A stretch of DNA of 64,000 nucleotides, from assembly GCA_036023115.1 (NCBI GenBank), contig JAYKKT010000064.1, positions 8,502,501 through 8,566,500 on the forward strand, written 5' to 3'. This DNA comes from Brasenia schreberi (lineage: Eukaryota > Streptophyta > Magnoliopsida > Nymphaeales > Cabombaceae). How positions within the stretch are numbered: position 1 is the first letter of the stretch; every line of letters starts with the position of its first letter. Positions 1 to 64,000 of this stretch are shown piece after piece. A program made the position numbers and the translations under genes. Under the pieces are notes generated by a model. It did not search any database, had not been told where the DNA came from, and worked only from the letters and a program-made list of their open reading frames with translations.

Positions 1-28
1 AATCTTCTATGATAAAGTGACAATCTAT

Positions 29-1306
29 TTAAATATGTTTTGTTCTTTCACGGAAGATAGGATTCTGAGCTATTTGAAGGGCAACTCTGCTGTAAGTAAA
101 GAAATTGATTGGAGTATTTCCTTTAAAACCAAATTCTTCTAGAAGTGATATAATCCATTGATCTTCATACATGCCTAGGGCAATAACACGATACTCTGCC
201 TCTGGACTAGACCTAGCCACCATAGACTGCTTCTTAATTTTTTAAGATATGATGTTGCCTCCCAAACACACAACATACCGTTGATTTCCTATCTGTTTTT
301 TTGCCTGCCCAATCTGCATATGAATATATCCTTATATTGAGTGATGAATATGGAGTATATAGCAAGCCATAGGTTATTGAGGATTTCAAGTACTTGATAT
401 ACTGTACTCATATGATGTTTAGATGGACAATGCATCCATCTACTCACATATCCAACTGCAAAATTGATGTAAGGTCGCGTAATACTAACATATATCAACT
501 TTCCCACTAATCTCTGGTACTTACCCATACCTTCATACGGTTCGGTGGTCATATTACTATCTTCTGTGGGTACCTCCATAGGAATAGAGCATATGCGACA
601 ATCTTCCATTTTTGTCTCTTTCAATAAGTCTAATATGTATTTCCTTCAAGTCAAGTAGTATGTTTAGTTTCTTCTTCAAATCGATTATGCCTTCAGTATC
701 ATCACCTATGATGATAATATCATCAACATATACTAATAACACAGTAGTTTTTTGATCTTGTTTGATAAACAATGTATGATCACTAATGCACTTCTTAAAG
801 CCCAGATTTATGACACAATCACTGAATTTTTCAAACCATGCTCTTGGGGATTGTTTCAAGCTATAAATTGATTTCTTTAACTTACATACCTGGTCCAGCT
901 TTTGGTGATGAACATATAGATCCATATAAATGTATTCCATAAGATCTCCTTGAAGAAAAGCATTCTTAACGTCAAATTGCCATAATTCTCATTTTTTATT
1001 TATTGTCAAACTTAAAATGATTCTGATGGTGTTCATCTTTGTCACTGGAGCAAATGTCTCTTTATAATCTATGTTGTATGACTGGCTGTAACCTTTAGCT
1101 ACTAGCCTTGCTTTATATCTTTCTATATTTCCATCAGCTTTATACTTTACCGAGAAAACCCACTTGCATTCCACTGTCTTTCTTCTAGAAGGTAGGTCTG
1201 ATTCTGGTGGAGGATTATGATCAAGGGTAGTCGACTGATGTGGAAGAAATGCCTTTCTGTCACCTCTGGTATATACTTGCCATTGCTTCTCTTGAGAAAG
1301 TATCAT
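29..1306 (-). pseudogene. copia reverse transcriptase / RNase H, broken
   Basis: Reading leftwards from 1306, the N-terminal RT part (frame near 989-1306) includes the [14 protein letters not shown] block. RT fingers and palm follow (557-940) with LKKSIYSLKQSPRAWF and the catalytic YVDD box. Then come a TRPYINFAVGYVSRWMH region (289-624) and RNase H fragments near 29-223 (SPEAEYRVIALGMYE, then FRERTKHI). The pieces lie in different frames, so no polyprotein can be made. The frame ends at the window edge. Confidence 0.9.
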
Positions 1307-1421
1307 TTCTTCGCCTTTATTTTCTTATACAGACTGAATTTCAATTGGTGGAAGATGTATTACATGTGGTGATTGTATATCTGATGGAACAGTTTCTTCT
1401 ATATTATAAAACGGTGTATCT

Positions 1422-2260
1422 TCATGAAAGATAACATCCATTGTAACATATAGAAGAGTATCGCAGAAAGATATATCTTATCGATCTTGTATCTAATTTA
1501 TCCCTTAAGCCATGATGAATGTAAACAAAACATATGCAGCCAAACACTCTCGGAAGAAGATGAAATTGTTTCTGGGAATGACATAATAAATGAAATGGAG
1601 TATTCCCATAGAGGATTCTGCTTGACATACGATTTATAAGAAAAGCTGCAGTTAACACTGCTTCACCCCAATAATATTTTGGTACATTACATCCAATTAA
1701 AAGAGTCCTTGCTACTTCTAGAATATGCTGATTTTTCCTTTCAGCAACACCATTTTGTTGAGGAGAGTAAGCACATGAGGTCTGGTGTAAAATTCCATAA
1801 TGTAAATATGAGTGAAACGATTGAGACATAAACTCACCCCATTATCACTGCGAAAAACTCTTATCGTATGCTGGAACTAAGTCTGTACAAACTGACAATA
1901 TACAGGAAGAATGTTCTTCACTTCATCTTTAGTTTTCATGAGATATATTATAGTGAATCTAGTACAATCATCAATGAATGAGACAAAGTACTTATATCCA
2001 TGGACAAAAGTAGTAGAATAGGGCCCCAAATATCTGAATGAACAATTTCAAACGGAATGGAAGATTTTTCTTGGTTTAAAGGAAAAGAAATATGCTGGTG
2101 TTTTGCCTTTTGGTTAGTTTCACAGTTTAAATTCAAATTATTACAATCACTAAACTCAGGGAGTAACATCTTTATTTTAGAAAACGGTAAATGGCCTAGT
2201 CTCTGGTGCCAACAAGGTATATCCTCCTTCTGTTTATTCTTCTTCTTTGTTGTTCTCGCA
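1422..2260 (-). pseudogene. copia integrase, broken
   Basis: The frames carry the HSDIWGP block (about 2030-2060) and the DNGV/PQQNGVAERKNQH region (about 1720-1850) of a copia integrase catalytic core, followed by YYWGEAVLTAAFLINRM. The catalytic Glu in GVAERKN is kept. Frameshifts separate the HSDIWGP part (1948-2169) from the downstream part (1422-1829). Confidence 0.88.
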
Positions 2261-2429
2261 AAAATATAGGTCTCTCCTCACACTATCCTGACCAAAGATC
2301 CTCCTCGTCCTTAGTTCCTGAAAGACACATCCAATAATAGAATAAAAAATTATACGACATTTTAGATCATGAGTCATAACAAAGACAGACAATAAGTTTA
2401 CTGATATGTTCAGAACATGTAAAACAATT

Positions 2430-2620
2430 TTTAACTTGCCAAAAGATGTAATAATACTTCCTTTTCACACTATTGGACTATGAGAACCATCCGCCAGTCT
2501 AATGTTAATTTTTGTCTAGGTCAACTTATAGTTATCAAAGAAATCTCTTCGACTGACTACGTGTGTAGCCCCACAATCAATAACCCATATCCTTGAATAA
2601 GAAGTACTTATATTACCCTG
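2430..2620 (-). pseudogene. copia aspartic protease remnant
   Basis: The minus strand reads WVIDCGATHVVS near 2560-2600, followed by an LADGS motif near 2480-2500. This is the copia protease active-site region. The usual D-S-G triad reads D-C-G here. The stretch lies between gag and integrase, as expected for copia, and is interrupted by stops. Confidence 0.7.
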
Positions 2621-2689
2621 AGTCAGAAATGAGAATGGATAGGCAATAGTTGCTTATGAGTCACTGTGGGAGGACGCAGATGGTGATTG

Positions 2690-3678
2690 TGAATCAGTCA
2701 AGCGAGCCTTTAGCAATTCAATCTCCTTTTTCATATCAGCCTATGAGGTTGCACTATCTTCAGCCTTTTGTTTTTCATTCTAATCACTGTTAAAATAGGC
2801 TTTGTTAGATCTGTTTTGGAAATGGGTGTGTTTTTCGACTAATTCCCAGCTTGTTTCCTTAGTATGTCGTGGTTTTCTACAATAAGAGCAAGTCAATTTA
2901 TCATTTTCTTCAAATATAGGTCCAGATCTTCCTCTGCCTCCATAACCTCCCCTTCCCCGGGCGAAGAGAGGAGTATATGTATTTCTTCCTACAAATACTG
3001 AGGTCTCTGAATTGATTTTGGTTTCTTTCTCCAAATGTTTTCTGTCTTCTTCCTGAAGGAGTGAATATACTGTACTCAATGATGGAAGCTCCTCTTTGCT
3101 GAGAATGTTATTCTTTACAGCCTCATACTCTAAAGAAATACCCAATAGAAGATCAAATACTTATGTTCTTCAAACTCTTCATTTCGCTCTTGTGTGCAAC
3201 TCTGACATTTTGTCTTAGAGTAGAGATGTAGTTCTTCCCATATACCTCTGAGTTCTACATAGTACTCGCTAACTGTCCTTCCTCCCTGCTTGTATTTTTT
3301 AATCTTCTCTATGAGATAATATTTCTTAGCAATATTCTTTCGTTGAGCATAAGCTTCCTCTACGACCAACTAAATATCTCTAGCGGTTTCTAAGAACATG
3401 AATGTGCTACCAATAGACGGAGTCATGGATTGAATTAGCCAGGCACTCACTAGTGCATTTTCCCGACGCCACCGAGGATAAAGGGGATCTGTAATTGGGG
3501 GTTGAAGTATATCACCAATTAAGTAATCTCATCGCCCCCTGACCATAATTGCCAGTTCAATAGATCTGGCCTATTGTAGATAGTTCTTTCCATCTAATTT
3601 CAAATTTGTGATTTGAAACAGTTCTCCTTTGTCTGAGGAATTAGGTTCATTACCATCTACCATCTTTCCCTTTTCCAT
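2690..3678 (-). pseudogene. copia gag with zinc knuckle, broken
   Basis: The likely start is the ATG at 3678 (MEKGKMVDG). The body has ALVSAWLIQSM and RTVSEYYVELRGIWEEL, typical of copia gag. A basic RG-rich segment (GRGGYGGRGR, about 2930-2970) precedes a zinc knuckle near 2850-2890 that reads CX2CX4HX4S, so its last Cys is replaced by Ser. A frameshift near 3140 splits the reading frame. Confidence 0.88.
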
Positions 3679-4220
3679 ATTTATAGATACTGAGCTTCTT
3701 GGTGAATTGCTCAAAACAAAATTGTAGTATTAAGTAGTCGGCACTCTTAATGCCAAGAGACGTCAATCTTAAGACGATCTCTGAAGAATAAATTGTGGTG
3801 TTACTCAATGTTAATACATCATCAAATCTGCCCCAGTCATTGGATAAATCACACTTATAAGAAATCCTTCAATTAACAGCTAGGCTGAACTTTTTTCAGA
3901 TATCAAATCTCTTTCTGCATAAAGACTTTCAAATATATGATCCTTATCGTAGTCCAAACAATGACGACTAAAGGCTGATTATGGAGAAGGCTGCCAAATG
4001 AAGACTTGTTGATGGCAAAGAACGTGTGCAATTACTAGGCAGTTTGATATACCATGATACTAGGTAGGAATGCCAACACAAAAACTTAACTTTTACGGCA
4101 AAGAACTAGATTAGGGAAGATAAAAAAACTATGCAATTACTTATCTTCTTGTTGTCAACACTGTAAACTCCCTTTTCTTTCTGATTTCTTCCTCAATTTG
4201 GCGCTAGATGGCCACGATAG

Positions 4221-4233
4221 GCTCTGATACCAT
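4221..4233 (-). other. primer binding site (tRNA-iMet type)
   Basis: The minus strand reads ATGGTATCAGAGC, directly inside the LTR end. This is the usual plant copia primer site complementary to the 3' end of initiator tRNA-Met. Confidence 0.85.
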
Positions 4234-4235
4234 AT

Positions 4236-4542
4236 TGAAGTTATGCAGCAAAATCATTATTTTATTGATAACAACCAGAAAATAACATATGGAGGAAGGA
4301 GGAGCAGGTCGATGCCCCTTGGCTGCGGCAATCTGCATCTCATGGTTTTCACACTCACTAAACCTAATTACAAAACACGATTTTATACTAATCATTCTAA
4401 CTTAAAAGACTTTACTACCCCTAATTAGTGACTAATATACCTAAGCTCCCAATGGATCAGATTCTGATCCATTGGGATCCAAATTACATATAACTAAACC
4501 TATTTACGATATAACGACTTTAAACTTAAACTTCTTAAAACA
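4236..4542 (-). repeat. 5' LTR of the copia element at 1-4542
   Basis: The LTR is bounded by TG and CA and lies next to the primer site. It is about 307 bp. Its U3 contains a perfect inverted repeat at 4448-4476 (14-bp arms, 1-nt loop). The outer boundary is inferred from the terminal dinucleotide, because the matching 3' LTR is outside the window. Confidence 0.75.
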
Positions 4543-5855
4543 ATAAGAAACATAAAGATGGTTTCAACTTGATCTCCAATAAGCGGAAGGTTGATGAATA
4601 TCACCTCAAAGTATTACTCTCAAAAGCCTTAGAAAAAAGGGCTATAATAAGGCGTATGCAACAAAAGCACAATATTGAAAAAGAACATTATTTAGCCACG
4701 AAAGGCTTGAGAATTTTTTAAAGATATTTCATCATGAGTTATATGAAAAGAGGCATCGGAATCTAAAAACCAAGATATACCTTGAGAAGTGTAGAGCATT
4801 TTCGGAGATGCTTGCCTTTTTCTTAAGCATTTCTTCTATGTAGGTTTTGATGTTCAAAGGCAATATTCCTCCATCTTTTTCTTCCACGGCTCGGAGAGGA
4901 CAAGTGATCTTAATGAGACCATTTTACTTAGAGTAGTGGCAAATAGTGTCTTTATTTACCGATGACACCACTGACTTCTTGCCCACCTTTTTGTCTTTTC
5001 AAGCTTTTGCGAGGAGGCTTATATGTCTTATATATACTCCCAGCTTGAAAGCGTCAAGAACGACTTCTTTTGCATTACTGGTATTTTTCAATCTAGTTTC
5101 TTCAATAATTAGATCGGGTAAAAAGGTATCTCATTTTGGTTTAGGTTTTCTATGAATAAAATTTGATGTAATATTTTCAAATTCATCGCTTATACTACAC
5201 ATAAATAGGAAAAAGTATTAATTGTCCAAGAAATCTTGAAATTTATCCATTTTTTAAAAGTTTTTCAAATTTATCAAAACTTTTTAGTTGAGTCCATAAT
5301 TCAGGAAAATCATTATGATACTCTCTAATGCTTAGGTTTTCTTGCTTAAGCATTATCATTCTTTCCATCAAATCTGTTTAAAATACAATGTCATCTTGAT
5401 AATGAATCTTTTTCAAATATTCCCAAGTAGGAAAGTCATTTTCAAACACACTAATTTGATTTCTAAGTTTTTCATCAATATTTGACAAATGATCAATGTT
5501 ATTTTTGCATTCATAAGTTCTTAAATCTTATTTGTATTTTTCTTGGGCTTTAATGATATGATCATCGTCTAAGTTTTCAAGATCTAATTTTGTTTCTTGA
5601 ATCGTTCCATCTTTGTAATCATAAAAATCTTTTGATAAAAAATACTTTTTCATGATTTTTACCAACTTTGATAGCAGTTTGGGTCAAGAATGCACTTAAA
5701 AGATTCATTTTTACTTTCTATTTCAAGAAACAAACAAAGAGTTTGTTGTTGCCTCAAGTTGTAGAACATGAAATATGTAATATCACAAAATTTTCAACCC
5801 TTGTGTGATTCCCGATGTGCTCGATTTCTTGAAAATGAGGTTCTGATAGCATGTA
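4543..5855 (-). pseudogene. copia gag-protease remnant of the 35338-40240 type
   Basis: The segment at about 4560-4735 resembles LTR sequence seen at 33481-33710. From 4735 rightwards the minus strand encodes a decayed protease, a zinc knuckle region (about 4880-4960) and a gag (to about 5660) with DEKLRNQISVFEN and MERMIMLKQ blocks. These are close to the gag at 35820. A degenerate primer site lies near 5842-5855. Integrase and RT are absent. Confidence 0.8.
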
Positions 5856-6216
5856 AACAATTGTCGATATTCGTATTTGAAAGCAACTCGATCATATGTC
5901 ATCAAGTATCAAACCAATAAGTCAAATACATACCCGAGAAAGTGTATTTTGAGTAAAAAACAAACAAATATCACAAGTCAATCCAAATATCAAAGAGGTG
6001 CAATTACAACTTAATTTATTGATGTAGGAATGATCTATTTATGGAGCAATATTTACAGCATTTACATCATGGAGAGACAAGAAGAGAGGAGCTGCCCTGC
6101 CCAACGGCCAGTTGGGGCCAGCAATAGTAACTGATCCTGGCCCTAGTGGCCAGGCCAGTTGGTCCAAGTTCGGCGGGCCCTAGTGGGCCATCTCCTATTA
6201 CAATTCAACTTTAACA
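5856..6216 (-). repeat. copia 5' LTR (minus orientation)
   Basis: This is a TG...CA block of about 361 bp next to the degenerate primer site. It carries GC-rich inverted repeats around 6105-6190, like the LTRs at 35338, 31013 and 56748. It is the 5' LTR of the gag remnant to its left. No partner LTR is present. Confidence 0.75.
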
Positions 6217-6660
6217 TTAATGTCTTGATTAATATGTGAAGACCTATCTGGTTCTGGATGAAAGTCTTTTGATTTTTCTCTTCTATTTGTCATTTTCCTA
6301 ATCTTGAGCATTTATTTAGATTTCTCAGTGTTTCTAGAAAAGGATTTTCAGGTTGTTTATAAACATGCTGCATGTTCCAGATATTTATGCTTTCACTATA
6401 TCTTCCTGTTGTAGATTTTCCGAAGGCGTTTGCTTATTAGCATGACTCATGAATAAGTAGGTTTTTTCACTTGGACATTTACACTTTGGTTGGATTTATC
6501 ATCTATGACATTTTTGCATATCAGCACCATTAATATGGTTGTGTGAAAGATCTACATTATTTCAGCTAATAATTATGTGTCTTTGCTTGCTTAGATAATG
6601 AGGGATCTTGTTGAAGTATGCATGATCTTAATTGATTATTGTTTGCCTTTGCCTCTGTAG
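6217..6660 (+). other. CNGC intron sequence, no feature seen
   Basis: AT-rich sequence ending in a pyrimidine-rich stretch and AG just before the exon at 6661. No coding or repeat signal was recognised. Confidence 0.6.
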
Positions 6661-6909
6661 ATTATGATATTAGGGCTCTTGCCAAAATATGTTAAACCTG
6701 GATCAGCCAACTATGCGAAGAATATGTTAAGAGCAGTGGTTCTTCTTCAGTATATCCCAAGAATGTCTAGGTTTCTTCCTCTTCTTGCTGGACAGTCTCC
6801 GAGTGGTTTCATATTTGAGTCTGCATGGGCAAATTTTGTGATTAATCTTTTAATTTTTGTACTGGCGGGACATGTGGTTGGCTCCTGTTGGTATCTGTTC
6901 GGGTTGCAG
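6661..6909 (+). CDS. CNGC20: CNGC19/20-type cyclic nucleotide-gated channel, exon encoding the S4-S5 region
   Basis: First visible exon of a plant cyclic nucleotide-gated cation channel, a Ca2+-permeable membrane protein known in this subgroup from immunity and stress signalling. The exon is 83 codons, phase 0 at both ends, with acceptor CTGTAG before it and donor GTTGGT after it. The protein reads ILGLLPKYVKPGSANYAKN, then LLQYIPRMSRFLPLLAGQ (basic S4-like segment), then WANFVINLLIFVLAGHVVGS (S5) and CWYLFGLQ. FIFESAWANFVINLL and GHVVGSCWYLFGLQ are characteristic of CNGC group IVa. The preceding exons (N-terminus, S1-S3) are not found in 1-6660, so the gene starts left of the window. CNGC19 and CNGC20 cannot be told apart here. 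Confidence 0.93.
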
Positions 6910-7690
6910 GTTGGTTTTCTCTTTAACTTGATAACATTGAAGTTTGTTTTTGCTTTAGGAATTATCTTAGAGGTTTTCACTTTACAAGGGTGTCTGGTAA
7001 TGTAAATAACACTTGAGCTCCTTTATTTGTTTCTTTTAAGCACTGGTACGTTATTTATATGCCTTCGCAGTGCATCCTTTGAATGAAGCAAAGATCGAGG
7101 AAACCAGGGCACTGCCTAACTCCTTAATCTCTGGATGTTTCGTTAGTGGGTTTTTTTATATCTCTTAGTAGATTTTGAACCATCCTTTGATAGAGAGATA
7201 ACATAGATATTACTGGAACCTAGTGGGCATCAACAATGAACAACTTCAAATGCGAAAGTCAGTTAACAGTAGAGATTCAAACTCATCCACAATATTCAAC
7301 ACTGCTATAGTAAAAAGTCGAAATTTCTCTTGGTCAAATATCTAGCTTAATTCGTATCTTGTGTTTTTTCTCATTAATCATACTATAAAGAACCGAGTGT
7401 TCAGAAGGAAGATTTGGTGGGTCACAGAAAGATAATTTATGGTAAACCTGTACTGGATTTTTCCTGGTTAGTTTTGTGGCATAAAGAAGTTTGTTCTTTT
7501 TTCTGTATAGAGACATTTTGCAAGATAGATTTGGGAAACCATAAATTATTCGAGGCATTTGCCTTACCCTTAAATACAACAGTGTGAGAAAGAGATAGGT
7601 TAGTAGGTAGTTCAGTCATCATTAATTGCTAGTTGAGTTAGCTGGTAGAAGCCTTATTAGCTGTCTCCTTTCTCTCTGCTACAAATAAAT
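6910..7690 (+). other. start of 19.2-kb CNGC intron, no element recognised
   Basis: AT-rich sequence after the donor at 6910. Short open frames here show no recognisable protein. No LTR, terminal repeat or RNA gene was seen. Confidence 0.6.
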
Positions 7691-7890
7691 AAAACTACTA
7701 CAACTACAACTAAACCTTTTCCCATACTAGATGGGGTCAGCTACATGAATTCTTTTTTTTTTTTTTTAGAATCCATGTTAAGCCTGAAAAAGTTTTACGC
7801 TGGCTATCGGAAGCCTAACACAACCCTCCTCCTTTTTCCGGGCTTGGGACCGGCCATGCAAGGGTGATTCCTTACATAGGTGGAGTTTAC
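7691..7890 (-). mobile_element. 3' end of an RTE-type LINE
   Basis: Reading leftwards, the sequence ends in the block complementary to CTAGTATGGGAAAAGG followed by a short (GTTGTA)-like tail at 7691-7710. This is the 3' terminus seen in the LINE copies at 35190, 54830, 59835 and 61303. The adjoining T-rich and GC-rich stretch (7749-7890) is taken as its 3' untranslated region by inference. No coding part remains. Confidence 0.6.
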
Positions 7891-7959
7891 AAATAAATAA
7901 AACATCTAAAATAAAAAAAAACTGGTCCTAGGTTCTCTAATGACTGAGGAAAACACTTA

Positions 7960-8128
7960 GTAGACCGAATTCTCCAAAGGCTGTTTCTTGGAGAGTTTAT
8001 AGAATGGAGAACATGTATGTGTCGATATAATGAAAATTGATATTATTTAACCACAAAAGACTTAAGAAAATATGTACATGAGTGAGGTACTTATTGAAGA
8101 GAACAAGAGGAAGAAGAGAGGAAGGGGG
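7960..8128 (-). repeat. LTR of the minus-strand copia element, left piece
   Basis: This resembles the LTR-like segments at 4681-4735 and 33481-33600. It stops exactly where the copia element at 8129 begins. The continuation at 17721 begins with the same GGGGG and goes on as GC-rich LTR sequence, so this is one LTR split by an insertion. The left boundary is uncertain. Confidence 0.55.
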
Positions 8129-8400
8129 TGTCGAAGACTATTTACTTTTATTATGAATTATCTAGTTTGGGTCATCTGGCTGATCCAATAGGAGCCATAT
8201 GTCATCTCTTTTACTTACTAGGGGTAGATTAGTCTTTCAGTTATAAAACATTATATATACTAACCCTAATTGTAACGAGTCTAAGTGAAATAAAGAGAGA
8301 GAGTGGACAGCTGCACATGTGAAGGTGTCGGCCCTCGTTTCACTTCAGTGATGAAGATTTTTATGATTTATGATGTGTTTATGTTTTGAGTTATTTACCA
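8129..8400 (+). repeat. 5' LTR of the 8129-17720 copia element
   Basis: Aligns with 17438-17720 over most of its length; the copies differ by substitutions and small indels. It includes a GAGTGGRCRRC block and ends TTTACCA just before the primer site. Confidence 0.88.
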
Positions 8401-8403
8401 ATA

Positions 8404-8416
8404 TGGTATCAGAGCC
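8404..8416 (+). other. primer binding site
   Basis: TGGTATCAGAGCC, three bases inside the 5' LTR; matches the plant copia initiator tRNA-Met primer site exactly. Confidence 0.9.
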
Positions 8417-8616
8417 TAATCTCTGCGATTAGGGCATTTTTTCATGATTCTACCGCAGTTCTCAAAGAGAAAAGGTGTGTAGGGAAGTGTGAATCAGTTG
8501 CAGTCTACAAAAATTTAAATTAGGTCAGTTTTATCTTCAAGAATAATCGTTACGAAAAAGAATTTTTGGAAAAAGGAAAGTGACTTTTTCTAGCCCTAGG
8601 AGAAAGGGTTTTCTTT

Positions 8617-9687
8617 ATGTCTGACAAAGGTAAAATGGTAGATTGTGGAAGATGATAAAAATTACCTACAATGGGCTAGATCGATTAAACTGATCGTTAT
8701 GGCAAGGGGGCGATGAGATTATTTGACTAAAGACATTCCCACTCCCCACTTAACTGATCCTTCCTACTATAAATAGCATAGGAAAAATGCCCTATTAAGT
8801 CTATGGCTCATCCAGTCCATGATACCATCAATTGCAAGTACCTTTATGTTTTTGGAATCAGTCAAAGACATTTGGGCGGCTGTTGATGATGCTTACGCTG
8901 AGAGAAAGAATATTGCAAAGAATTATGAGATTATAGAAAAAATCTGCAAATGCAAACAAAGGAAAAGATCAGTGAGTAACTACTATGCAAAACTTCGTGG
9001 CTTATGGGAAGAATTATAATACTACTCAATAACCAAATGTTAAAGTTGCATGAAGGAACTGCAAATGCAGACAAAGGAAAAGATCAGTGAGTAACTACTA
9101 TGCAGAACTTCGTGGCTTATGGGAAGAATTATAATACTACTCAATAACTAAATGTTAAAGTTGCATGAAAGAACAAACGAGTGAGATTGAAGAACGGAAA
9201 GTGTTTGATCTTTTATGGGCATCTCTTCTAAATACGAAGCAGTTAAAAATAATATCCTAAGCATAGAAGAACTTCCTTCATTGAGTACAATATATTCCCT
9301 TCTACTACGAGAAAATGATAAGTTGTGGAGGCAAGAAACAACTGCGTTTGTTGGCAAAAACATACCTAATTATTTAGGATCCCGTTGCAGAGGAGGTTAT
9401 GGAGGCCGTGGTAGAGGTCGGTTCCAATCTACTATAGATGAAAAGGATATGTAGTGTTCACATTGTGGGAAAACTCGACATATAAAAGACACTTGTTGGG
9501 AACTAGTGGGCAGACCCAACTATAATCAGAACAGACCGAATAAAGCATATTTTAGTGATCAAGTTAAAAGACGAAATATGGAAATTAGACTGAGTTCATT
9601 GGCTAATATGAAGAAAGAAATCGAAGAACTTAAAGTGAGACTAGCTTTATCACAAATTGCATCTACTTCTTCTACATGTTGATTCCC
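8617..9687 (+). pseudogene. copia gag, broken
   Basis: Starts at the ATG at 8617 (MSDKGKMVD) and quickly hits a frame break. Later frames carry SVSNYYAKLRGLWEEL (8819-9019) and LSIEELPSLSTIYSLL, an RG-rich stretch and a zinc knuckle with CSHCGKTRHIKDTC near 9457-9500. A segment of about 110 bp around 8940-9040 (CTGCAAATGCA...) recurs at 9058-9170, an internal tandem duplication. Confidence 0.87.
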
Positions 9688-9699
9688 AAGCTACCATGG

Positions 9700-11270
9700 C
9701 GTATCCTTTTTCGTTCATGGCTTCTAGTAATTCACTTGTTCCTAATTCAATAATATAGATAGTTGACTTGAGCGCAATAGATCATATGGTTGGTCGTCAA
9801 GAATATTTCTATGACTATCAGTTGATTCAAAATGGTGTTGATATTAAGCTGACCGATGGGTCTAATACTCATATTATGGGAAAAGGAAGTAGAATCACTG
9901 CTTTTGGGGCTCTTAAAAATATTCTATATGTTCTCAACATTTCAATCAATCTCTTATCAATTTATACTCTAAGACAGGACTTGGATTGTGTGGTAACCTT
10001 TAATTCTATGTGTTGTACTTTTTAGAAACTGAGGATATGAATGATCTTTGGTTAGGGTAGCTTGAGGAGACGACTTTATTTTTATGAGGAAACGATCAGG
10101 ACAACTATGCAGTCTACTCTCACTACAAAAGGGGAGAAGGAAGAGTTGATATTATGACATCAACGGGCCATTTACCTATTTCTAAGATTATGATTCTATT
10201 ACCTGAATTTTCGAGAAGTAATGATTTGTTTTTGCAATGTAACACTTGCTAAAAGGCTAAACATCATCGTGCATCATTTCCTTTAAAACCATTTTAAATT
10301 GTCCATTCTGACGTTTGGGGCCCATGTTCTATTATTTCATTGCATGGTTATAAATACTTTATTTCTTTTATCGATGATTGCACTAAATTTATTATGATTT
10401 ACCTTATGAAGACCAAAGATGAGGTTAGGAATATTTTGCATATATACTATAAATTTATCCATACCCAATTTCAGGTGCCAATTCAAGTCATTCGTAGTGA
10501 TAATGGAGGGGAGTATATGTCTGAATCACTACATTTCTTTTTTTAAAGTGAAGGAATTCTACATCAAACATCTTGTTCTCATTTCCTACAACCAAATGGA
10601 GTATCTGGAAGAAATTGCTAGAATATTGCTTATTGGGTACAATGTTGCTAAATTTTATTGGGGAGAAGCTATCCTAACCGTAGTATTTCTTATAAATCGC
10701 TTGCTCACTCGGGTCCTTAATGGTGATTCTCCTTTTCATGCTTTATGTCCTAAAAAAAACAATTATAATTACCTCTTAAAGTATTCAGATGCACTTGTTT
10801 TGTGCATATTCACATCAATTCTAGAGATAAATTAGATGCTAGAGCTATTAAATATATTTTCTTGGGTTACTCTTCCACTCAGAAAGGGTACAAATGTTAT
10901 GATTCTGAAAAAAGGAAACTATATGTTACGATGGATGTTATTTTCCATGAAGACTTGTTTTATGGTGTTAATGAAAATCAATCATCAGATAAGCCTGCTT
11001 CGATTATACTACCAATTCTACCATTGGAGTAACCTCTCAAGGTTGAAGAGGAAGAACAGACTGCAGAAGAAAGATGATTGCAAATGTATTCAAGAGGATT
11101 GAGAAAGATATTCCTCCCAAATCCTAATGCTACCCTAGATCAGAATTCTTGCCCCGAATTGACTCCTATTCCAACTCAGGTAACTCCTTCAATCCTGTCT
11201 AATGATTGTGATAATTTACCTATTTCTCTTCGGAAGGGTAAACGTGAAGCTGCTAGATATCCTAACTAAT
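9700..11270 (+). pseudogene. copia protease-integrase region, broken
   Basis: The protease part (about 9755-10025) has IVDLSAIDHM in place of the usual D-S-G site and an LTDGSNTHIMGKG block. Integrase follows with DDCTKFIMIYLMKTKDEV and RSDNGGEYMS (10340-10546), then FYWGEAILTVVFLINR (to 10835) and DKLDARAIKYIFLGYSS (10802-11032). Several frameshifts separate these blocks. A linker with ISLRKGKREAARYPN ends near 11270. Confidence 0.87.
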
Positions 11271-11329
11271 TATCCGACAGAGTATTAGTTGTTTGTGATG
11301 AATATAGATAATATCTATATTCTCAAAAC

Positions 11330-12090
11330 ATTTAAAGAGGCAGAACAAAATTCAGATTAGAGGACAACTATAAAAGAAGAAATCGCAGCATTAGAAAAGA
11401 ATCAAACTTGAGAACTTATAGATCTACCACCAGAAAGGAAGACTTTGGGCTGCAAGTGGGTGTATAAAGTAAAGTTTAAGGTTGATGGACAAATAGAAAG
11501 ATATAAGGCGAGGTTAGTAGGTAAGGGCTATAGTCAATCATATGGAATTGACTATGCATACACATTTCCTCCTGTTGCAAAAATGAGTACCATGAGAATC
11601 CTCTTAAGTGTACTTGTTAATTGAAGATGAGAACTATGACAACTGGATGTGAGAAATGCATTTCTTCAGGGAGATCTTATCTTACTAAGGACATCTACAT
11701 GGACTTACCTCCCGGATATTATCAAGGGAAGATGTCATCAAAGGTATGCAAACTAAAAAAATCTATTTATGGTTTGAAGCAATCACGTAGAGTTTGGTTT
11801 GAAAAGTTTAGTAATGGTATTCTTGGTTTGGATTTCACACGATGTGTTAGTGATCACCCTTTATTTATCAAGAGGGACAAGAAAGCTATTCTCTTGATTG
11901 TGTATGTTGATGATATTATTATTACTGGCGATGATGTGGAAGGAATTACTTATTTGAAAAAACAACTACATGCTTTATTTGATATGAAAGACCTAGAAAA
12001 ATTACACTATTTTTTGGAGATTGAGATTGTTCAAAGCAAGGGTTGTTTGTTCTTATTTCTTAAGTCAAAGAAAGTATATTCTTGATTGAT
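11330..12090 (+). pseudogene. copia reverse transcriptase, 5' part, cut by nested insertion
   Basis: Contains [24 protein letters not shown] sequence (about 11440-11510), then LKKSIYGLKQSRRVWFEKF and the catalytic YVDDIIITGDD (about 11905-11940). It ends at KKVYS and a stop just before the 5-bp target copy at 12091. The coding sense resumes at 16701 as KKTKMEDCG. Confidence 0.9.
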
Positions 12091-12095
12091 TAAAG
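12091..12095 (+). repeat. target site duplication TAAAG (left copy)
   Basis: TAAAG at 12091-12095 is repeated at 16701-16705, exactly outside the TG and CA ends of the nested element. Copia integrases typically make 5-bp duplications. Confidence 0.9.
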
Positions 12096-12289
12096 TGTTA
12101 AAGATTATCCATCTAGTCATGTAAATGTTAAGTTATGTAAATGTCGGTAATGTTAAGTCATGTAATGTCGTAATTTTGGTCTTAGTTTAGGCTATGTTTA
12201 CTTAGTAATAGGTAATTAGTCTTAGGGGTAATTTAGTCTTTCAAGTTAGGTAGATTATATATAATCAGGTTAGGGCAAATCATAGGTTT
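12096..12289 (+). repeat. 5' LTR of nested copia, first ~194 bp only
   Basis: Aligns without gaps to 16379-16572 with only a few substitutions, then loses all similarity. About 128 bp of LTR and the primer site are missing or replaced by unrelated sequence (12290-12504). Within the LTR an ATGTTAAGTYATGTAA unit is repeated in direct order. Confidence 0.88.
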
Positions 12290-12504
12290 CATTGGCAGTC
12301 GTCAATATCTAGTGTAGCAGAATTTCCTGATTTATTAAAGGCAAAAGAAATCTTTTTTCTGCATCATTGAACAACAACCCTATTCTTGGATTCATCATTA
12401 TCAGACGAATCTCCAGATCTATTAAATAGTGCCTAGAAAAAATTTTTCTATATTGTTACTAGAATAAGATTGTTACAGATATTTTTACGCGGAGTTGATT
12501 ATCA

Positions 12505-13260
12505 ATGGAAAGTAAAGGCAAGGTAATTGAAACTCCATTCATGAGTTCTAAATAAGTAATGAATGAAAAAGCAGAAATTTTTTAGATCACTACGACAAAG
12601 TTGGATGGAAGAAATTATCTGGAGTGGTGTAGGTCAGTGGAACTAGCTGTTGTAGCTAGGGGGAGATGGACTCATCTCATGGGTCAGACACCTATTCCAA
12701 AAATACATGATACTCACTATCCTGCTTGGCGAAGGCAAGATGCCTAATCTCATCCTAGCTACTTCAATCCATGATTCCTTCCATTGCAAAAACCTTCATG
12801 TTTCTTGAATCAGCTCATGAGATTTGGTGTGCAGTCTCCGAAGCGTACTCCAGATAAAAGAATGTGGCCAAAGAATATGAGATTTTGGAAAAGATAAGAA
12901 AGTATAAACAAGGAAATAGATCTATCAGCGAATATTATGAAGATCTTCGAGGTCTCTGGGACGAACTTCTCTATTATACTAATATCAAGTGCTCAGCTTG
13001 TTACAATGAAAGAAATATTAAAATTGAAAAGAAGAAAGTGTTTGACCTATTGTGGGGTGTAAATCTTGAATTTGAGTCAGCAAAACTGAATATCTTAAGT
13101 AGAGAAGAACTACCTTCACTGGGCACAGTTTACTCTTTATTAATCAGAGAAGAAGATCGCAGAAATCTTGAGAAGGATAATGTTCATATTACAGATCAAC
13201 ATGCACTACAAGCCAGAGGAGACTGTTCAAACTTTCGTGGACGAGGTGGACATTAGAGTC
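12505..13260 (+). pseudogene. copia gag of nested element, broken
   Basis: Likely start ATG 12505 (MESKGKVIE). Recognisable blocks are YLEWCRSVELAVVARGR, SISEYYEDLRGLWDELLYY and LNILSREELPSLGTVYSLL (12864-13256). RG-rich and zinc-knuckle remnants follow near 13250-13340. Stops occur in the first third. Confidence 0.87.
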
Positions 13261-13559
13261 GAGGCCGTAGATGTGGTAGATTTCATTCTGATGACAGAGA
13301 GAAACTTGTTTGTTCGCATTGTGAAAAATCATGACATACTAGGAAACATTATTGGGAATTACACGGCAAACCAGATTATTATAGAAATCGTAATCACTCG
13401 GTTCATGCTGCAGAGAATTCAGCTCCAAATATAGATGGAATTCAAGAGATTATTAAAAGAATAGATGGTCTTAACATAAATTATTCGAACAATCCCCATC
13501 TTCTTTGTCTCAGGCTTCAGTTGCTTAGGCTACACATACAGTGAAGGGTAACCACTTTT

Positions 13560-14893
13560 CTCATTCTGAATAAAAAACTTGGATAATTGATTCAGGGGCT
13601 ATTGATCACATGGTAGGAGAGTTATCATATTTTTCAGAATACAAAACTCTTAAAAACAAATAACTGATTAAGTTGGCAGATGGTTCTTATTCTTATATGA
13701 TTGGATAGGAAAGTGTACCCACATGTTTTTCAGACTTAAAATCAGTATATCATGTTTCCAGTTTTCTGATAAATCTCTTTTCAGTTAGCTCTATGATTCG
13801 TACTTTGAATTTTTACGTAGCCTTTCATCCTATTGATTGTGTATTTCAGGATCTGAAGACGGGAAAAACCTTTGGTCATGGTAAATTACAAAAAGAATTA
13901 TACATTCTGGAAGACTACTCTCAGCCTACATCTTCCTCAAGTGCTTCAACAGCAACAGTTCAGGATGGAGAACTTCGTCTTTGGCATTATCGTCTTGGTC
14001 ATTTACTTGTGTCGAAACTTCCATATGTTATACCTTACCTTAGAGTCCAGTTCAATAAATCTCAGTTTGAATGTGAAGTTTGTCAGCTTGGGAAACACCA
14101 AAGAGCTCCTTATCCTTTAAGTAACTCTAGGCGATCCCAACCCTTTGAATTTCTACATTCTGATATATGGGGTCCCAGTGCAGTTACTTCGTTGTTTGTT
14201 CATAAGTATTTTGTCTCCTTTATTGATGATTGTACTCGTCTCACTATCGTTTATTTAATAAAAACAAAATATGAAGTTTCCTCTATCTTTCCCATTTTGC
14301 ATAAATATATTCTTACTCAGTTCAATGCTTCCATGAAAATTCTTTGGTCAGATAATGGGGGAGAATATATTGGTGACAAACTACAAGAGTATCTACGATC
14401 ACAGGGCATTATTCATCAGACCTCTTGTTCGTATACACCTCAACAAAATGACATCGCTAAACGGAAAAATCGTCATATTCTTGAGGTAGCCAGAACTCTA
14501 TTACTTCAAAATAATGTTCTTAAATTCTACTGGGGAGAAGTTGTCCTTACTGCTGTTCATGTAATCAATCGAATGCCAAGTAATACACTCCAGGGTGTAA
14601 GTCCTATGCAATGTCTTGATAAAGAATCGAAACCTTTCCATATAGTGCCTCATATATTTGATTGTACCTGTTTTGTGCATATACATCTTTCTAATCGTGA
14701 TAAACTTGATGCAAAGTCCGTTAAGTGTATTTTTCTTAGCTATTCAAACTCTCAAAAAGTGTATAAATGCTATGACCCACTTTTTAAAAAACTATATGTT
14801 TCATGGATGTCACCTTCTCAGAGTCTACTCCCTATTACTCTTCCAAAGAATCAACTATACCTCCATCGAGTAGTACTCCTGTCCTTCCACTAG
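13560..14893 (+). pseudogene. copia protease remnant and integrase (long open frame)
   Basis: A decayed protease (WIIDSGAIDHM, about 13578-13612) precedes a 366-codon open frame from 13793. This holds the pre-integrase LWHYRLGHL motif with CEVCQLGKHQ (zinc-binding), HSDIWGP, FIDDCTRLTIVYLIKTKYEV, WSDNGGEYIG, PQQNDIAKRKNRH and YWGEVVLTAVHVINRM. The catalytic Glu of the usual GVAERKN motif reads Lys here (DIAKRKN), so the enzyme would be inactive even though the frame is open. Confidence 0.9.
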
Positions 14894-15029
14894 TTCCTAG
14901 TGAATGGGAGTATAATGCAGAATCAAAGGAGATACTGATGTATAAGAAAGGACCGAGAAAGATTGTTTAATCTCAAGAAGAACCATGTACTAAAGAGAAT
15001 TCTCCTGAATCAGATCCTCAATTGCAAAT

Positions 15030-16371
15030 GGAAGATCAAGTGGAAGAAGACCTGGAGATCCCTATTGCCATTCGCAAAGGTAAACGCTCATGTGTACGGT
15101 ATCCTATCTCCAACTGTGTGTCATACGCAAACACTTCTGACATAGAAAGATATAAAGTATTATTTGGTTGCAAAAGGGTTCACTTAAACATATAACATAG
15201 ATTATTTTGAAACATTTGCATCTGTAATCAAGATCAATATTGTTAGAGTACTTTTCTCGGTAGTTGCAAAGTTGGATTGGGCATTCTGACAATTTGATGT
15301 CAAAAATGCATTCTTGAACGGAGACTAGAAGAAGATGTGTACATGGAATCTCCACTGATTTGATAAGAGGAAGTATGGCTCTAAGGTATGCAAATTGAAA
15401 AAAATCCTTTGTATGGCTCAAATAATCACCTAGAGCATGGTTTGATAAATTTACTCAATTGTAAGGAAACAAAGATATTCTCAAGGTCGATTGATCATAC
15501 TGTTTATGAAGTTCTCACCTGTAGGAAGAGTTACTATTTTGATAGTTTATGTAGATGACATTATCTTTACAGGAGATGATGTTGATGAAATGGAGAGATT
15601 GAAGAAATGCTTAACATCAAGAATTTGAAATCAAAGATTTGGGATCTTTTGAGATATTTTCTTGGCATGGAGGTGGCTCAAACAAAGTTAAGGGATCATG
15701 GATCTCACAAAGGAAATAAATACTTGATCTATTGAAGGAAACGGAGATGATAAGTGGTTGCAAACCCGCTAAAACACCAATGGAAGTAAATCAAACCAAG
15801 AACCATATGGATGCAGTGTATAGAATTCTTCGATGTCTCAAATCGACATCCAGCATGGGTTCTACTCTATACTAAATCATACGATATGTGTATTGAACTT
15901 TATTCTGATGTAGATTGGGCAGGTTCTCATGATGATCGTAAATCAACCTCAGGTTATATAACATTACTTGGCGGAAATATTATATCATGAAAAAGCAAAA
16001 AACAGACAGTTGTTGCCAAATCTACAGTCGAAGCAGAATACAGAGCAATAACACAAGCTATGTGGGAAGAAAAATGGGTATACTCATTAATATGTGAACT
16101 TGGAATTACTTCTGTTCAGCCAATACCACTATATTATGATAGCAGTGCGGCGATTCAGATGACATCTAAACCAGTATACCATGAAAGAACCAAACATATA
16201 GAAATTGATTGCCACTTCATCAAAGAGAAAATTTCCAATCAAGAATTCAAGTTGGAGTATGTTCAGTCATCAAAACAAAGAGCTGATTTTTTGACTAAAG
16301 CTACTACCAGTAGACAACTCAAGGACACTTTATCCAAGTTGGGTGTTCTCAATATCTTTCACCCAGCTTGA
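15030..16371 (+). pseudogene. copia RT-RNase H of nested element
   Basis: RT is heavily decayed (about 15180-15790): a VYVDDIIFTGDD-like motif near 15545-15580 is surrounded by frameshifts. RNase H is better preserved from about 15890: SDVDWAGSHDDRKSTSGYI, then STVEAEYRAITQAMWEEKW. The 16060-16371 frame reads YYDSSAAIQMTSKPVYHERT and ADFLTKA and ends at a stop just before the polypurine tract. Confidence 0.9.
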
Positions 16372-16378
16372 GGGGGAG

Positions 16379-16700
16379 TGTTAAAGATTATCCATCTAGT
16401 CATGTAAATGTTAAGTTATGTAAATGTCGGTAATGTTAAGTCATGTAATGTCGTAATTTTGGTCTTAGTTTAGGCTATGTTTACTTAGTAATAGGTAATT
16501 AGTCTTAGGGGTAATTTAGTCTTTCATGTTAGGTAGATTATATATAATCAGATTAGGGCAAATCGTAGGTTTTATGAATGTGGGACTGGACGGCAGCCAG
16601 AGTGCTGTTCTCTTGGTGTTTGGGACAGATTGAAGGCACGTCCTCAATCTGTCAAATTTTGTAAGTTTTCTTCTCACTATTAAATGATTATATTTTATCA
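16379..16700 (+). repeat. 3' LTR of nested copia
   Basis: 322 bp from TGTTAAAG to TTATCA, preceded by the purine run GAGGGGGAG and followed by TAAAG. It is the full-length version of the truncated LTR at 12096. Confidence 0.92.
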
Positions 16701-17430
16701 TAAAGAAGACAAAAATGGAAGACTGCGGGGGTATGCTCTATTTCCATTGAAATTCAAAAGGAAGTTGTTGGAAATTCTAATAAACCCTATGAAGATGTGG
16801 GGAGATATCAAAGATTAGTGGAAAAATTGATATATCTCATAATTACCAGACCCGATATAAGTTTTGTGGTAAGCTATGTTAGTAGATGGATGCATTCACC
16901 ATCAAGGCACCATATGAATAATGTATTTCATATCATTAGATATCTGAAATCATCTATTACCCATAATTTACTTTACTCTCCACATGGATCACTTGATATT
17001 AAGATTTCTTCAGATGTTGATTCGACAGGTTCCACAGATGATAGAAGATCTATTTCAGGGTATATAGTCGGTTGTGGCTCGATAAGTGCAGAGACAGAAT
17101 ATCATGCAATCACTCTTGGTATGTGGGAGGGTTTATGGGTAATGTCACTAATGGAGGAAACTGATTTTGGAAGAAACTCTCCGATTAATTTCTTTACTGA
17201 CAGTAAGACAACACTTAAAATAGCCTCCAATCTAGTCTTTCATGAAAGAACCAGGCACATTGAAGTAGATTGTCACTTCATTCGAGAGAAGGTGGACCAT
17301 AAAATATTCAATCTCATTCATTTTCATTCATAGAATCAGTTAGCAGATATTCTTACTAAACCAGTGGCTGCAAATGGACTAAAGAAGGCTCTTTGCAAGT
17401 TGGGATCTCTACTATTAAGACTCAACTTGA
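16701..17430 (+). pseudogene. copia RT/RNase H, 3' part of the 8129-17720 element
   Basis: Resumes the interrupted RT of the outer element (KKTKMEDCG). It continues with GRYQRLVEKLIYLIITRPDI, a YVSRWMHSPSRHHM block, RNase H residues SISAETEYHAITLGMWEG, FTDSKTTLKIASN and FHERTRHIEVDCHFIREK (frame 16797-17333). It ends before the polypurine tract at 17428. Confidence 0.9.
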
Positions 17431-17437
17431 GGGGGCG

Positions 17438-17720
17438 TGTTGAAGACTATTTACTTTTATTGTTAATTATCTAGTTTGGGTCGTCTGGCTCCTATGATCC
17501 AATAGGAACCGTATGTCATATCTTTTACTTACTAGGGGTAGATTAGTCTTTCAAGTTATAAACCATTATATATACTAACCCTAATTATAATAAGTCTTTA
17601 AGTGAAATAAAGAGAAAGAGTGGGCGACTACACAGGTGGAGGCGTCGGCTCTCGTTTCACTTCAGTGATGAAGATTTGTATGATTTGTGATGTGTTTATG
17701 TTTTGGGTTCTTTACAAAAA
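17438..17720 (+). repeat. 3' LTR of the 8129-17720 copia element
   Basis: Starts TGTTGAAGACTATTTAC after AGGGGGCG and matches the 5' LTR at 8129. It carries an imperfect GGCTCCTAT / ATAGGAACC inverted repeat near 17490-17513. The right end is somewhere in 17715-17720, because the A-run blurs the boundary. Confidence 0.88.
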
Positions 17721-17815
17721 GGGGGTTGGTCATAGCCAGCCCCCAACGTTTAGGGGCCTGACCCTATGGCCCTGGAGGCTAGGCCTTGAGGGCAGGGCCC
17801 AATGGGACAGACCTT
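17721..17815 (-). repeat. LTR of the minus-strand copia element, right piece
   Basis: GC-rich LTR sequence with GGCCCTGG/AGGGC arms, continuing the piece at 7960-8128. It is followed by CTCCTCAAATTG, which on the minus strand is the polypurine tract before a 3' LTR. Confidence 0.6.
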
Positions 17816-18335
17816 CTCCTCAAATTGACTGCCCCATGACTTGAAGTTTTCCAATCAAAAACTGAAATTGTGGTTCTGGTAGTGACTAGCTGATATTCAT
17901 ATATTACAAATTATAGTGCTAAATTGCCTTATAGATGCTCTTCATGGACGTAATGATAGTCTATCTCGATGTACTTAGTCCGCTCAATGTATGGTTGTTG
18001 GTGATATATATATATATAGCACTTTTGTTGTTGCAATACATGGTTGGAGGAATATCTAATGTTACATCTAAGTCCTAAAGTAGTCGTTTGAGTCAAGTTA
18101 ATTCAGTGGTTGTGTTGGTCATTGTAGATACTTCGCTTCAGTGGAGGAAAGAGACACATTTTGTTGTTTCTTCTATTTCCATGATATAAGAGAATTACCA
18201 AGAAACATTTAGTAAACAATACTACAATGCATATCATTTACATTACCACCCAATCAACATCAATATATATAGTTAACTGAAGTAGAGAAGAAGATAATAG
18301 AAATACTCTCTTATGTGAGGTTTGTCGAATATATC
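17816..18335 (-). pseudogene. copia RNase H, 3' end of the minus-strand host element
   Basis: The minus strand encodes a decayed YIERTKYIEIDYHYV motif at about 17940-18000, equivalent to the FHERTKHIEMDCHFV block of copia RNase H. Further RNase H and active-site remnants run up to 18335. The frame is cut at 18340 by the gene-capturing element and continues at 20600. A short (AT)n run lies near 18007. Confidence 0.75.
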
Positions 18336-18340
18336 GAAAA

Positions 18341-18611
18341 TGTTGAAGGATATGATTTTAGAGTCAGTTTTAGTAAATTTGATGTTTTAGGTATTATTGT
18401 AATTGCGTACTAAGGACATTTTGGTCATTTTTTGTTTTACAACTCATTATATAGGGTTAGAAGTTTGTATTAGGGTTAAGAGATTGTGATTAGGAAAGAG
18501 AGAAAGAGAGTGGCATGGCCTCCATTGGAGGTTTGTCCCATCCTTCGTTCTCCCATGTTTTTCCTCTTCAATGTGTTTAATATTCTACTACGCTACTCCC
18601 GAATTCCAATA
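18341..18611 (+). repeat. 5' LTR of the peroxidase-carrying element
   Basis: 271 bp, highly similar to 20316-20594 and clearly related to the LTRs at 42879-43179 and 45733-46021 on the other strand. It carries a perfect CCTCCA-T-TGGAGG inverted repeat. Confidence 0.9.
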
Positions 18612-18624
18612 TGGTATCAGAGCG
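18612..18624 (+). other. primer binding site
   Basis: TGGTATCAGAGCG directly abuts the 5' LTR; one base differs from the copia consensus. Confidence 0.87.
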
Positions 18625-18708
18625 ATTGATTGTTGCAAGCAGAAAAAAGAAAAAGGGCGAGTTGCAGTCAAAGGGAAAGAGAGAGGGAGATAGCGGTTGA
18701 ACGCATCC

Positions 18709-19305
18709 ATGGCTTATAGTTTGGTGTTGATGATGTTGGTGACAAAATTCGTTCTAAGTGGTTTCGGAGTCGTCGGGACTCTCACTGGACTTCTACGAAA
18801 AAACATGCCCTTGGGTGATTCAGGCGGTTAAAGAGGTGGTGGAGAAGGTTGTGCAAAAGGAGCCGCGAATGGGCGCGTCGCTGCTGCGCCTTAAATTCCA
18901 TGATTGCTCTGTCAATAGTTGTGACACGTCTGTCCTTTTTGACGACACTCCAATCTTTGCCGAGGAGAAAAATGCCTCTGGTAACGTGAACTCCTTGAGA
19001 GGATATGAAGTAATCGACGACATCAAGGCCATTATGGATAAGGCTTGCAGTGCATCAATCATCTCTTGTGCGAATATCATAGCCCTCACAATAAGAGATT
19101 CTGTTGTTTCACTTGGAGGGCCATCATGGGAAGTGCAGCTAGGAAGAAGGGATGCCAGAAACGCGAATAAGAGATCTCCCATGGCCTCAAATCAACCTGA
19201 CCAGACTCATAAGCAGATTCCAAGAAAAGGGTTTGGACCTCAAAGACTTTCCTCTCTGCCTCACACACCATCGGTCAGGCTCAGTGCATATCAGATTCTT
19301 TAAAA
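18709..19305 (+). pseudogene. class III peroxidase, processed fragment captured by the LTR element
   Basis: The ATG at 18709 starts a signal-peptide-like run (MAYSLVLMMLVTKFVLSGF). After a frameshift the 18758-19303 frame reads LSLDFYEKTCP, the heme-distal RLKFHDCSVNSCDTSVLFDD, RGYEVIDDIKAIMDKAC, SCANIIALTIRDSVVSLGGP and LGRRD. The proximal-His HTIGQAQC motif lies near 19264 in another frame. These are secreted plant heme peroxidases with four conserved disulfides. Sequence runs uninterrupted across places where family members usually have introns, which points to a cDNA origin. About half of the mature enzyme is missing, so it is non-functional. Confidence 0.9.
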
Positions 19306-19500
19306 AGGGTTGAACAGAGAGCTCGGGAGGAAAGTGAGAAAATGTGTCAGCAAGAGCAGGAACAACTTGCTGAAAAAAAGAAGGCGAGATTTGACTCTTC
19401 GAGCAAGAATCACTGCAAAGGCTCAGGAGAAGAAATCAAAATTGATGTTTCTTCGTTGGGCTGATCACCATAAGAAGCTATGCAATTTTTTTAAGAACTA
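19306..19500 (+). pseudogene. Glu/Lys/Gln-rich coding-like fragment, unidentified
   Basis: One frame reads RVEQRAREESEKMC then QQEQEQLAEKKKARFD, a charged, coiled-coil-like stretch that starts immediately after the peroxidase part. Another frame is open and basic. It may be a third captured gene fragment or the tail of an altered transcript. No family was recognised. Confidence 0.4.
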
Positions 19501-19559
19501 AAGCTGAGCCACCAATACTTTTACATGCCAATAAAGCAGGTAGCCAAGACGATGAACAT

Positions 19560-19735
19560 TGGATTGACGAGAGAGGTTTACCTGCACGTGAACTGTTCAC
19601 TAAAATGCTCAAGAAGAGATTATTAACATGCACATCAAGTGTTTGATTCAATGCCTAAGAGAGATATTTACCTGCACATCAAGTGTTTGAGGAAATATTC
19701 AAGAGGGATGCAAATTCAGAAAAATATTGCAAAAG
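19560..19735 (+). pseudogene. PPR-protein fragment captured by the LTR element
   Basis: Three PPR-like repeat ends appear in succession in different frames: ARELFTKMLKKR (19584), AHQVFDSMPKRD (19630) and AHQVFEEIFKRDANS (19674). The A-x-Q-V-F-D-x-M-P-x-R-D signature is typical of plant PLS-class pentatricopeptide proteins, which act in organelle RNA processing. The fragment is decayed and short, so its source gene cannot be named. Confidence 0.6.
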
Positions 19736-20315
19736 ATATAAAGTAGTACGTGATGATTGCCTTCATGGGAAAAACAGCTGAATGCACATAGAAGGAAAGA
19801 TAAGGCAGAAAAATATTCTATACTAATATACTATCGTATAAACATGAAGGCAATCAACTGTTCCAATAAAGGAAACAGTGTTCCAGGAGGGCTGGAAAAA
19901 TGGCTACATTCACCATGTGAAGGGGCGCAAACCGACTAGTATGAGCAGAAGTGTGTATTATACTATTTGAGTGATAGAGAGAGGGTACTCAACCAACACA
20001 CCGGCAACAGTCACCATGTGAAGGGGCATAGGAAAAGCCGTGTGAAGTGTGTATGGTGGAGATAGTACTTTCTACCACAAAAGATTAACTTTATCAACAG
20101 TAGAAAAGCATGACTTTTGAAGTGTAGTTGCCGAATCACTTCATGGAGAAGAAGAAATAGAGAGGGAACAACCCATACCCATAGAAGGGTCGTGTGTTAC
20201 TCATGTAGATTTAAAGAACCCTCAAAGAGATCGTTAGTGCATATCTGGTGAAGAAAGAACTAGTTTTTTGGCAAGTTTGGAGTTCGAAGTATCTCACTCC
20301 CAACTTGAGGGGGGG
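19736..20315 (+). other. 3' interior of gene-capturing element, unassigned
   Basis: No coding similarity was recognised. CCATGTGAAGGGGC occurs twice (near 19912 and 20014). The last about 45 bases before the LTR (AGTTTGGAGTTCGAAG... CCCAACTTGA) are shared with the element at 42879-46021 and end in the polypurine tract. Confidence 0.6.
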
Positions 20316-20594
20316 TGTTAAGGATATGATTTTAGAGTCAATTTTAGTAAATTTAATGTTTTAGGTATGCTTGTAATTGCCCGTAGTACTAAGGATATTT
20401 TTGTCATTTTCTGTTTTACAACCCATTATATAAGGGCTGGAAGTTTGTATTAGGGTTAACAGGTTGTGATTAAGAAAGAGAGAAAGAGAGGGGGGCGACC
20501 TCCATTGGAGGTCTGCCCCCTCCTTCGTTCTCCCATATTTTTTCTCTTCAATGTGTTATTTAATCTTCCGCTACGGTACTCCCGAATTCTAACA
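20316..20594 (+). repeat. 3' LTR of the peroxidase-carrying element
   Basis: 279 bp, from TGTTAAGGATATG to TTCTAACA; pairs with 18341-18611. The host copia sequence resumes at 20600. Confidence 0.9.
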
Positions 20595-20599
20595 GAACA

Positions 20600-23040
20600 A
20601 TCCTTATGATGGCACTCATATGAACTGAGGTAGGTGAATGCTGAAATTGACTGATAGTATGTTAACATGAGCAATGTCTGGACGTATGATGGTAAGATAA
20701 GTGAGTGTTTCAATCATTAGTGTGTAAGAAGTAGGATCACTTAATCACTCTCCATCAACAAATCGAAACTTCCGGTTGATTACCTTAGGTGTCTAAATAA
20801 CTTTGTCATCTAAAAGTAATGTCATTAGCAAATTTAGTTTGTGATAAGAAAAAACCTTAATCATCACATGTTACCTCAATGCCAAAAAAATAAGAGAATT
20901 GTCTAAGATACTTTATTTTAAATATGTTCTTGCTTGATTTATTGAATCTCAGAATACTATAATAATCATATCATCGACATATAGCAAGAGTATAACAATA
21001 CTTACATAAGACTTCTTTACAAACATGGGTGTGTTAATATATAATGCAATGTCATGAATTCAATCATTTTATCAAACCAAGACTTAGGAGATTTTTTGAG
21101 AGCATATAAAACTCGTTTTAGTTGCAAAACATGGTTTCCATGTATGTGACCAGGAGGAGGTTCCATATATACCTCTTCCTTTAACTAGCCATTCAAGAAA
21201 CCACTTTTAGCATCTAATTGATAGATGTTCCAATTCTGAAATGCACAAACAAGTATAAGGGTTCTAACAATTGTCATTTTGGCCATAAGAACAAACGTTT
21301 CCTCATAATCAATTCTATATTCATGTGAGTAACCTTTAGTTCCTAATTTAGCTATATAATGGTCTAATTTAATGAACCATTACCATTAGTCGTAATTTTA
21401 TAGACCCACCTACAACCTATAGTCTTTTTGTTTTGTTGTCTAGAGACTACATCTCAAGTTTGGGCTCTATATAAAGCATGTAATTCTTCATTCATAGCTT
21501 GAATACAGTCTTCTGATAATTAGGCTTCCTTGAAAGTTCTAATTCCTTTATAACTTAAATATTGGTTACTAGGGATTTATGCCTTGGTGAAAACTATCGT
21601 ATGAAACAAACAGTTTAGGAGGTGTAGAGTCACGACTGGGACCTTCTAGGAATAGATGGAGTAATGTTAGGAGTTCTCCTAGTGTAATATTGATAAAAAT
21701 GAGTTACAAAATGTGTTGAAATCATGTGTTGATCAAGATCATTTTCTACATGAATCATATCTTCTCCTAAAATATCATTAAAAGGAACAGGAAGAATCAT
21801 CAATAGAACTAACATCATCTATGCCTTTAAATACATATTCATTTAAAAAAAAAATTGACATGTATCGATAAATAAAGCTTGTCATTTTTATAGTCATAAT
21901 ACTTATATCCTTTTTTTATTTATTTCATAACCTAATAATACACATTTTATGGCACGAGAAGATAATTTTTCATCTTTGTTAGTATAAACAAAACATTGAC
22001 ATCCAAAAATACCAAAAATACATAGTGTAGAATATTGGGATAAACTTTAAAAAACTTTTCTACATGAAGCAAGTTTTGTAAAATCGAAGAGGGCATTCGA
22101 ATAATTAAATAAACAATCATAATAGCTTCTGCCAGAAATTATTGAGAACACCTCTCGATAAAAGAAAGGTTCTTGTAGTTTTCAAAATATACCGATGTTT
22201 ACGTTCCGAAATACCATTTTATTGTGGAGTTTTAGTGCAAGAGGTTTGATGCACAATTCTGAATTTGTCAAGATGGTTTTTAAAATCTTTTGAAATAAAC
22301 TCTCCTACTGGGTCATATCTAAAAGTCTTTATTTCAGAATCAAATTATTTTTTCACAAAATTATAAAATATAACAAAATTTTAGAAAATATCGGATTTAA
22401 CTTTTAAAAGATATACCTATGTATACCTAGTAAAATCATCTACGAAAATAACATAGTAGGAAATGCCCTTTAGACAAAATGGGTGCCGATCCCCATACAT
22501 TCGAATGGCTATTTCGAAGGGTCTTTTGGTAATATGCATTTTGTTTGAAAAAGTTATATGATGTATTTTGCCAAGAACACAATCTTTGCAAGAATTTTTT
22601 TTTATAATCTTTATTGACAGAGAACATTGATACAACTTTTGAGCATGAAGATGTCCTAATCTTTTGTGCCATAGAAGAGTCTCATTTGACAAAACATTAA
22701 CATATACTATATTATACAAATAATCGACGATATACAGTCCGCCCTCTCTATAGCCACAACGAGTAACCTTTTTCGAGAGGCGATCCATTACAATAAATCT
22801 CATGGAGGAAAAAGTTACAACACAACTCTTATCCGAAATTTGAGATAGATAAAGTAAGTTTAAATTTATTTATTTTTTATTTTACAAATCACCAATTTTA
22901 TCGACATTTAATTTTGTTTCGTCCGTAGTATAAACGCATGATAAAGGCTTTCTAACACATGAGTTTAAAATGTTTTCATTATAAGTCATATGAAATGAAG
23001 TACCCAAATTAAGAATCTAAGAGGATCAGGTGATCCTGTA
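20600..23040 (-). pseudogene. copia RT-integrase-protease of the minus-strand host element
   Basis: Continues the element whose RNase H lies at 17816-18335. The minus strand shows RT (20600-21470; LLYVDDMIII near 20950-20985, a linker near 21500-21880) and integrase C-terminal and core remnants (21890-22420). A 128-codon frame (22417-22803) follows with LWHKRLGHLHAQKL, CKDCVLGK and VIFVDDFTRYT. Protease remnants extend to about 22990. The gag, primer site and 5' LTR are absent; the element stops near 23040 where plus-oriented copia sequence begins. Confidence 0.87.
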
Positions 23041-24985
23041 AAATTTTGCTTTCTCCTTCATTTGAGCATCGAGGTTTTTCATATGGTGAGATCCAAAGAA
23101 GGTTTGTTGATTATCAAGAATTGCATGATTTGGTTAAAATTACCGATAATTCCCTTATATCAATGACTGGAAAAGGAAAACTATGGACACCGTTAGGACT
23201 TCTTGATCCAATTTTATATATACGTTAGATTTCGATGAATCTTCTCTCTATTAGTGCTTTAACTAGAAGACTAAATTATGATATATATTTCTCTTCATCT
23301 TGTTGTGCATTTCAAGAAAAGGAGAAAAGAAAGATTTATGGATATAGTAGAAGAAATGAAGGCCTATACTTGTATAAGGGAACCTCGGGGAAACCAACAA
23401 TGAATATGTCATCAACATAACACAATAAAGAAGCAATACTTTGGCATCGAAGACTAGGTCACTATCAAAGCTAAGGATTCTTGGACTTGAATTGGCTAAA
23501 CTCAACAAAGAAATATGTTTGGAGTGTGAACCATGTGAGTTGGGCAAACATGTTCGAGTTAATTTTCCTAGAAGTGTATCGAGAACTTAAAGTGTATTTA
23601 GTTTAATACATTCAGATGTATGGAGACCTTGCTCGATTACTCTATTATTCTATTATTGGGCATATATATTTCATTTTATTTATTGATGATTATTCTTGGT
23701 TTACTGTCATTTATTTAATGAAATCAAAGGATGAAGTTGCTACAATATTTTCTTTATTTCATAAATTTGTTGAGAACTTGTTTTAGGCACAAGTTAAAGC
23801 TATCATATCAGATAATGGTGACGAATTTACTTCACAAACATTTAATAATTATATTACATCACATGGAATACTTCATCAAACGTCTTGTATATATTCTTCA
23901 CAACAGAATAGAGTAGCATAATGCAAGAATCGTCGTATACTAGAAACAACGCAAACTTTGATGATTGGGAGTAAATCACCAAAATATCTTTGGGGTGAGG
24001 CAATACATGCTTCTTTTTACCTTATAAATTGTTCTCAATCTTCAACTCTTAAAGGTAAAATACCTATGCAATTGCTATTTCCAAAAGAAAAACTATTACA
24101 TATTACTCCTAGAATGTTCGGATGTGTATGTTATGTGCATGTGTATCTTAATAGTAGAGATAAACTCGATCCAAGGGCAGTAAAATGTGTATTTGTTGGA
24201 TATTCACTCTTCTAAAAAGGATATCGATGTTATAACCCTTGCACAAAGAAATTCTTTGTTTCTAAAGATGTTACATTTCATGAGAATACATATTATTATA
24301 GTAGTGAGGGAGAGCTAGAGCAAGTTATAAAATAGAAGGAGGTACTTCTCCCATTACTATGAAAAGAAGTTGAGGAAGAAGATCTGGAAGAACAAAAGAA
24401 CAAAGATAATAGTGAAAGGTCTGAAAAACAAGCTCCAAATCAGGTGTACACAAGAGGAACAAGGAATACATTTGTGGCAGACGTAAGAGGACCACAAGAA
24501 GACTCTAATTGTGCAACACCAACTTCTCGATTACCTACATCACCAAATCTAACAACAAATTTAGACCTACCATAAATCATTTGTGGCAAATGATGATGTA
24601 GTAGTAATTCAAAAAACCTGAGAGGATGCAACCTTTTATCAAAAGAATGATAGCTCGCTAAGGAAGAGGAAATTGATGCATTAAAAAAAAACAATACCTG
24701 AGAAATTGTATCATTATCGAAAGAGAGAAGTTATAGGGTGTAAATGAGTATATACCGTAAAATACGAAGCATATGGAGAAATTGATAGATACAAAGCTAG
24801 ACTCGTTGTAAAGGGATATAGTCAATCCTATGAGATAGAGAATAATGAAATATTTGCTCCTGTAGCAAAGATGACTTCTATTCGTGTTCTTATCAGCTTG
24901 ATAGGTAACAAAGGATGGGAAATGTGGTAAATGTAAAAAATGCCTTACTTCAAGGAAACCTCACTATCATCAATCGATCATTTCC
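23041..24985 (+). pseudogene. copia protease-integrase-RT start, plus-oriented half of an inverted element
   Basis: From 23046 the frames read FVDYQELHDLVKITDNSLI, MNLLSISALTRRLNYDI, then integrase (HPDVW-like near 23610, ISDNGDEF near 23805, SPKYLWGEAIHASFYLINC 23958-24215), DKLDPRAVKCVFVGYS and RT N-terminus ([18 protein letters not shown] near 24790-24840, NVKNALLQGN near 24935). Coding sense ends at about 24985, and the next 0.7 kb encodes the following RT part on the other strand. Confidence 0.85.
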
Positions 24986-25740
24986 AATCAACATCGTATA
25001 CAATTTTAAATCGTTATGCTCATGATTAGAATACAAGATACCATTTTCAGGAGTATTCTTTATGTATCTCAAAATCTTGAATATTGCATCCATATGTTGT
25101 TGTTTTGGAGCATGCATAAATCTACTAAGAATCTCAATAACTTATGTTATGTCAGGTCATGTGATTGTCAAATATATCAATTTTTCCGTAGTCTTTGATA
25201 TCTTCTCGCATTGTTGATCTCCTTACCATTATTTATACCTAATCTATGATTGATATCCATGGGAATGTTGCATGGCTTTGATCCTTTAACACATGTTTCT
25301 TTTAATAAGTCCATTACATATTTTTGTTGAGAAAGGAAGATACTTTTTTTGATCTCAATACTTCAATATCCATGAATAATGAAGTAATCCCAAATCTTTC
25401 AAGTCAAAAAGTTGATGCAACCGATTCTTTAAATTTTGAATTTCTTCTTCATCATCTCCTATCACAACAATATCATCCACGTACACAATTAGTAGGGATA
25501 TTCCATTTTCTTTTTTATAAACGGTGTATAGTCATTTTTACTTTGGTATACTCGAGTCCAATGATTCTTTTACTGAAACGTTTAAACTATGCCCGTGGTG
25601 ATTGTTTCAGTTCATATAAAACTTTCTTCAGCTTGCTGGTCCATATTGATGTTTCAATCCTTGTGGAACTTACATGTACACTAAGTACACTTAATGATTT
25701 AAACATATAGAGAGGTGACCAAATGAAGCTCTAATGAGAT
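24986..25740 (-). pseudogene. copia RT, inverted 3' half
   Basis: On the minus strand, from about 25690 leftwards, it encodes KLKKVLYELKQSP-like sequence, a YVDDIVVIGDDEEEIQ-like active site (about 25455-25495) and YIVSYA/ HMDAIFKILRYIKN near 25020-25100. It begins almost where the plus-strand RT stops, so the two may be one element whose 3' half was inverted. The RNase H end and LTR are missing. The + strand frame at 25324-25710 is only a shadow. Confidence 0.8.
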
Positions 25741-25829
25741 GTGAGAAACTAAACAGTCAACACTCCAAAAGAAGGAGATGAAGACTGCGGAAGTGTTGTG
25801 AAGAAATTGTTTAACATGATATGGCTTTT

Positions 25830-25945
25830 TTAGAGATAACTACTGATATGGCACAAGATTGAGCACTATGACATAAAGGAAACAGTGTAACCGACCCTAC
25901 CTAGTATGGGAAAAGGCTTGGTCATTGTTGTTGTTGTTAACTGTA
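25830..25945 (+). mobile_element. RTE-type LINE 3' tail
   Basis: Remnant of the last codons (equivalent to ELTANMAHDRDLW) followed by the conserved CTAGTATGGGAAAAGGCTT and a (GTT)n tail at 25924-25939. Strongly 5' truncated. Confidence 0.75.
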
Positions 25946-26135
25946 TAGAAAGTTCACTTAACCAGGGAAGGCATTTATTGGGCCTCTGATAGTGTGTGAA
26001 GTAGGATTTTCATTGATCTATATATGTTAATGAATCTCTAATTTCTACTTACAAATTTTTGTTTCATCCTTGTGCACTTGGAGACCTTTATTTTGTTCTT
26101 TGTGGCATGATTAAGTTTTTCTCAATCTTATGCAG

Positions 26136-26396
26136 AGGGTCAATCAGTGTCTTGGAGATGCTTGCAGAGATTCACACATTGATAATTGCCTTGATTTCAT
26201 TGACTGTGGGCGTGGTGACAATGAATTTGATCACTACAAAAACTGGCCGGATTGGACAAATAATTCTAATGCAACAAACTGCCTCATCACTTCTAGTAAT
26301 TATTTTGCTTATGGGATATATGTCAACGCTGTTCCTATTACCACGAAGAGCAGCATTATAACAAGATATATTTACTCTTTATTTTGGGGGTTTCAG
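26136..26396 (+). CDS. CNGC20: CNGC19/20-type channel, exon encoding the S5-pore linker
   Basis: 87 codons, phase 0 at both ends, between acceptor TTATGCAG and donor GTATAT. The protein reads RVNQCLGDACRDSHIDN, CLDFIDCGRG, a Cys-rich extracellular loop typical of this CNGC subgroup, then FAYGIYVNAVPIT and RYIYSLFWGFQ, which leads into the pore helix. It follows directly in frame from GSCWYLFGLQ of the exon at 6661, 19.2 kb upstream. No stop or frameshift is present, so the gene appears functional despite the intron load. Confidence 0.93.
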
Positions 26397-26984
26397 GTAT
26401 ATTACTGTTTATCTATTCTACAGTTATCTTTTTACTTTCTCTACATAGTACTCTTATATGTCTGGATCAATGGAATTTTTCTTTTTCTTTGCTTTTTACA
26501 TGTTCAATTACATGCTTCTCCATCCGGTACTTATTTAGGAACTTCCCTTTGTGAAAGTCCTCTGTCGTTGGTACATATAGAATTATCTAGTGCCATTTGT
26601 CCTTTTGAGGGTTTTCTGGGGAATATGTGGAACAAAATTATTTGTATTTTTATTTTTATGAATCATTAGCTTTTATCTAGGGGCATTTTAGTGATCCTAA
26701 TGTCATTCTGCACACTTTGGATTGTTATTTGTAACGCCATCATCTTAATTTTCTATTCTATGCGTGTGACTGTGCCTAGCGTGAGAGCATGAGCTTCTGA
26801 TTCTCTGTACGAGAAATGTCTTGTTCAAAGTATAAAGGAAGGTGAACATAGAATACTTATCATTCCGACTTATGGGCCCACTCCATAGTAAAAGCTGCAC
26901 CTGCTTCTCTTTTCTAATTGATTTCATTCAAGATCACAATGGTAATAAAGATGGACGTAACTCAGAATCTACTTGATTAGAGAA
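26397..26984 (+). other. CNGC intron sequence, no feature seen
   Basis: T-rich intron sequence after the donor at 26397. The open frame running on from the exon is read-through, not coding. Confidence 0.6.
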
Positions 26985-27724
26985 TGATGGAAAGTGAAAA
27001 AGGCATCGGCATATCATGAGAGTTTACCCAAGAAACAAAATAAAATAAAACTAAGAAAACTAAGGAAACAAAATATTACACAAAACAAACAAACAAGCAA
27101 GATGACATATCAAGATTATGTAATGAACCAGCACACTACAGCTTGGATTGGTAACAGGCACAGTGAATATCCTTCAAGAGATCACCAGTCTACATAATGA
27201 CTGAAATCAGTCCACTTAGACAATGAAATCAGTCTCAAATCACAAACAAAGCAAGAACTAACTCGAAACCTCACAAAAGGCATTCATTAACTATGCCAAA
27301 AGGCATCGGCATTACAAGGAATGTATGCTCATTATATAGGGCTGAAGGAAAGGCAGGCAGAATGGCTGCCTGTGGCTAGTCAACTAGCTGTTGGCAATGG
27401 GCTATGACTAGTTGACTAGCTGCTAACGCCATCCTGGTCTTCAAAGGATGAGGTTTGACATATAATAATAAGGTTGTAACACCAATGGCGTTAGCAGCTA
27501 GTCAAACCTTATTATATGACAAACCATATTATATGTCAAACCTTATTATATGACATATAACGCCATCAAATGTGTTGCACCTGTGGTCTTCAACTAGGTG
27601 TTGGCAATGGGCAACTACATTAACAAAAAAATGAAAAGGAAAAAGAAAAACTACATTTTACCCATAAAATACATTCTAACTAACAACTCAACATAAATTC
27701 TAAATAATGAATTAAATTTAACAC
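26985..27724 (-). repeat. 3' LTR of a minus-strand copia element (boundaries approximate)
   Basis: Ends in TTTAACA followed by CCCTTCTCAAACTT, the polypurine tract read from the minus strand. It contains GGCATCGGCAT repeats and GGCTAGTCAACTAGC-like palindromes resembling the LTRs at 42718 and 54831. It holds a 20-bp perfect inverted repeat (27413-27432 and 27485-27504). The left end is a guess. Confidence 0.55.
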
Positions 27725-27946
27725 CCTTCTCAAACTTTACATGGAGAAAATGAAAAGCTTGGGTAAATTATCCCCAAAAAAGGAATTGTACGATACGAAA
27801 TGACATAAAAAAGACTAATAACTCTAATTCTAAAATCCAAAAATGTGTTTTTCTTTTACTCAGTCCTTTTGGTAAGGCATCAATAAGGAACTATTTGAAT
27901 AGGGTTGGATTTTCAATTCCAATTTAGCAGTATACCAATGAATGAG

Positions 27947-28230
27947 AGTTGAAGGATAGGGAAGGAACGGATATATGCTCCTATTGGATCCATATTTGGT
28001 CCAATAGGAGCTCCATGGTGTAAGTTTTACTAAGTAGGGGTATATTAGGAATTCAAGTTAGAAACCATTATAAAGAGAAAAACCTATACCCTAATGTAAA
28101 AACGTGAAAGAGAAGAGAGAGAGTGGGCTGCTACCAAGGATGTGGCGCCGACTCTCAACCCTTTGTAGCTTTGATTTTTCATGATATGATTGATTGTTTT
28201 TCATTATTTGTTTTGTGTGTGAGTGTCTTT
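27947..28230 (+). repeat. 5' LTR of the deleted copia element
   Basis: Matches 29775-30053. The first base is A instead of the expected T of TGTTGAAGG. U3 holds a perfect 12-bp inverted repeat at 27977-28011 (arms GCTCCTATTGGA and complement). Confidence 0.85.
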
Positions 28231-28389
28231 ATATGGTATGAGGGAATAATCCATAGGATTAGGGCTTCACTTCTAATTAGAAGCAGTATGTATGTCCTAA
28301 GGGTTGAAGTTTACTCGAGAAACAATCAGAAAAATAGGTGGTAGCAGTTCTACATCAGACCCGACAAAGATTCAAAAAAGAAAAATCAA

Positions 28390-28843
28390 GAAAACTTGAG
28401 ATCGTGACCTAGAGCAAGGAGGTGCAATCATAAGTGAAAAGGAAAAAATGTTGGATAGTGCAGAAATGTTCAGCATTGATAAGAGCGAAACATTTCAAAT
28501 TACAAGTACTAAAGTGGATGAAAAAACTATCTCTAGTGGGCACGATCTATTGAACTTACGGTATTGGCAAGAGAAAGATGAAAATATCTTATAGGAGAGA
28601 TTTTCATTCTAAACCCTATTGATCCAACAAACTCTAGATGGCGTAGAGAAAATGCTCTGATAAGTGCGTGGTTAATACAATTTATGATTCCTTCTATTGG
28701 CACGATCATTGTTGATTGTATATAACATGCCAAAATCTTTTTAGGGGGGAGAAGTTGTATTAACTGTTGTTTATCTTATAAATTGTATGTCTAGTGTTGT
28801 TCTTAATGAAAATTCTCCATAAAATCTTTGGTTGCACTTGTTT

Positions 28844-28880
<37 letters not shown>

Positions 28881-29765
28881 GTTAGAGACAAACTTGATGC
28901 TAGAGCAATGAAATGTATTTTCTTGAGTTATTCTTATACCCAAAAAGGGTACAAATGTTATGACACAGAGAATAAAAGATGCTACATTACCATGAATGTG
29001 ATATTTCACGAGGAAGTTTCATTTTATGAGAACAAGAACAACCAATCAATCAATAGCCATTCTCCTATAGTGGAATTAATCATGCCTTCAGGTGAAGTTC
29101 CAGCAAATGAGGTGGATATTCAGAAAAACATGCTGCGAAAATGGATTGAATGTTAAACTTATTCTAGAGGAGAAAGGAAAGTCGTAATGAAGAGCCAAGA
29201 TGCTATCTTGAATCAAGATCCTCACTCAGAAACAGTTCCTCCACCTCCTCACGTAACATCTAATACATTCTAACATTTTTTATGATTTACCTATTGCATT
29301 GAGGAAAGGAAAATATGGGGCTGCTACATATCCATTACATCAGATGATATCATATACTAATTTCTTAAAAGAATACTAGCTATTTGTGATGAATGTAGAA
29401 AGTACTTACGCTCCCAAGAATTTTGAAGAAGCAAACCAGAATCCTATGTGGCGGGCTGCTATGGATGAAGAAATCAAAGCATTGGATTAAAACAAAACAT
29501 GGTTTATTTTAGACCTTCCACCAAATAGAATAAACGTGTGCTATAAGTGGGTATACATTATCAAATTCAATGTAGATGGAAGCATAGAGAGGTACAAAGC
29601 TCGATTGGTTGTTAAAGGTTATAGTCAATCATATGGAATTGAATATAATAAGACATTTGCTCCAATTACAACAGTTAGCTGATATATTGACTAAGCCTGT
29701 TACAACTTACTGCTTGAAGCAAACTTTGGAGAAGTTGGGAGTTATGAGTATTGAAGTCCCTACTT
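28390..29765 (+). pseudogene. collapsed copia gag-pol
   Basis: Gag remnant (TSWARSIEL-like, ENALISAWLIQFMIPSI, about 28530-28725) runs directly into integrase C-terminal sequence (GGEVVLTVVYLINCM, about 28745). Next is a (TA)n run at 28845-28877, then DKLDARAMKCIFLSYSYTQKGY, a linker, RT start ([21 protein letters not shown], about 29540-29600) and a terminal [21 protein letters not shown]. The gag-integrase and RT-RNase H joins mark two internal deletions. Confidence 0.85.
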
Positions 29766-29774
29766 GAGAGGGCA

Positions 29775-30053
29775 TGTTGAAGGATAGAGAAGGAACGAAT
29801 CTATGCTCCTATTAGATCCATATCTGGTCCAATAGGAGCTCTATGGTGAAACTTTTACTAAGTAGGGACATATTAGGAATTCAAGTTAGAAACCATTATA
29901 AAGAGAAAACCCTACACCCTAATATAAAAATGTGAAAGAGAAGAGAGAGTGGGCGACTGCCAAGGATGTGGCACCAACCCTCAACCCTTTGTAGCTTTGA
30001 TTTTTCATGATATGATTGATTTTTTTTATTATTTGCTTTGTGTCTGAGTGCCC
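29775..30053 (+). repeat. 3' LTR of the deleted copia element
   Basis: TGTTGAAGGATAGAG... through GTGTCTGAGTGCCCATA; pairs with 27947-28230. Confidence 0.85.
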
Positions 30054-31012
30054 ATACAATTAGAAATTGAAACGTAGGTATAGTGAGTAACTTGGTAAAC
30101 ACATCCACAAGTTGAAAAGAGTGGTAGTCCATTTTTATATGCTTCATCCGCTTATCAAAGGTGTTATTTGCAATATACATTATGCTCTTCTTATTGTGGA
30201 ACATCTAAGGTAGTGGCAATTGTGATATTTGAGTCCTTAATCAGTCTCTCAACAAAGCTAATTTTGTAGTGATGGTGGTCATAACTTTCTATTCAGCTTC
30301 CGTTGATATCAATGACACCTTTTGTTGCTTCTTTCATGTCCAAGAAATGAGGTAGTAACCTAGAAATATACAATATCCTATAACGGAATGCTTGCCATTG
30401 ATATTATCACCCCAATCAACATCAAAATACAAAATCATATTGAAGAAAGAAGAAGAAGATAAGAAAACCTCCTTATCATTGATACAATTGACCTTTTCTT
30501 ATAATTCTTATAATATAACTTATGTGGACCATCGTGGCTATGTGTTGGAACTAACTAATTGTGTGGACAACATGAATGATGTCATGTCAAGTTATGAGAG
30601 GCTATCATGTGTAAGCCTCATCCTTTGAAGACCTCTGGTGTTTCAACCTTATTATTATATGTCAAACCTTATCTAGCAACAATATGAAGAGCAAATTTAG
30701 TTTGAGATAGGAAAAACCTCCTATTTGACTGTATTACCTCAACATAGAAAATATCTCAGATGTCTAGGATTTTTCTTTCCGTGTTAGTTCTTGCTTAGTC
30801 TGTTGTATACACATTTGATTACTACCTACTGTTATCGTATCATTTACATTTAACTTGGAGGCTACAATATCTAAAATAATTTTTCTTAGAAACGGGATAA
30901 TGTCAATATAGTAAGTATAAAATCATACTTGTCATGAAATCACTAAACATGACATACCAAGCCATTGACGCTTGTTTTAAACCATTAAGAGCCTTTCTTA
31001 GGTGCAAGACAT
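30054..31012 (-). pseudogene. copia RNase H-RT of the minus-strand host element
   Basis: The minus strand shows KRMKHIKMDYHSF (about 30110-30150), then W-G-D-N and SLISTEAE-like RNase H remnants (30280-30420), and RT palm and thumb remnants to an LRKALNGLKQ-like motif near 30975-31010. It is cut at 31013 by the LTR of the next element. A 55-bp insertion-like segment (30615-30670) repeats part of the LTR at 27437-27484 in inverted order. Confidence 0.78.
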
Positions 31013-31412
31013 TGTAAGAATAACTCTTTAACTTGCTTGAACAACTTTCGCCAAATTACAAATCAAGAATCGCCAAGAGATCAATGCGCCAAATACACAA
31101 ACACTTGGTGTTTAAACCCATAAATCGAGTCAAAAGAAGAGCCAACGAAACAAACCAAATATCTTCAAAACAACTTATTTATTAAGGAATGAATGCTCTA
31201 TTTATAGAGCAAGGGTGAAGGCAAAATACAACAACTTAGAGTGTATAAGAGAGAGTGTCCCAATGGCTATCTCAACTAGCCGTTGGGAGCTAGATGATCA
31301 GCCCCCAACAGTTAGTTGGGGACCCTAAGGCCCTAGCTAGGGCCCTATTGGCCCGGCCAGGTCAAAGTGGTCTACGGGCCCTAATGGCCCATGCCTATTA
31401 CATGTTTTAACA
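31013..31412 (-). repeat. 3' LTR of the mosaic copia element
   Basis: 400 bp, TG...CA, followed by CCCCTCCTC (polypurine tract on the minus strand). It contains inverted repeats such as CCCCAAC-AGTTA-GTTGGGG near 31303 and the palindrome GGCCCTAGCTAGGGCC near 31330. Confidence 0.85.
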
Positions 31413-32820
31413 CCCCTCCTCTATGACATATAGACCGAAAGTGTGTCTAATAAGAAATGAAACCTAGGAGTTGTCAATGACTTGGTGAAAAAGTCACCAA
31501 GTTAGTTCAGAAGGTATGTAGCACAAGGTCAACTTCTTCTTTAAGCATTCTTTTCTGACAAAGTGACAATTCATCTCAATGTGTTTCGTTCTATCATGGA
31601 AGGTATTTTTTGATGTTATATACATGGCACTCTTGTTGTTACAAAACAGAGTGAATATGTTTTTAATAGTGACTCCCATGTCTCTCAACACCTATGTAAT
31701 CCATGAGATTTCATGAACAATAGTTATCATGGCTCGATATTCTGCTTTTATGGATGACGACACCTTCTATTATCTTTTGCATTTCCAATAGATCGAGGAT
31801 CAACCTAAAATATATAAAAATTGTTGGTAGAGTGTCGATTGTTGATATCTCCATCCCAATCTGCATCAGTGTATGCAGTCAAATTAAAAGAAGAGGAAGA
31901 AGTTAGGAATACCCTTTTATCCACAGAGTGCTTAATGTATCTTATGATTCTCGTGACTGCACTCATATGAACACTGGTAGGAGCTTGTTGAAATTGACTT
32001 GGAGTGTATGTATGCGCGAGTGATAGTGAGATAAGTTAATGCTCCTATCAGTTGCCTGTACGGTGTAGGATCTTTGAGTTTCTCTCTATCTGTTGCTCTC
32101 AATTTTGTTCCAAGCACATTTGGGGTATTTGCCTCTTCTTATCGGTTAAACCTGACCTGTTAACAATATCACTTGCAAATTTTGTTTGAGACATAAAATA
32201 TCCACTATCATAATGTGCAACTTCAATTCCTAAAACATAACTAAGCAAACCAAGATCCTTCATTTCAAAATCCTTGTGGAGATCCTTTATAACTTGTAAT
32301 ATGTCATTTTTATCACTTCTAGTGATAATCATGTCATCTACATATAAAAGTATTATTACAATGCCTGCATTTGACTTCCTTATAAATAATGTCTTATCAG
32401 TATAACAAGATACAAAATTATGAGGATGTATAAAGCTTTCAAATTTGTCAAACCAAGCCTTAGGTGCTAGCTTAAGACCATATAAAACTTTTTGTAACTT
32501 AAGAACATGATTTTTGGGGACATTTAATCCTCGAGGGGGAATCATATAAACCTCTTCATTTAAGTTGTCATTCAAGAAGCATTTTTAACATCTAATTGAA
32601 AAACTTTTCAATTTCTAATAGTACTAAAAGTTATTAAAATTCTTATGGTTACCATTCTAGCAACCGGAGCACAGGTTTCCTCATAGTCTATTATGTATTC
32701 TTTAGTATACCCGTTATATATTTGCTTCAGTTTTGATGCAGCCAAGGTGGTGTCTCTTTGAATTCTAACTTCATTCATTCTTGTTTTCACCATTTGGAGA
32801 TCGGTAAGAATTTTTTCTTT
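31413..32820 (-). pseudogene. copia RNase H and reverse transcriptase
   Basis: RNase H: CNNKSAMYITSKNTFHDRT and MNCHFVRKE (31494-31691). RT: a 158-codon frame (32099-32575) with EEVYMIPPRG, LQKVLYGLKLAPKAWFDKF, LLYVDDMIITRSD and MKDLGLLSYVLGIEVA. N-terminal RT sequence with DYEETCAPVARMVTIRILI lies at 32608-32793. Stops separate the blocks. It is close to the RT at 38608-39861. Confidence 0.9.
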
Positions 32821-32829
32821 TGTAGGAAA

Positions 32830-33373
32830 ATGTTTTCTATGAAGAAGAGATGATCTTACCCCTTCAAATTCTTCTGGAGACTTCTTAGAAATTGGTATAC
32901 AAAGTCCTCGTTATCTTCACATTGTCTCTCACTAAGACATTGTGTACATTTCTTTTTGCAACCATATAATTGGTTTCAAACATTAAAATATTCGCCAAAA
33001 CATTCATTTATACCTTTATCTCCTTGTCTAAGTGAGACCAATTTGTCTCTTAATGCCATCCTATGAGCCACATCGCTTTGAACATGGGATTTTTCAAAGT
33101 ATTCTCATGCTTCTTTAGCAATAGTGAAATCGGCCAAGGTGTCCCTAGTATGCTCATTTACACTATTCATGAGCACCCATAGGATTGTTCTATGACCTCC
33201 TTCATATTCCTGTTTTTGCTAGTGTGGCATTGATAGAGGGTTCTACTTTTGAAGTACTAACATTGCCCCATAACTTTTAACTTTTTGAAATATAGGTAAT
33301 TTTCCATAAATTGGGCCCATGTCTTATAGCTTGAGGGTGTTAGACGAAACTTAAATTCTCCTTTATCATCCAT
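32830..33373 (-). pseudogene. gag of a second copia element (UBN2-like)
   Basis: Starts at ATG 33373 (MDDKGEFKFRLT) followed by SSYKTWAQFMENYLYFKKL. Later RMALRDKLVSLRQGDKGIN and QCEDNEDFVYQFLRSLQ are typical of the UBN2 copia gag family. Its start lies about 95 bp inside a degenerate primer site. It abuts RT sequence at 32820 without protease or integrase, so a large deletion or a fusion of two elements is inferred. Confidence 0.7.
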
Positions 33374-33480
33374 ATTTTAAGGAGAAAAAGAAACTAAAGG
33401 AATAAACTACAAAATACGATTGGCATGCTTCCCGAAGTGATGAATAATATTCTCATGATCGCAAAATGACTCTTATACCA

Positions 33481-33710
33481 TGTAATGAAGACAATACTTC
33501 AATGTAGCAGTGAAAGATCGGTGAAAATCACCTTGAAATATCACTTTCAAAAAACCTTAGAAAAAGGAAGAGAAGAGAAGAGGGAAGGAGAGTGAAGAGA
33601 GAGGACTGAGAGGTGATAGGCGGTCTCCTGCCAGCCCCCAATGGCTACTTGGAGTAGCCATTGGGCTCTACTGGCCCACCTATACCAGGGCCGAGAGCCA
33701 GCAGAGCCCA
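33481..33710 (-). repeat. 5' LTR of the second copia element, truncated by a LINE
   Basis: Begins TGTAATGAAGACAATACTT next to a decayed primer site (33468-33480, TGGTATAAGAGTC on the minus strand). It holds a perfect 12-bp inverted repeat with arms CCCAATGGCTAC / GTAGCCATTGGG near 33644-33671. It ends against LINE sequence. Confidence 0.7.
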
Positions 33711-33741
33711 AGATAATATTCCTATACTGGCCCACCTATAC

Positions 33742-35190
33742 CAGATAATATTCCTATAGAAGTTTGGAAAATACTAGGAGAAATAGGAATCACTTAGCTC
33801 ACAAGACTATTTAATGAAATATGGAAAAACCAAAAGATGCCCGAGGAATGGAGAGCAAGTACACTTATACCCATATATAAGAACAAGGGAGACATTCAAA
33901 ATTGTGTGAATTATCGAGGTATCAAGTTAATGAGCCATACTATGAAATTATGGGAAAGAATTATTGAACATAGGTTAAGAGAAGTATCAAGTACAACAGA
34001 GAACCAATTTGGATTTATGTCAGGCAGATCTACTATTGAAGCGATTCACCTTTTGAGATGTCTTATGGAACATTTTAGAGCAAAAAAGAAAGACCTTCAC
34101 ATGATATTTATTGATCTAGAAAAAGCTTATGATAGAGTACCAAGGGAGGTTCTTTGGAGAACATTGGAAAAAAGAGGTATCCCATTGACATATATTAACC
34201 TTATAAGAGACATGTATGATGGTGCAAAAACATGTGTGAGGACTCATGAAGGAACGACAAACTTCTTTGAAGTTAATATTGGGTTACATCAAGGATCAAC
34301 TTTAAGTCCATACTTATTTATAATGGTGATGGATGAGTTAACAAAACATATTCAAGATGAAGTACCTTGGTGTATGTTATTTGCAGATGACATTGTATTA
34401 GTGGAGGAGTCTAAGGAAAAAGTTAATAGAAAATTGGAACTATGGAGAGAAACATTAGAAAGCAAAGGCCTCCGACTTGTTTGAACAAAGACAGAATATA
34501 TGGAATGTAAGTTTGATCATTTGACTACTTCAGAGGGCATAGAAATTAAAATTGGCACACATTGCATTTCCCAAAAGTAAAGTTTTAAATACCTAGGGTT
34601 AATTTTTCAAAGTGATGGAAGAATTGATGGAGATGTTACACATAGAATTAATGCTAGTTGGTTAAAATGGAGAGGAGCATCAGGTATTCTTTGTGATAAG
34701 AAGATACCATTAAAATTAAAAGGTAAATATTATAGAGCAGCAATTAGGCCTGCCATGTTTTATGGTTCTGAGTGTTGCGCAATTAATCATCAACATGTAC
34801 AAAAGATGTCTGTGACAGAAATGAAGATGTTGAGATGGATGAGTGGTCATACAAGAAAAGACCGTATACATAATGAGGTTATTAGAAACAAATTAGGAGT
34901 GACACCAATAGAGGATAAAATGAGAGAACATCGTTTAAGATGGTTTGGACATATAGAAAGAAGATCAAAAGAAGAACCTGTAAGAAGGTTAGAAACACTA
35001 AATTTGGAAAGTATTAAAAGAGGTAGAGGACAACCACAAAAGTGTTGTAAAGAAACAATAAAGAATGATCTAGCTTATTGTGAGTTAACTGCTAACATGG
35101 CACACGATAGGGATCTGTGGAAACAAAGAATCCATGTAGCCGACCCCGTCTAGTATGGGAAAAGGCTTAGTTGTTGTTGTTGTTGTTGTA
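33742..35190 (+). mobile_element. RTE-type LINE, 5' truncated
   Basis: Encodes a non-LTR reverse transcriptase and ends in CTAGTATGGGAAAAGGCTTAG and (TTG)n at 35170-35190. This microsatellite tail, not poly(A), is known from plant RTE-clade LINEs. The endonuclease part is missing at the 5' end. Five other fragments of the same family are in the window. Confidence 0.85.
33760..35152 (+). pseudogene. LINE reverse transcriptase
   Basis: Blocks in order: [74 protein letters not shown] (palm Asp), [17 protein letters not shown] and the catalytic [11 protein letters not shown] (33837-34484). After a stop come YGSECCAINHQHVQKM, MLRWMSGHTRKDRIHNE and RLRWFGHIERR (34755-35153). Two or three stops or shifts break an otherwise long frame. 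Confidence 0.9.
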
Positions 35191-35337
35191 TTCCCATGTT
35201 TCAAATGCATTTTTAAAAATTTGAACTCTATTGTGAAGTTTTTCAACTACATCTTGACAAATAATTGAAGTAATTTTTGCATTCATTTTTTCTCATATTT
35301 TCAAATTTTGTTTATAATTTTCTTGGGCCTTGATGAT
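35191..35337 (-). pseudogene. copia gag of the mosaic element, part 1
   Basis: Minus-strand gag of the same type as 35820. It ends at the insertion point of the element at 35338; the coding sense continues at 40241. Confidence 0.65.
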
Positions 35338-35703
35338 TGTTAATGTAATAGGCGCACGGACCCTAAAGGCCCTTGCCACCCTAATGGAAGAGAACCAGGG
35401 CCACCATGGCCCTGGCCCAACCGTTGGGGACCCCAACGTCTAGTGCTGGCCGACCAGCACTAGCCCTTATTACTCTTTCTTGTCTCTCATTCTAACACCT
35501 TGTAAAATGCCTATATATACTACTTCATTCAATCAATAAAGCATGCACTCTTGTACTGCTTTTTGACTTGATTTGTATATGCTTCTGCTCTTGTTTGTTA
35601 TCTTTGAAGATCGTCATTCGGGATTGAATGTCATTTGACTCTTTGCGACTTGGTGATCTTGATTCGTGCAACATCAACCTTTGATCATTAACGTATATTT
35701 ATA
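35338..35703 (+). repeat. 5' LTR with a chain of hairpins
   Basis: TATA-like CTATATATA at 35511-35519 and AATAAA at 35535-35540 suggest promoter and polyadenylation signals. U3 has three consecutive perfect inverted repeats at 35395-35415, 35422-35438 and 35441-35462. Confidence 0.92.
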
Positions 35704-35716
35704 TGGTATCAGAGCC
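35704..35716 (+). other. primer binding site
   Basis: TGGTATCAGAGCC directly next to the LTR. Confidence 0.93.
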
Positions 35717-35819
35717 TCGGATTGAAGAAATCAGGTGCATTGGGAAGCGTGCCATCAGTGCAAAATTTGAAGAATTTTACCAAACTTAAAGTTAGTTTAT
35801 AATTTGTAATTTTTGCAAA

Positions 35820-36790
35820 ATGGAAGGTAAAAATGAGTCATTTAGATGTATCCTAGACTTGAAATGCTACCAAAGTTGGGCTAGGACCATAAAAAAGTAT
35901 TTTTTGACAAAGGATTTTTGGGATTACATCGATGGAACCGTAAAAGAACCACTTTTGAATATTGATGATTTAGACGATGATGAAATCGTCAAAGCCCATG
36001 AAAAATACAAGTTAGATTTAAAATTATGGGAAAAAATGAATGCAAAAATCACATGAATTATTTGCCAAAATGTGGACGAAAAGCTTAGAAATAGGATTAG
36101 TGCATTTGAAAACGCTTTTGAAATTTGGGAATATTTGAAAAAACTTCATTCTGAAGATGACTTTATTTTTCAAATTTATTTAATGGAAAGAATGGTAATG
36201 CTTAAACAAGGGAACCTAAGCATTAGAGACTACCATAATGAATTTTCGAAATTATGAACTCAATTGAGAAGTTTTGAGAAAGTTTGAAATCTTCATAAAT
36301 TAGATGAATTTCAAAAATTTCTAGACAACCAATACTTCTTTTTGTTTATGTGTGGGTTGAGAGATGAATTTGAAAATATTAGATCAAACCTTATACATAG
36401 AAAACCTAGACCTAGAGGGGATTCCTTTTTTGCTGACCTTGTTATAGAGGAAATGAGATTGAAAAACATGAATGTGGCTAAGGAAGCCGTGCTTGCCGCA
36501 TCAAAACCGGGAGCAAATTTGAAGACCTAAAAGCCTCCACATGCAAAGTACAATGAAGGCATGTCAAAGAAGCCCATGGGAGCGTGGCCCAACAAAGACA
36601 CTATGTGCCACTATTGCAAGAAAAATGGATACATCAAAACCACGTGTCCTTTACTTCGGAAAAGAAGTGGAAATGCGGGAGCCGTAGAAGAAGGGGGTGT
36701 CTTGCCCAACAACATCAAAGCATACATAGAAGAAATTTTCAAGGAAAAAGCAAGCATCTCCGGGAACGCTCTATCCGCTTCTCAAGGTAT
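35820..36790 (+). pseudogene. copia gag with altered zinc knuckle
   Basis: Starts at ATG 35820 (MEGKNESFRC). It includes WARTIKKYFLTKDFWDYIDG, MDEKLRNRISAFENAFEIW and MERMVMLKQGNLSIRDYHNE, interrupted by in-frame stops. The knuckle near 36602-36645 reads CHYCKKNGYIKTTC, where the usual His is Tyr. Confidence 0.9.
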
Positions 36791-37815
36791 GTCTTGGTTT
36801 TTAGATTCTGGTGTATCCTTTCATATGTCACATAGTGAAGATTCTTTGATTAATTCTTGTGAAACCATTGGAAAGCATGTGTTTACGGTCGATGGAACAA
36901 AACTCCAAATCAAGAAATTAAGAAACCTCGAAAAACAAAACTTTAAAATTCAAAATTTAAGTTTTATACCTAAACTTAATTTAAATCTACTTTCGGTTGC
37001 TCAAATATGTGATAACAATTGTATAGTCACTTTCTCATCCAAACATTATGTGGTGCAGGATCACCTATCAAAGAAGGTGATTGGTCAAGGCCATAGAGAA
37101 AGTGGACTATACAAAATGGCCTATCTTGTTATGCCAAATTCCGGTTTTTGTAACACAACCCAAGATGCTACGTTATGGCATAAAAGACTTGGACACTTGG
37201 ACTCTCAAAAATTGTGTAATATTCCTTTGATAAAAAGTATTGGAGAGAAAAATTTTGAATGTAAAGATTGTATTCTTGAAAAAATGCATCATCTTCCTTT
37301 TGGAGAAAGAAACTATGTACCAAAGAAAGCTTTTTATTTAATACATTCGGATGTTTGGGGCCAAACGCCCGTTGTTTCTAAAGGAGGATTGCAATACTAT
37401 GTGATTTTTGTAGATGACTTTACTCGTTTTACATGGATATATCTCTTAAAACACAAATCCAAAGTATTTGAAAAATTTGTAGTATTTTGTAATATGATCA
37501 AAAACCAATTTGGAGCAACCATTAAAACTTTTAGATCCAATTCGGGAGGAGAGTACATGTCTAATGAATTTCACAAATTTATTGAAACTAATGGTATTAT
37601 TCATAAAAAATCATGCACTAAAACACCCCAACAAAATGGTCTAGCGGAAAGAAAACATAGGCATATTATTTAAACTTGTAGAACTATGCTAATTGCTAGT
37701 AAGGTTCCTAAATTCTTATGGGCCGAAGCTACTCTTACCGCAGTATATCTTATAAATAGAATGCCTTCATCTAACCTTAAGAATACTTCACCTTTCAAAA
37801 ATTTGTACAAAATCT
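36791..37815 (+). pseudogene. copia protease-integrase with catalytic substitution
   Basis: Protease site WFLDSGVSFHMSHSED (near 36795). Pre-integrase LWHKRLGHLDSQKL and CKDCILEK follow, then integrase HSDVWGQTP, FVDDFTRFTWIYLLKHKSKV and PQQNGLAERKHRHI. The second catalytic Asp block reads FRSNSGGEY, where the family has S-D-N-G, so the active site is broken. A TAA at 37671 ends the 370-codon frame; coding sense continues with LIASKVPKFLWAEATLTAVYL. Confidence 0.9.
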
Positions 37816-38607
37816 CTCCATATTATGAAAGATAGGGTTTTTGGATGTAGATGTTTCGTGTATACAAACAAGAATGACAAATTGTCACCTAGAGCTATTG
37901 AATGTGTCTTCCTTGGTTATGGCATTGACAAGAAAGGGTATAGGTGTTTTGATCCCATAGAAGACAAATTGTACGTATCCAAGGATGCAAAATTTTTTAA
38001 GAATGATATTTATTATGAGTCCAAATCCTTGGAAAATTCGGAACCTTTCATTCCTCAAGATGTTTTTGAGCTAGCAAAAGATAATGATTGTGACTCAGTA
38101 GATCATCAAGACATTCAAGAAGATCATGTTGAAAACAATGACATTTCACACACCACTGTTGATACTCGGTCCATTGTCGAACCCTTCCCCTCACATTATA
38201 CAAGACGACCTAGAGAAACCAATGAAGTCCACATAGAACCTGATATTACAAGATTAAAACCCAGGGTTTCAAGACCTCCTCAATGATTTGTGTCTTTTGA
38301 ACCACAATGAAGAAATTTGATTGCCACGCTTCGTTAAGTTAAGGAACCTAGGTTCTATCATCAAGCTAAAGGTATTCCAGAATGGGAAAATGCTATAAAA
38401 GATGAACTCAATGCCCTAGACAAGGATCAGACATGGATAGTTGTACCCATGCCAAAAGATAAGAAAGTCATTTGATGTCGATGGGTATATAAAATCAAAA
38501 CTCACAGCAATGGTCACATTGAGAGATACAAGGTTAGACTAGTTGCTAAAGGTTATGCTCAAGAATATGGAATTGACTATGATGAAACCTTTGCCCCAGT
38601 AGCTAGA
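37816..38607 (+). pseudogene. copia integrase C-terminus and linker
   Basis: A 153-codon frame (37825-38286) starts with DRVFGCRCFVYTNKNDKLSP and AIECVFLGYGIDKKGY, the conserved C-terminal integrase block, followed by an acidic linker. The RT N-terminus (W-V-Y-K-I-K-T, ERYKVRLVAKGYAQEYGIDY) follows to 38607 with stops. Confidence 0.88.
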
Positions 38608-39861
38608 ATGACCACAATTAGAATTCTCATAACCATTAGTGCAATTAAGCAATGGAATATATACCAACTTGATGTCAAGAATGCTTTCTTGAATGGTTAC
38701 TTGAATGAAGAAGTCTACATGAGTCCTCCTCCTGGGGTCACTCTCCATCCTGGTCATGCTCTTAAATTACGAAAGGCTTTGTATGGTCTGAAACAAGCTC
38801 CAAAAGCTTGGTTTAATCGATTTGAAAAATTCATGCATTTGCATAATTTTGTGACTTGCTATACTGATACTGCATTGTTTGTACGAAAAACACAATCTGG
38901 TATTGTTATCTTGCTTTTGTATGTGGATGACATGATCATCACAAGAAGTAATGAAGTGGGAATTGCTAAAGTTAAACTTAATCTGCATCACAAATTTGAT
39001 ATGAAAGACTTGGGCTTGCTGAATTACTTTTTAGGTATTAAGATAACCAAAAATAGTTGTGGATACTTTATGTCTCAAACCAAGTTTGCTAACGATATTG
39101 TTGAAAGGTCCGGTATTACAGATACTAAGGTTGTTGACACACTAGAAATCCTAGGCACGAAACTACGATCCACTGATGGTGAGAAATTGGAGGATCCCAC
39201 TCCTTATCGCCAGCTCATACATGCACTCACTTATCTCACCATTACTAGACCATATATTTCTCATGCAGTACACATAACAAGCCAATTTCAACAGGCACCC
39301 ACTGCTAATAATATGAGTGTTGTCTTGCGCATCAATCGATATATTAGAAACACTGCCCAAAAGGGGGGCCTCTTAACTGCCTCCTCATCCTTTGATTTGT
39401 TTGTATATACGGATGCTGATTGGGATGGAGATGTCAACAATAGACACTCTACGACTGGTTTTTGTGTATTTTTAGGTGAATCTCTTGTTTCCTGGACGTG
39501 CAAAAAGCAACAGAAGGTGTCCCTCTCATCCACAGAAGCCGAATATCGAGTCATGGCTACAGCTGCGATGGAGATTACTTGGGTCACAACCCTTCTAGCA
39601 GACATGAGAGTCAATATTAAACACCTGACCATCATGTATTGTGACAACAAAAGCGTCATGTACATTGCCTCCAACAACACTTTTCATGAGAGGACAAAGC
39701 ATATCGAGATGGACTGCCACTTTGTTCGTGAAGAGTGTCTAAATAAGATCTCACTTTGTTATGTCACATCCGAGATGCAACTAGCTGATTTCTTCACCAA
39801 ATCTCTTTCGGCGACTCGATTTCAATTCTTATTAGACAAACTTTCTATGTATACCCTGTAA
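38608..39861 (+). pseudogene. copia RT-RNase H, 417-codon open frame
   Basis: Open from 38608: TTIRILITISAIKQWNIYQL, DVKNAFLNGYLNEEVYMSPP, LRKALYGLKQAPKAWFNRF, LLLYVDDMIITRSNE (YVDD catalytic box) and MKDLGLLNYFLGI. RNase H has VYTDADWDGDVNNRHSTTGF, SLSSTEAEYRVMATAAMEI, YCDNKSVMYIASNNTFHERT and QLADFFTKSLS. All key Asp/Glu residues are visible. It is the best preserved retroelement frame in the window. It is listed as a pseudogene because the upstream frames are broken. Confidence 0.93.
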
Positions 39862-39874
39862 GTTTGAGGGGGGG

Positions 39875-40240
39875 TGTTAATGTAATAGGCGCACGGGCCT
39901 TTAGGGCCCGTGCCACCCTAATGGAAGAGGACCAGGGCCACCATGGCCCTGGCCCAACTGTTGGGGACCCCAACAGCTAATGCTGGCCGACCAGCACTAG
40001 TCCTTCTTACTCTTTCTTGTCTCTCATTCTAACACCTTGTAAAATGCCTATATATACTACTTCATTCAATCAATAAAGCATGCAGTCTTGTACTGCTTTT
40101 TGACTTGATTTGTATACGCTTCTGCTCTTGTTTGTTATCTTTGAAGATCGACATTCGAGATTGAATGTCATTTGACTCTTGGCGACTTGGTGATCTTGAT
40201 TCGTGCAACATCAACCTTCGATCATTAACGTATATTTACA
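39875..40240 (+). repeat. 3' LTR with four hairpins
   Basis: 366 bp, partner of 35338-35703. Here a fourth perfect 9-bp inverted repeat is visible at 39891-39913, which is decayed in the 5' copy. Confidence 0.92.
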
Positions 40241-40430
40241 GGTGATATCATCTTCGTAAGCTCATCAATTTTTAAAATCGATTCTTGGATAGTGTCATTC
40301 ACGTAATTCCAATAATCTTTTGATAAAAAATATTTTTTCATTATTCATACTAAACTTTGATAGTTATTTAGATCAAGCAAACAACAAAATACCTCATTTT
40401 CTCACCCATTTCTCACAAAGATAAGTTTTT
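40241..40430 (-). pseudogene. copia gag of the mosaic element, part 2 (N-terminus)
   Basis: The minus strand encodes a KKYFLSKDYWNYV-like gag N-terminus that joins the piece at 35191-35337 as D-D-I-I-K-A-Q once the insertion is removed. The sequence then runs to the primer site at 40535. Confidence 0.7.
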
Positions 40431-40534
40431 GAAGATTACTTTAACCTTGGAATATCAAAAGTATGAACACAAAACTTGCTTCAAGTTGAACACACTTCCC
40501 AATACCGTTAGGGTCGATAATATTTATCCGAGTA

Positions 40535-40547
40535 GGCTCTGATACCA
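40535..40547 (-). other. primer binding site of the mosaic element
   Basis: On the minus strand TGGTATCAGAGCC, directly inside the LTR start at 40548. Confidence 0.9.
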
Positions 40548-40696
40548 TGTAAGAATAACTCTTTAACTTGCTTGAAGAGCTTTCGCCAAATCATAAATCA
40601 AGAATCGCCAAGCGATCAATGCATCAAATACACCAAACACTTTGTTTAAACCCACAAACCGAGTCAAAAGAAGAGCCACCGAAACAAACCAAATAT
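40548..40696 (-). repeat. 5' LTR of the mosaic element, truncated
   Basis: Matches the first ~149 bp (plus-strand reading) of the 400-bp LTR at 31013, then stops abruptly at AAATAT and unrelated copia linker sequence begins. Confidence 0.85.
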
Positions 40697-40930
40697 AGAA
40701 GGTGGTGATAACTATACAAGATCTCTTAGGTTTCTCGACTCAAAGGTTTATTGGTTTCACTTAATATAGTATATTTGGATGAACCTATATCGTTTCTTGA
40801 ATGCATGGATGGATCTCCTTTAGTCAAATTCTTTTTGATGTCTTGTTCAATATTTTCTTCTTGGTCTTCATTGTCCTTAAAGAACATGCACTGAAGGATA
40901 TCTAGAATAATTAGAAACTCTCAGATTCTC
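40697..40930 (-). pseudogene. copia linker remnant (continuation of the host element of 30054-31012)
   Basis: The minus strand reads an acidic linker-like DNEDQEENIEQDIKKNL, as found between copia integrase and RT. It is probably the host element continuing beyond the insertion. RT N-terminal sequence between the two pieces is missing. Confidence 0.45.
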
Positions 40931-41316
40931 ACTTTTATAGTAATAACTGATTTTCAGTAAATTTTACATCCTTTTATATAGTCTATCAAATCATAACATT
41001 AATAACCTTTCTTATCAAAGAAAAATGCATTCAATGGCTCAAGTTGAAAATTTGTCACCTTTATTTAACAACATAAAGCATTTGCATCTAAAGATTTTAA
41101 ATGGAGGTAATTTTGTGAAACTTTAAACAATTTTGAATTGATGAAATGTTAAAACGGAGGACAACATTCTATTTATCTAACAAATTGAAGTCATAATAAG
41201 ACAAATTTTTTAGGCTAATGTCAGTGTTTGCACTCAACAAGCTCATTTTGTTAATCGTATCTAACTTATATTCATGAACATCTTTTATTAATTTTTGTAA
41301 TCTGGTGTTGTTTCAG
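40931..41316 (+). other. end of 14.9-kb CNGC intron, no feature seen
   Basis: AT-rich sequence ending in TGGTGTTGTTTCAG before the exon at 41317. Confidence 0.6.
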
Positions 41317-41462
41317 CAAATCAGCACTTTAGCTGGAAACCAAGTCCCTAGCTCATTTGTCTGGGAGGTTCTTTTCACCATGTTAATAATTGGACTCGGG
41401 CTCTTGCTATTTGCACTGCTTATTGGGAATATGCAGAACTTTCTCCAAGCTCTTGGTCGAAG
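41317..41462 (+). CDS. CNGC20: CNGC19/20-type channel, pore and S6 exon
   Basis: 146 bp, phase 0 start, leaving two bases (AG) of a split Arg codon; acceptor TTTCAG, donor GTAGCA. The protein begins QISTLAGNQVPSSFVWEVLF, covering pore helix and filter, then TMLIIGLGLLLFALLIGNMQ (S6) and NFLQALGR. The A-G-N-Q filter neighbourhood is that of CNGC group IVa and differs from the G-Q-N type of other plant CNGCs. It joins in frame to LFWGFQ of the exon 14.9 kb upstream. FALLIGNMQNFLQAL is nearly invariant in plant CNGCs. Confidence 0.95.
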
Positions 41463-42717
41463 GTAGCACAATATTTCATATAATTGTCCAGACATGTTAT
41501 CAGTGTTCAAAATTTATCTCATTATTTGGTTCTGTTGTTGTACTAAAGAAATTATTGGAAGTTAAAATTATGCTCTTCACATGGATTTTGTTTATAACCT
41601 TGAATGAACTTCCTGTATGGAGGATTAGAAAAAACAGTTTGTTAAACCTCTAGCCTATTAATAAGCATGCTTGGCTTCTGTTTATGGGAAGACAGAAGAA
41701 GGGAAGAGAGAAAGAGCGGAAAGGAAGCGAAGAGAAAAAGAGAGTGGAAACTTGTTTTGCAAAATTGTGGATATTTGCCATGTGCTCCTTCTCTTTTCTC
41801 TAATAAACGATTGAAAGAAAGGTAGTCTTTCACTATTAAATTGGCTTAAGGGTCCTGGTACCATATCAGAAGATTATCCTACCTGTAATTATCAACAGGA
41901 TTGCAAATGCAAACCCAAGATATTTTGTTACATCCGGCGGGCTTCTTTCTTTTTTTTTACATTTCTGCCTAGTCTTAATATATCCTCTTTTACACCCCTC
42001 ATAAACTGTGGTTGACCAAGAACTAAAAACTTTTGCAAAACCTATGTTATACAACAGGTTGCAACTTAATATGTCTAATGGATCTGCTCATCTTCTACTT
42101 TTTCCTTAACAAGATTTTGGTCAATTTCTTTTGTCATTCATTTGTTCATGTTGAACCAAACTATGGGAGATCACATTTTATCTTTATTATATTACAAAAT
42201 ATCAATTACTACTTTACCTGTCTGACATGAGGCTGCATTAAGATGTCAAAATCTATAGAGCTTGTAGTTGTGACTATGGGTGCTGACTGCAGGTGTCAGT
42301 CAGCTCTATGTATGCTTCTTGGCTTGCTGATTAACAATCAAACATGGGGATGTGCACTGTATCTTGTGATTCTCATGCTCCCCTGATTTCATACCAATCA
42401 ACTAAAAAATGTCAAAAATGTGAACATACACAGACAGAGTTCAATGATGATCTGCTAGTTGCTTCTCTGTGTGAACAAATCTTAGTTTGTGATCCTCTCT
42501 TTTTCTTTGTCAAATAGATTGCCAATCATCGTCAATGTACTTTATTCTTCCCTTCTGTATAGAATGCAAATAGCAACTTTTCCTTTAATTATCATAGCAT
42601 AGGACCAATCAATTTTTCACTAAAGAATGTAATATTTTTGTAGTGTTGTTCTTTCTTAGAGTGTATTTAGGCCATAAATGTATTTTTTAAATTTTCCTTG
42701 TATTTCACTCAGCAGGG
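41463..42717 (+). other. CNGC intron sequence, no element recognised
   Basis: AT-rich sequence without recognisable coding or repeat ends. A purine-rich stretch lies near 41688-41745. Confidence 0.6.
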
Positions 42718-42878
42718 TGCCAAGAGCTTATCCAGTAGCACTTGCAACTGCCAACGGCTAGTTGACTAGCCCTTGGCAGTTAGTGTTGGCTGTCTCTCTT
42801 GTTGATCCCAGCCCTATATTAAGGACTCTTCTCCCCATATATTTCTCATGCCTTCGGCATGTTTCATGAAGTATTTTT

Positions 42879-43179
42879 TGTTGGGAAACGTAGGTAGCGC
42901 AGTGAAAGATTGAATATCACACACGAGAAGAACAAGCGAAGAGAAAATGTGGAGATCGAAGGAGGGGGTAGGTCCTCTAATGGAGGCCGCTCCCTCTCTT
43001 TCTCTTTTTTAATCTTAGTCTCTTAACCCTAATACATCATGTTCAACCCTTATATAATGGGTTGTTAGACACAAAATTACCAAAATGCCTTCAGTATTAC
43101 GGGCAATTACAATAATACCTAAAACATCAAAATTATTAAAACTGATACTAAAACCAGCAGATATTCATATTCTTTAACA
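42879..43179 (-). repeat. 3' LTR of the HSP70/PPR-carrying element
   Basis: 301 bp, TG...CA; pairs with 45733-46021 and is related to 18341-18611 on the other strand. Confidence 0.9.
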
Positions 43180-43259
43180 CCCCCCAAGTTGGGAGTGAGA
43201 TACTTCGAACTCCAAACTTGTCAAAAAACTTATTCTTTCTTAATTTTTTTCTATTTTTC

Positions 43260-43860
43260 AGCCCTCTTAACCGTCCACTTTTCAGCAACCTTCCTTGCTG
43301 CAACATTCTTCATCAACCTTCATGGTTGTTCTTCAGCAGCTTCATGGTTGCACAAATCTTCAACAACCTTTTTGGTTGCAACAACTTCAACTCAACCTTC
43401 ATCGTTGACCATTTTCAGCAGCTTCTTTGCTGCAACATTTTCAATAACTTTTTTTGTTGCAACATCTTCAACTCAACTTTGATGGCTAGTCATTTTCAGT
43501 ACTGCAACAACTTCTTCGACGGCAACATTTTCAACTCAAGCTTCATGACTGGTCATTTTGAGTAGCTTATTCACTACAACATTTTCAACAGCTTCTTTGG
43601 CTGTAACATCTTCAACTCAGCCTTCATGGTTGATCATTTTCAACAACTTTTTGGCTGCAATATTTTCAACAACTTTTTTGGTTGTAATATCTTCAACTCA
43701 ACCTTCATGGCTGGTCATTTTCAGCAGTTTCTTCGATGCAATATTTTTCAACAGCTTCTTTGGCTGCAAATTCCAACAATGTCATTGCTGCAAAACATAT
43801 TTCAGCAGTCCTCATGACTGCAATCTTCACCTTAAAAAACTGCAACTCCCTTAGCTGCAC
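43260..43860. repeat. 81-bp tandem repeat (minisatellite)
   Basis: TTCAACTCA-type unit starts occur at 43309, 43386, 43467, 43530, 43611 and 43692, with spacings 77, 81, 63, 81 and 81. The unit contains CTTCATGGYTGRTCATTTTCA and TTGGYTGCAA motifs. On the minus strand each unit ends in a stop codon, so it is not one repeat protein in that frame. It lies between the PPR fragment and the polypurine tract. Confidence 0.85.
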
Positions 43861-43878
43861 AATTTTAGCTGCTTTCTC

Positions 43879-45020
43879 CTAAAATTCTGCAAAAATATCG
43901 ACCAATGCACTTGAAGCAAATATGTTTGAATCCATCAAATTTCTTAGAACATAAGAGTGGATCTGTTTTCCCTGTTTCTCCCTTTTCAAATCAGCACATG
44001 CTGAGAGAACACTTGTAATTGTAATTGCATCAGCTTGAATAAACAAATTTATGACATCTTTGAACTGCAAATCATCGGAATTCCCATCTACAGAAGGCAA
44101 CTTCAATACCTGATCCATTTCCTCTTATCTGGCGTACGAGGCAAGAAATGTGTTATAGGTGACAATGTCTAACTTTACACCAGTGTCTTTGATCATATCA
44201 ACAAACGCTAAAGCCTGTTCCATATCACCATCTTCAACAAAAGAGGCAATCATTTCATTCCATAATGTAGCATTTTTGCGAGACATTGATTCAAAATTTT
44301 CCTACCAGATTCCTGATCTCCACATTTCAGGTACATATCGATGATAAATCCATTTAAAAATACATTGGTTTCAATTCCATGTCTAATTATATACGTATGC
44401 ACTTCCTTCCCCATCAAGAGACAACTCAACTCTAACAAAGTAGCAAGGATGCTTGAGATGGTGATGTTGTTAGGATTCTCATACGGTAGCATCTTGCGAA
44501 AGACTATAAGAGCATCATCGACATGACCATTCTCTATACATCCAGATATGATCCCATTCCATGAACTCGCACCAGGAACTGTCCCGCTCCTTCTCATCTC
44601 ATCCAACAGCCCAAGCGCTGAATTAAGGTCGTCGCACCATGCACATGCAAAAATCAATGCATTCCATGCAATCACATTTGGGCACAACCCAATAGCTGTC
44701 ATATAGTCAAAACACTCCAGAGCTTCTTCAAGAAGGCCAGATTCTGAGTAAGTTGTAATCATCACCGTCCATCACACTACATCTCTTGGAGGCATTTTAT
44801 CAAAAACTTGCCGTGCACGATACAGTCTCCCACATTTCACGTACATATGAATGAGAGAATTGCCAACGAAAACATCTAACTTCGAGTCCCCTTCTTAAGC
44901 CCCAACAAAACGATAAACACAAACCCTGTAGCAGAGAGCAACACTTGGACTCGTCAACACATTTTGCAGAAGAACTTTTATGATGCCCAAAGCCGCTCAA
45001 TAATCAGATGCAGAGGACCT
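43879..45020 (-). pseudogene. PPR-protein fragment captured by the LTR element
   Basis: Reading leftwards: [31 protein letters not shown], then a 171-codon frame (44250-44765) with MITTYSESGLLEEALECFDY, MTAIGLCPNVIAWNALI, LLDEMRRSGTVPGASSWNGI, GKEVHTYIIRHGIETNVFLN and DMYLKCGDQESGRKIL. Another repeat at 43879-44118 includes ITITSVLSACADLKREKQGK. This is a PLS-type pentatricopeptide protein; such proteins bind organellar RNA. Stops and a shift near 44250 break it, and both protein ends are missing. It is sense relative to the LTR element. Confidence 0.9.
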
Positions 45021-45044
45021 TCCATTTAGACTTATTTCAGCAGG

Positions 45045-45710
45045 ACTTTGAGACGGGGACCTCATGTGTGGCCTCCTGAGTGGTCAAAGATGCATGACGT
45101 TGAGGCCCGCTATCATGCCCGCGTCCTTGGTTGCCTGCCTTTGGGAATCATTGAAGTAGTCCGGGATGGTAACAACAGTGTTCTTGACTGTGGACCCGAG
45201 CTACGCTTCGGCGATCTCACGCATCTTTATGAGTACCATCGAGGAGATCTTCTCAACGGCGAACTGTTTCTCTTCTCCCTTATACTGGACAACTATCATG
45301 GGCTTGTCGCTGGTCTTGGAATGACCTTGAAGGGCCACAACTTGATGTCGCTCTGCACCGTTGCATCACTGAATCACCTTCCAATCAAAAGCTTGGCATC
45401 AAAGACAGTGTTAATCGGGTTCATGGCGACCTGGTTCTTGGCGGCATCGCCGATGAGACGCTCACCGTCCGTAAAGGCGACGTAAGAGGGCGTCGTTCTG
45501 TTACCCTGGTCATTGGCAATAATCTCGACTCGATCATGCTGCCATACTCCGACGCAGGAGTACGTAGTTCCGAGATCAATACCGATCGCCGGGTCCTCTC
45601 CTTTTTCGACCATTAGATCATATCTAAAGAAGAGAAACGCAAAAGAGAATAGAAGCGGCATGAGAGAGAGTTTCCCTTCGTCTTTTTCCTCTTCAAAGTC
45701 GTTGCTCCCA
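45045..45710 (-). pseudogene. cytosolic HSP70 N-terminal fragment, processed, captured by the LTR element
   Basis: The frame 45374-45733 contains [40 protein letters not shown] and [20 protein letters not shown], the ATPase-domain start of a plant Hsp70 chaperone. It continues after a stop as [50 protein letters not shown], then [20 protein letters not shown] and [12 protein letters not shown] near 45085. Plant HSP70 genes often have an intron near the LIGRRFSD codons. Here the sequence is continuous, which indicates a spliced transcript origin. At least two stops are present. Roughly residues 1-175 of about 650 remain. Confidence 0.93.
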
Positions 45711-45719
45711 TCAATCGAA

Positions 45720-45732
45720 GGCTTTGATATCA
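45720..45732 (-). other. primer binding site (variant)
   Basis: Minus strand TGATATCAAAGCC next to the LTR; two differences from TGGTATCAGAGCC. Confidence 0.8.
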
Positions 45733-46021
45733 TGTTGAAAAACGTAAGTAACGTAGCGGAAGATCGAATATCACGCGAGAAGAATAAGTGAAGAGAAAAA
45801 TATGAAGGTCGAAGGAGGGGGCAGGTCCTCTAATAGAGGTCGCCCCTTCTCTCTCTTTCTTAATCTTAGACTATTAACCCTAATACATCATGTTTAACCC
45901 TTATATAATGGGTTGTTAGACACAAAATGTTCTCAATACTATGGGCAATTACAATAATACCTAAAATATCAATATTACTAAAATTGACACTAAAACCAGC
46001 AAATATTCATATTCTTCAACA
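45733..46021 (-). repeat. 5' LTR of the HSP70/PPR-carrying element
   Basis: 289 bp; pairs with 42879-43179 and differs by small indels. Outside it lies TTTTT (46022-46026), repeated at 42874-42878. Confidence 0.9.
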
Positions 46022-47219
46022 TTTTTCACAGCTTTTCAGTTCAGCTCGAGACTATCTGGGTGTGTTCTTCTTTTAAGAGATATACTTTACATTTTTGCTT
46101 GAATCAAGCCCCACTAGTAGGATGTATTCAGTCACTAAGGACTGAGTTTCTTGTCTTTCTTGGAGACGTGCTGGCCAATCCGGCATGGTATCTGTAAGAA
46201 TAGCTCCTTAGTGCTTCAATGGTGTCTGCCACACTTATGATCACAAAAAGAGATTATCTTATGCTCTTCCCAAACTCAACAAGGTGCGGCTTAAATGGAG
46301 GAAGGTCGTCTACAATACTTCCTTGGTATTGAAGTAATATGTAATAATAGAGGTTTTTTTCTTATCTTAGACTAAGTTTGTTAATAATGTTGTTGTTTGA
46401 TCAGGACTAACAAATAACAAAATAATTGAGACACCAGTGGTGGTTAATCAAAAGACGAGACTTAAAGATAGAGAACCACTTAGTGATCTCACTCCATATA
46501 GACATGATTGAATCTTTGACATATCTTACTATCACTCATTTTGGCATCACTAATGTTGTTAACACAATGGGTCAATTCCAACATGTATCTACCACAATGC
46601 ATATGATTGTTATCATAAGAATAGTAAGATATGCCCGATATACTATTAAAAAGAAAATATTCTTATTCTCTTCATCCCCACTCAATTTAATTGCCTATAC
46701 TAATGCAGACTTGGCTGGTTATATCCCTGACAGTCATTCCACGATAGGCTATTGATTCCTTAGAGACTATTTTCTTATGGAAATGTAAAATGCAACTAGT
46801 CTCTTTTTTACGAAGCTTAATATAAAGCCATGGCTAACACATCTAAAGAATTGACTTGGCTAAGAAGACTTCTTAACACCTTCCATGAGCGCACCAAACA
46901 CATTGAGATGGACTGTTATTATATTCGAGCAGAACATTTTACTGTGCAAACAAAAATATATCAGATATATATAAATAAGAAATTTGACTTAGTTGAGAAG
47001 ATGGTGGAGGTGTGGTCTGTCTCTGTGCAGTCGCCGCCCTCAATTCTCTTTCTTCCTTGTTGCAAATTACAAGTTGACTGATAGGGTTCTAACCCTTAAA
47101 TATTAGCTTTATAATGATGGTCTAAATTACTTAAATGCCATTAATGAGTCTTATTTAAAACTAACTTTATAAACTAAATAAAGAAAGACGTAATGCAGAG
47201 GATAAATAACAATGAAGAA

Positions 47220-47227
47220 GATGAATG
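47220..47227. repeat. 8-bp target site duplication GATGAATG (left)
   Basis: GATGAATG at 47220-47227 is repeated exactly at 50535-50542, directly outside the terminal CAG/CTG. Eight-bp duplications are the hallmark of hAT transposons. Confidence 0.95.
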
Positions 47228-47532
47228 CAGTGTTGTCTGACGCATATCGTATCGTGTATCGCTGGGCTCCATGATACGGGCGTATCGTATCGTACTTTAA
47301 TATTAAAATAATGCAAAAAATAATTAAAAATTAATAAAAAATAGGAAAAAATCAGGAAAAAATCAGGAAAAATCTGATAATTGCTTTAAATTCATATAAT
47401 GTAAGTTTAGTACAGATTGAGCATTCAACATTGAACAATTGCATCCAAATTTATATATTTTGAATCCAAAAAATAAAATACAGACATAGTTTACACTTTA
47501 CAGTACACTACAGTTACATATAATGTTACATT

Positions 47533-50027
47533 TTACAAATTGTAATCAGGATCATCAACTAAATAATCTTCATCTTCTCCTTTTTGCAGATCCTCATCAT
47601 CATCAGCCACGCCCACACCTTCTTCTTCAAAATCAAATTCTTCATCTCCATAATGTTGTTGCGCTCCTTCCAAATTAATCCAGGCAACATCTTCTTCTGT
47701 TAGGAGGGCATTTTCTTCAGTGTCTTCCATAACCCAATTTTCTAATATATCAAAATTATCCAAACTTATTGGATCGAACTGACTTTCTTCTCTATTTACT
47801 TTTTTTAATTGCCTACGACACAAACAAAGATAAACAATTAGTAAGTAATATTAACAATTGAAAACTGAAGTTAAATAATATCGAATTGAAAATTTGAAAG
47901 TAATACAACATTACCTTTCACGAAGGCGCATGTTACAACGAATATAAACCAAATCATTAAGCCTTTTGTGTTCCAACCTGTTGCGCTTTTTTGTATGGAT
48001 GTGTTCAAAAACACTCCAATTTCTTTCACAACCTGTTGCACTACAGGTTTGGCTTAAGACTCTAACTGCAAAATCTTTAAGGTTTGGACAATCACTTCCA
48101 AACCTGTTCCACCAAACATCTGTAAAAAAAATATAAACATTAGAGACATAATAATCCACAGTAATGTAAGATGCAACTTAAATATGAAAATAAACAATGT
48201 ACCTGGACGCATCGTAGAGCGATTGCGAATTGCAACAGGCAAACCCATCAAGTGAAGAGCATTATCATATATCTCCATCTCTCGATGTATCGCATCTACT
48301 ATGCTCTCATCAGGGACTAATCTGTCGATGCATTCAATGATTCCTCGATTAACCTCACCGTCCCTTTTAAAGGTTGCTGAGTACCTCAATGATGGGTTTA
48401 GATAGTAGGCTGTTGCATGAATAGGCTAATGCAATTGTTTATTCCATCTACTATCAATTATTTTCCACACGGGCACATAATCTCTTTTTTTTCCATTAAA
48501 GTTATTTCTGATCGCTTCTTTTGCCCTGTCCATGGTTTCATAAAGGTAGCCCATAGATGGTTTCTCCTCGCTGTCAGCCAATCTCAAAACTTTCACTAAA
48601 GGACAAGTAATTTTTAATAATCTGATACATGCATTCCAAAATGAACTTCTAAAAACCGTTTCTGCAATCTCATTTAACTTTCTGTTCCTTCTGTTTTGTG
48701 GCAACTCTGCAAATTGTTGCCACTCATCTGAGGAGAACATTCTCTTTAAAGCTTGTTTCTGTCTCACAATACTCTGTACAGATAAGAAGTTTGTTGCGAA
48801 TCGAGTTGCAGCTGTGCGAAGAAGCTCTGCACCTTCTGTGTATCTCCTCATCATACATAAAACCAATGCATGGTTGTAAATAAATTTTGTAATATCTTGG
48901 CAACACTCAGTTGCTGCCTTTATTTCATCCATCTCACCAATGTCCTCGAGGATGAGATCTAAACAATGGGTTGCACATGGTGTCCAGTAGAAAGTCCCAT
49001 AAATATCAGCTAACTCCTTTCCAGCTGCTTTGTAGTTAGCTGCATTATCTGTAATCAATTGGACTACATTTTCTAGCCCAACCTCTTGTATAACCTTATC
49101 AAATTCCTCTCGTAGGATCTCTGCAGTGTGCCTCTCCTCTGACATATCTAGAGATCTTAAAAACATGAGTCATTTAGGACAATATACAAGAAAGTTTAGC
49201 AATGTCCTTCCTCGCCTATCGGTCCATCCATATGCCATGATAGTGCATCCTGTTTCCTTCCACGATTGTCTCAAAGTCGAACAGTATTGCTGCACTTCAA
49301 TCACGGTCTGATCTAATATCTTCTCTTTCAACTTGTGATAAGAGGGCATCCTGTATCCTGGACCAATGTTAGCAATTGCATCTGCCATTGCTTGAAAATG
49401 AAAACTGTTTGCTGCATTAAATGGAATGCATGCATCATAAAACCATCTGCCCACTGCAAGGTCTGCTTGATCGTGCAGTTGTTCTGAAGCCATAGCAACA
49501 CGAATTCCTGGTTGAGCACCAGGTGTAGTGGAAGTAGGAAAGAACAAATGTATGCTAGAAGAAGCTCTTCCTCTACTCCTTCCTGAACTTCCTCTTATGC
49601 CACCTCCAAAGTCTTCAGCTGCAATCCTCTTTCCTCTGCTAGGTGCTTGCGAAATGCTACTACCAATATCTGTTCTAGCATCTGAAGGCAAACTATTAGT
49701 GAATCCAACTCCAGTGGCAGTAGCATCATCAGCTTCTTCACACATCTGGAAATCATCCTTTTGTTGTCTCCTTTCCTGTATGCTCTCAATCATCTGCAAG
49801 CATTGCCATTTAATACCTTCTGGCACACTTCTAACTTTGCCTGTGCATGGAGCAACTTCTTTCCTGGTTCCTGCTAGGTAGTGTTTCAACCTTGAAATTC
49901 CACCACTAACCACCTTTTCACAAAATAAACATCTGATTTTTAACCTTGAACCCTCAACTGGTATACCCCACTGCCATGCCGGATCATCAGACTTTGAATG
50001 AGAGTCTCTACCACCCCTTCCTGCCAT
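47533..50027 (-). pseudogene. hAT transposase, three exons, two nonsense codons
   Basis: Exons 50027-48203, 48119-47915 and 47812-47533 have GT-AG borders and compatible phases, giving 770 codons. In order: a BED-like zinc finger (CLFCEKVVSGGISRLKHYLA), an RG-rich linker, WFYDACIPFNAANSFHFQAM, DUF659 (TIMAYGWTDRRGRTLLNFLV, LITDNAANYKAAG, PCATHCLDLILEDI), the hATC dimerisation region (SATGCERNWSVFEHIHTKKR) and an acidic C-terminus. It cuts and pastes hAT DNA in the nucleus. Only two in-frame stops interrupt it: TGA at 49170-49172 and TAG at 48426-48428. Confidence 0.93.
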
Positions 50028-50427
50028 CTCAATGGAGTACTTTAATTCAAACAAAAACCTAAAAATAAAAGCACTTCATAAATCCCCCAATCTTCAAATA
50101 ACACTCAAATCGAGTGTCTCCCACTTCATGAATACAATAAAAATCATATACACACACTTAATAACTTCATATTTTGTCATGCAAAAAAAAAACCGAAATA
50201 ACACAAAAAACAATAAATATAAAGGAAAAAAAGGAAAAAACATTAAAAATATACCTAAATCCGAGTTTGGAGGCTTGGACGGACACCGTAGGGCACGATT
50301 TTAGAGCTTTGAACACCAAGGAGGCGAAAATCGACTCTTAGGGAGCTTGAAGAACCCAAAAGGAGAGAGGAAACCCGCGAAAAATCGTGGGTTTCTCTCG
50401 GGCCGGGACCCTTTATAAGGGTCTCAG

Positions 50428-50534
50428 GGCGTATCGCCCGTATCGTGCGATACGGGCCGTATCGCACGATACGCCCGCACCTGCGATACGGGGCCCCATA
50501 TCGTATCGTTTACGGTGCGATACAGACAACACTG
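50428..50534. repeat. hAT subterminal GTATCG/CGATAC motif cluster
   Basis: Direct and inverted copies of CGTATCG and CGATACG are packed within about 100 bp, with palindromes such as CGTATCGTGCGATACG. The other end (47240-47300) has fewer copies. Such clusters are usual transposase binding sites in hAT elements; that role is inferred here. Confidence 0.75.
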
Positions 50535-50593
50535 GATGAATGTGTCGTCTCCTGATATCTCTTCTATCTGGTTGAATGCTTTAACACTCCTCC

Positions 50594-51770
50594 TCAAGTT
50601 GGGTGAAAGATGGATGTTACACCCAACTTGCTACATAACCTCATCAAGAGGTTTCTGCTAAGTGCTTTAGTAAGAATATCAACACACTGACTTTCTGACC
50701 TCACATGTTCTAACTGAAATTCCTTTGTGTATGATGTCTCTCGTATAAAGTGGCAATCAATTTCAATATGTTTTATCCTTTCATGATAGACTGGATTAGA
50801 AGCTATTTGTATTGTTGCTTTACTGTCACAAAATATAGGAACAGGTTCATCTGAATGTAGGTCTATCTCCATCAATAAAGAATGCACCCATTTTCCTTCA
50901 CATATGCCTGATGCAATCGCTCTATATTCAGCTTTTGCCGTTGATCTTGCCACCACTGATTGTTTCTTGCTTTTCCATGAAACTATATTACCTCCAATAA
51001 GGGTTATATATCTTGTAGTTGACTTTCTATCATATGTAGAACCTGCTCAATCAGCATCTGTATAAACTTCAATATTGGTGTGACCATTATTTTTATATAG
51101 AACTCCTTGTCCAGGTGTAGCCTTTAAGTATCTTAGTATATGAAAGACACCATCCATATGGGATTTTGATGGTGACTACATGAATCTACTAACAATACTC
51201 ACTGCATATGCAATATCTGGACGTGTGATGGTCAAATATATAAGTTTTCCAACAAGTTGTTGATATTGAGTTGTATCCACCTTATCATCTCTATCATCCA
51301 TTCAAAGTTTGTGATTAACATCCATGGGAGTATATATTGGCTTGCAATTTTTCAATTTAACCTCCTGTAGTAGGTCTAATGTATACTTTCTTTGATTTAA
51401 AAAAATATTAGTGTATGAGTAAGCCACTTCAATACCCAGAAAATAATGTAATCGTCAAGTCCTTGATATCAAACAATCGATGTAGATCCTGTTTTAATTT
51501 GTGAATTTCTTTAATATCATCTCCTATCACAATAATATCATCAACAAATACTAATAATACTATCAGTTTCTCCTCTTTTTTTTAAAAAAATAACGTGTGA
51601 TCACTCACACTCTTCTGATATCCAAGATTGATGATGCTTTTATTGAAATTTTCAAACCATACTCTAGGAGACTACTTTAGTCCATAAATTACCTTCTTTA
51701 ACCTGCAGACCTTATTAGTAGAATTTGCATATCCGGGTGGTAGTTCCATATATACAATACAATACAAAGG
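50594..51770 (-). pseudogene. copia RNase H and RT, truncated
   Basis: RNase H frame 50594-50956: VARSTAKAEYRAIASGICEG, FCDSKATIQIASNPVYHERI, HIEIDCHFIRETS and CVDILTKALSRN. RT remnants follow with ADRAG-like, YVSRFM (51180), a YLVDDIIVIGDD-like site (about 51520-51550) and SPRVWFENFNKSIINLGYQK-like sequence (51630-51680). It ends in PPGYANSTNK-like sequence at about 51750. Confidence 0.88.
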
Positions 51771-51774
51771 AATG

Positions 51775-52470
51775 ATTATAAATAAACTTTGTGACATTGC
51801 TCTATATATCTATAGTCCCTCTTATTTCATCCTTGCACTCAAATCTTCAAGCATTAAGTTTATGCAATGTACAACACATGGAGTTCATACTAAGGATGGA
51901 TGATTCGCCTCAAGCATCTTACCAGCTGCTCTAAAATTTGCAACATTATCAATAATGAATTGAACAACATTTGAAACACCTATATCTTCAACAACTTCCT
52001 AAAAAATAAAGAGTAAATTATTGTTATTATCAATATGGGACAAGTCATATGATTTAAAAGACCGTGTCTCCTTGAGACAATAAACCACAAAGTTCACAAA
52101 AAACCTACGGTGATCATCTGTCCAATCATCAGTCATAATAAAACATCTTGTGTCCTTTAAGACTCCCTAATTTCAGAACTCCATGTTTATGAAGTAATGT
52201 ACCCCTCAAAGCATGATAAATAGGGACTCTATAACCCGATCCCACACTAGCAATAGCATCTAATCCGCCATACTTTGAAATGAAAATTAGTTTGTAACAT
52301 TGAAAGGGAGACAATTTTCATAAAAAAATTTGGCAAACTTCAAATCTACTTTCTAAATTACCTCCTTTGAAGACATAATTGATCTAATGTTTGACTAAGC
52401 TCTAGGAGTTGTATATGGAGGGAAAAATGAAGGCATCTCACTATTTATGGCTCTTGTTCCTCCTCTAGTA
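51775..52470 (-). mobile_element. hAT transposase fragment (second lineage)
   Basis: The minus strand encodes a GGLDAIASVGSGYRVPIYHA block (52129-52314), a TDDW/D-like strand near 52110-52140, and VVQFIIDNVANFRAAGKMLE then PCVVHCINLMLEDL near 51850-51990. This parallels the DUF659 region of the element at 47228 but is more divergent. No terminal repeats were found; stops are frequent. Confidence 0.75.
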
Positions 52471-52474
52471 GCCA

Positions 52475-53690
52475 GTGTTATCCGTATCGCACCATATCAT
52501 ACGAAACAATGTGATACGTATCGTATCGTGGACTTCCGTAATACGATACAATAGTGTGTATTGCAGAACCGAAAGTATCATGCCGTATCGTGCGATATGG
52601 CACCGTATCGCATGATATGGCTAGTATCATTCGTATTGTATGATACGGCTAGGCCGAATAGAAACCCGTAAAACCGTAGGTTTCTTGCTTATGTTCATGG
52701 CTCTCCCCTCTTTGGTGTTGAAGGCTCCAAAAAATATGCTCTACGACATCCGTGCAAATCTCCCAACCCGCATTGTAGGTATACATTTTGAGTTTTTTTA
52801 TTTTTTTTGTATTTGTTGTTTATATATATATATATATATTTTTTTTTTTTTAATGACAAAATATGAAGTTGTGAAATGCGTGGATATTATTTTTATTGTA
52901 TTCGTGAAGTGGGAGACACTATTTGAGTGTTACGTGAAGATTGGGGATTTATGAAATCTTTTATTTTCAGATTTTTTTATTGGCTTGAAGTGTTGAATTG
53001 AGATGGCAGGAAGGGGTGTTAGGGACTCCCAATCTCGGTCCGATGATCCGGCATGGCATTGGGGTACAATAGTTGAGAAAACTGATTGAAGATAAAATGT
53101 TTGTTTTGTAAGAAGGTGGTTAGTGGTGAAATTTCACGATTGAAACATCATCTAGCAGGGACTACAAAAGAAGTTGCTCTTTGCATGGGCAGAGTTAGAA
53201 AATTGCCAGATTAAATGACATTAAATGGTAATGTCTACATATGATTGAGAGCATAAATGAGAGGATACAATAGAAGGATGATTTTTTTATGTTTGAGGAA
53301 GAGGATGATATGTTGTTTGATTGGGTGATAGTATTCCTTATGATGGTATGGTAGGACAGAGGTTGTAGTAGTTCTCAACTACCAACCAGGGGAAAGAGGG
53401 TTGTTGAAGATGTTGCAAGTGGAAGTGGTAGAAGAGGAATTAGTAGAGGAAGAGCTTCTGGCATACAGTCGTTTTTTCCTCCTAGCACTACACATGGTGC
53501 TCAACTTAAAATTTTTGCTGTTATGGCTTTAGAATAATCGTATGAGCTGGCTGACCTTGGAGTGGGCATATGGTTTTATGATGCATGCATTCCATTTAAT
53601 GCAATAAATAATTTTTATTTTCAAGCAATGATAGATGCAATTGTTAACCCTCTTATCAAAAGTTGAGAGGAAAGCTATTTCATAAGATCA
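52475..53690 (+). mobile_element. hAT fragment: terminal repeat and transposase N-terminus
   Basis: Begins near CAGTGTTATCCGTATCGCAC, like the transposase-5' end of the 47228 element, with GTATCG-rich subterminal DNA. The + strand then encodes MAGRGVRDSQSRSDDPAWHW (53002) with a decayed BED finger (CLFCKKVVSGEISRLKHHLA), the linker and WFYDACIPFNAINNFYFQAM (about 53570-53630). It breaks off at about 53690. An (AT)n/T run lies at 52814-52850. Confidence 0.85.
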
Positions 53691-54230
53691 GTGTTGTTCG
53701 ATGCGTATCGTATCGTGTATCGTTTTGCTTCATGATACGGGTGTATCGTATAGTATCATATTTTAATATTAAAAATATTTTAAAAATATTTTAAAAAAAT
53801 CAAGAAAAATTAGTAAAAATCCAAGAAAAATAAAAATAAATAAGAAAAATAGGAAAAATCTGGTAATTGCAAAGAATTCATATAATGCAAAGTTTAATAC
53901 ATATTGATCATTCACCATTGAACAATTAAAAGAATTTACATATTTTGAAGCAAAAAATGAAATACATTTACATTTACATATTGTGATCAGGATCATCAAC
54001 TAAATAATCTTTATCTTCTCCTTATTTAAGATTCTCACCACCTTCTGCTTCAAAATGAAAATCTTCATCTCCTTGATGATGTTGTTGTGCTCCTTCCAAA
54101 TTAATCCATGCAATGTCTTCTTCGGTTAAGACTGCATTTTCTTCGTTATCTTTCATAATTAACTCCTTTAATATATCAAAATTAATAAATTGCTATCTTT
54201 GTACATATAGTTGGCGCATTTGCTCATTTT
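53691..54230 (-). mobile_element. hAT fragment: opposite terminal repeat and transposase C-terminus
   Basis: Begins CAGTGTTGTTCGATGCGTATCG and stays collinear with 47228-47800, including the acidic transposase C-terminus on the minus strand (54000-54190). It therefore has the other transposon end, directly abutting the preceding fragment. The rest of this copy is missing. Confidence 0.83.
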
Positions 54231-54481
54231 CATATATGAGCAAAACAATGAGTTCCATTTCTTTTATTATTGAGTATATGACACCCCAGTGATGATATTG
54301 TTACTTGATGATATCATCTTTTTCTCTTACTGGATACTAGCTTTTTAACTAATGCTTGAAGTGGTTTGAAAGTGAAGGATGATAGATGGATGTTGTGGGC
54401 TAAAAATCATGTAATCTGATTACTTCTAATCTCACTTCACAGACTGAGTTAAGCCTCACACACATTGATCATGTTCAACTC
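54231..54481. other. unassigned intron sequence
   Basis: No coding or repeat signature recognised. Confidence 0.5.
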
Positions 54482-54830
54482 AATGGATGTCATACAAGAA
54501 AAGACCATATACATAATGAGGTTATTAGAAACAAATTAGGAGTGACATCAATAGAGGATAAAGTGAGAGAATATCATTTAAGATGGTTTGGACATGGAGA
54601 AAGAAGATCAAAAGAATCAATAAGAAGGCTTGAAAAACTAGATTTTGAAAGTATGAAAAGAGGTAGAGGACTACCACAAAAGTGTTGGAAAGAAACAATA
54701 AAGAATAATCTAGCTTATTGTGAGTTAACTGCTAACAGGGTACATGATAGGGCTATGTGAAAACAAAGAATCCTTGTATCTGACTCCTTCTAGTATGAGA
54801 AAAGGCTTAGTTGTTGTTGTTGTTGTTGTT
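54482..54830 (+). mobile_element. RTE-type LINE, 3' fragment
   Basis: Encodes HTRKDHIHNEVIRNKLGV, then KVREYHLRWFGHGERRSKES and KRGRGLPQKCWKETIKNNLA. It ends TAGTATGAGAAAAGGCTTAG and (TTG)n at 54809-54830. Collinear with 34850-35190. Confidence 0.88.
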
Positions 54831-55344
54831 TGCCCATGTGCTTCGAACAACTAGATTTCTAACCGTTAAAAGGATCCCAACAACTGGAATTTCAAGTAGA
54901 ATTCTAGGTGTTGGGAGATGGGTGCTGGGTGCCCACTTCCTCTATAAATATCTGTAATGTGCCTTTTCATGCCTTTTGGCTGATCAATGACGATTCATTT
55001 TGAGTGCATTCAGTTTAGCATTCTTGTGTAAGTGATTTGAGCCTTATCTAAGACATTTTAGTCACTTTTTGTTTCTGATTTCTGTGGATACAAGCATCGA
55101 ACTGTTGCAGTCACTATTGAAGCACTAAGGTGCTGTTTTATTACATACTTCTCACGCCTTTGGCATGTTTAATGAATTATTTTTCTTTGTTTTTCAGTTC
55201 AGATTGAGACTGTGTGAGTGTACTAATCTTTTAGGAAATGTACTCTACAATTTTGCTTGAATCAAGCCTGACTAGCAAACTGTGTCCAGTCACTTATTGA
55301 AGGACTGAGTTTCTGGTCTTTCTTGAAGATGTTGCTGGCCAATC
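54831..55344 (+). repeat. LTR-like fragment related to 42718-46185
   Basis: Shares CATGCCTTYGGCATGTTT, TTTTTCAGTTCAG, TTTTGCTTGAATCAAGCC and TTGTCTTTCTTGGAGA-type blocks with the split LTR at 42718-42878/46027-46185. No primer site or internal region follows. Confidence 0.7.
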
Positions 55345-56454
55345 TTTCACTATATTGGAGAGGCCCAACTTCTGGATGGTTATTACTGAACAAGCTGGCA
55401 TGCATTGGTACATCACATTGAGGAAATGAAAATAAGAGAAATGATACTGTTACAGCTGAAATTATAGGACGGTTTGTTATCAGAATATTGTCCAATCTCT
55501 TTAGAATTATTTATAGCAATAAGGTTTTATACATCCTTCATAAAATGTTACAGATCCATTGCCTTAACAAAATAAATGCAATTAGAAGTGAAAAATTGCT
55601 AGATATTACAGTTAGGATTTACTGTAGAACAACTTAAATATCCTTGCACAAGCATAACAACAGAAAACACTGCTGTAAGGGTGCTTTGTAACTTAAACCT
55701 TTCTGTAGTTAGGCCATTGTTTCCTTTCCTACACAATTATACCATATGAAACAAGCTTGGTTCAAAGGTCAGAAGATTGTTTTTCTGGTGAAGTGTTGTA
55801 CATGTCAGACAACATGATAATGGTGGCTACCACAGTCCACTAATCACAAATCACAAAGAAAGTCACAAACGTGACTATCTTGCTTTCTGACAAGGTATAA
55901 GTATAACACAATAGGAATAATATGTAACTGAATAAACACAGAATGTATCTCATTAACATGCTATATGGCACTAAAGAATTATGTACAAGAGTGTGGAATA
56001 TATAGAAGTCTAGCAGCAGCAACTCCTCCGTTGGAGGCCCTGCTATGCCTGCTGACATGAAAACAGGAAAGAAAAAGGGAAAAAGCAGGAAATGCGCAAA
56101 TGGGAAATTACATTTAACAATCTATTGCAGGAATTATATTAAATCAATTTGATCAAGTTCTTGCTCTTCAACCCTTTCACAAACAGGTCTATCTCAGTTT
56201 CTGCACATCCTGCCTTTAGTCAATAAATTGAATTTAGTGGTGCACCTCAATGATCACAATCTTTCAAGAATCCTGTTGGATTGGTGTATAATTCTGCAAA
56301 ACCGTACAACTGTTCTTTAAAATGTCTAGGACTGATTAGATTTGTGTATTCACCATGTATTTCATGGAAATTATGCCTGTTTGTCCTTTTAGGATCTCTT
56401 CATTCTTCTCTCCTAAAGTACTCAATACCATGAGAATCCTTTTTTGTTCTGAAG
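55345..56454 (+). other. end of 15.0-kb CNGC intron, no feature seen
   Basis: AT-rich intron sequence ending TTTTTTGTTCTGAAG before the exon at 56455. Short open frames here look like chance. Confidence 0.6.
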
Positions 56455-56532
56455 GAGACTGGAAATGCAACTGAGGGGTCGTGATGTGGAACAATGGATG
56501 AGTCACCGGCGCTTGCCAGAGAAACTGAGAAG
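56455..56532 (+). CDS. CNGC20: CNGC19/20-type channel, start of C-linker exon
   Basis: 78 bp; the first base completes the Arg codon split after 41462, and the last two bases start another split Arg. Acceptor CTGAAG, donor GTATGC. Protein RLEMQLRGRDVEQWMSHRRL then PEKLRR. The DVEQWMSHRRLP motif is highly conserved in plant CNGC C-linkers, which couple nucleotide binding to gating. The + strand frame is open; a minus-strand frame over the same bases (56336-56623) is a shadow. Confidence 0.95.
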
Positions 56533-56747
56533 GTATGCTCTGGCCTTTGATATATAGGTGTTCTGGTTTTGATTTATAGATATAATTGAGGACCATTTGC
56601 AACCCACCTTTTGTTTGTTCCAAATCTTAGGTGTGTTTAATAAAATCAGTCTTATAATATGTATAAAATTCCAAGATGTATGTGCAGATGATCTGCTCCT
56701 CCTTTATTGAAATAATTTTGTAGTTTATGAGTGTGATTGTTGTTAAT
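56533..56747 (+). other. CNGC intron sequence
   Basis: Intron start after GTATGC; no feature seen before the LTR at 56748. Confidence 0.6.
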
Positions 56748-58113
56748 TGTAAATATTCGTCGATAGTCGAAGGTTGATGCTTCATGAATCAAGTCCAACA
56801 AGTCGCCAAGAATCAAACGGAATCCAAGTATGGATGCCAAACTCTAAGTATATCAAATAAGAGAGCGGAAGCATACAAAACCAAGTCAAAAGTTGTGCCA
56901 AGACAGCATAATTTATTCATGGTTTGAAGTAGTATTTATAGATTTTACAAGGTGTACATTAGGTGTGAAATAAACAACAAAATGAAGAAGGAAGTGGACT
57001 AGCCGTTGGGCAGGGCTCCCAACGGTAAATGGCCATGCTGGCCCTGACCCTTGTTTCAAACAGGGACTGCACGGGCCCTAATGGCCTGTGCTCCTATTAC
57101 ATTAACACCCCTCCTCAAACTTACGGGGTATACACTGGAAGTTTGTCTAACAAGAATTGAAACCGAGTAGCTAAAAGGGACTTGGCGAAAAAATTTGCTA
57201 ACTACATCTCAGATGTGACATAACATAGTGAAAGCTTCTTGTTCAGACATTCTTCACGAACGAAGTGGCAATCTATCTCGATATGCTTTATCCTATCATG
57301 GAAAGTATTGTTGGAAGCAATGTACATGGCGCTTTTGTTATAACAATACATGATGGCAGGATGTTGCAAAGTAACTCCCATATCTGCTATAATGGTTGTG
57401 ATCCACGAGATCTCCATCGCAACCGTTGTCATGACTTGATATTTAGCTTCAGTGGATGAGAGTGACACTTTCTGTTGCTTTTTGCACTTCCAAGAAATTA
57501 GAGATTCACCTAGAAAAATACAAAAACCAGTCGTAGAGTGTCTATCGTTGACATCTCCACCCCAATCGGCATTTGTATATACAGACAAATCAAAATATGA
57601 TGAAGAAGTTAAGAGAACCCCCTTGTTAGCAGTATTTTTAACATATCTAATAATGCGTAAAACAATACTCATATGAACAGAAGTTGGTGCCTGCGCTGTG
57701 TGGACTGCATGAGAAATATATGGTCTGGTAATAGTAAGATAGGTAAGAGCACCTATGAGTTGTTGATACGGGGTGGGATCAACTAATTTCTTACCGTAAG
57801 TGGATCTTAACTTGGTGCCTAGAACTTCTAGTGTGTCAACGATTTTGGTATCTGTAAGACCATATCTTTCAATGATATCATTGGCAAATGTTGTTTGAGA
57901 CATAAAGTATCCATAATTGTTTTTAGTTATTTCAATGCCTAAGAAGTAATTTAGAAGACCCAAATCTTTCATGTCAAATTCATGATGAAGATTAAGTTTA
58001 ACTTCTATAATTCCTACTTCATCACTCTGTGATGATCATATCATCCACATAAAAAAGTAAGATAACAACCCCTGATTCGATTCTACGACAAACAAGGCAG
58101 TATTAGTATAGCA
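56748..58113 (-). mobile_element. truncated copia element of the 35338-40240 family
   Basis: 3' LTR 56748-57107 (360 bp) matches the LTRs at 35338 and 39875 in reverse orientation. Polypurine tract CCCCTCCTCAAACTT follows, then RNase H and RT on the minus strand. The sequence stops in the RT palm at about 58113. Gag, integrase and the 5' LTR are missing. It is contained in a 1.75-kb CNGC intron. Confidence 0.88.
57202..57972 (-). pseudogene. copia RT-RNase H, 256-codon open frame
   Basis: MKDLGLLNYFLGIEITKNNY, GTKLRSTYGKKLVDPTPYQQ, LIGALTYLTITRPYISHAVH, VYTNADWGGDVNDRHSTTGF, SLSSTEAKYQVMTTVAMEIS, YCYNKSAMYIASNNTFHDRI and HIEIDCHFVREE. The RNase H Glu of S-T-E-A-E is kept (STEAK), but D-N-K reads Y-N-K, which would damage the active site. 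Confidence 0.9.
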
Positions 58114-58287
58114 AGTCCTACTTTTATTTCTTCATTTCTTAGACATTGAGGTTCCTGTTCTTTTCAAATTTCTACCTTCTGATACAGGTAGAGATTATTG
58201 TATTTGACTTGGTCTAAGGTAACAATTCACTTATAAATTATTCCTTTCTTTTTAAAAAAAATTGCTTGTTTTGTTTTTCTTTTGTAG

Positions 58288-58417
58288 GAGAGTAAGGCAA
58301 TCTGAAAGGTTCAACTGGGCAGCAACTCGTGGTGTAAATGAAGAACAACTCATTGTAAATTTACCAGAGGATCTTCAAAGAGAAATACGTCATCATCTTT
58401 TTAAATTTATCAAAAAG
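58288..58417 (+). CDS. CNGC20: CNGC19/20-type channel, C-linker exon
   Basis: 130 bp; the first base completes a split Arg, and the exon ends on a codon boundary. Acceptor TTTGTAG, donor GTAATT. Protein RVRQSERFNWAATRGVNEEQ then LIVNLPEDLQREIRHHLFKF and IKK. RFNWAATRGVNEE and PEDLQRxIRxHLFKFxKK are conserved C-linker helices of CNGC19/20-type channels. Intact. Confidence 0.95.
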
Positions 58418-59100
58418 GTAATTTATGACCTAGCAGAAAAATAAAGATGTAATTTGGTTTAGCTGTCAATATTTTTGAATCTGTTATATTATTTATAATG
58501 CGTTAGATTTTTCTTGGTTCTTGTCTAGGATTGTGCCGCCATTCTACTGAAATGACAATTTGAAAAGAACGTTTTATGTGCAAACCGTTACTGTGCTAAC
58601 ATTTAGCGTTGTGCATATAAAATTATTTATGTATAATTATAATATTCAATCCTCTAGACTGGTTCTGCGCTAGCCCTCCCTATTATGGTAATATTGAAAG
58701 CTAAATGTTAGTCTAGGTTGAACTGAATTATCTTACAGTTGTTGTTGATGACATTTCTTTTTGGGTGCATGATCTTATGTATTATGTGTCATACCCTATA
58801 AATTTTTCATTTGTTTTTCAATCTTAAGATTTCATAATGTATTAAATGTATTCGCTTTTGCTGGAATTTGTGTTAACTTTGTCCTTTTTCATTCACTGAT
58901 CAAAAAAAGCCCAAGCAGCTATTAAGTACTCAGTAAGACTACTGCAAATTGTGTTGCAACTCAAGAAAATGTACCATATTCTTCTCCAGCTTGAAATAAA
59001 GGAAATCTAATTTAGATTTGATGAAACCCATTGATTCAATTGATATGATGTTTGCTATGAATTTACCTTTACTGTTTTCTTGCATTTACATATATTGCAG
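58418..59100 (+). other. 0.68-kb CNGC intron, no element
   Basis: The only intron seen in full without recognisable transposon sequence. It ends ACATATATTGCAG. Confidence 0.75.
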
Positions 59101-59350
59101 GTTAGGATCTTCACATTAATGGATGAGGATATCTTAGATGCATTTTGCGAAAGACTCAAGCAGAAGCTATACATAGAAGAAAGTGAAATTTTACATTATG
59201 GTTGTTCAATTGAAAAGATGTTCTTCATTGTTCGTGGGACACTTGTTAGCACGTGGGAAGAGTCAGGATACAGTATTCCCCTGTCAGAAGGAGATGTTTG
59301 TGGTGAAGAGCTTCTTACATGGTGCCTTGAGCATACCTCAGTGAATAGAG
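59101..59350 (+). CDS. CNGC20: CNGC19/20-type channel, cyclic nucleotide-binding domain exon
   Basis: 250 bp, phase 0 start, leaving one base (G) of the next codon; acceptor ATTGCAG, donor GTAATG. Protein VRIFTLMDEDILDAFCERLK, QKLYIEESEILHYG, EKMFFIVRGTLVSTWEE and LSEGDVCGEELLTWCLEHTS. The F-I-V-R-G strand and the G-D-V-C-G-E-E-L phosphate-binding cassette identify the CNBD. The exon encoding its end and the calmodulin/IQ segment was not found up to base 64000 and must lie beyond. Confidence 0.94.
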
Positions 59351-59834
59351 GTAATGCCACCTGTCTCAAGTGATTCAACTTTTGATTGTTAAACATTGTT
59401 TGATCCTAAACTAATTCTTATACATAGACTTGAAAATGTATATGCAAGAAATCAAGGAGATGACATTTATATGAAAACAATTCATTTGGGACATGTGAGC
59501 TCTTTTTCTTTTGTTATTTTCGATGAGGTAGTAAAAAGATGATAGTGTAGACATACCAACTTATTCTTTTATCCAGTGATTCTGAACAGTTCCTTTTGTT
59601 ATTTCCCTTTAAGTAGTAAAAAGATTATATTCTAGACACTTCTAACATACTCTGCTGCAAAGAAACGTGCTAAGTATGAACTGTACTGGAACATTACGGC
59701 TTGCTTATTCGGTTATACATAAGTTAATTTTGATTCCTCAAACCAACCAAAACCAAGCCTTGTCCTCTGCTACGTGTACTTCGTTACATGGGTTATTATC
59801 TATTGTGGTCCATCTTGTATCATATTAGCATTTA
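59351..59834 (+). other. CNGC intron sequence, no feature seen
   Basis: T-rich intron start after GTAATG; nothing recognised before the LINE at 59835. Confidence 0.6.
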
Positions 59835-60812
59835 ACTACAACAACAACTAAGCCTTTTTCCATACTAGACGGGATCGGCTACATGGATTTTTTGTTTTCA
59901 CGGATCCCTATCATGTGCCATGTTAGCAGTTAACTCACAATAAGCTAGATCATTCTTTATTGTTTCTTTCCAACACTTTTGTTGTCGTCCTCTACCTCTT
60001 TTAATACTTTTAAAATCTAGTTTTTCAAAACTTCTTAGAGGTTCTTCTTTTGATCTTCTTTCTATTTGTTCAAACCATCTTAAACGATATTCTCTCATTT
60101 TATCCTCTATTGGTGTCACTCCTAATTTCTTTTTAATAAACTCATTATGTATCTGGTCTTTTCTTGTATGACCACTCATCCATCTCAACATCTTCATTTC
60201 TGTCACTGACATCTTTTGTACATATTGATGATTAACTGCCCAACACTCTGAACCATAAAACATGGCAGGTCTAATTATTGCTCTATAATATTTACCTTTT
60301 AACTTTAATGGTATCTTCTTATCACAAAGAATACCTAATGCTCCTCTTCATTTTAACCAACCAATATTAATTCTATGTGTAACATCTCCATCAATTCATC
60401 ACTCTGAAAAATTGACCCTATGTATTTAAAACTTTCCTTTCGGTGGATGCAATAGGTGCAATTTTAATTTTTATATCCTGTGAAGTAACCAAATGATCAA
60501 ACTTACATTCTATATATTTTGTCTTTGTTCTACTAAGTCGGAAGCCTTTACTTTCTAATGTTTCTCTCCATAATTCTAATTTTCTATTAACTTTTTCCTT
60601 AGACTCCTCCACTAACACAATGTCATCTGCAAATAACATACACCAAAGTACTTCATCTTGAATATGTTTTGTGAACTCATCAATCACCATTATAAATATG
60701 GACTTAAAGTTGATCCTTGATATAACCCAATATTAACTTCAAACAAGTATGTCATTTCTTCATCAGTCCTCACACATATTTTTGCACCATCGTTGTTAGA
60801 GGTAGAAATCAG
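59835..60812 (-). mobile_element. RTE-type LINE, 5' truncated
   Basis: On the minus strand, RT remnants with [20 protein letters not shown] then [20 protein letters not shown] (60418-60690), followed by FYGSECWAVNHQYVQKMSVT, EMKMLRWMSGHTRKDQIHNE and REYRLRWFEQIERRSKEEPL (59898-60263). The 3' end at 59835 has the CTAGTATGGAAAAAGGC and (GTT)n tail. Frameshifts are few. It breaks off at 60812 within the RT. Confidence 0.9.
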
Positions 60813-60849
60813 GTCCCAAAGTGGACAAGTTTCTTTTCTATAATCCATT

Positions 60850-61079
60850 TTATGTCGCAAGTTTTATCAATAATACTTCTTTAGTAATTGGGGTATATTA
60901 GTCATTCAAGTTAAATTGTGTTTATAAATAAGATATTAGGGTTTAGATTAGGGTATAGAAGAAAGTAGAGAAAGAGGTTGCCGACTGGGGTGTTGCCTTC
61001 TGTGTATCAGGGAGATTGGATGGTATGTCTCCAATATGACAAATCTTGTAAGTATACCATATTTGGTTAATTTATTTCA
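60850..61079 (+). repeat. copia LTR fragment (3' part)
   Basis: Contains GATATTAGGGTTTAGATTAGGG and a CCAATATGACAAATCTTGTAAG stretch similar to the end of the LTR at 16379-16700. It runs directly into the primer site at 61080. The 5' part of the LTR is lost. Confidence 0.7.
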
Positions 61080-61092
61080 TGGTATCAAAGCC
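61080..61092 (+). other. primer binding site (variant)
   Basis: TGGTATCAAAGCC abuts the LTR fragment; one difference from consensus. Confidence 0.8.
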
Positions 61093-61302
61093 TATAAGTG
61101 TAACTGCACAAGGAAATCATGCAGAATTTTTCAAAAATGTCTGCATAAGTAGCACGCTTCTGGATATTCTATCACATAACTGGCCAGTTGAACCTGTTCT
61201 CAAATACTTACAAGGCGACAGCAAGTTGACAACAATGGTAGAGTATCATCGTCTCGTAACATGCTTAGAGATTTAATTTGACACATGGTGTAGTTCCAGG
61301 CA
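61093..61302 (+). other. short unassigned leader-like sequence
   Basis: Open for 65 codons from 61079 but with no recognised protein family. It follows a primer site and ends at a LINE, so it is probably the start of a copia internal region. Confidence 0.4.
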
Positions 61303-63183
61303 ACATCAACTAAGCCTTTTCCCATACTAGACGGGGTCGGCTACATGGATTCTTTGTTTCCAGAGATCCCTATTGTGTGCCATGTTAGCAGTTAACTCCC
61401 AATAAGCTAAATCATTCTTTATTGTTTCTTTCCAATGTGGTAGTCTTCTAGCTCTTTTAATACTTTCCAAATTTAGTTTTCTAACCTTCTTACAGGTTCT
61501 TCTTTTGATCTTCTTTCTATATGTCCAAACCATCTTAAACGATGTTCTCTCATTTTATCCTCCATTGGTGCCACTCCTACTTTGTTTCTAATAACCTGAT
61601 TATGTATACGGTCTTTTCTTATATGACCACTCATCCATCTCAACATCTTCATTTCTGTCACAGATATCTTTTGTACATGTTGATGATTAACCGCCCAACA
61701 TTTAGAACCATAATACATGGTAAGCCTAATTGTTGCTCTATAATATTTACCTTTTAATTTTAATGGTATCTTCTTATCACAAAGAATACCTGATGCTCCT
61801 CTCTATTTTAACCAACCAGCATTAATTCTATGTATAACATCTCCATCAATTCTTCCATCACTCTGAAAAATTGACCCTAGGTATTTAAAACTTTCCTTTT
61901 GGGAGATGCAATGTGTGCCAATTTTAATTTCTATGTCCTCTGAAGTAACCAAATGATTAAACTTACATTCCATATATTTTGTCTTTGTTCTACTAAGTCG
62001 GAGGCCTTTGCTTTCTAATGTTTCTCTCTATAGTTCCAATTTTCTATTAACTTTTTCCTTAGACTCCTCCACTAATACAATGTCATCTTCAAATAACATA
62101 CACCAAGGTACTTCATCTTGAATATGTTTTGTTAACTCATCCATCACCATTATAAATAAGTATGGACTTAAAGTTGATCCTTGATGTAACCCAATATTAA
62201 CTTCAAAGAAGTTTGTCGTTCCTTCATGAGTCCTCACACATGTTTTTGCACCATCATATATGTCTCTTATAAGGTTAATATATGTCAATGAGATACCTCT
62301 TTTTTGCAAAATTCTCCAAAGAACCTCCCTCGGTACCCTATCATAAGCTTTTTCTAGATCAATAAATATCATGTGAACGTCTTTCTTTTTTGTTCTAAAA
62401 TGTTCCATAAGGCGTCTCAAAAGGTGAATCGCTTCAATAGTAGATATGCTTGGCATGAATCCAAATTGGTTCTCTGTTGTATTTGATACTTGTCTTAACC
62501 TACGTTCGATAATTCTTTCCCCATAATTTCATAGTATGACTCATTAACTTGATACCTCGATAATTCGCACAATTTTGATTGTCTCCCTTGTTCTTATATA
62601 TGGGTATAAGTGTACTTGCTCTCCATTCCTCGGGCATCTTTTGGTTTTTCTATATTTCATTAAATAGTCTTGTGAGCCAAGTAATTCCTATTTCTCCTAG
62701 TATTTTCCAAACTTCTATAGGAATATTATTTGGTCCTACCGATTTACCACCCTTCATATGTTTAAGAGCCTTTTTGACTTCATTCTTTTGAATACGTCGG
62801 TAGAAATTGTGGTTTATATACTTTTCTGACTTGGCTAAATCTCCTAAACAAATAATAACATCTTTATTTTCATTAAAAAGATTATAAAAATAGTTTTTCC
62901 ATCTATTTCTTATATCATCATTTGCCACTAGAATTTTTTCATCATCGTCTTTTATGCATCTAACATAATTAAGATCTTTAGTTTTCTTATCTCTAGCCCT
63001 AGCTATCCTAAAAATATCTCTTTCACCCTCTTTTGAGTTGAGTTTTCTATATAAGTCCTCCCAAATCTTAGCTTTTGCTTTACTAACGGCCTTTTTTGCT
63101 TCCTTCTTTGCTTTCTTATAAGCTTCTAAAGTTTCACTAGTTTTCTTTGTTAAAAGGAATGAATCAATATGTATATTTGTCAT
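61303..63183 (-). mobile_element. RTE-type LINE, longest copy, 5' truncated
   Basis: Starts (5') at 63183 and ends (3') at 61303 with CTAGTATGGGAAAAGGCTTAG. It has little or no (TTG)n tail. It covers the region between endonuclease and RT plus the RT itself. The endonuclease is missing. It overlaps in content with 33742-35190 and 59835-60812. Confidence 0.9.
61327..63183 (-). pseudogene. LINE reverse transcriptase
   Basis: 63183-62650: a Lys-rich segment (KKAKKEAKKAVSKAKAKIWE), then ALKHMKGGKSVGPNNIPIEV and [11 protein letters not shown] core 62456-62028: [34 protein letters not shown] and a catalytic motif reading [11 protein letters not shown] where other copies have F-A-D-D. C-terminal part 61718-61327: YGSKCWAVNHQHVQKISVTE and RLRWFGHIERRSKEEPVRRL. 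Stops and shifts separate the three frames. Confidence 0.9.
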
Positions 63184-63190
63184 TTGTGTA

Positions 63191-63519
63191 TGTTTGTAAT
63201 AGTCATTAGATTAGTAGGTCTGTTAGTTTAAGTAATAGATAAGTCAGTTTAATCGTGGGGAACCAAATTGGATCAGATATAGATCCAATTTGGGTACCAT
63301 ACTTAGTTAGTAATTAGTGAGTCTAGCTAAGGGCATTTCAGTCTTTCAAGTTATAAACTTGTATAAAGCATCCCTAATTGTAATTAGGTTTACTAAGCAA
63401 GTGAAATAAAAAAGGAGTGGGCGGCAGCCAGGATTGGGCCGATTCCCAATTTCCTCTGTTTTTCTGTATTGCTTCATTTCATGAATATTTTTTGATTAAC
63501 AGAGTGATTAAATTTATTA
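63191..63519 (+). repeat. copia 5' LTR
   Basis: TGTTTGTAATAG... to AATTTATTA, followed at once by a primer site. U3 holds a perfect 12-bp inverted repeat (CCAAATTGGATC and complement) near 63264-63295. The GAGTGGGCGGCAGCC block is shared with the LTRs at 8129 and 16379. No gag was recognised after it. Confidence 0.85.
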
Positions 63520-63532
63520 TGGTATCAGAGCT
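63520..63532 (+). other. primer binding site
   Basis: TGGTATCAGAGCT, next to the LTR. Confidence 0.88.
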
Positions 63533-64000
63533 CTTTGGTTGAGATTACCGCAAGTTTTTCATGCAATCTAGTGGTTGAGAAAACGCTGTGACAGCCTGCA
63601 ATACAACAGAACACGTGAAGCAATATTAAAGAAAATCCAGGAAGGTTGACTGCCTTATGAACTTTCAAGAACACGTGATAGCTTCCGTATTAATATACTT
63701 TCCATGTCGATGCAATAGATGGTAATATGCGCAGGCCCACGTTCAAGGTAAATATTCCACAACCATAGTCCCTTGGTATCTGAAGGGTGTAGACTGCATA
63801 TAGTTATCAAGGCAGCAACACGCTGGCACTAGGATCAAGTCACCCAATCATTATTTTTCAAAAGGACCACATCACATGTGCCCCTTGTGTCTGACAGCAA
63901 AATAAACATTCAGTTACCTTCTATGGATTCGTTTAAGGAAAACTACCACCTGGAATTGGTTCTTCTGTTTTTATATCAATGGTGAAGTACAGTAGTGGCT
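63533..64000 (+). other. unassigned sequence to window end
   Basis: The first ~60 bases look like a copia leader. The rest has no recognised coding, repeat or exon signal; the missing last CNGC exon was not found here. Confidence 0.5.

Follow-up and report, generated by a model that had tools for sequence, protein, structure and literature searches.

Host gene sequences in differing combinations between the LTRs of a probable non-autonomous copia-type family of Brasenia schreberi

Introduction

Pack-MULEs are a single type of transposon that carries many different gene fragments, and as DNA transposons they retain the introns of those genes. They are named in a study of gene-bearing TRIMs (PMC4717578), which describes 30 such elements in 7 of 289 subfamilies, 1,172-1,449 bp in length, with exon-only fragments, 5-bp target duplications and several genes in two TRIMs, and reports soybean GmaRetroS15 as a TRIM with three host genes. 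The LTR element Bs1 of maize has segments from three host genes (PMC13317346), with exons only (PMC4717578). In maize as a whole, 425 LTR elements account for at least 189 captures in 81 families, a mean of more than one capture per family, and the maize survey reports no element holding pieces of more than one standard gene; rice and sorghum also have LTR-captured genes (PMC2774510, PMC3726574). In pepper, retroduplicated NLR genes that have been spliced sit within LTR elements, of which ~72% are non-autonomous, with instances of two or three genes per element (PMC5664825).

Most LTR gene capture has been met as scattered cases. One family with differing, often multi-gene spliced cargo would give hundreds of natural replicates, in which template switching, junctions, mRNA choice and direction become measurable. 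Here we describe two elements, E1 and E2, in a 64,000-nucleotide stretch of B. schreberi DNA (the window; contig JAYKKT010000064.1, positions 8,502,501 to 8,566,500), together with copies sampled from the genome. These very probably represent a high-copy non-autonomous copia-type LTR family in which the coding region has been swapped for pieces of host mRNAs.

Two LTR elements with related ends

E1 (18341-20594, plus strand) and E2 (42879-46021, minus strand) are complete LTR elements. The 5' and 3' LTRs of E1 are 271 bp (18341-18611) and 279 bp (20316-20594) long, and those of E2 289 bp (45733-46021) and 301 bp (42879-43179); all four begin with TG and three end in CA, the 5' LTR of E1 ending in TA. 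K2P distances between LTRs are 0.117 inside E1 and 0.141 inside E2, and 0.186-0.233 between the two elements. Both have a primer-binding site of copia type, TGGTATCAGAGC in E1 (18612-18623, plus) and TGATATCAAAGC in E2 (45721-45732, minus), which we take to be that for initiator tRNA-Met, and this motif or variants of it open most of the sampled interiors. The flanking 5-mers agree at 4/5 positions in E1 (GAAAA/GAACA) and at 5/5 in E2 (AAAAA/AAAAA), as target duplications. A relative of the empty E2 target is present at 55145-55344, where the joined E2 flanks align with a 5-bp overlap, and four related copia stretches span the joined flanks of E1 without a break.

Immediately before the 3' LTR is a constant block, at 20251-20315 (plus) in E1 and 43180-43241 (minus) in E2, with 32/32 bases the same in the two elements. 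This 32-bp block is absent from all 100 shuffles of the window, and the 80-bp local score around it exceeds those of all 2000 shuffles. The earlier note had pointed to some 45 shared bases at this position; the sharing holds, but their nature is corrected, as the stretch reads as the last codons of copia pol (KFGVRSISLPT in E1), a stop codon (altered in E2) and the polypurine tract. A search of the whole 1.06-Gb genome that allowed up to two mismatches located the 32-bp pol-tail block at 2,012 sites, against none for the control. With related LTRs, the identical block and the copia-type primer site, E1 and E2 belong to one family with constant ends, as first proposed.

One sampled locus, L027, has a second pol-tail-like stretch (7072-7118, minus) ahead of a different LTR-like sequence. 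The LTR and pol-tail patterns gave no matches in IMG/VR, and an Rfam scan and a tRNA scan of the window gave none; the LTR pattern matched four times in bacterial genomes, which we regard as chance.

Host gene sequences within E1 and E2

The leader of E1 (18624-18696, plus) is held in common with a short member of the family, L012 (80% over ~86 bp from the primer site), and is followed by a captured class III peroxidase mRNA with three exon blocks fused (18693-19288, plus). Two donor loci (C92:3743757-3744922 and C89:6568988-6570128) are each split twice relative to E1, and the GT-AG introns read at the C92 gene are both missing from the element. The captured sequence begins 16 nt upstream of the ATG. 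By eye count, the donor has a TATATA ~19 nt before this start, which places it close to where a cap site is expected. A fragment of pinin (PF04696; 19287-19569, plus) comes next, which is also present in L025 and partly in L027. It extends further 5' in both of these, at the point where peroxidase takes over in E1, and the peroxidase/pinin junction, the one junction read closely, lies at a TGCA found in both parents. The remainder is occupied by two family modules, c1 (19570-19812, plus) with 44-bp repeats and c2 (19869-20250, plus), the latter frequent in the family and missing from E2; c1 is shared, in part or together with its neighbour module, by every scored genome match. A PPR segment had been suggested downstream in both elements, and this is so in E2 but not in E1, where the tested piece has no Pfam match and the repeat falls in c1.

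In E2 the leader (45616-45720, minus) matches several other places over its first ~50 bp and is present almost entire in two sibling copies. It adjoins a captured HSC70 mRNA (45092-45615, minus), and the two siblings, which are intronless, carry the HSC70 piece in the same position next to the leader. E2 is continuous across query position ~320, a point at which the HSC70 loci of C73, C91 and C92 are split, although two weaker HSP70 matches (C55, 73%; C17, 71%) cross this point ungapped, which speaks against the splicing argument here. A fragment of a further host gene (44892-45074, minus) corresponds to loci on C43, C86 and C88 that are split by 81-82 bp at query position 76; Pfam gave no identity for it, nor for the cargo of L026, L029 and L044. 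The captured PPR fragment (43889-44899, minus) has its best loci at C63:8676567-8677718 (93% and 85%) and C59:8769738-8770884 (92% and 83%), and is followed by a family module, tr (43242-43879, minus), with 27/81-bp tandem repeats and present in part of the sampled copies. With the cargo list corrected in this way, E1 holds two host genes, pinin in addition to peroxidase, and E2 three.

The middles of E1 and E2 differ, in agreement with the earlier note: their best internal match is 36 bp long and scores 36, where the highest score among 100 shuffles is 34. A likeness of the two leaders beyond the primer site is not borne out, the similarity being weak and equalled in 27 of 2000 shuffles.

Constant 3' ends and varied cargo in sampled copies

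A genome search with E1 19290-20250 was used to fetch 20 loci, 15 of which were counted as full elements; L025, L033, L034, L038 and L041 are without a correctly oriented 5' LTR in their stretches and were kept only in the segment comparison among copies. The same 3' end is present in 15/15 further full elements, a constancy partly built in by the choice of query; no more than seven loci, E2 and six chosen by their LTRs, escape that selection. Paired LTRs are present in 15/15, and matching termini could be traced in the 12 other than L040, L042 and L044. Most sampled insertions are flanked by 5-bp target duplications, exact in nine of the 15 and matching at 4/5 positions in two more; L036 has intact termini and flanks that agree at 2/5, with no target duplication. 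E1, E2 and the 15 copies are 2.0-4.1 kb long, and the LTR-selected L012 is ~1.15 kb.

The 5' segments are as varied as the 3' ends are constant, with 14 distinct among the 15 elements and 16 among the 17 that include E1 and E2. Among the 136 pairs of these 17, 3'-anchored homology is present in all 136 and 5'-anchored homology in seven (longer than 150 bp in one). Four 5' loci selected by LTR also have sequence in common with other copies, L010 carrying the greater part of the L043 cargo and the remaining three sharing 57-86 bp. A fixed chimera would have the same cargo everywhere, and this is not what was found: only L031 and L040 share a whole 5' segment among the 15. The claim of exchangeable cargo therefore stands for the mostly private 5' segments, with the qualification that some modules are common to several copies. 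A 340-470-bp segment recurs in six (L031, L033, L035, L036, L038 and L040), so that what counts as variable here is to some extent made up of modules.

Pfam searches with 89 sense pieces of the 15 elements matched 18 families, none from a retroelement, and 98 antisense pieces matched one, a host family. Peptides named by eye, element by element, include PPR, guanylate kinase, UBA1, ANTH, RCC1, GED/PH, NIF, B-box and methyltransferase; VASt was assigned by search to L035 and SNO to L030, and a ribosomal L22 match was allotted to no element. L042 runs unbroken through two points at which the UBA1 locus on C57 is split by ~78 bp. Sense host sequences, spliced where tested, thus sit between the LTRs and are differently combined in most sampled copies. 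Splice sites were read for peroxidase, with HSC70, the third E2 gene and UBA1 judged by split donor matches; the literature on intron positions offered general statements on peroxidases and nothing useful for HSC70.

Origin of the cargo

As the tested donor genes are split and the element copies are not, capture proceeded via spliced mRNA. Captures could have been one or few, with later reshuffling by recombination (between co-packaged RNAs or by DNA exchange) and rarely a new capture. The recurrent modules fit this, namely pinin (E1, L025 and L027), HSC70 (in E2 and again in its two intronless siblings), the cargo of L042 (found in three more copies, full or partial), and c1, c2, tr and the 340-470-bp segment, each in several copies. 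We nonetheless consider it unlikely, as the peroxidase query had only five first-look candidates, all of them scored, of which three are E1 and its two donors and the rest partial matches, and as many host families occur within merely 15 elements, each requiring a separate capture.

It is highly improbable that the copies are ordinary internal deletions of a common autonomous copia family with incidental cargo. Their pol tail and stop do resemble those of copia A (16336) and copia B (50629, minus) in the window, but a tblastn search that used ten copia peptides taken from the window revealed no copia coding between the LTRs in 15/15 full elements, many of which have host domains. Only the pol tail remains of copia coding in the sampled copies, and together with the count of 2,012 pol tails this speaks against shared ends that belong to a common autonomous copia with E1 and E2 as its sole degraded members. 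No autonomous partner was found among the sampled copies, a point that counts against our preferred reading. Scarcely credible at all are LINE-made retrocopies that landed in LTR elements post-integration, for LINEs are able to make spliced copies and LINE reverse transcriptase copies occur within the window, but LINE copies are typically 5'-truncated and the peroxidase and HSC70 pieces are the reverse, retaining the 5' end without the 3' end, nearly all host domains are in element sense, and the HSC70 piece lies beside the leader at the same place in siblings.

The reading of E1 and E2 as members of a gene-shuffling LTR family is supported, and template switching in reverse transcription seems the likeliest mechanism of 5' replacement. 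The elements retain their cis-acting ends, which on the 5' side comprise U5, the primer site and a short leader and on the 3' side the pol tail, the polypurine tract and U3. Particles made by an autonomous copia may package element RNA together with host mRNAs. Reverse transcriptase would first copy the 3' LTR, the pol tail and older 3' modules, then use short stretches of matching sequence to switch to a host mRNA and sometimes on to a second or third, with copying proceeding to or near the mRNA 5' end before returning to the leader beside the primer site. Every round would retain the 3' part and renew the 5' part. We are evenly divided on the larger proposition that this is a standing gene-shuffling system with cargo turnover as its normal life cycle, comprising about two thousand elements and hundreds to more than 1,000 different spliced host-gene combinations, with captures layered from the oldest at the 3' end to the newest at the 5' end; if true, the family would both preserve samples of earlier transcriptomes and give rise to new chimeric genes.

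Comparison with known systems

Like TRIMs, the family described here consists of small non-autonomous LTR elements with 5-bp target duplications, but its members are mostly 2.0-4.1 kb long, above the size range of gene-bearing TRIMs, its pol tails number ~2,000, and cargo is present in most sampled copies. Bs1 is reportedly one fixed chimera, whereas most copies sampled here differ in cargo. E1 and E2, with two and three genes, also depart from the maize survey, and the available account of pepper is focused on one gene class and describes no single family with exchangeable cargo (PMC5664825). LTR gene capture is thus already known, and what looks new against the open-access literature is the scale of private multi-gene cargo within one family. 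Pack-MULEs resemble the family in their varied gene-fragment cargo and differ as intron-keeping DNA transposons; a family such as this would be their RNA-level counterpart in supplying new gene combinations.

Structure and insertion sites of the two elements

The window corresponds to G000:C64:8502501-8566500 in a plant assembly of 1,055,133,615 bp and 92 contigs, and is spanned from 6661 to 59350 by a CNGC20-like gene on the plus strand. Six exon stretches of this gene were placed with a probe and, joined into one peptide, match CNGC20 proteins of plants at ~71%; two of the gene's exon stretches match CNGC structures, and GT or AG is present as expected at all eleven exon borders checked. Its introns of ~19.2, 14.9 and 15.0 kb are transposon-rich. 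Both LTR elements lie within the gene, E1 (18341-20594, plus strand) in sense orientation in the intron at 6910-26135, and E2 (42879-46021, minus strand) in antisense orientation in the intron at 41463-56454. Both are clean insertions. The E2 flanks, joined minus one 5-bp copy, are 80% identical over 200 bp to window positions 55145-55344, and the joined E1 flanks continue through four related copia stretches. Transposase remnants in the window (48429-50075, minus strand), which we take to be of the hAT type, match DUF659 and, weakly, a BED finger; the window also contains several LINE copies (33740-35184, 54489-54839 and 59834-62734), mutually 85-95% alike and presumably of the RTE type.

E1 spans 2,254 bp and has a 271-bp 5' LTR and a 279-bp 3' LTR; E2 spans 3,143 bp, its 5' and 3' LTRs measuring 289 and 301 bp. 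LTR divergence (K2P) is 0.117 in E1 and 0.141 in E2, and ranges from 0.186 to 0.233 between the two elements. Scanning the 64-kb window with a profile built from these LTRs gave no other full copy; an LTR query of the genome gave 3,531 first-look candidates, of which 40 were scored.

The 32 bp preceding the 3' LTR are identical between E1 (20276-20307) and E2 (43185-43216), yet ~4 differences are predicted from the LTR divergence (a hand estimate from K2P); this block may have been under constraint in the source copies. It is the end of a copia pol gene, because its translation in E1 is KFGVRSISLPT-stop, with a G-run after it, and similar endings occur in two copia elements of the window (KLGVLNIFHPA-stop at 16336 and KLGVTSIFHPT-stop at 50629, minus strand). 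This pol tail occurs 2,012 times (1,033 + 979) genome-wide with at most two mismatches, compared with 0 for a reversed control. A similar block precedes a different LTR-like sequence at 7072-7118 (minus strand) of genome locus L027, which suggests a second related non-autonomous family.

Host-gene cargo

E1 carries a piece of class III peroxidase mRNA (18693-19288) that matches two donor loci at 83-90% in three blocks; at the donor on contig C92 both gaps are GT-AG introns, absent from E1. A pinin piece occupies 19287-19569 (Pfam E 3.1e-10, obtained with a peptide read across frame breaks). A genome search with E1 19290-20250 gave 2,154 first-look candidates, and at all 40 places scored there was a match to module c1 (19570-19812, 44-bp repeats) or c2 (19869-20250), with the pinin part matched, besides E1, only on C72 (L025) and partly on C67 (L027). 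The earlier note had also assigned PPR cargo to E1, which is not borne out; the PPR-like repeat falls inside c1, and is therefore not host cargo of E1.

E2 carries an HSC70 piece (45615-45092) that is unsplit at query position ~320, a point at which the C73, C91 and C92 loci of HSC70 are interrupted. Two more unsplit copies that include the leader, on C45 (83%) and C84 (84%), look like siblings of E2, and weaker matches on C55 (73%) and C17 (71%), also gapless across this point, could represent either HSP70 genes without introns or additional copies. A third gene is represented at 45074-44892; in each of its three loci, 81-82 bp interrupt the match at query position 76. A PPR gene piece occupies 44899-43889; its best loci match at 92-93% over most of its length and a shortened form is present at four more places. 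The tandem-repeat module tr (27/81-bp repeats) comes next.

The family beyond the window

Twenty loci were fetched from the places scored with E1 19290-20250, among which 15 are full elements of 2.0-4.1 kb with LTR divergence (K2P) of 0.062-0.118. Target duplications of 5 bp are exact in nine of the 15, match at 4 of 5 bp in two and at 2 of 5 bp in L036, with the remaining three without a call. When the 15 were searched with ten copia peptides from the window, the sequence between their LTRs showed no copia coding. Their 5' segments differ, with the whole segment common only to L031 and L040. Partial sharing includes ~90 bp at the start (L026/L027 and L043/L044), pinin (E1, L025 and L027), a 340-470-bp segment (L031, L033, L035, L036, L038 and L040), 143 bp (L029/L032), 284 bp at 70% (L028/L034), 53-56 bp of L028 with L043 and L044, and 361 bp in L034 and L041 that is LINE-like by eye. 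Among all 136 pairs of the 17 elements, 5'-anchored homology is present in 7 and 3'-anchored homology in 136, the latter partly reflecting selection of the 15 via E1 19290-20250; E2, picked independently of that query, has the pol tail in common with each of the other 16.

Six further loci were chosen by LTR alone. L010 contains most of the L043 cargo plus c1 and c2; L011 has 75 bp in common with L043 and, by eye, encodes a PPR-like peptide; L007 matches L042 over 57 bp, with no other match in the comparison; and L012 (~1.15 kb) has tr, the pol tail and a leader as in E1. In L006 the 3' LTR is preceded by c1, c2 and the pol tail; in L008 it is preceded by the pol tail, and c1 and c2 are absent.

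Capture at the RNA level

The variable segments of the 15 elements were scanned against Pfam (pieces of at least 50 aa, E ≤0.001). The 89 sense pieces match 18 families, none of them retroelement families, including PPR models, UBA_E1, guanylate kinase, RCC1 models, VASt, ANTH, dynamin GED, PH, SNO, pinin, ribosomal L22, NIF, B-box and S-methyl transferase. The 98 antisense pieces match a single family, RTC (RNA 3'-terminal phosphate cyclase), in one piece at 7e-6. The UBA1 gene on C57 is split twice by ~78 bp, and the UBA1 part of L042 runs across both points. The splicing seen in the pieces compared with split donor genes and the sense bias together show that capture occurred at the RNA level. 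Three other copies of the L042 segment, full or partial, exist; two L042-segment copies, at G000:C80:4062554 and 4101758, are 100% identical and ~39 kb apart, reflecting either a recent duplication or an assembly effect.

The modules are ordered such that the pol tail is constant, c2, c1 and tr are common, and the 5' cargo is mostly private, an order that fits a process in which reverse transcription would begin at the 3' end and switch late. At the single junction read closely, that of peroxidase and pinin in E1, TGCA is present in both parents, and the E1 peroxidase begins near the expected cap site of its donor. We infer that this order of copying, the switches and a cap-site start would constitute the mechanism.

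Relationship to known gene-capturing elements

Gene-capturing LTR elements are an established kind, as described in reports on Bs1 (PMC13317346), TRIMs with gene fragments (PMC4717578), and surveys of maize, rice and sorghum (PMC2774510, PMC3726574) and pepper (PMC5664825). The maize survey gives at least 189 captures in 81 families (PMC2774510, PMC3726574), which implies several captures per family, and cargo exchange within a family is thus not new as such. Searches of open-access papers gave no report of one LTR family this large with mostly private multi-gene cargo. No element in the maize survey has more than one standard gene (PMC2774510, PMC3726574), unlike the multi-gene elements described here; for pepper, single elements with two or three genes are mentioned (PMC5664825).
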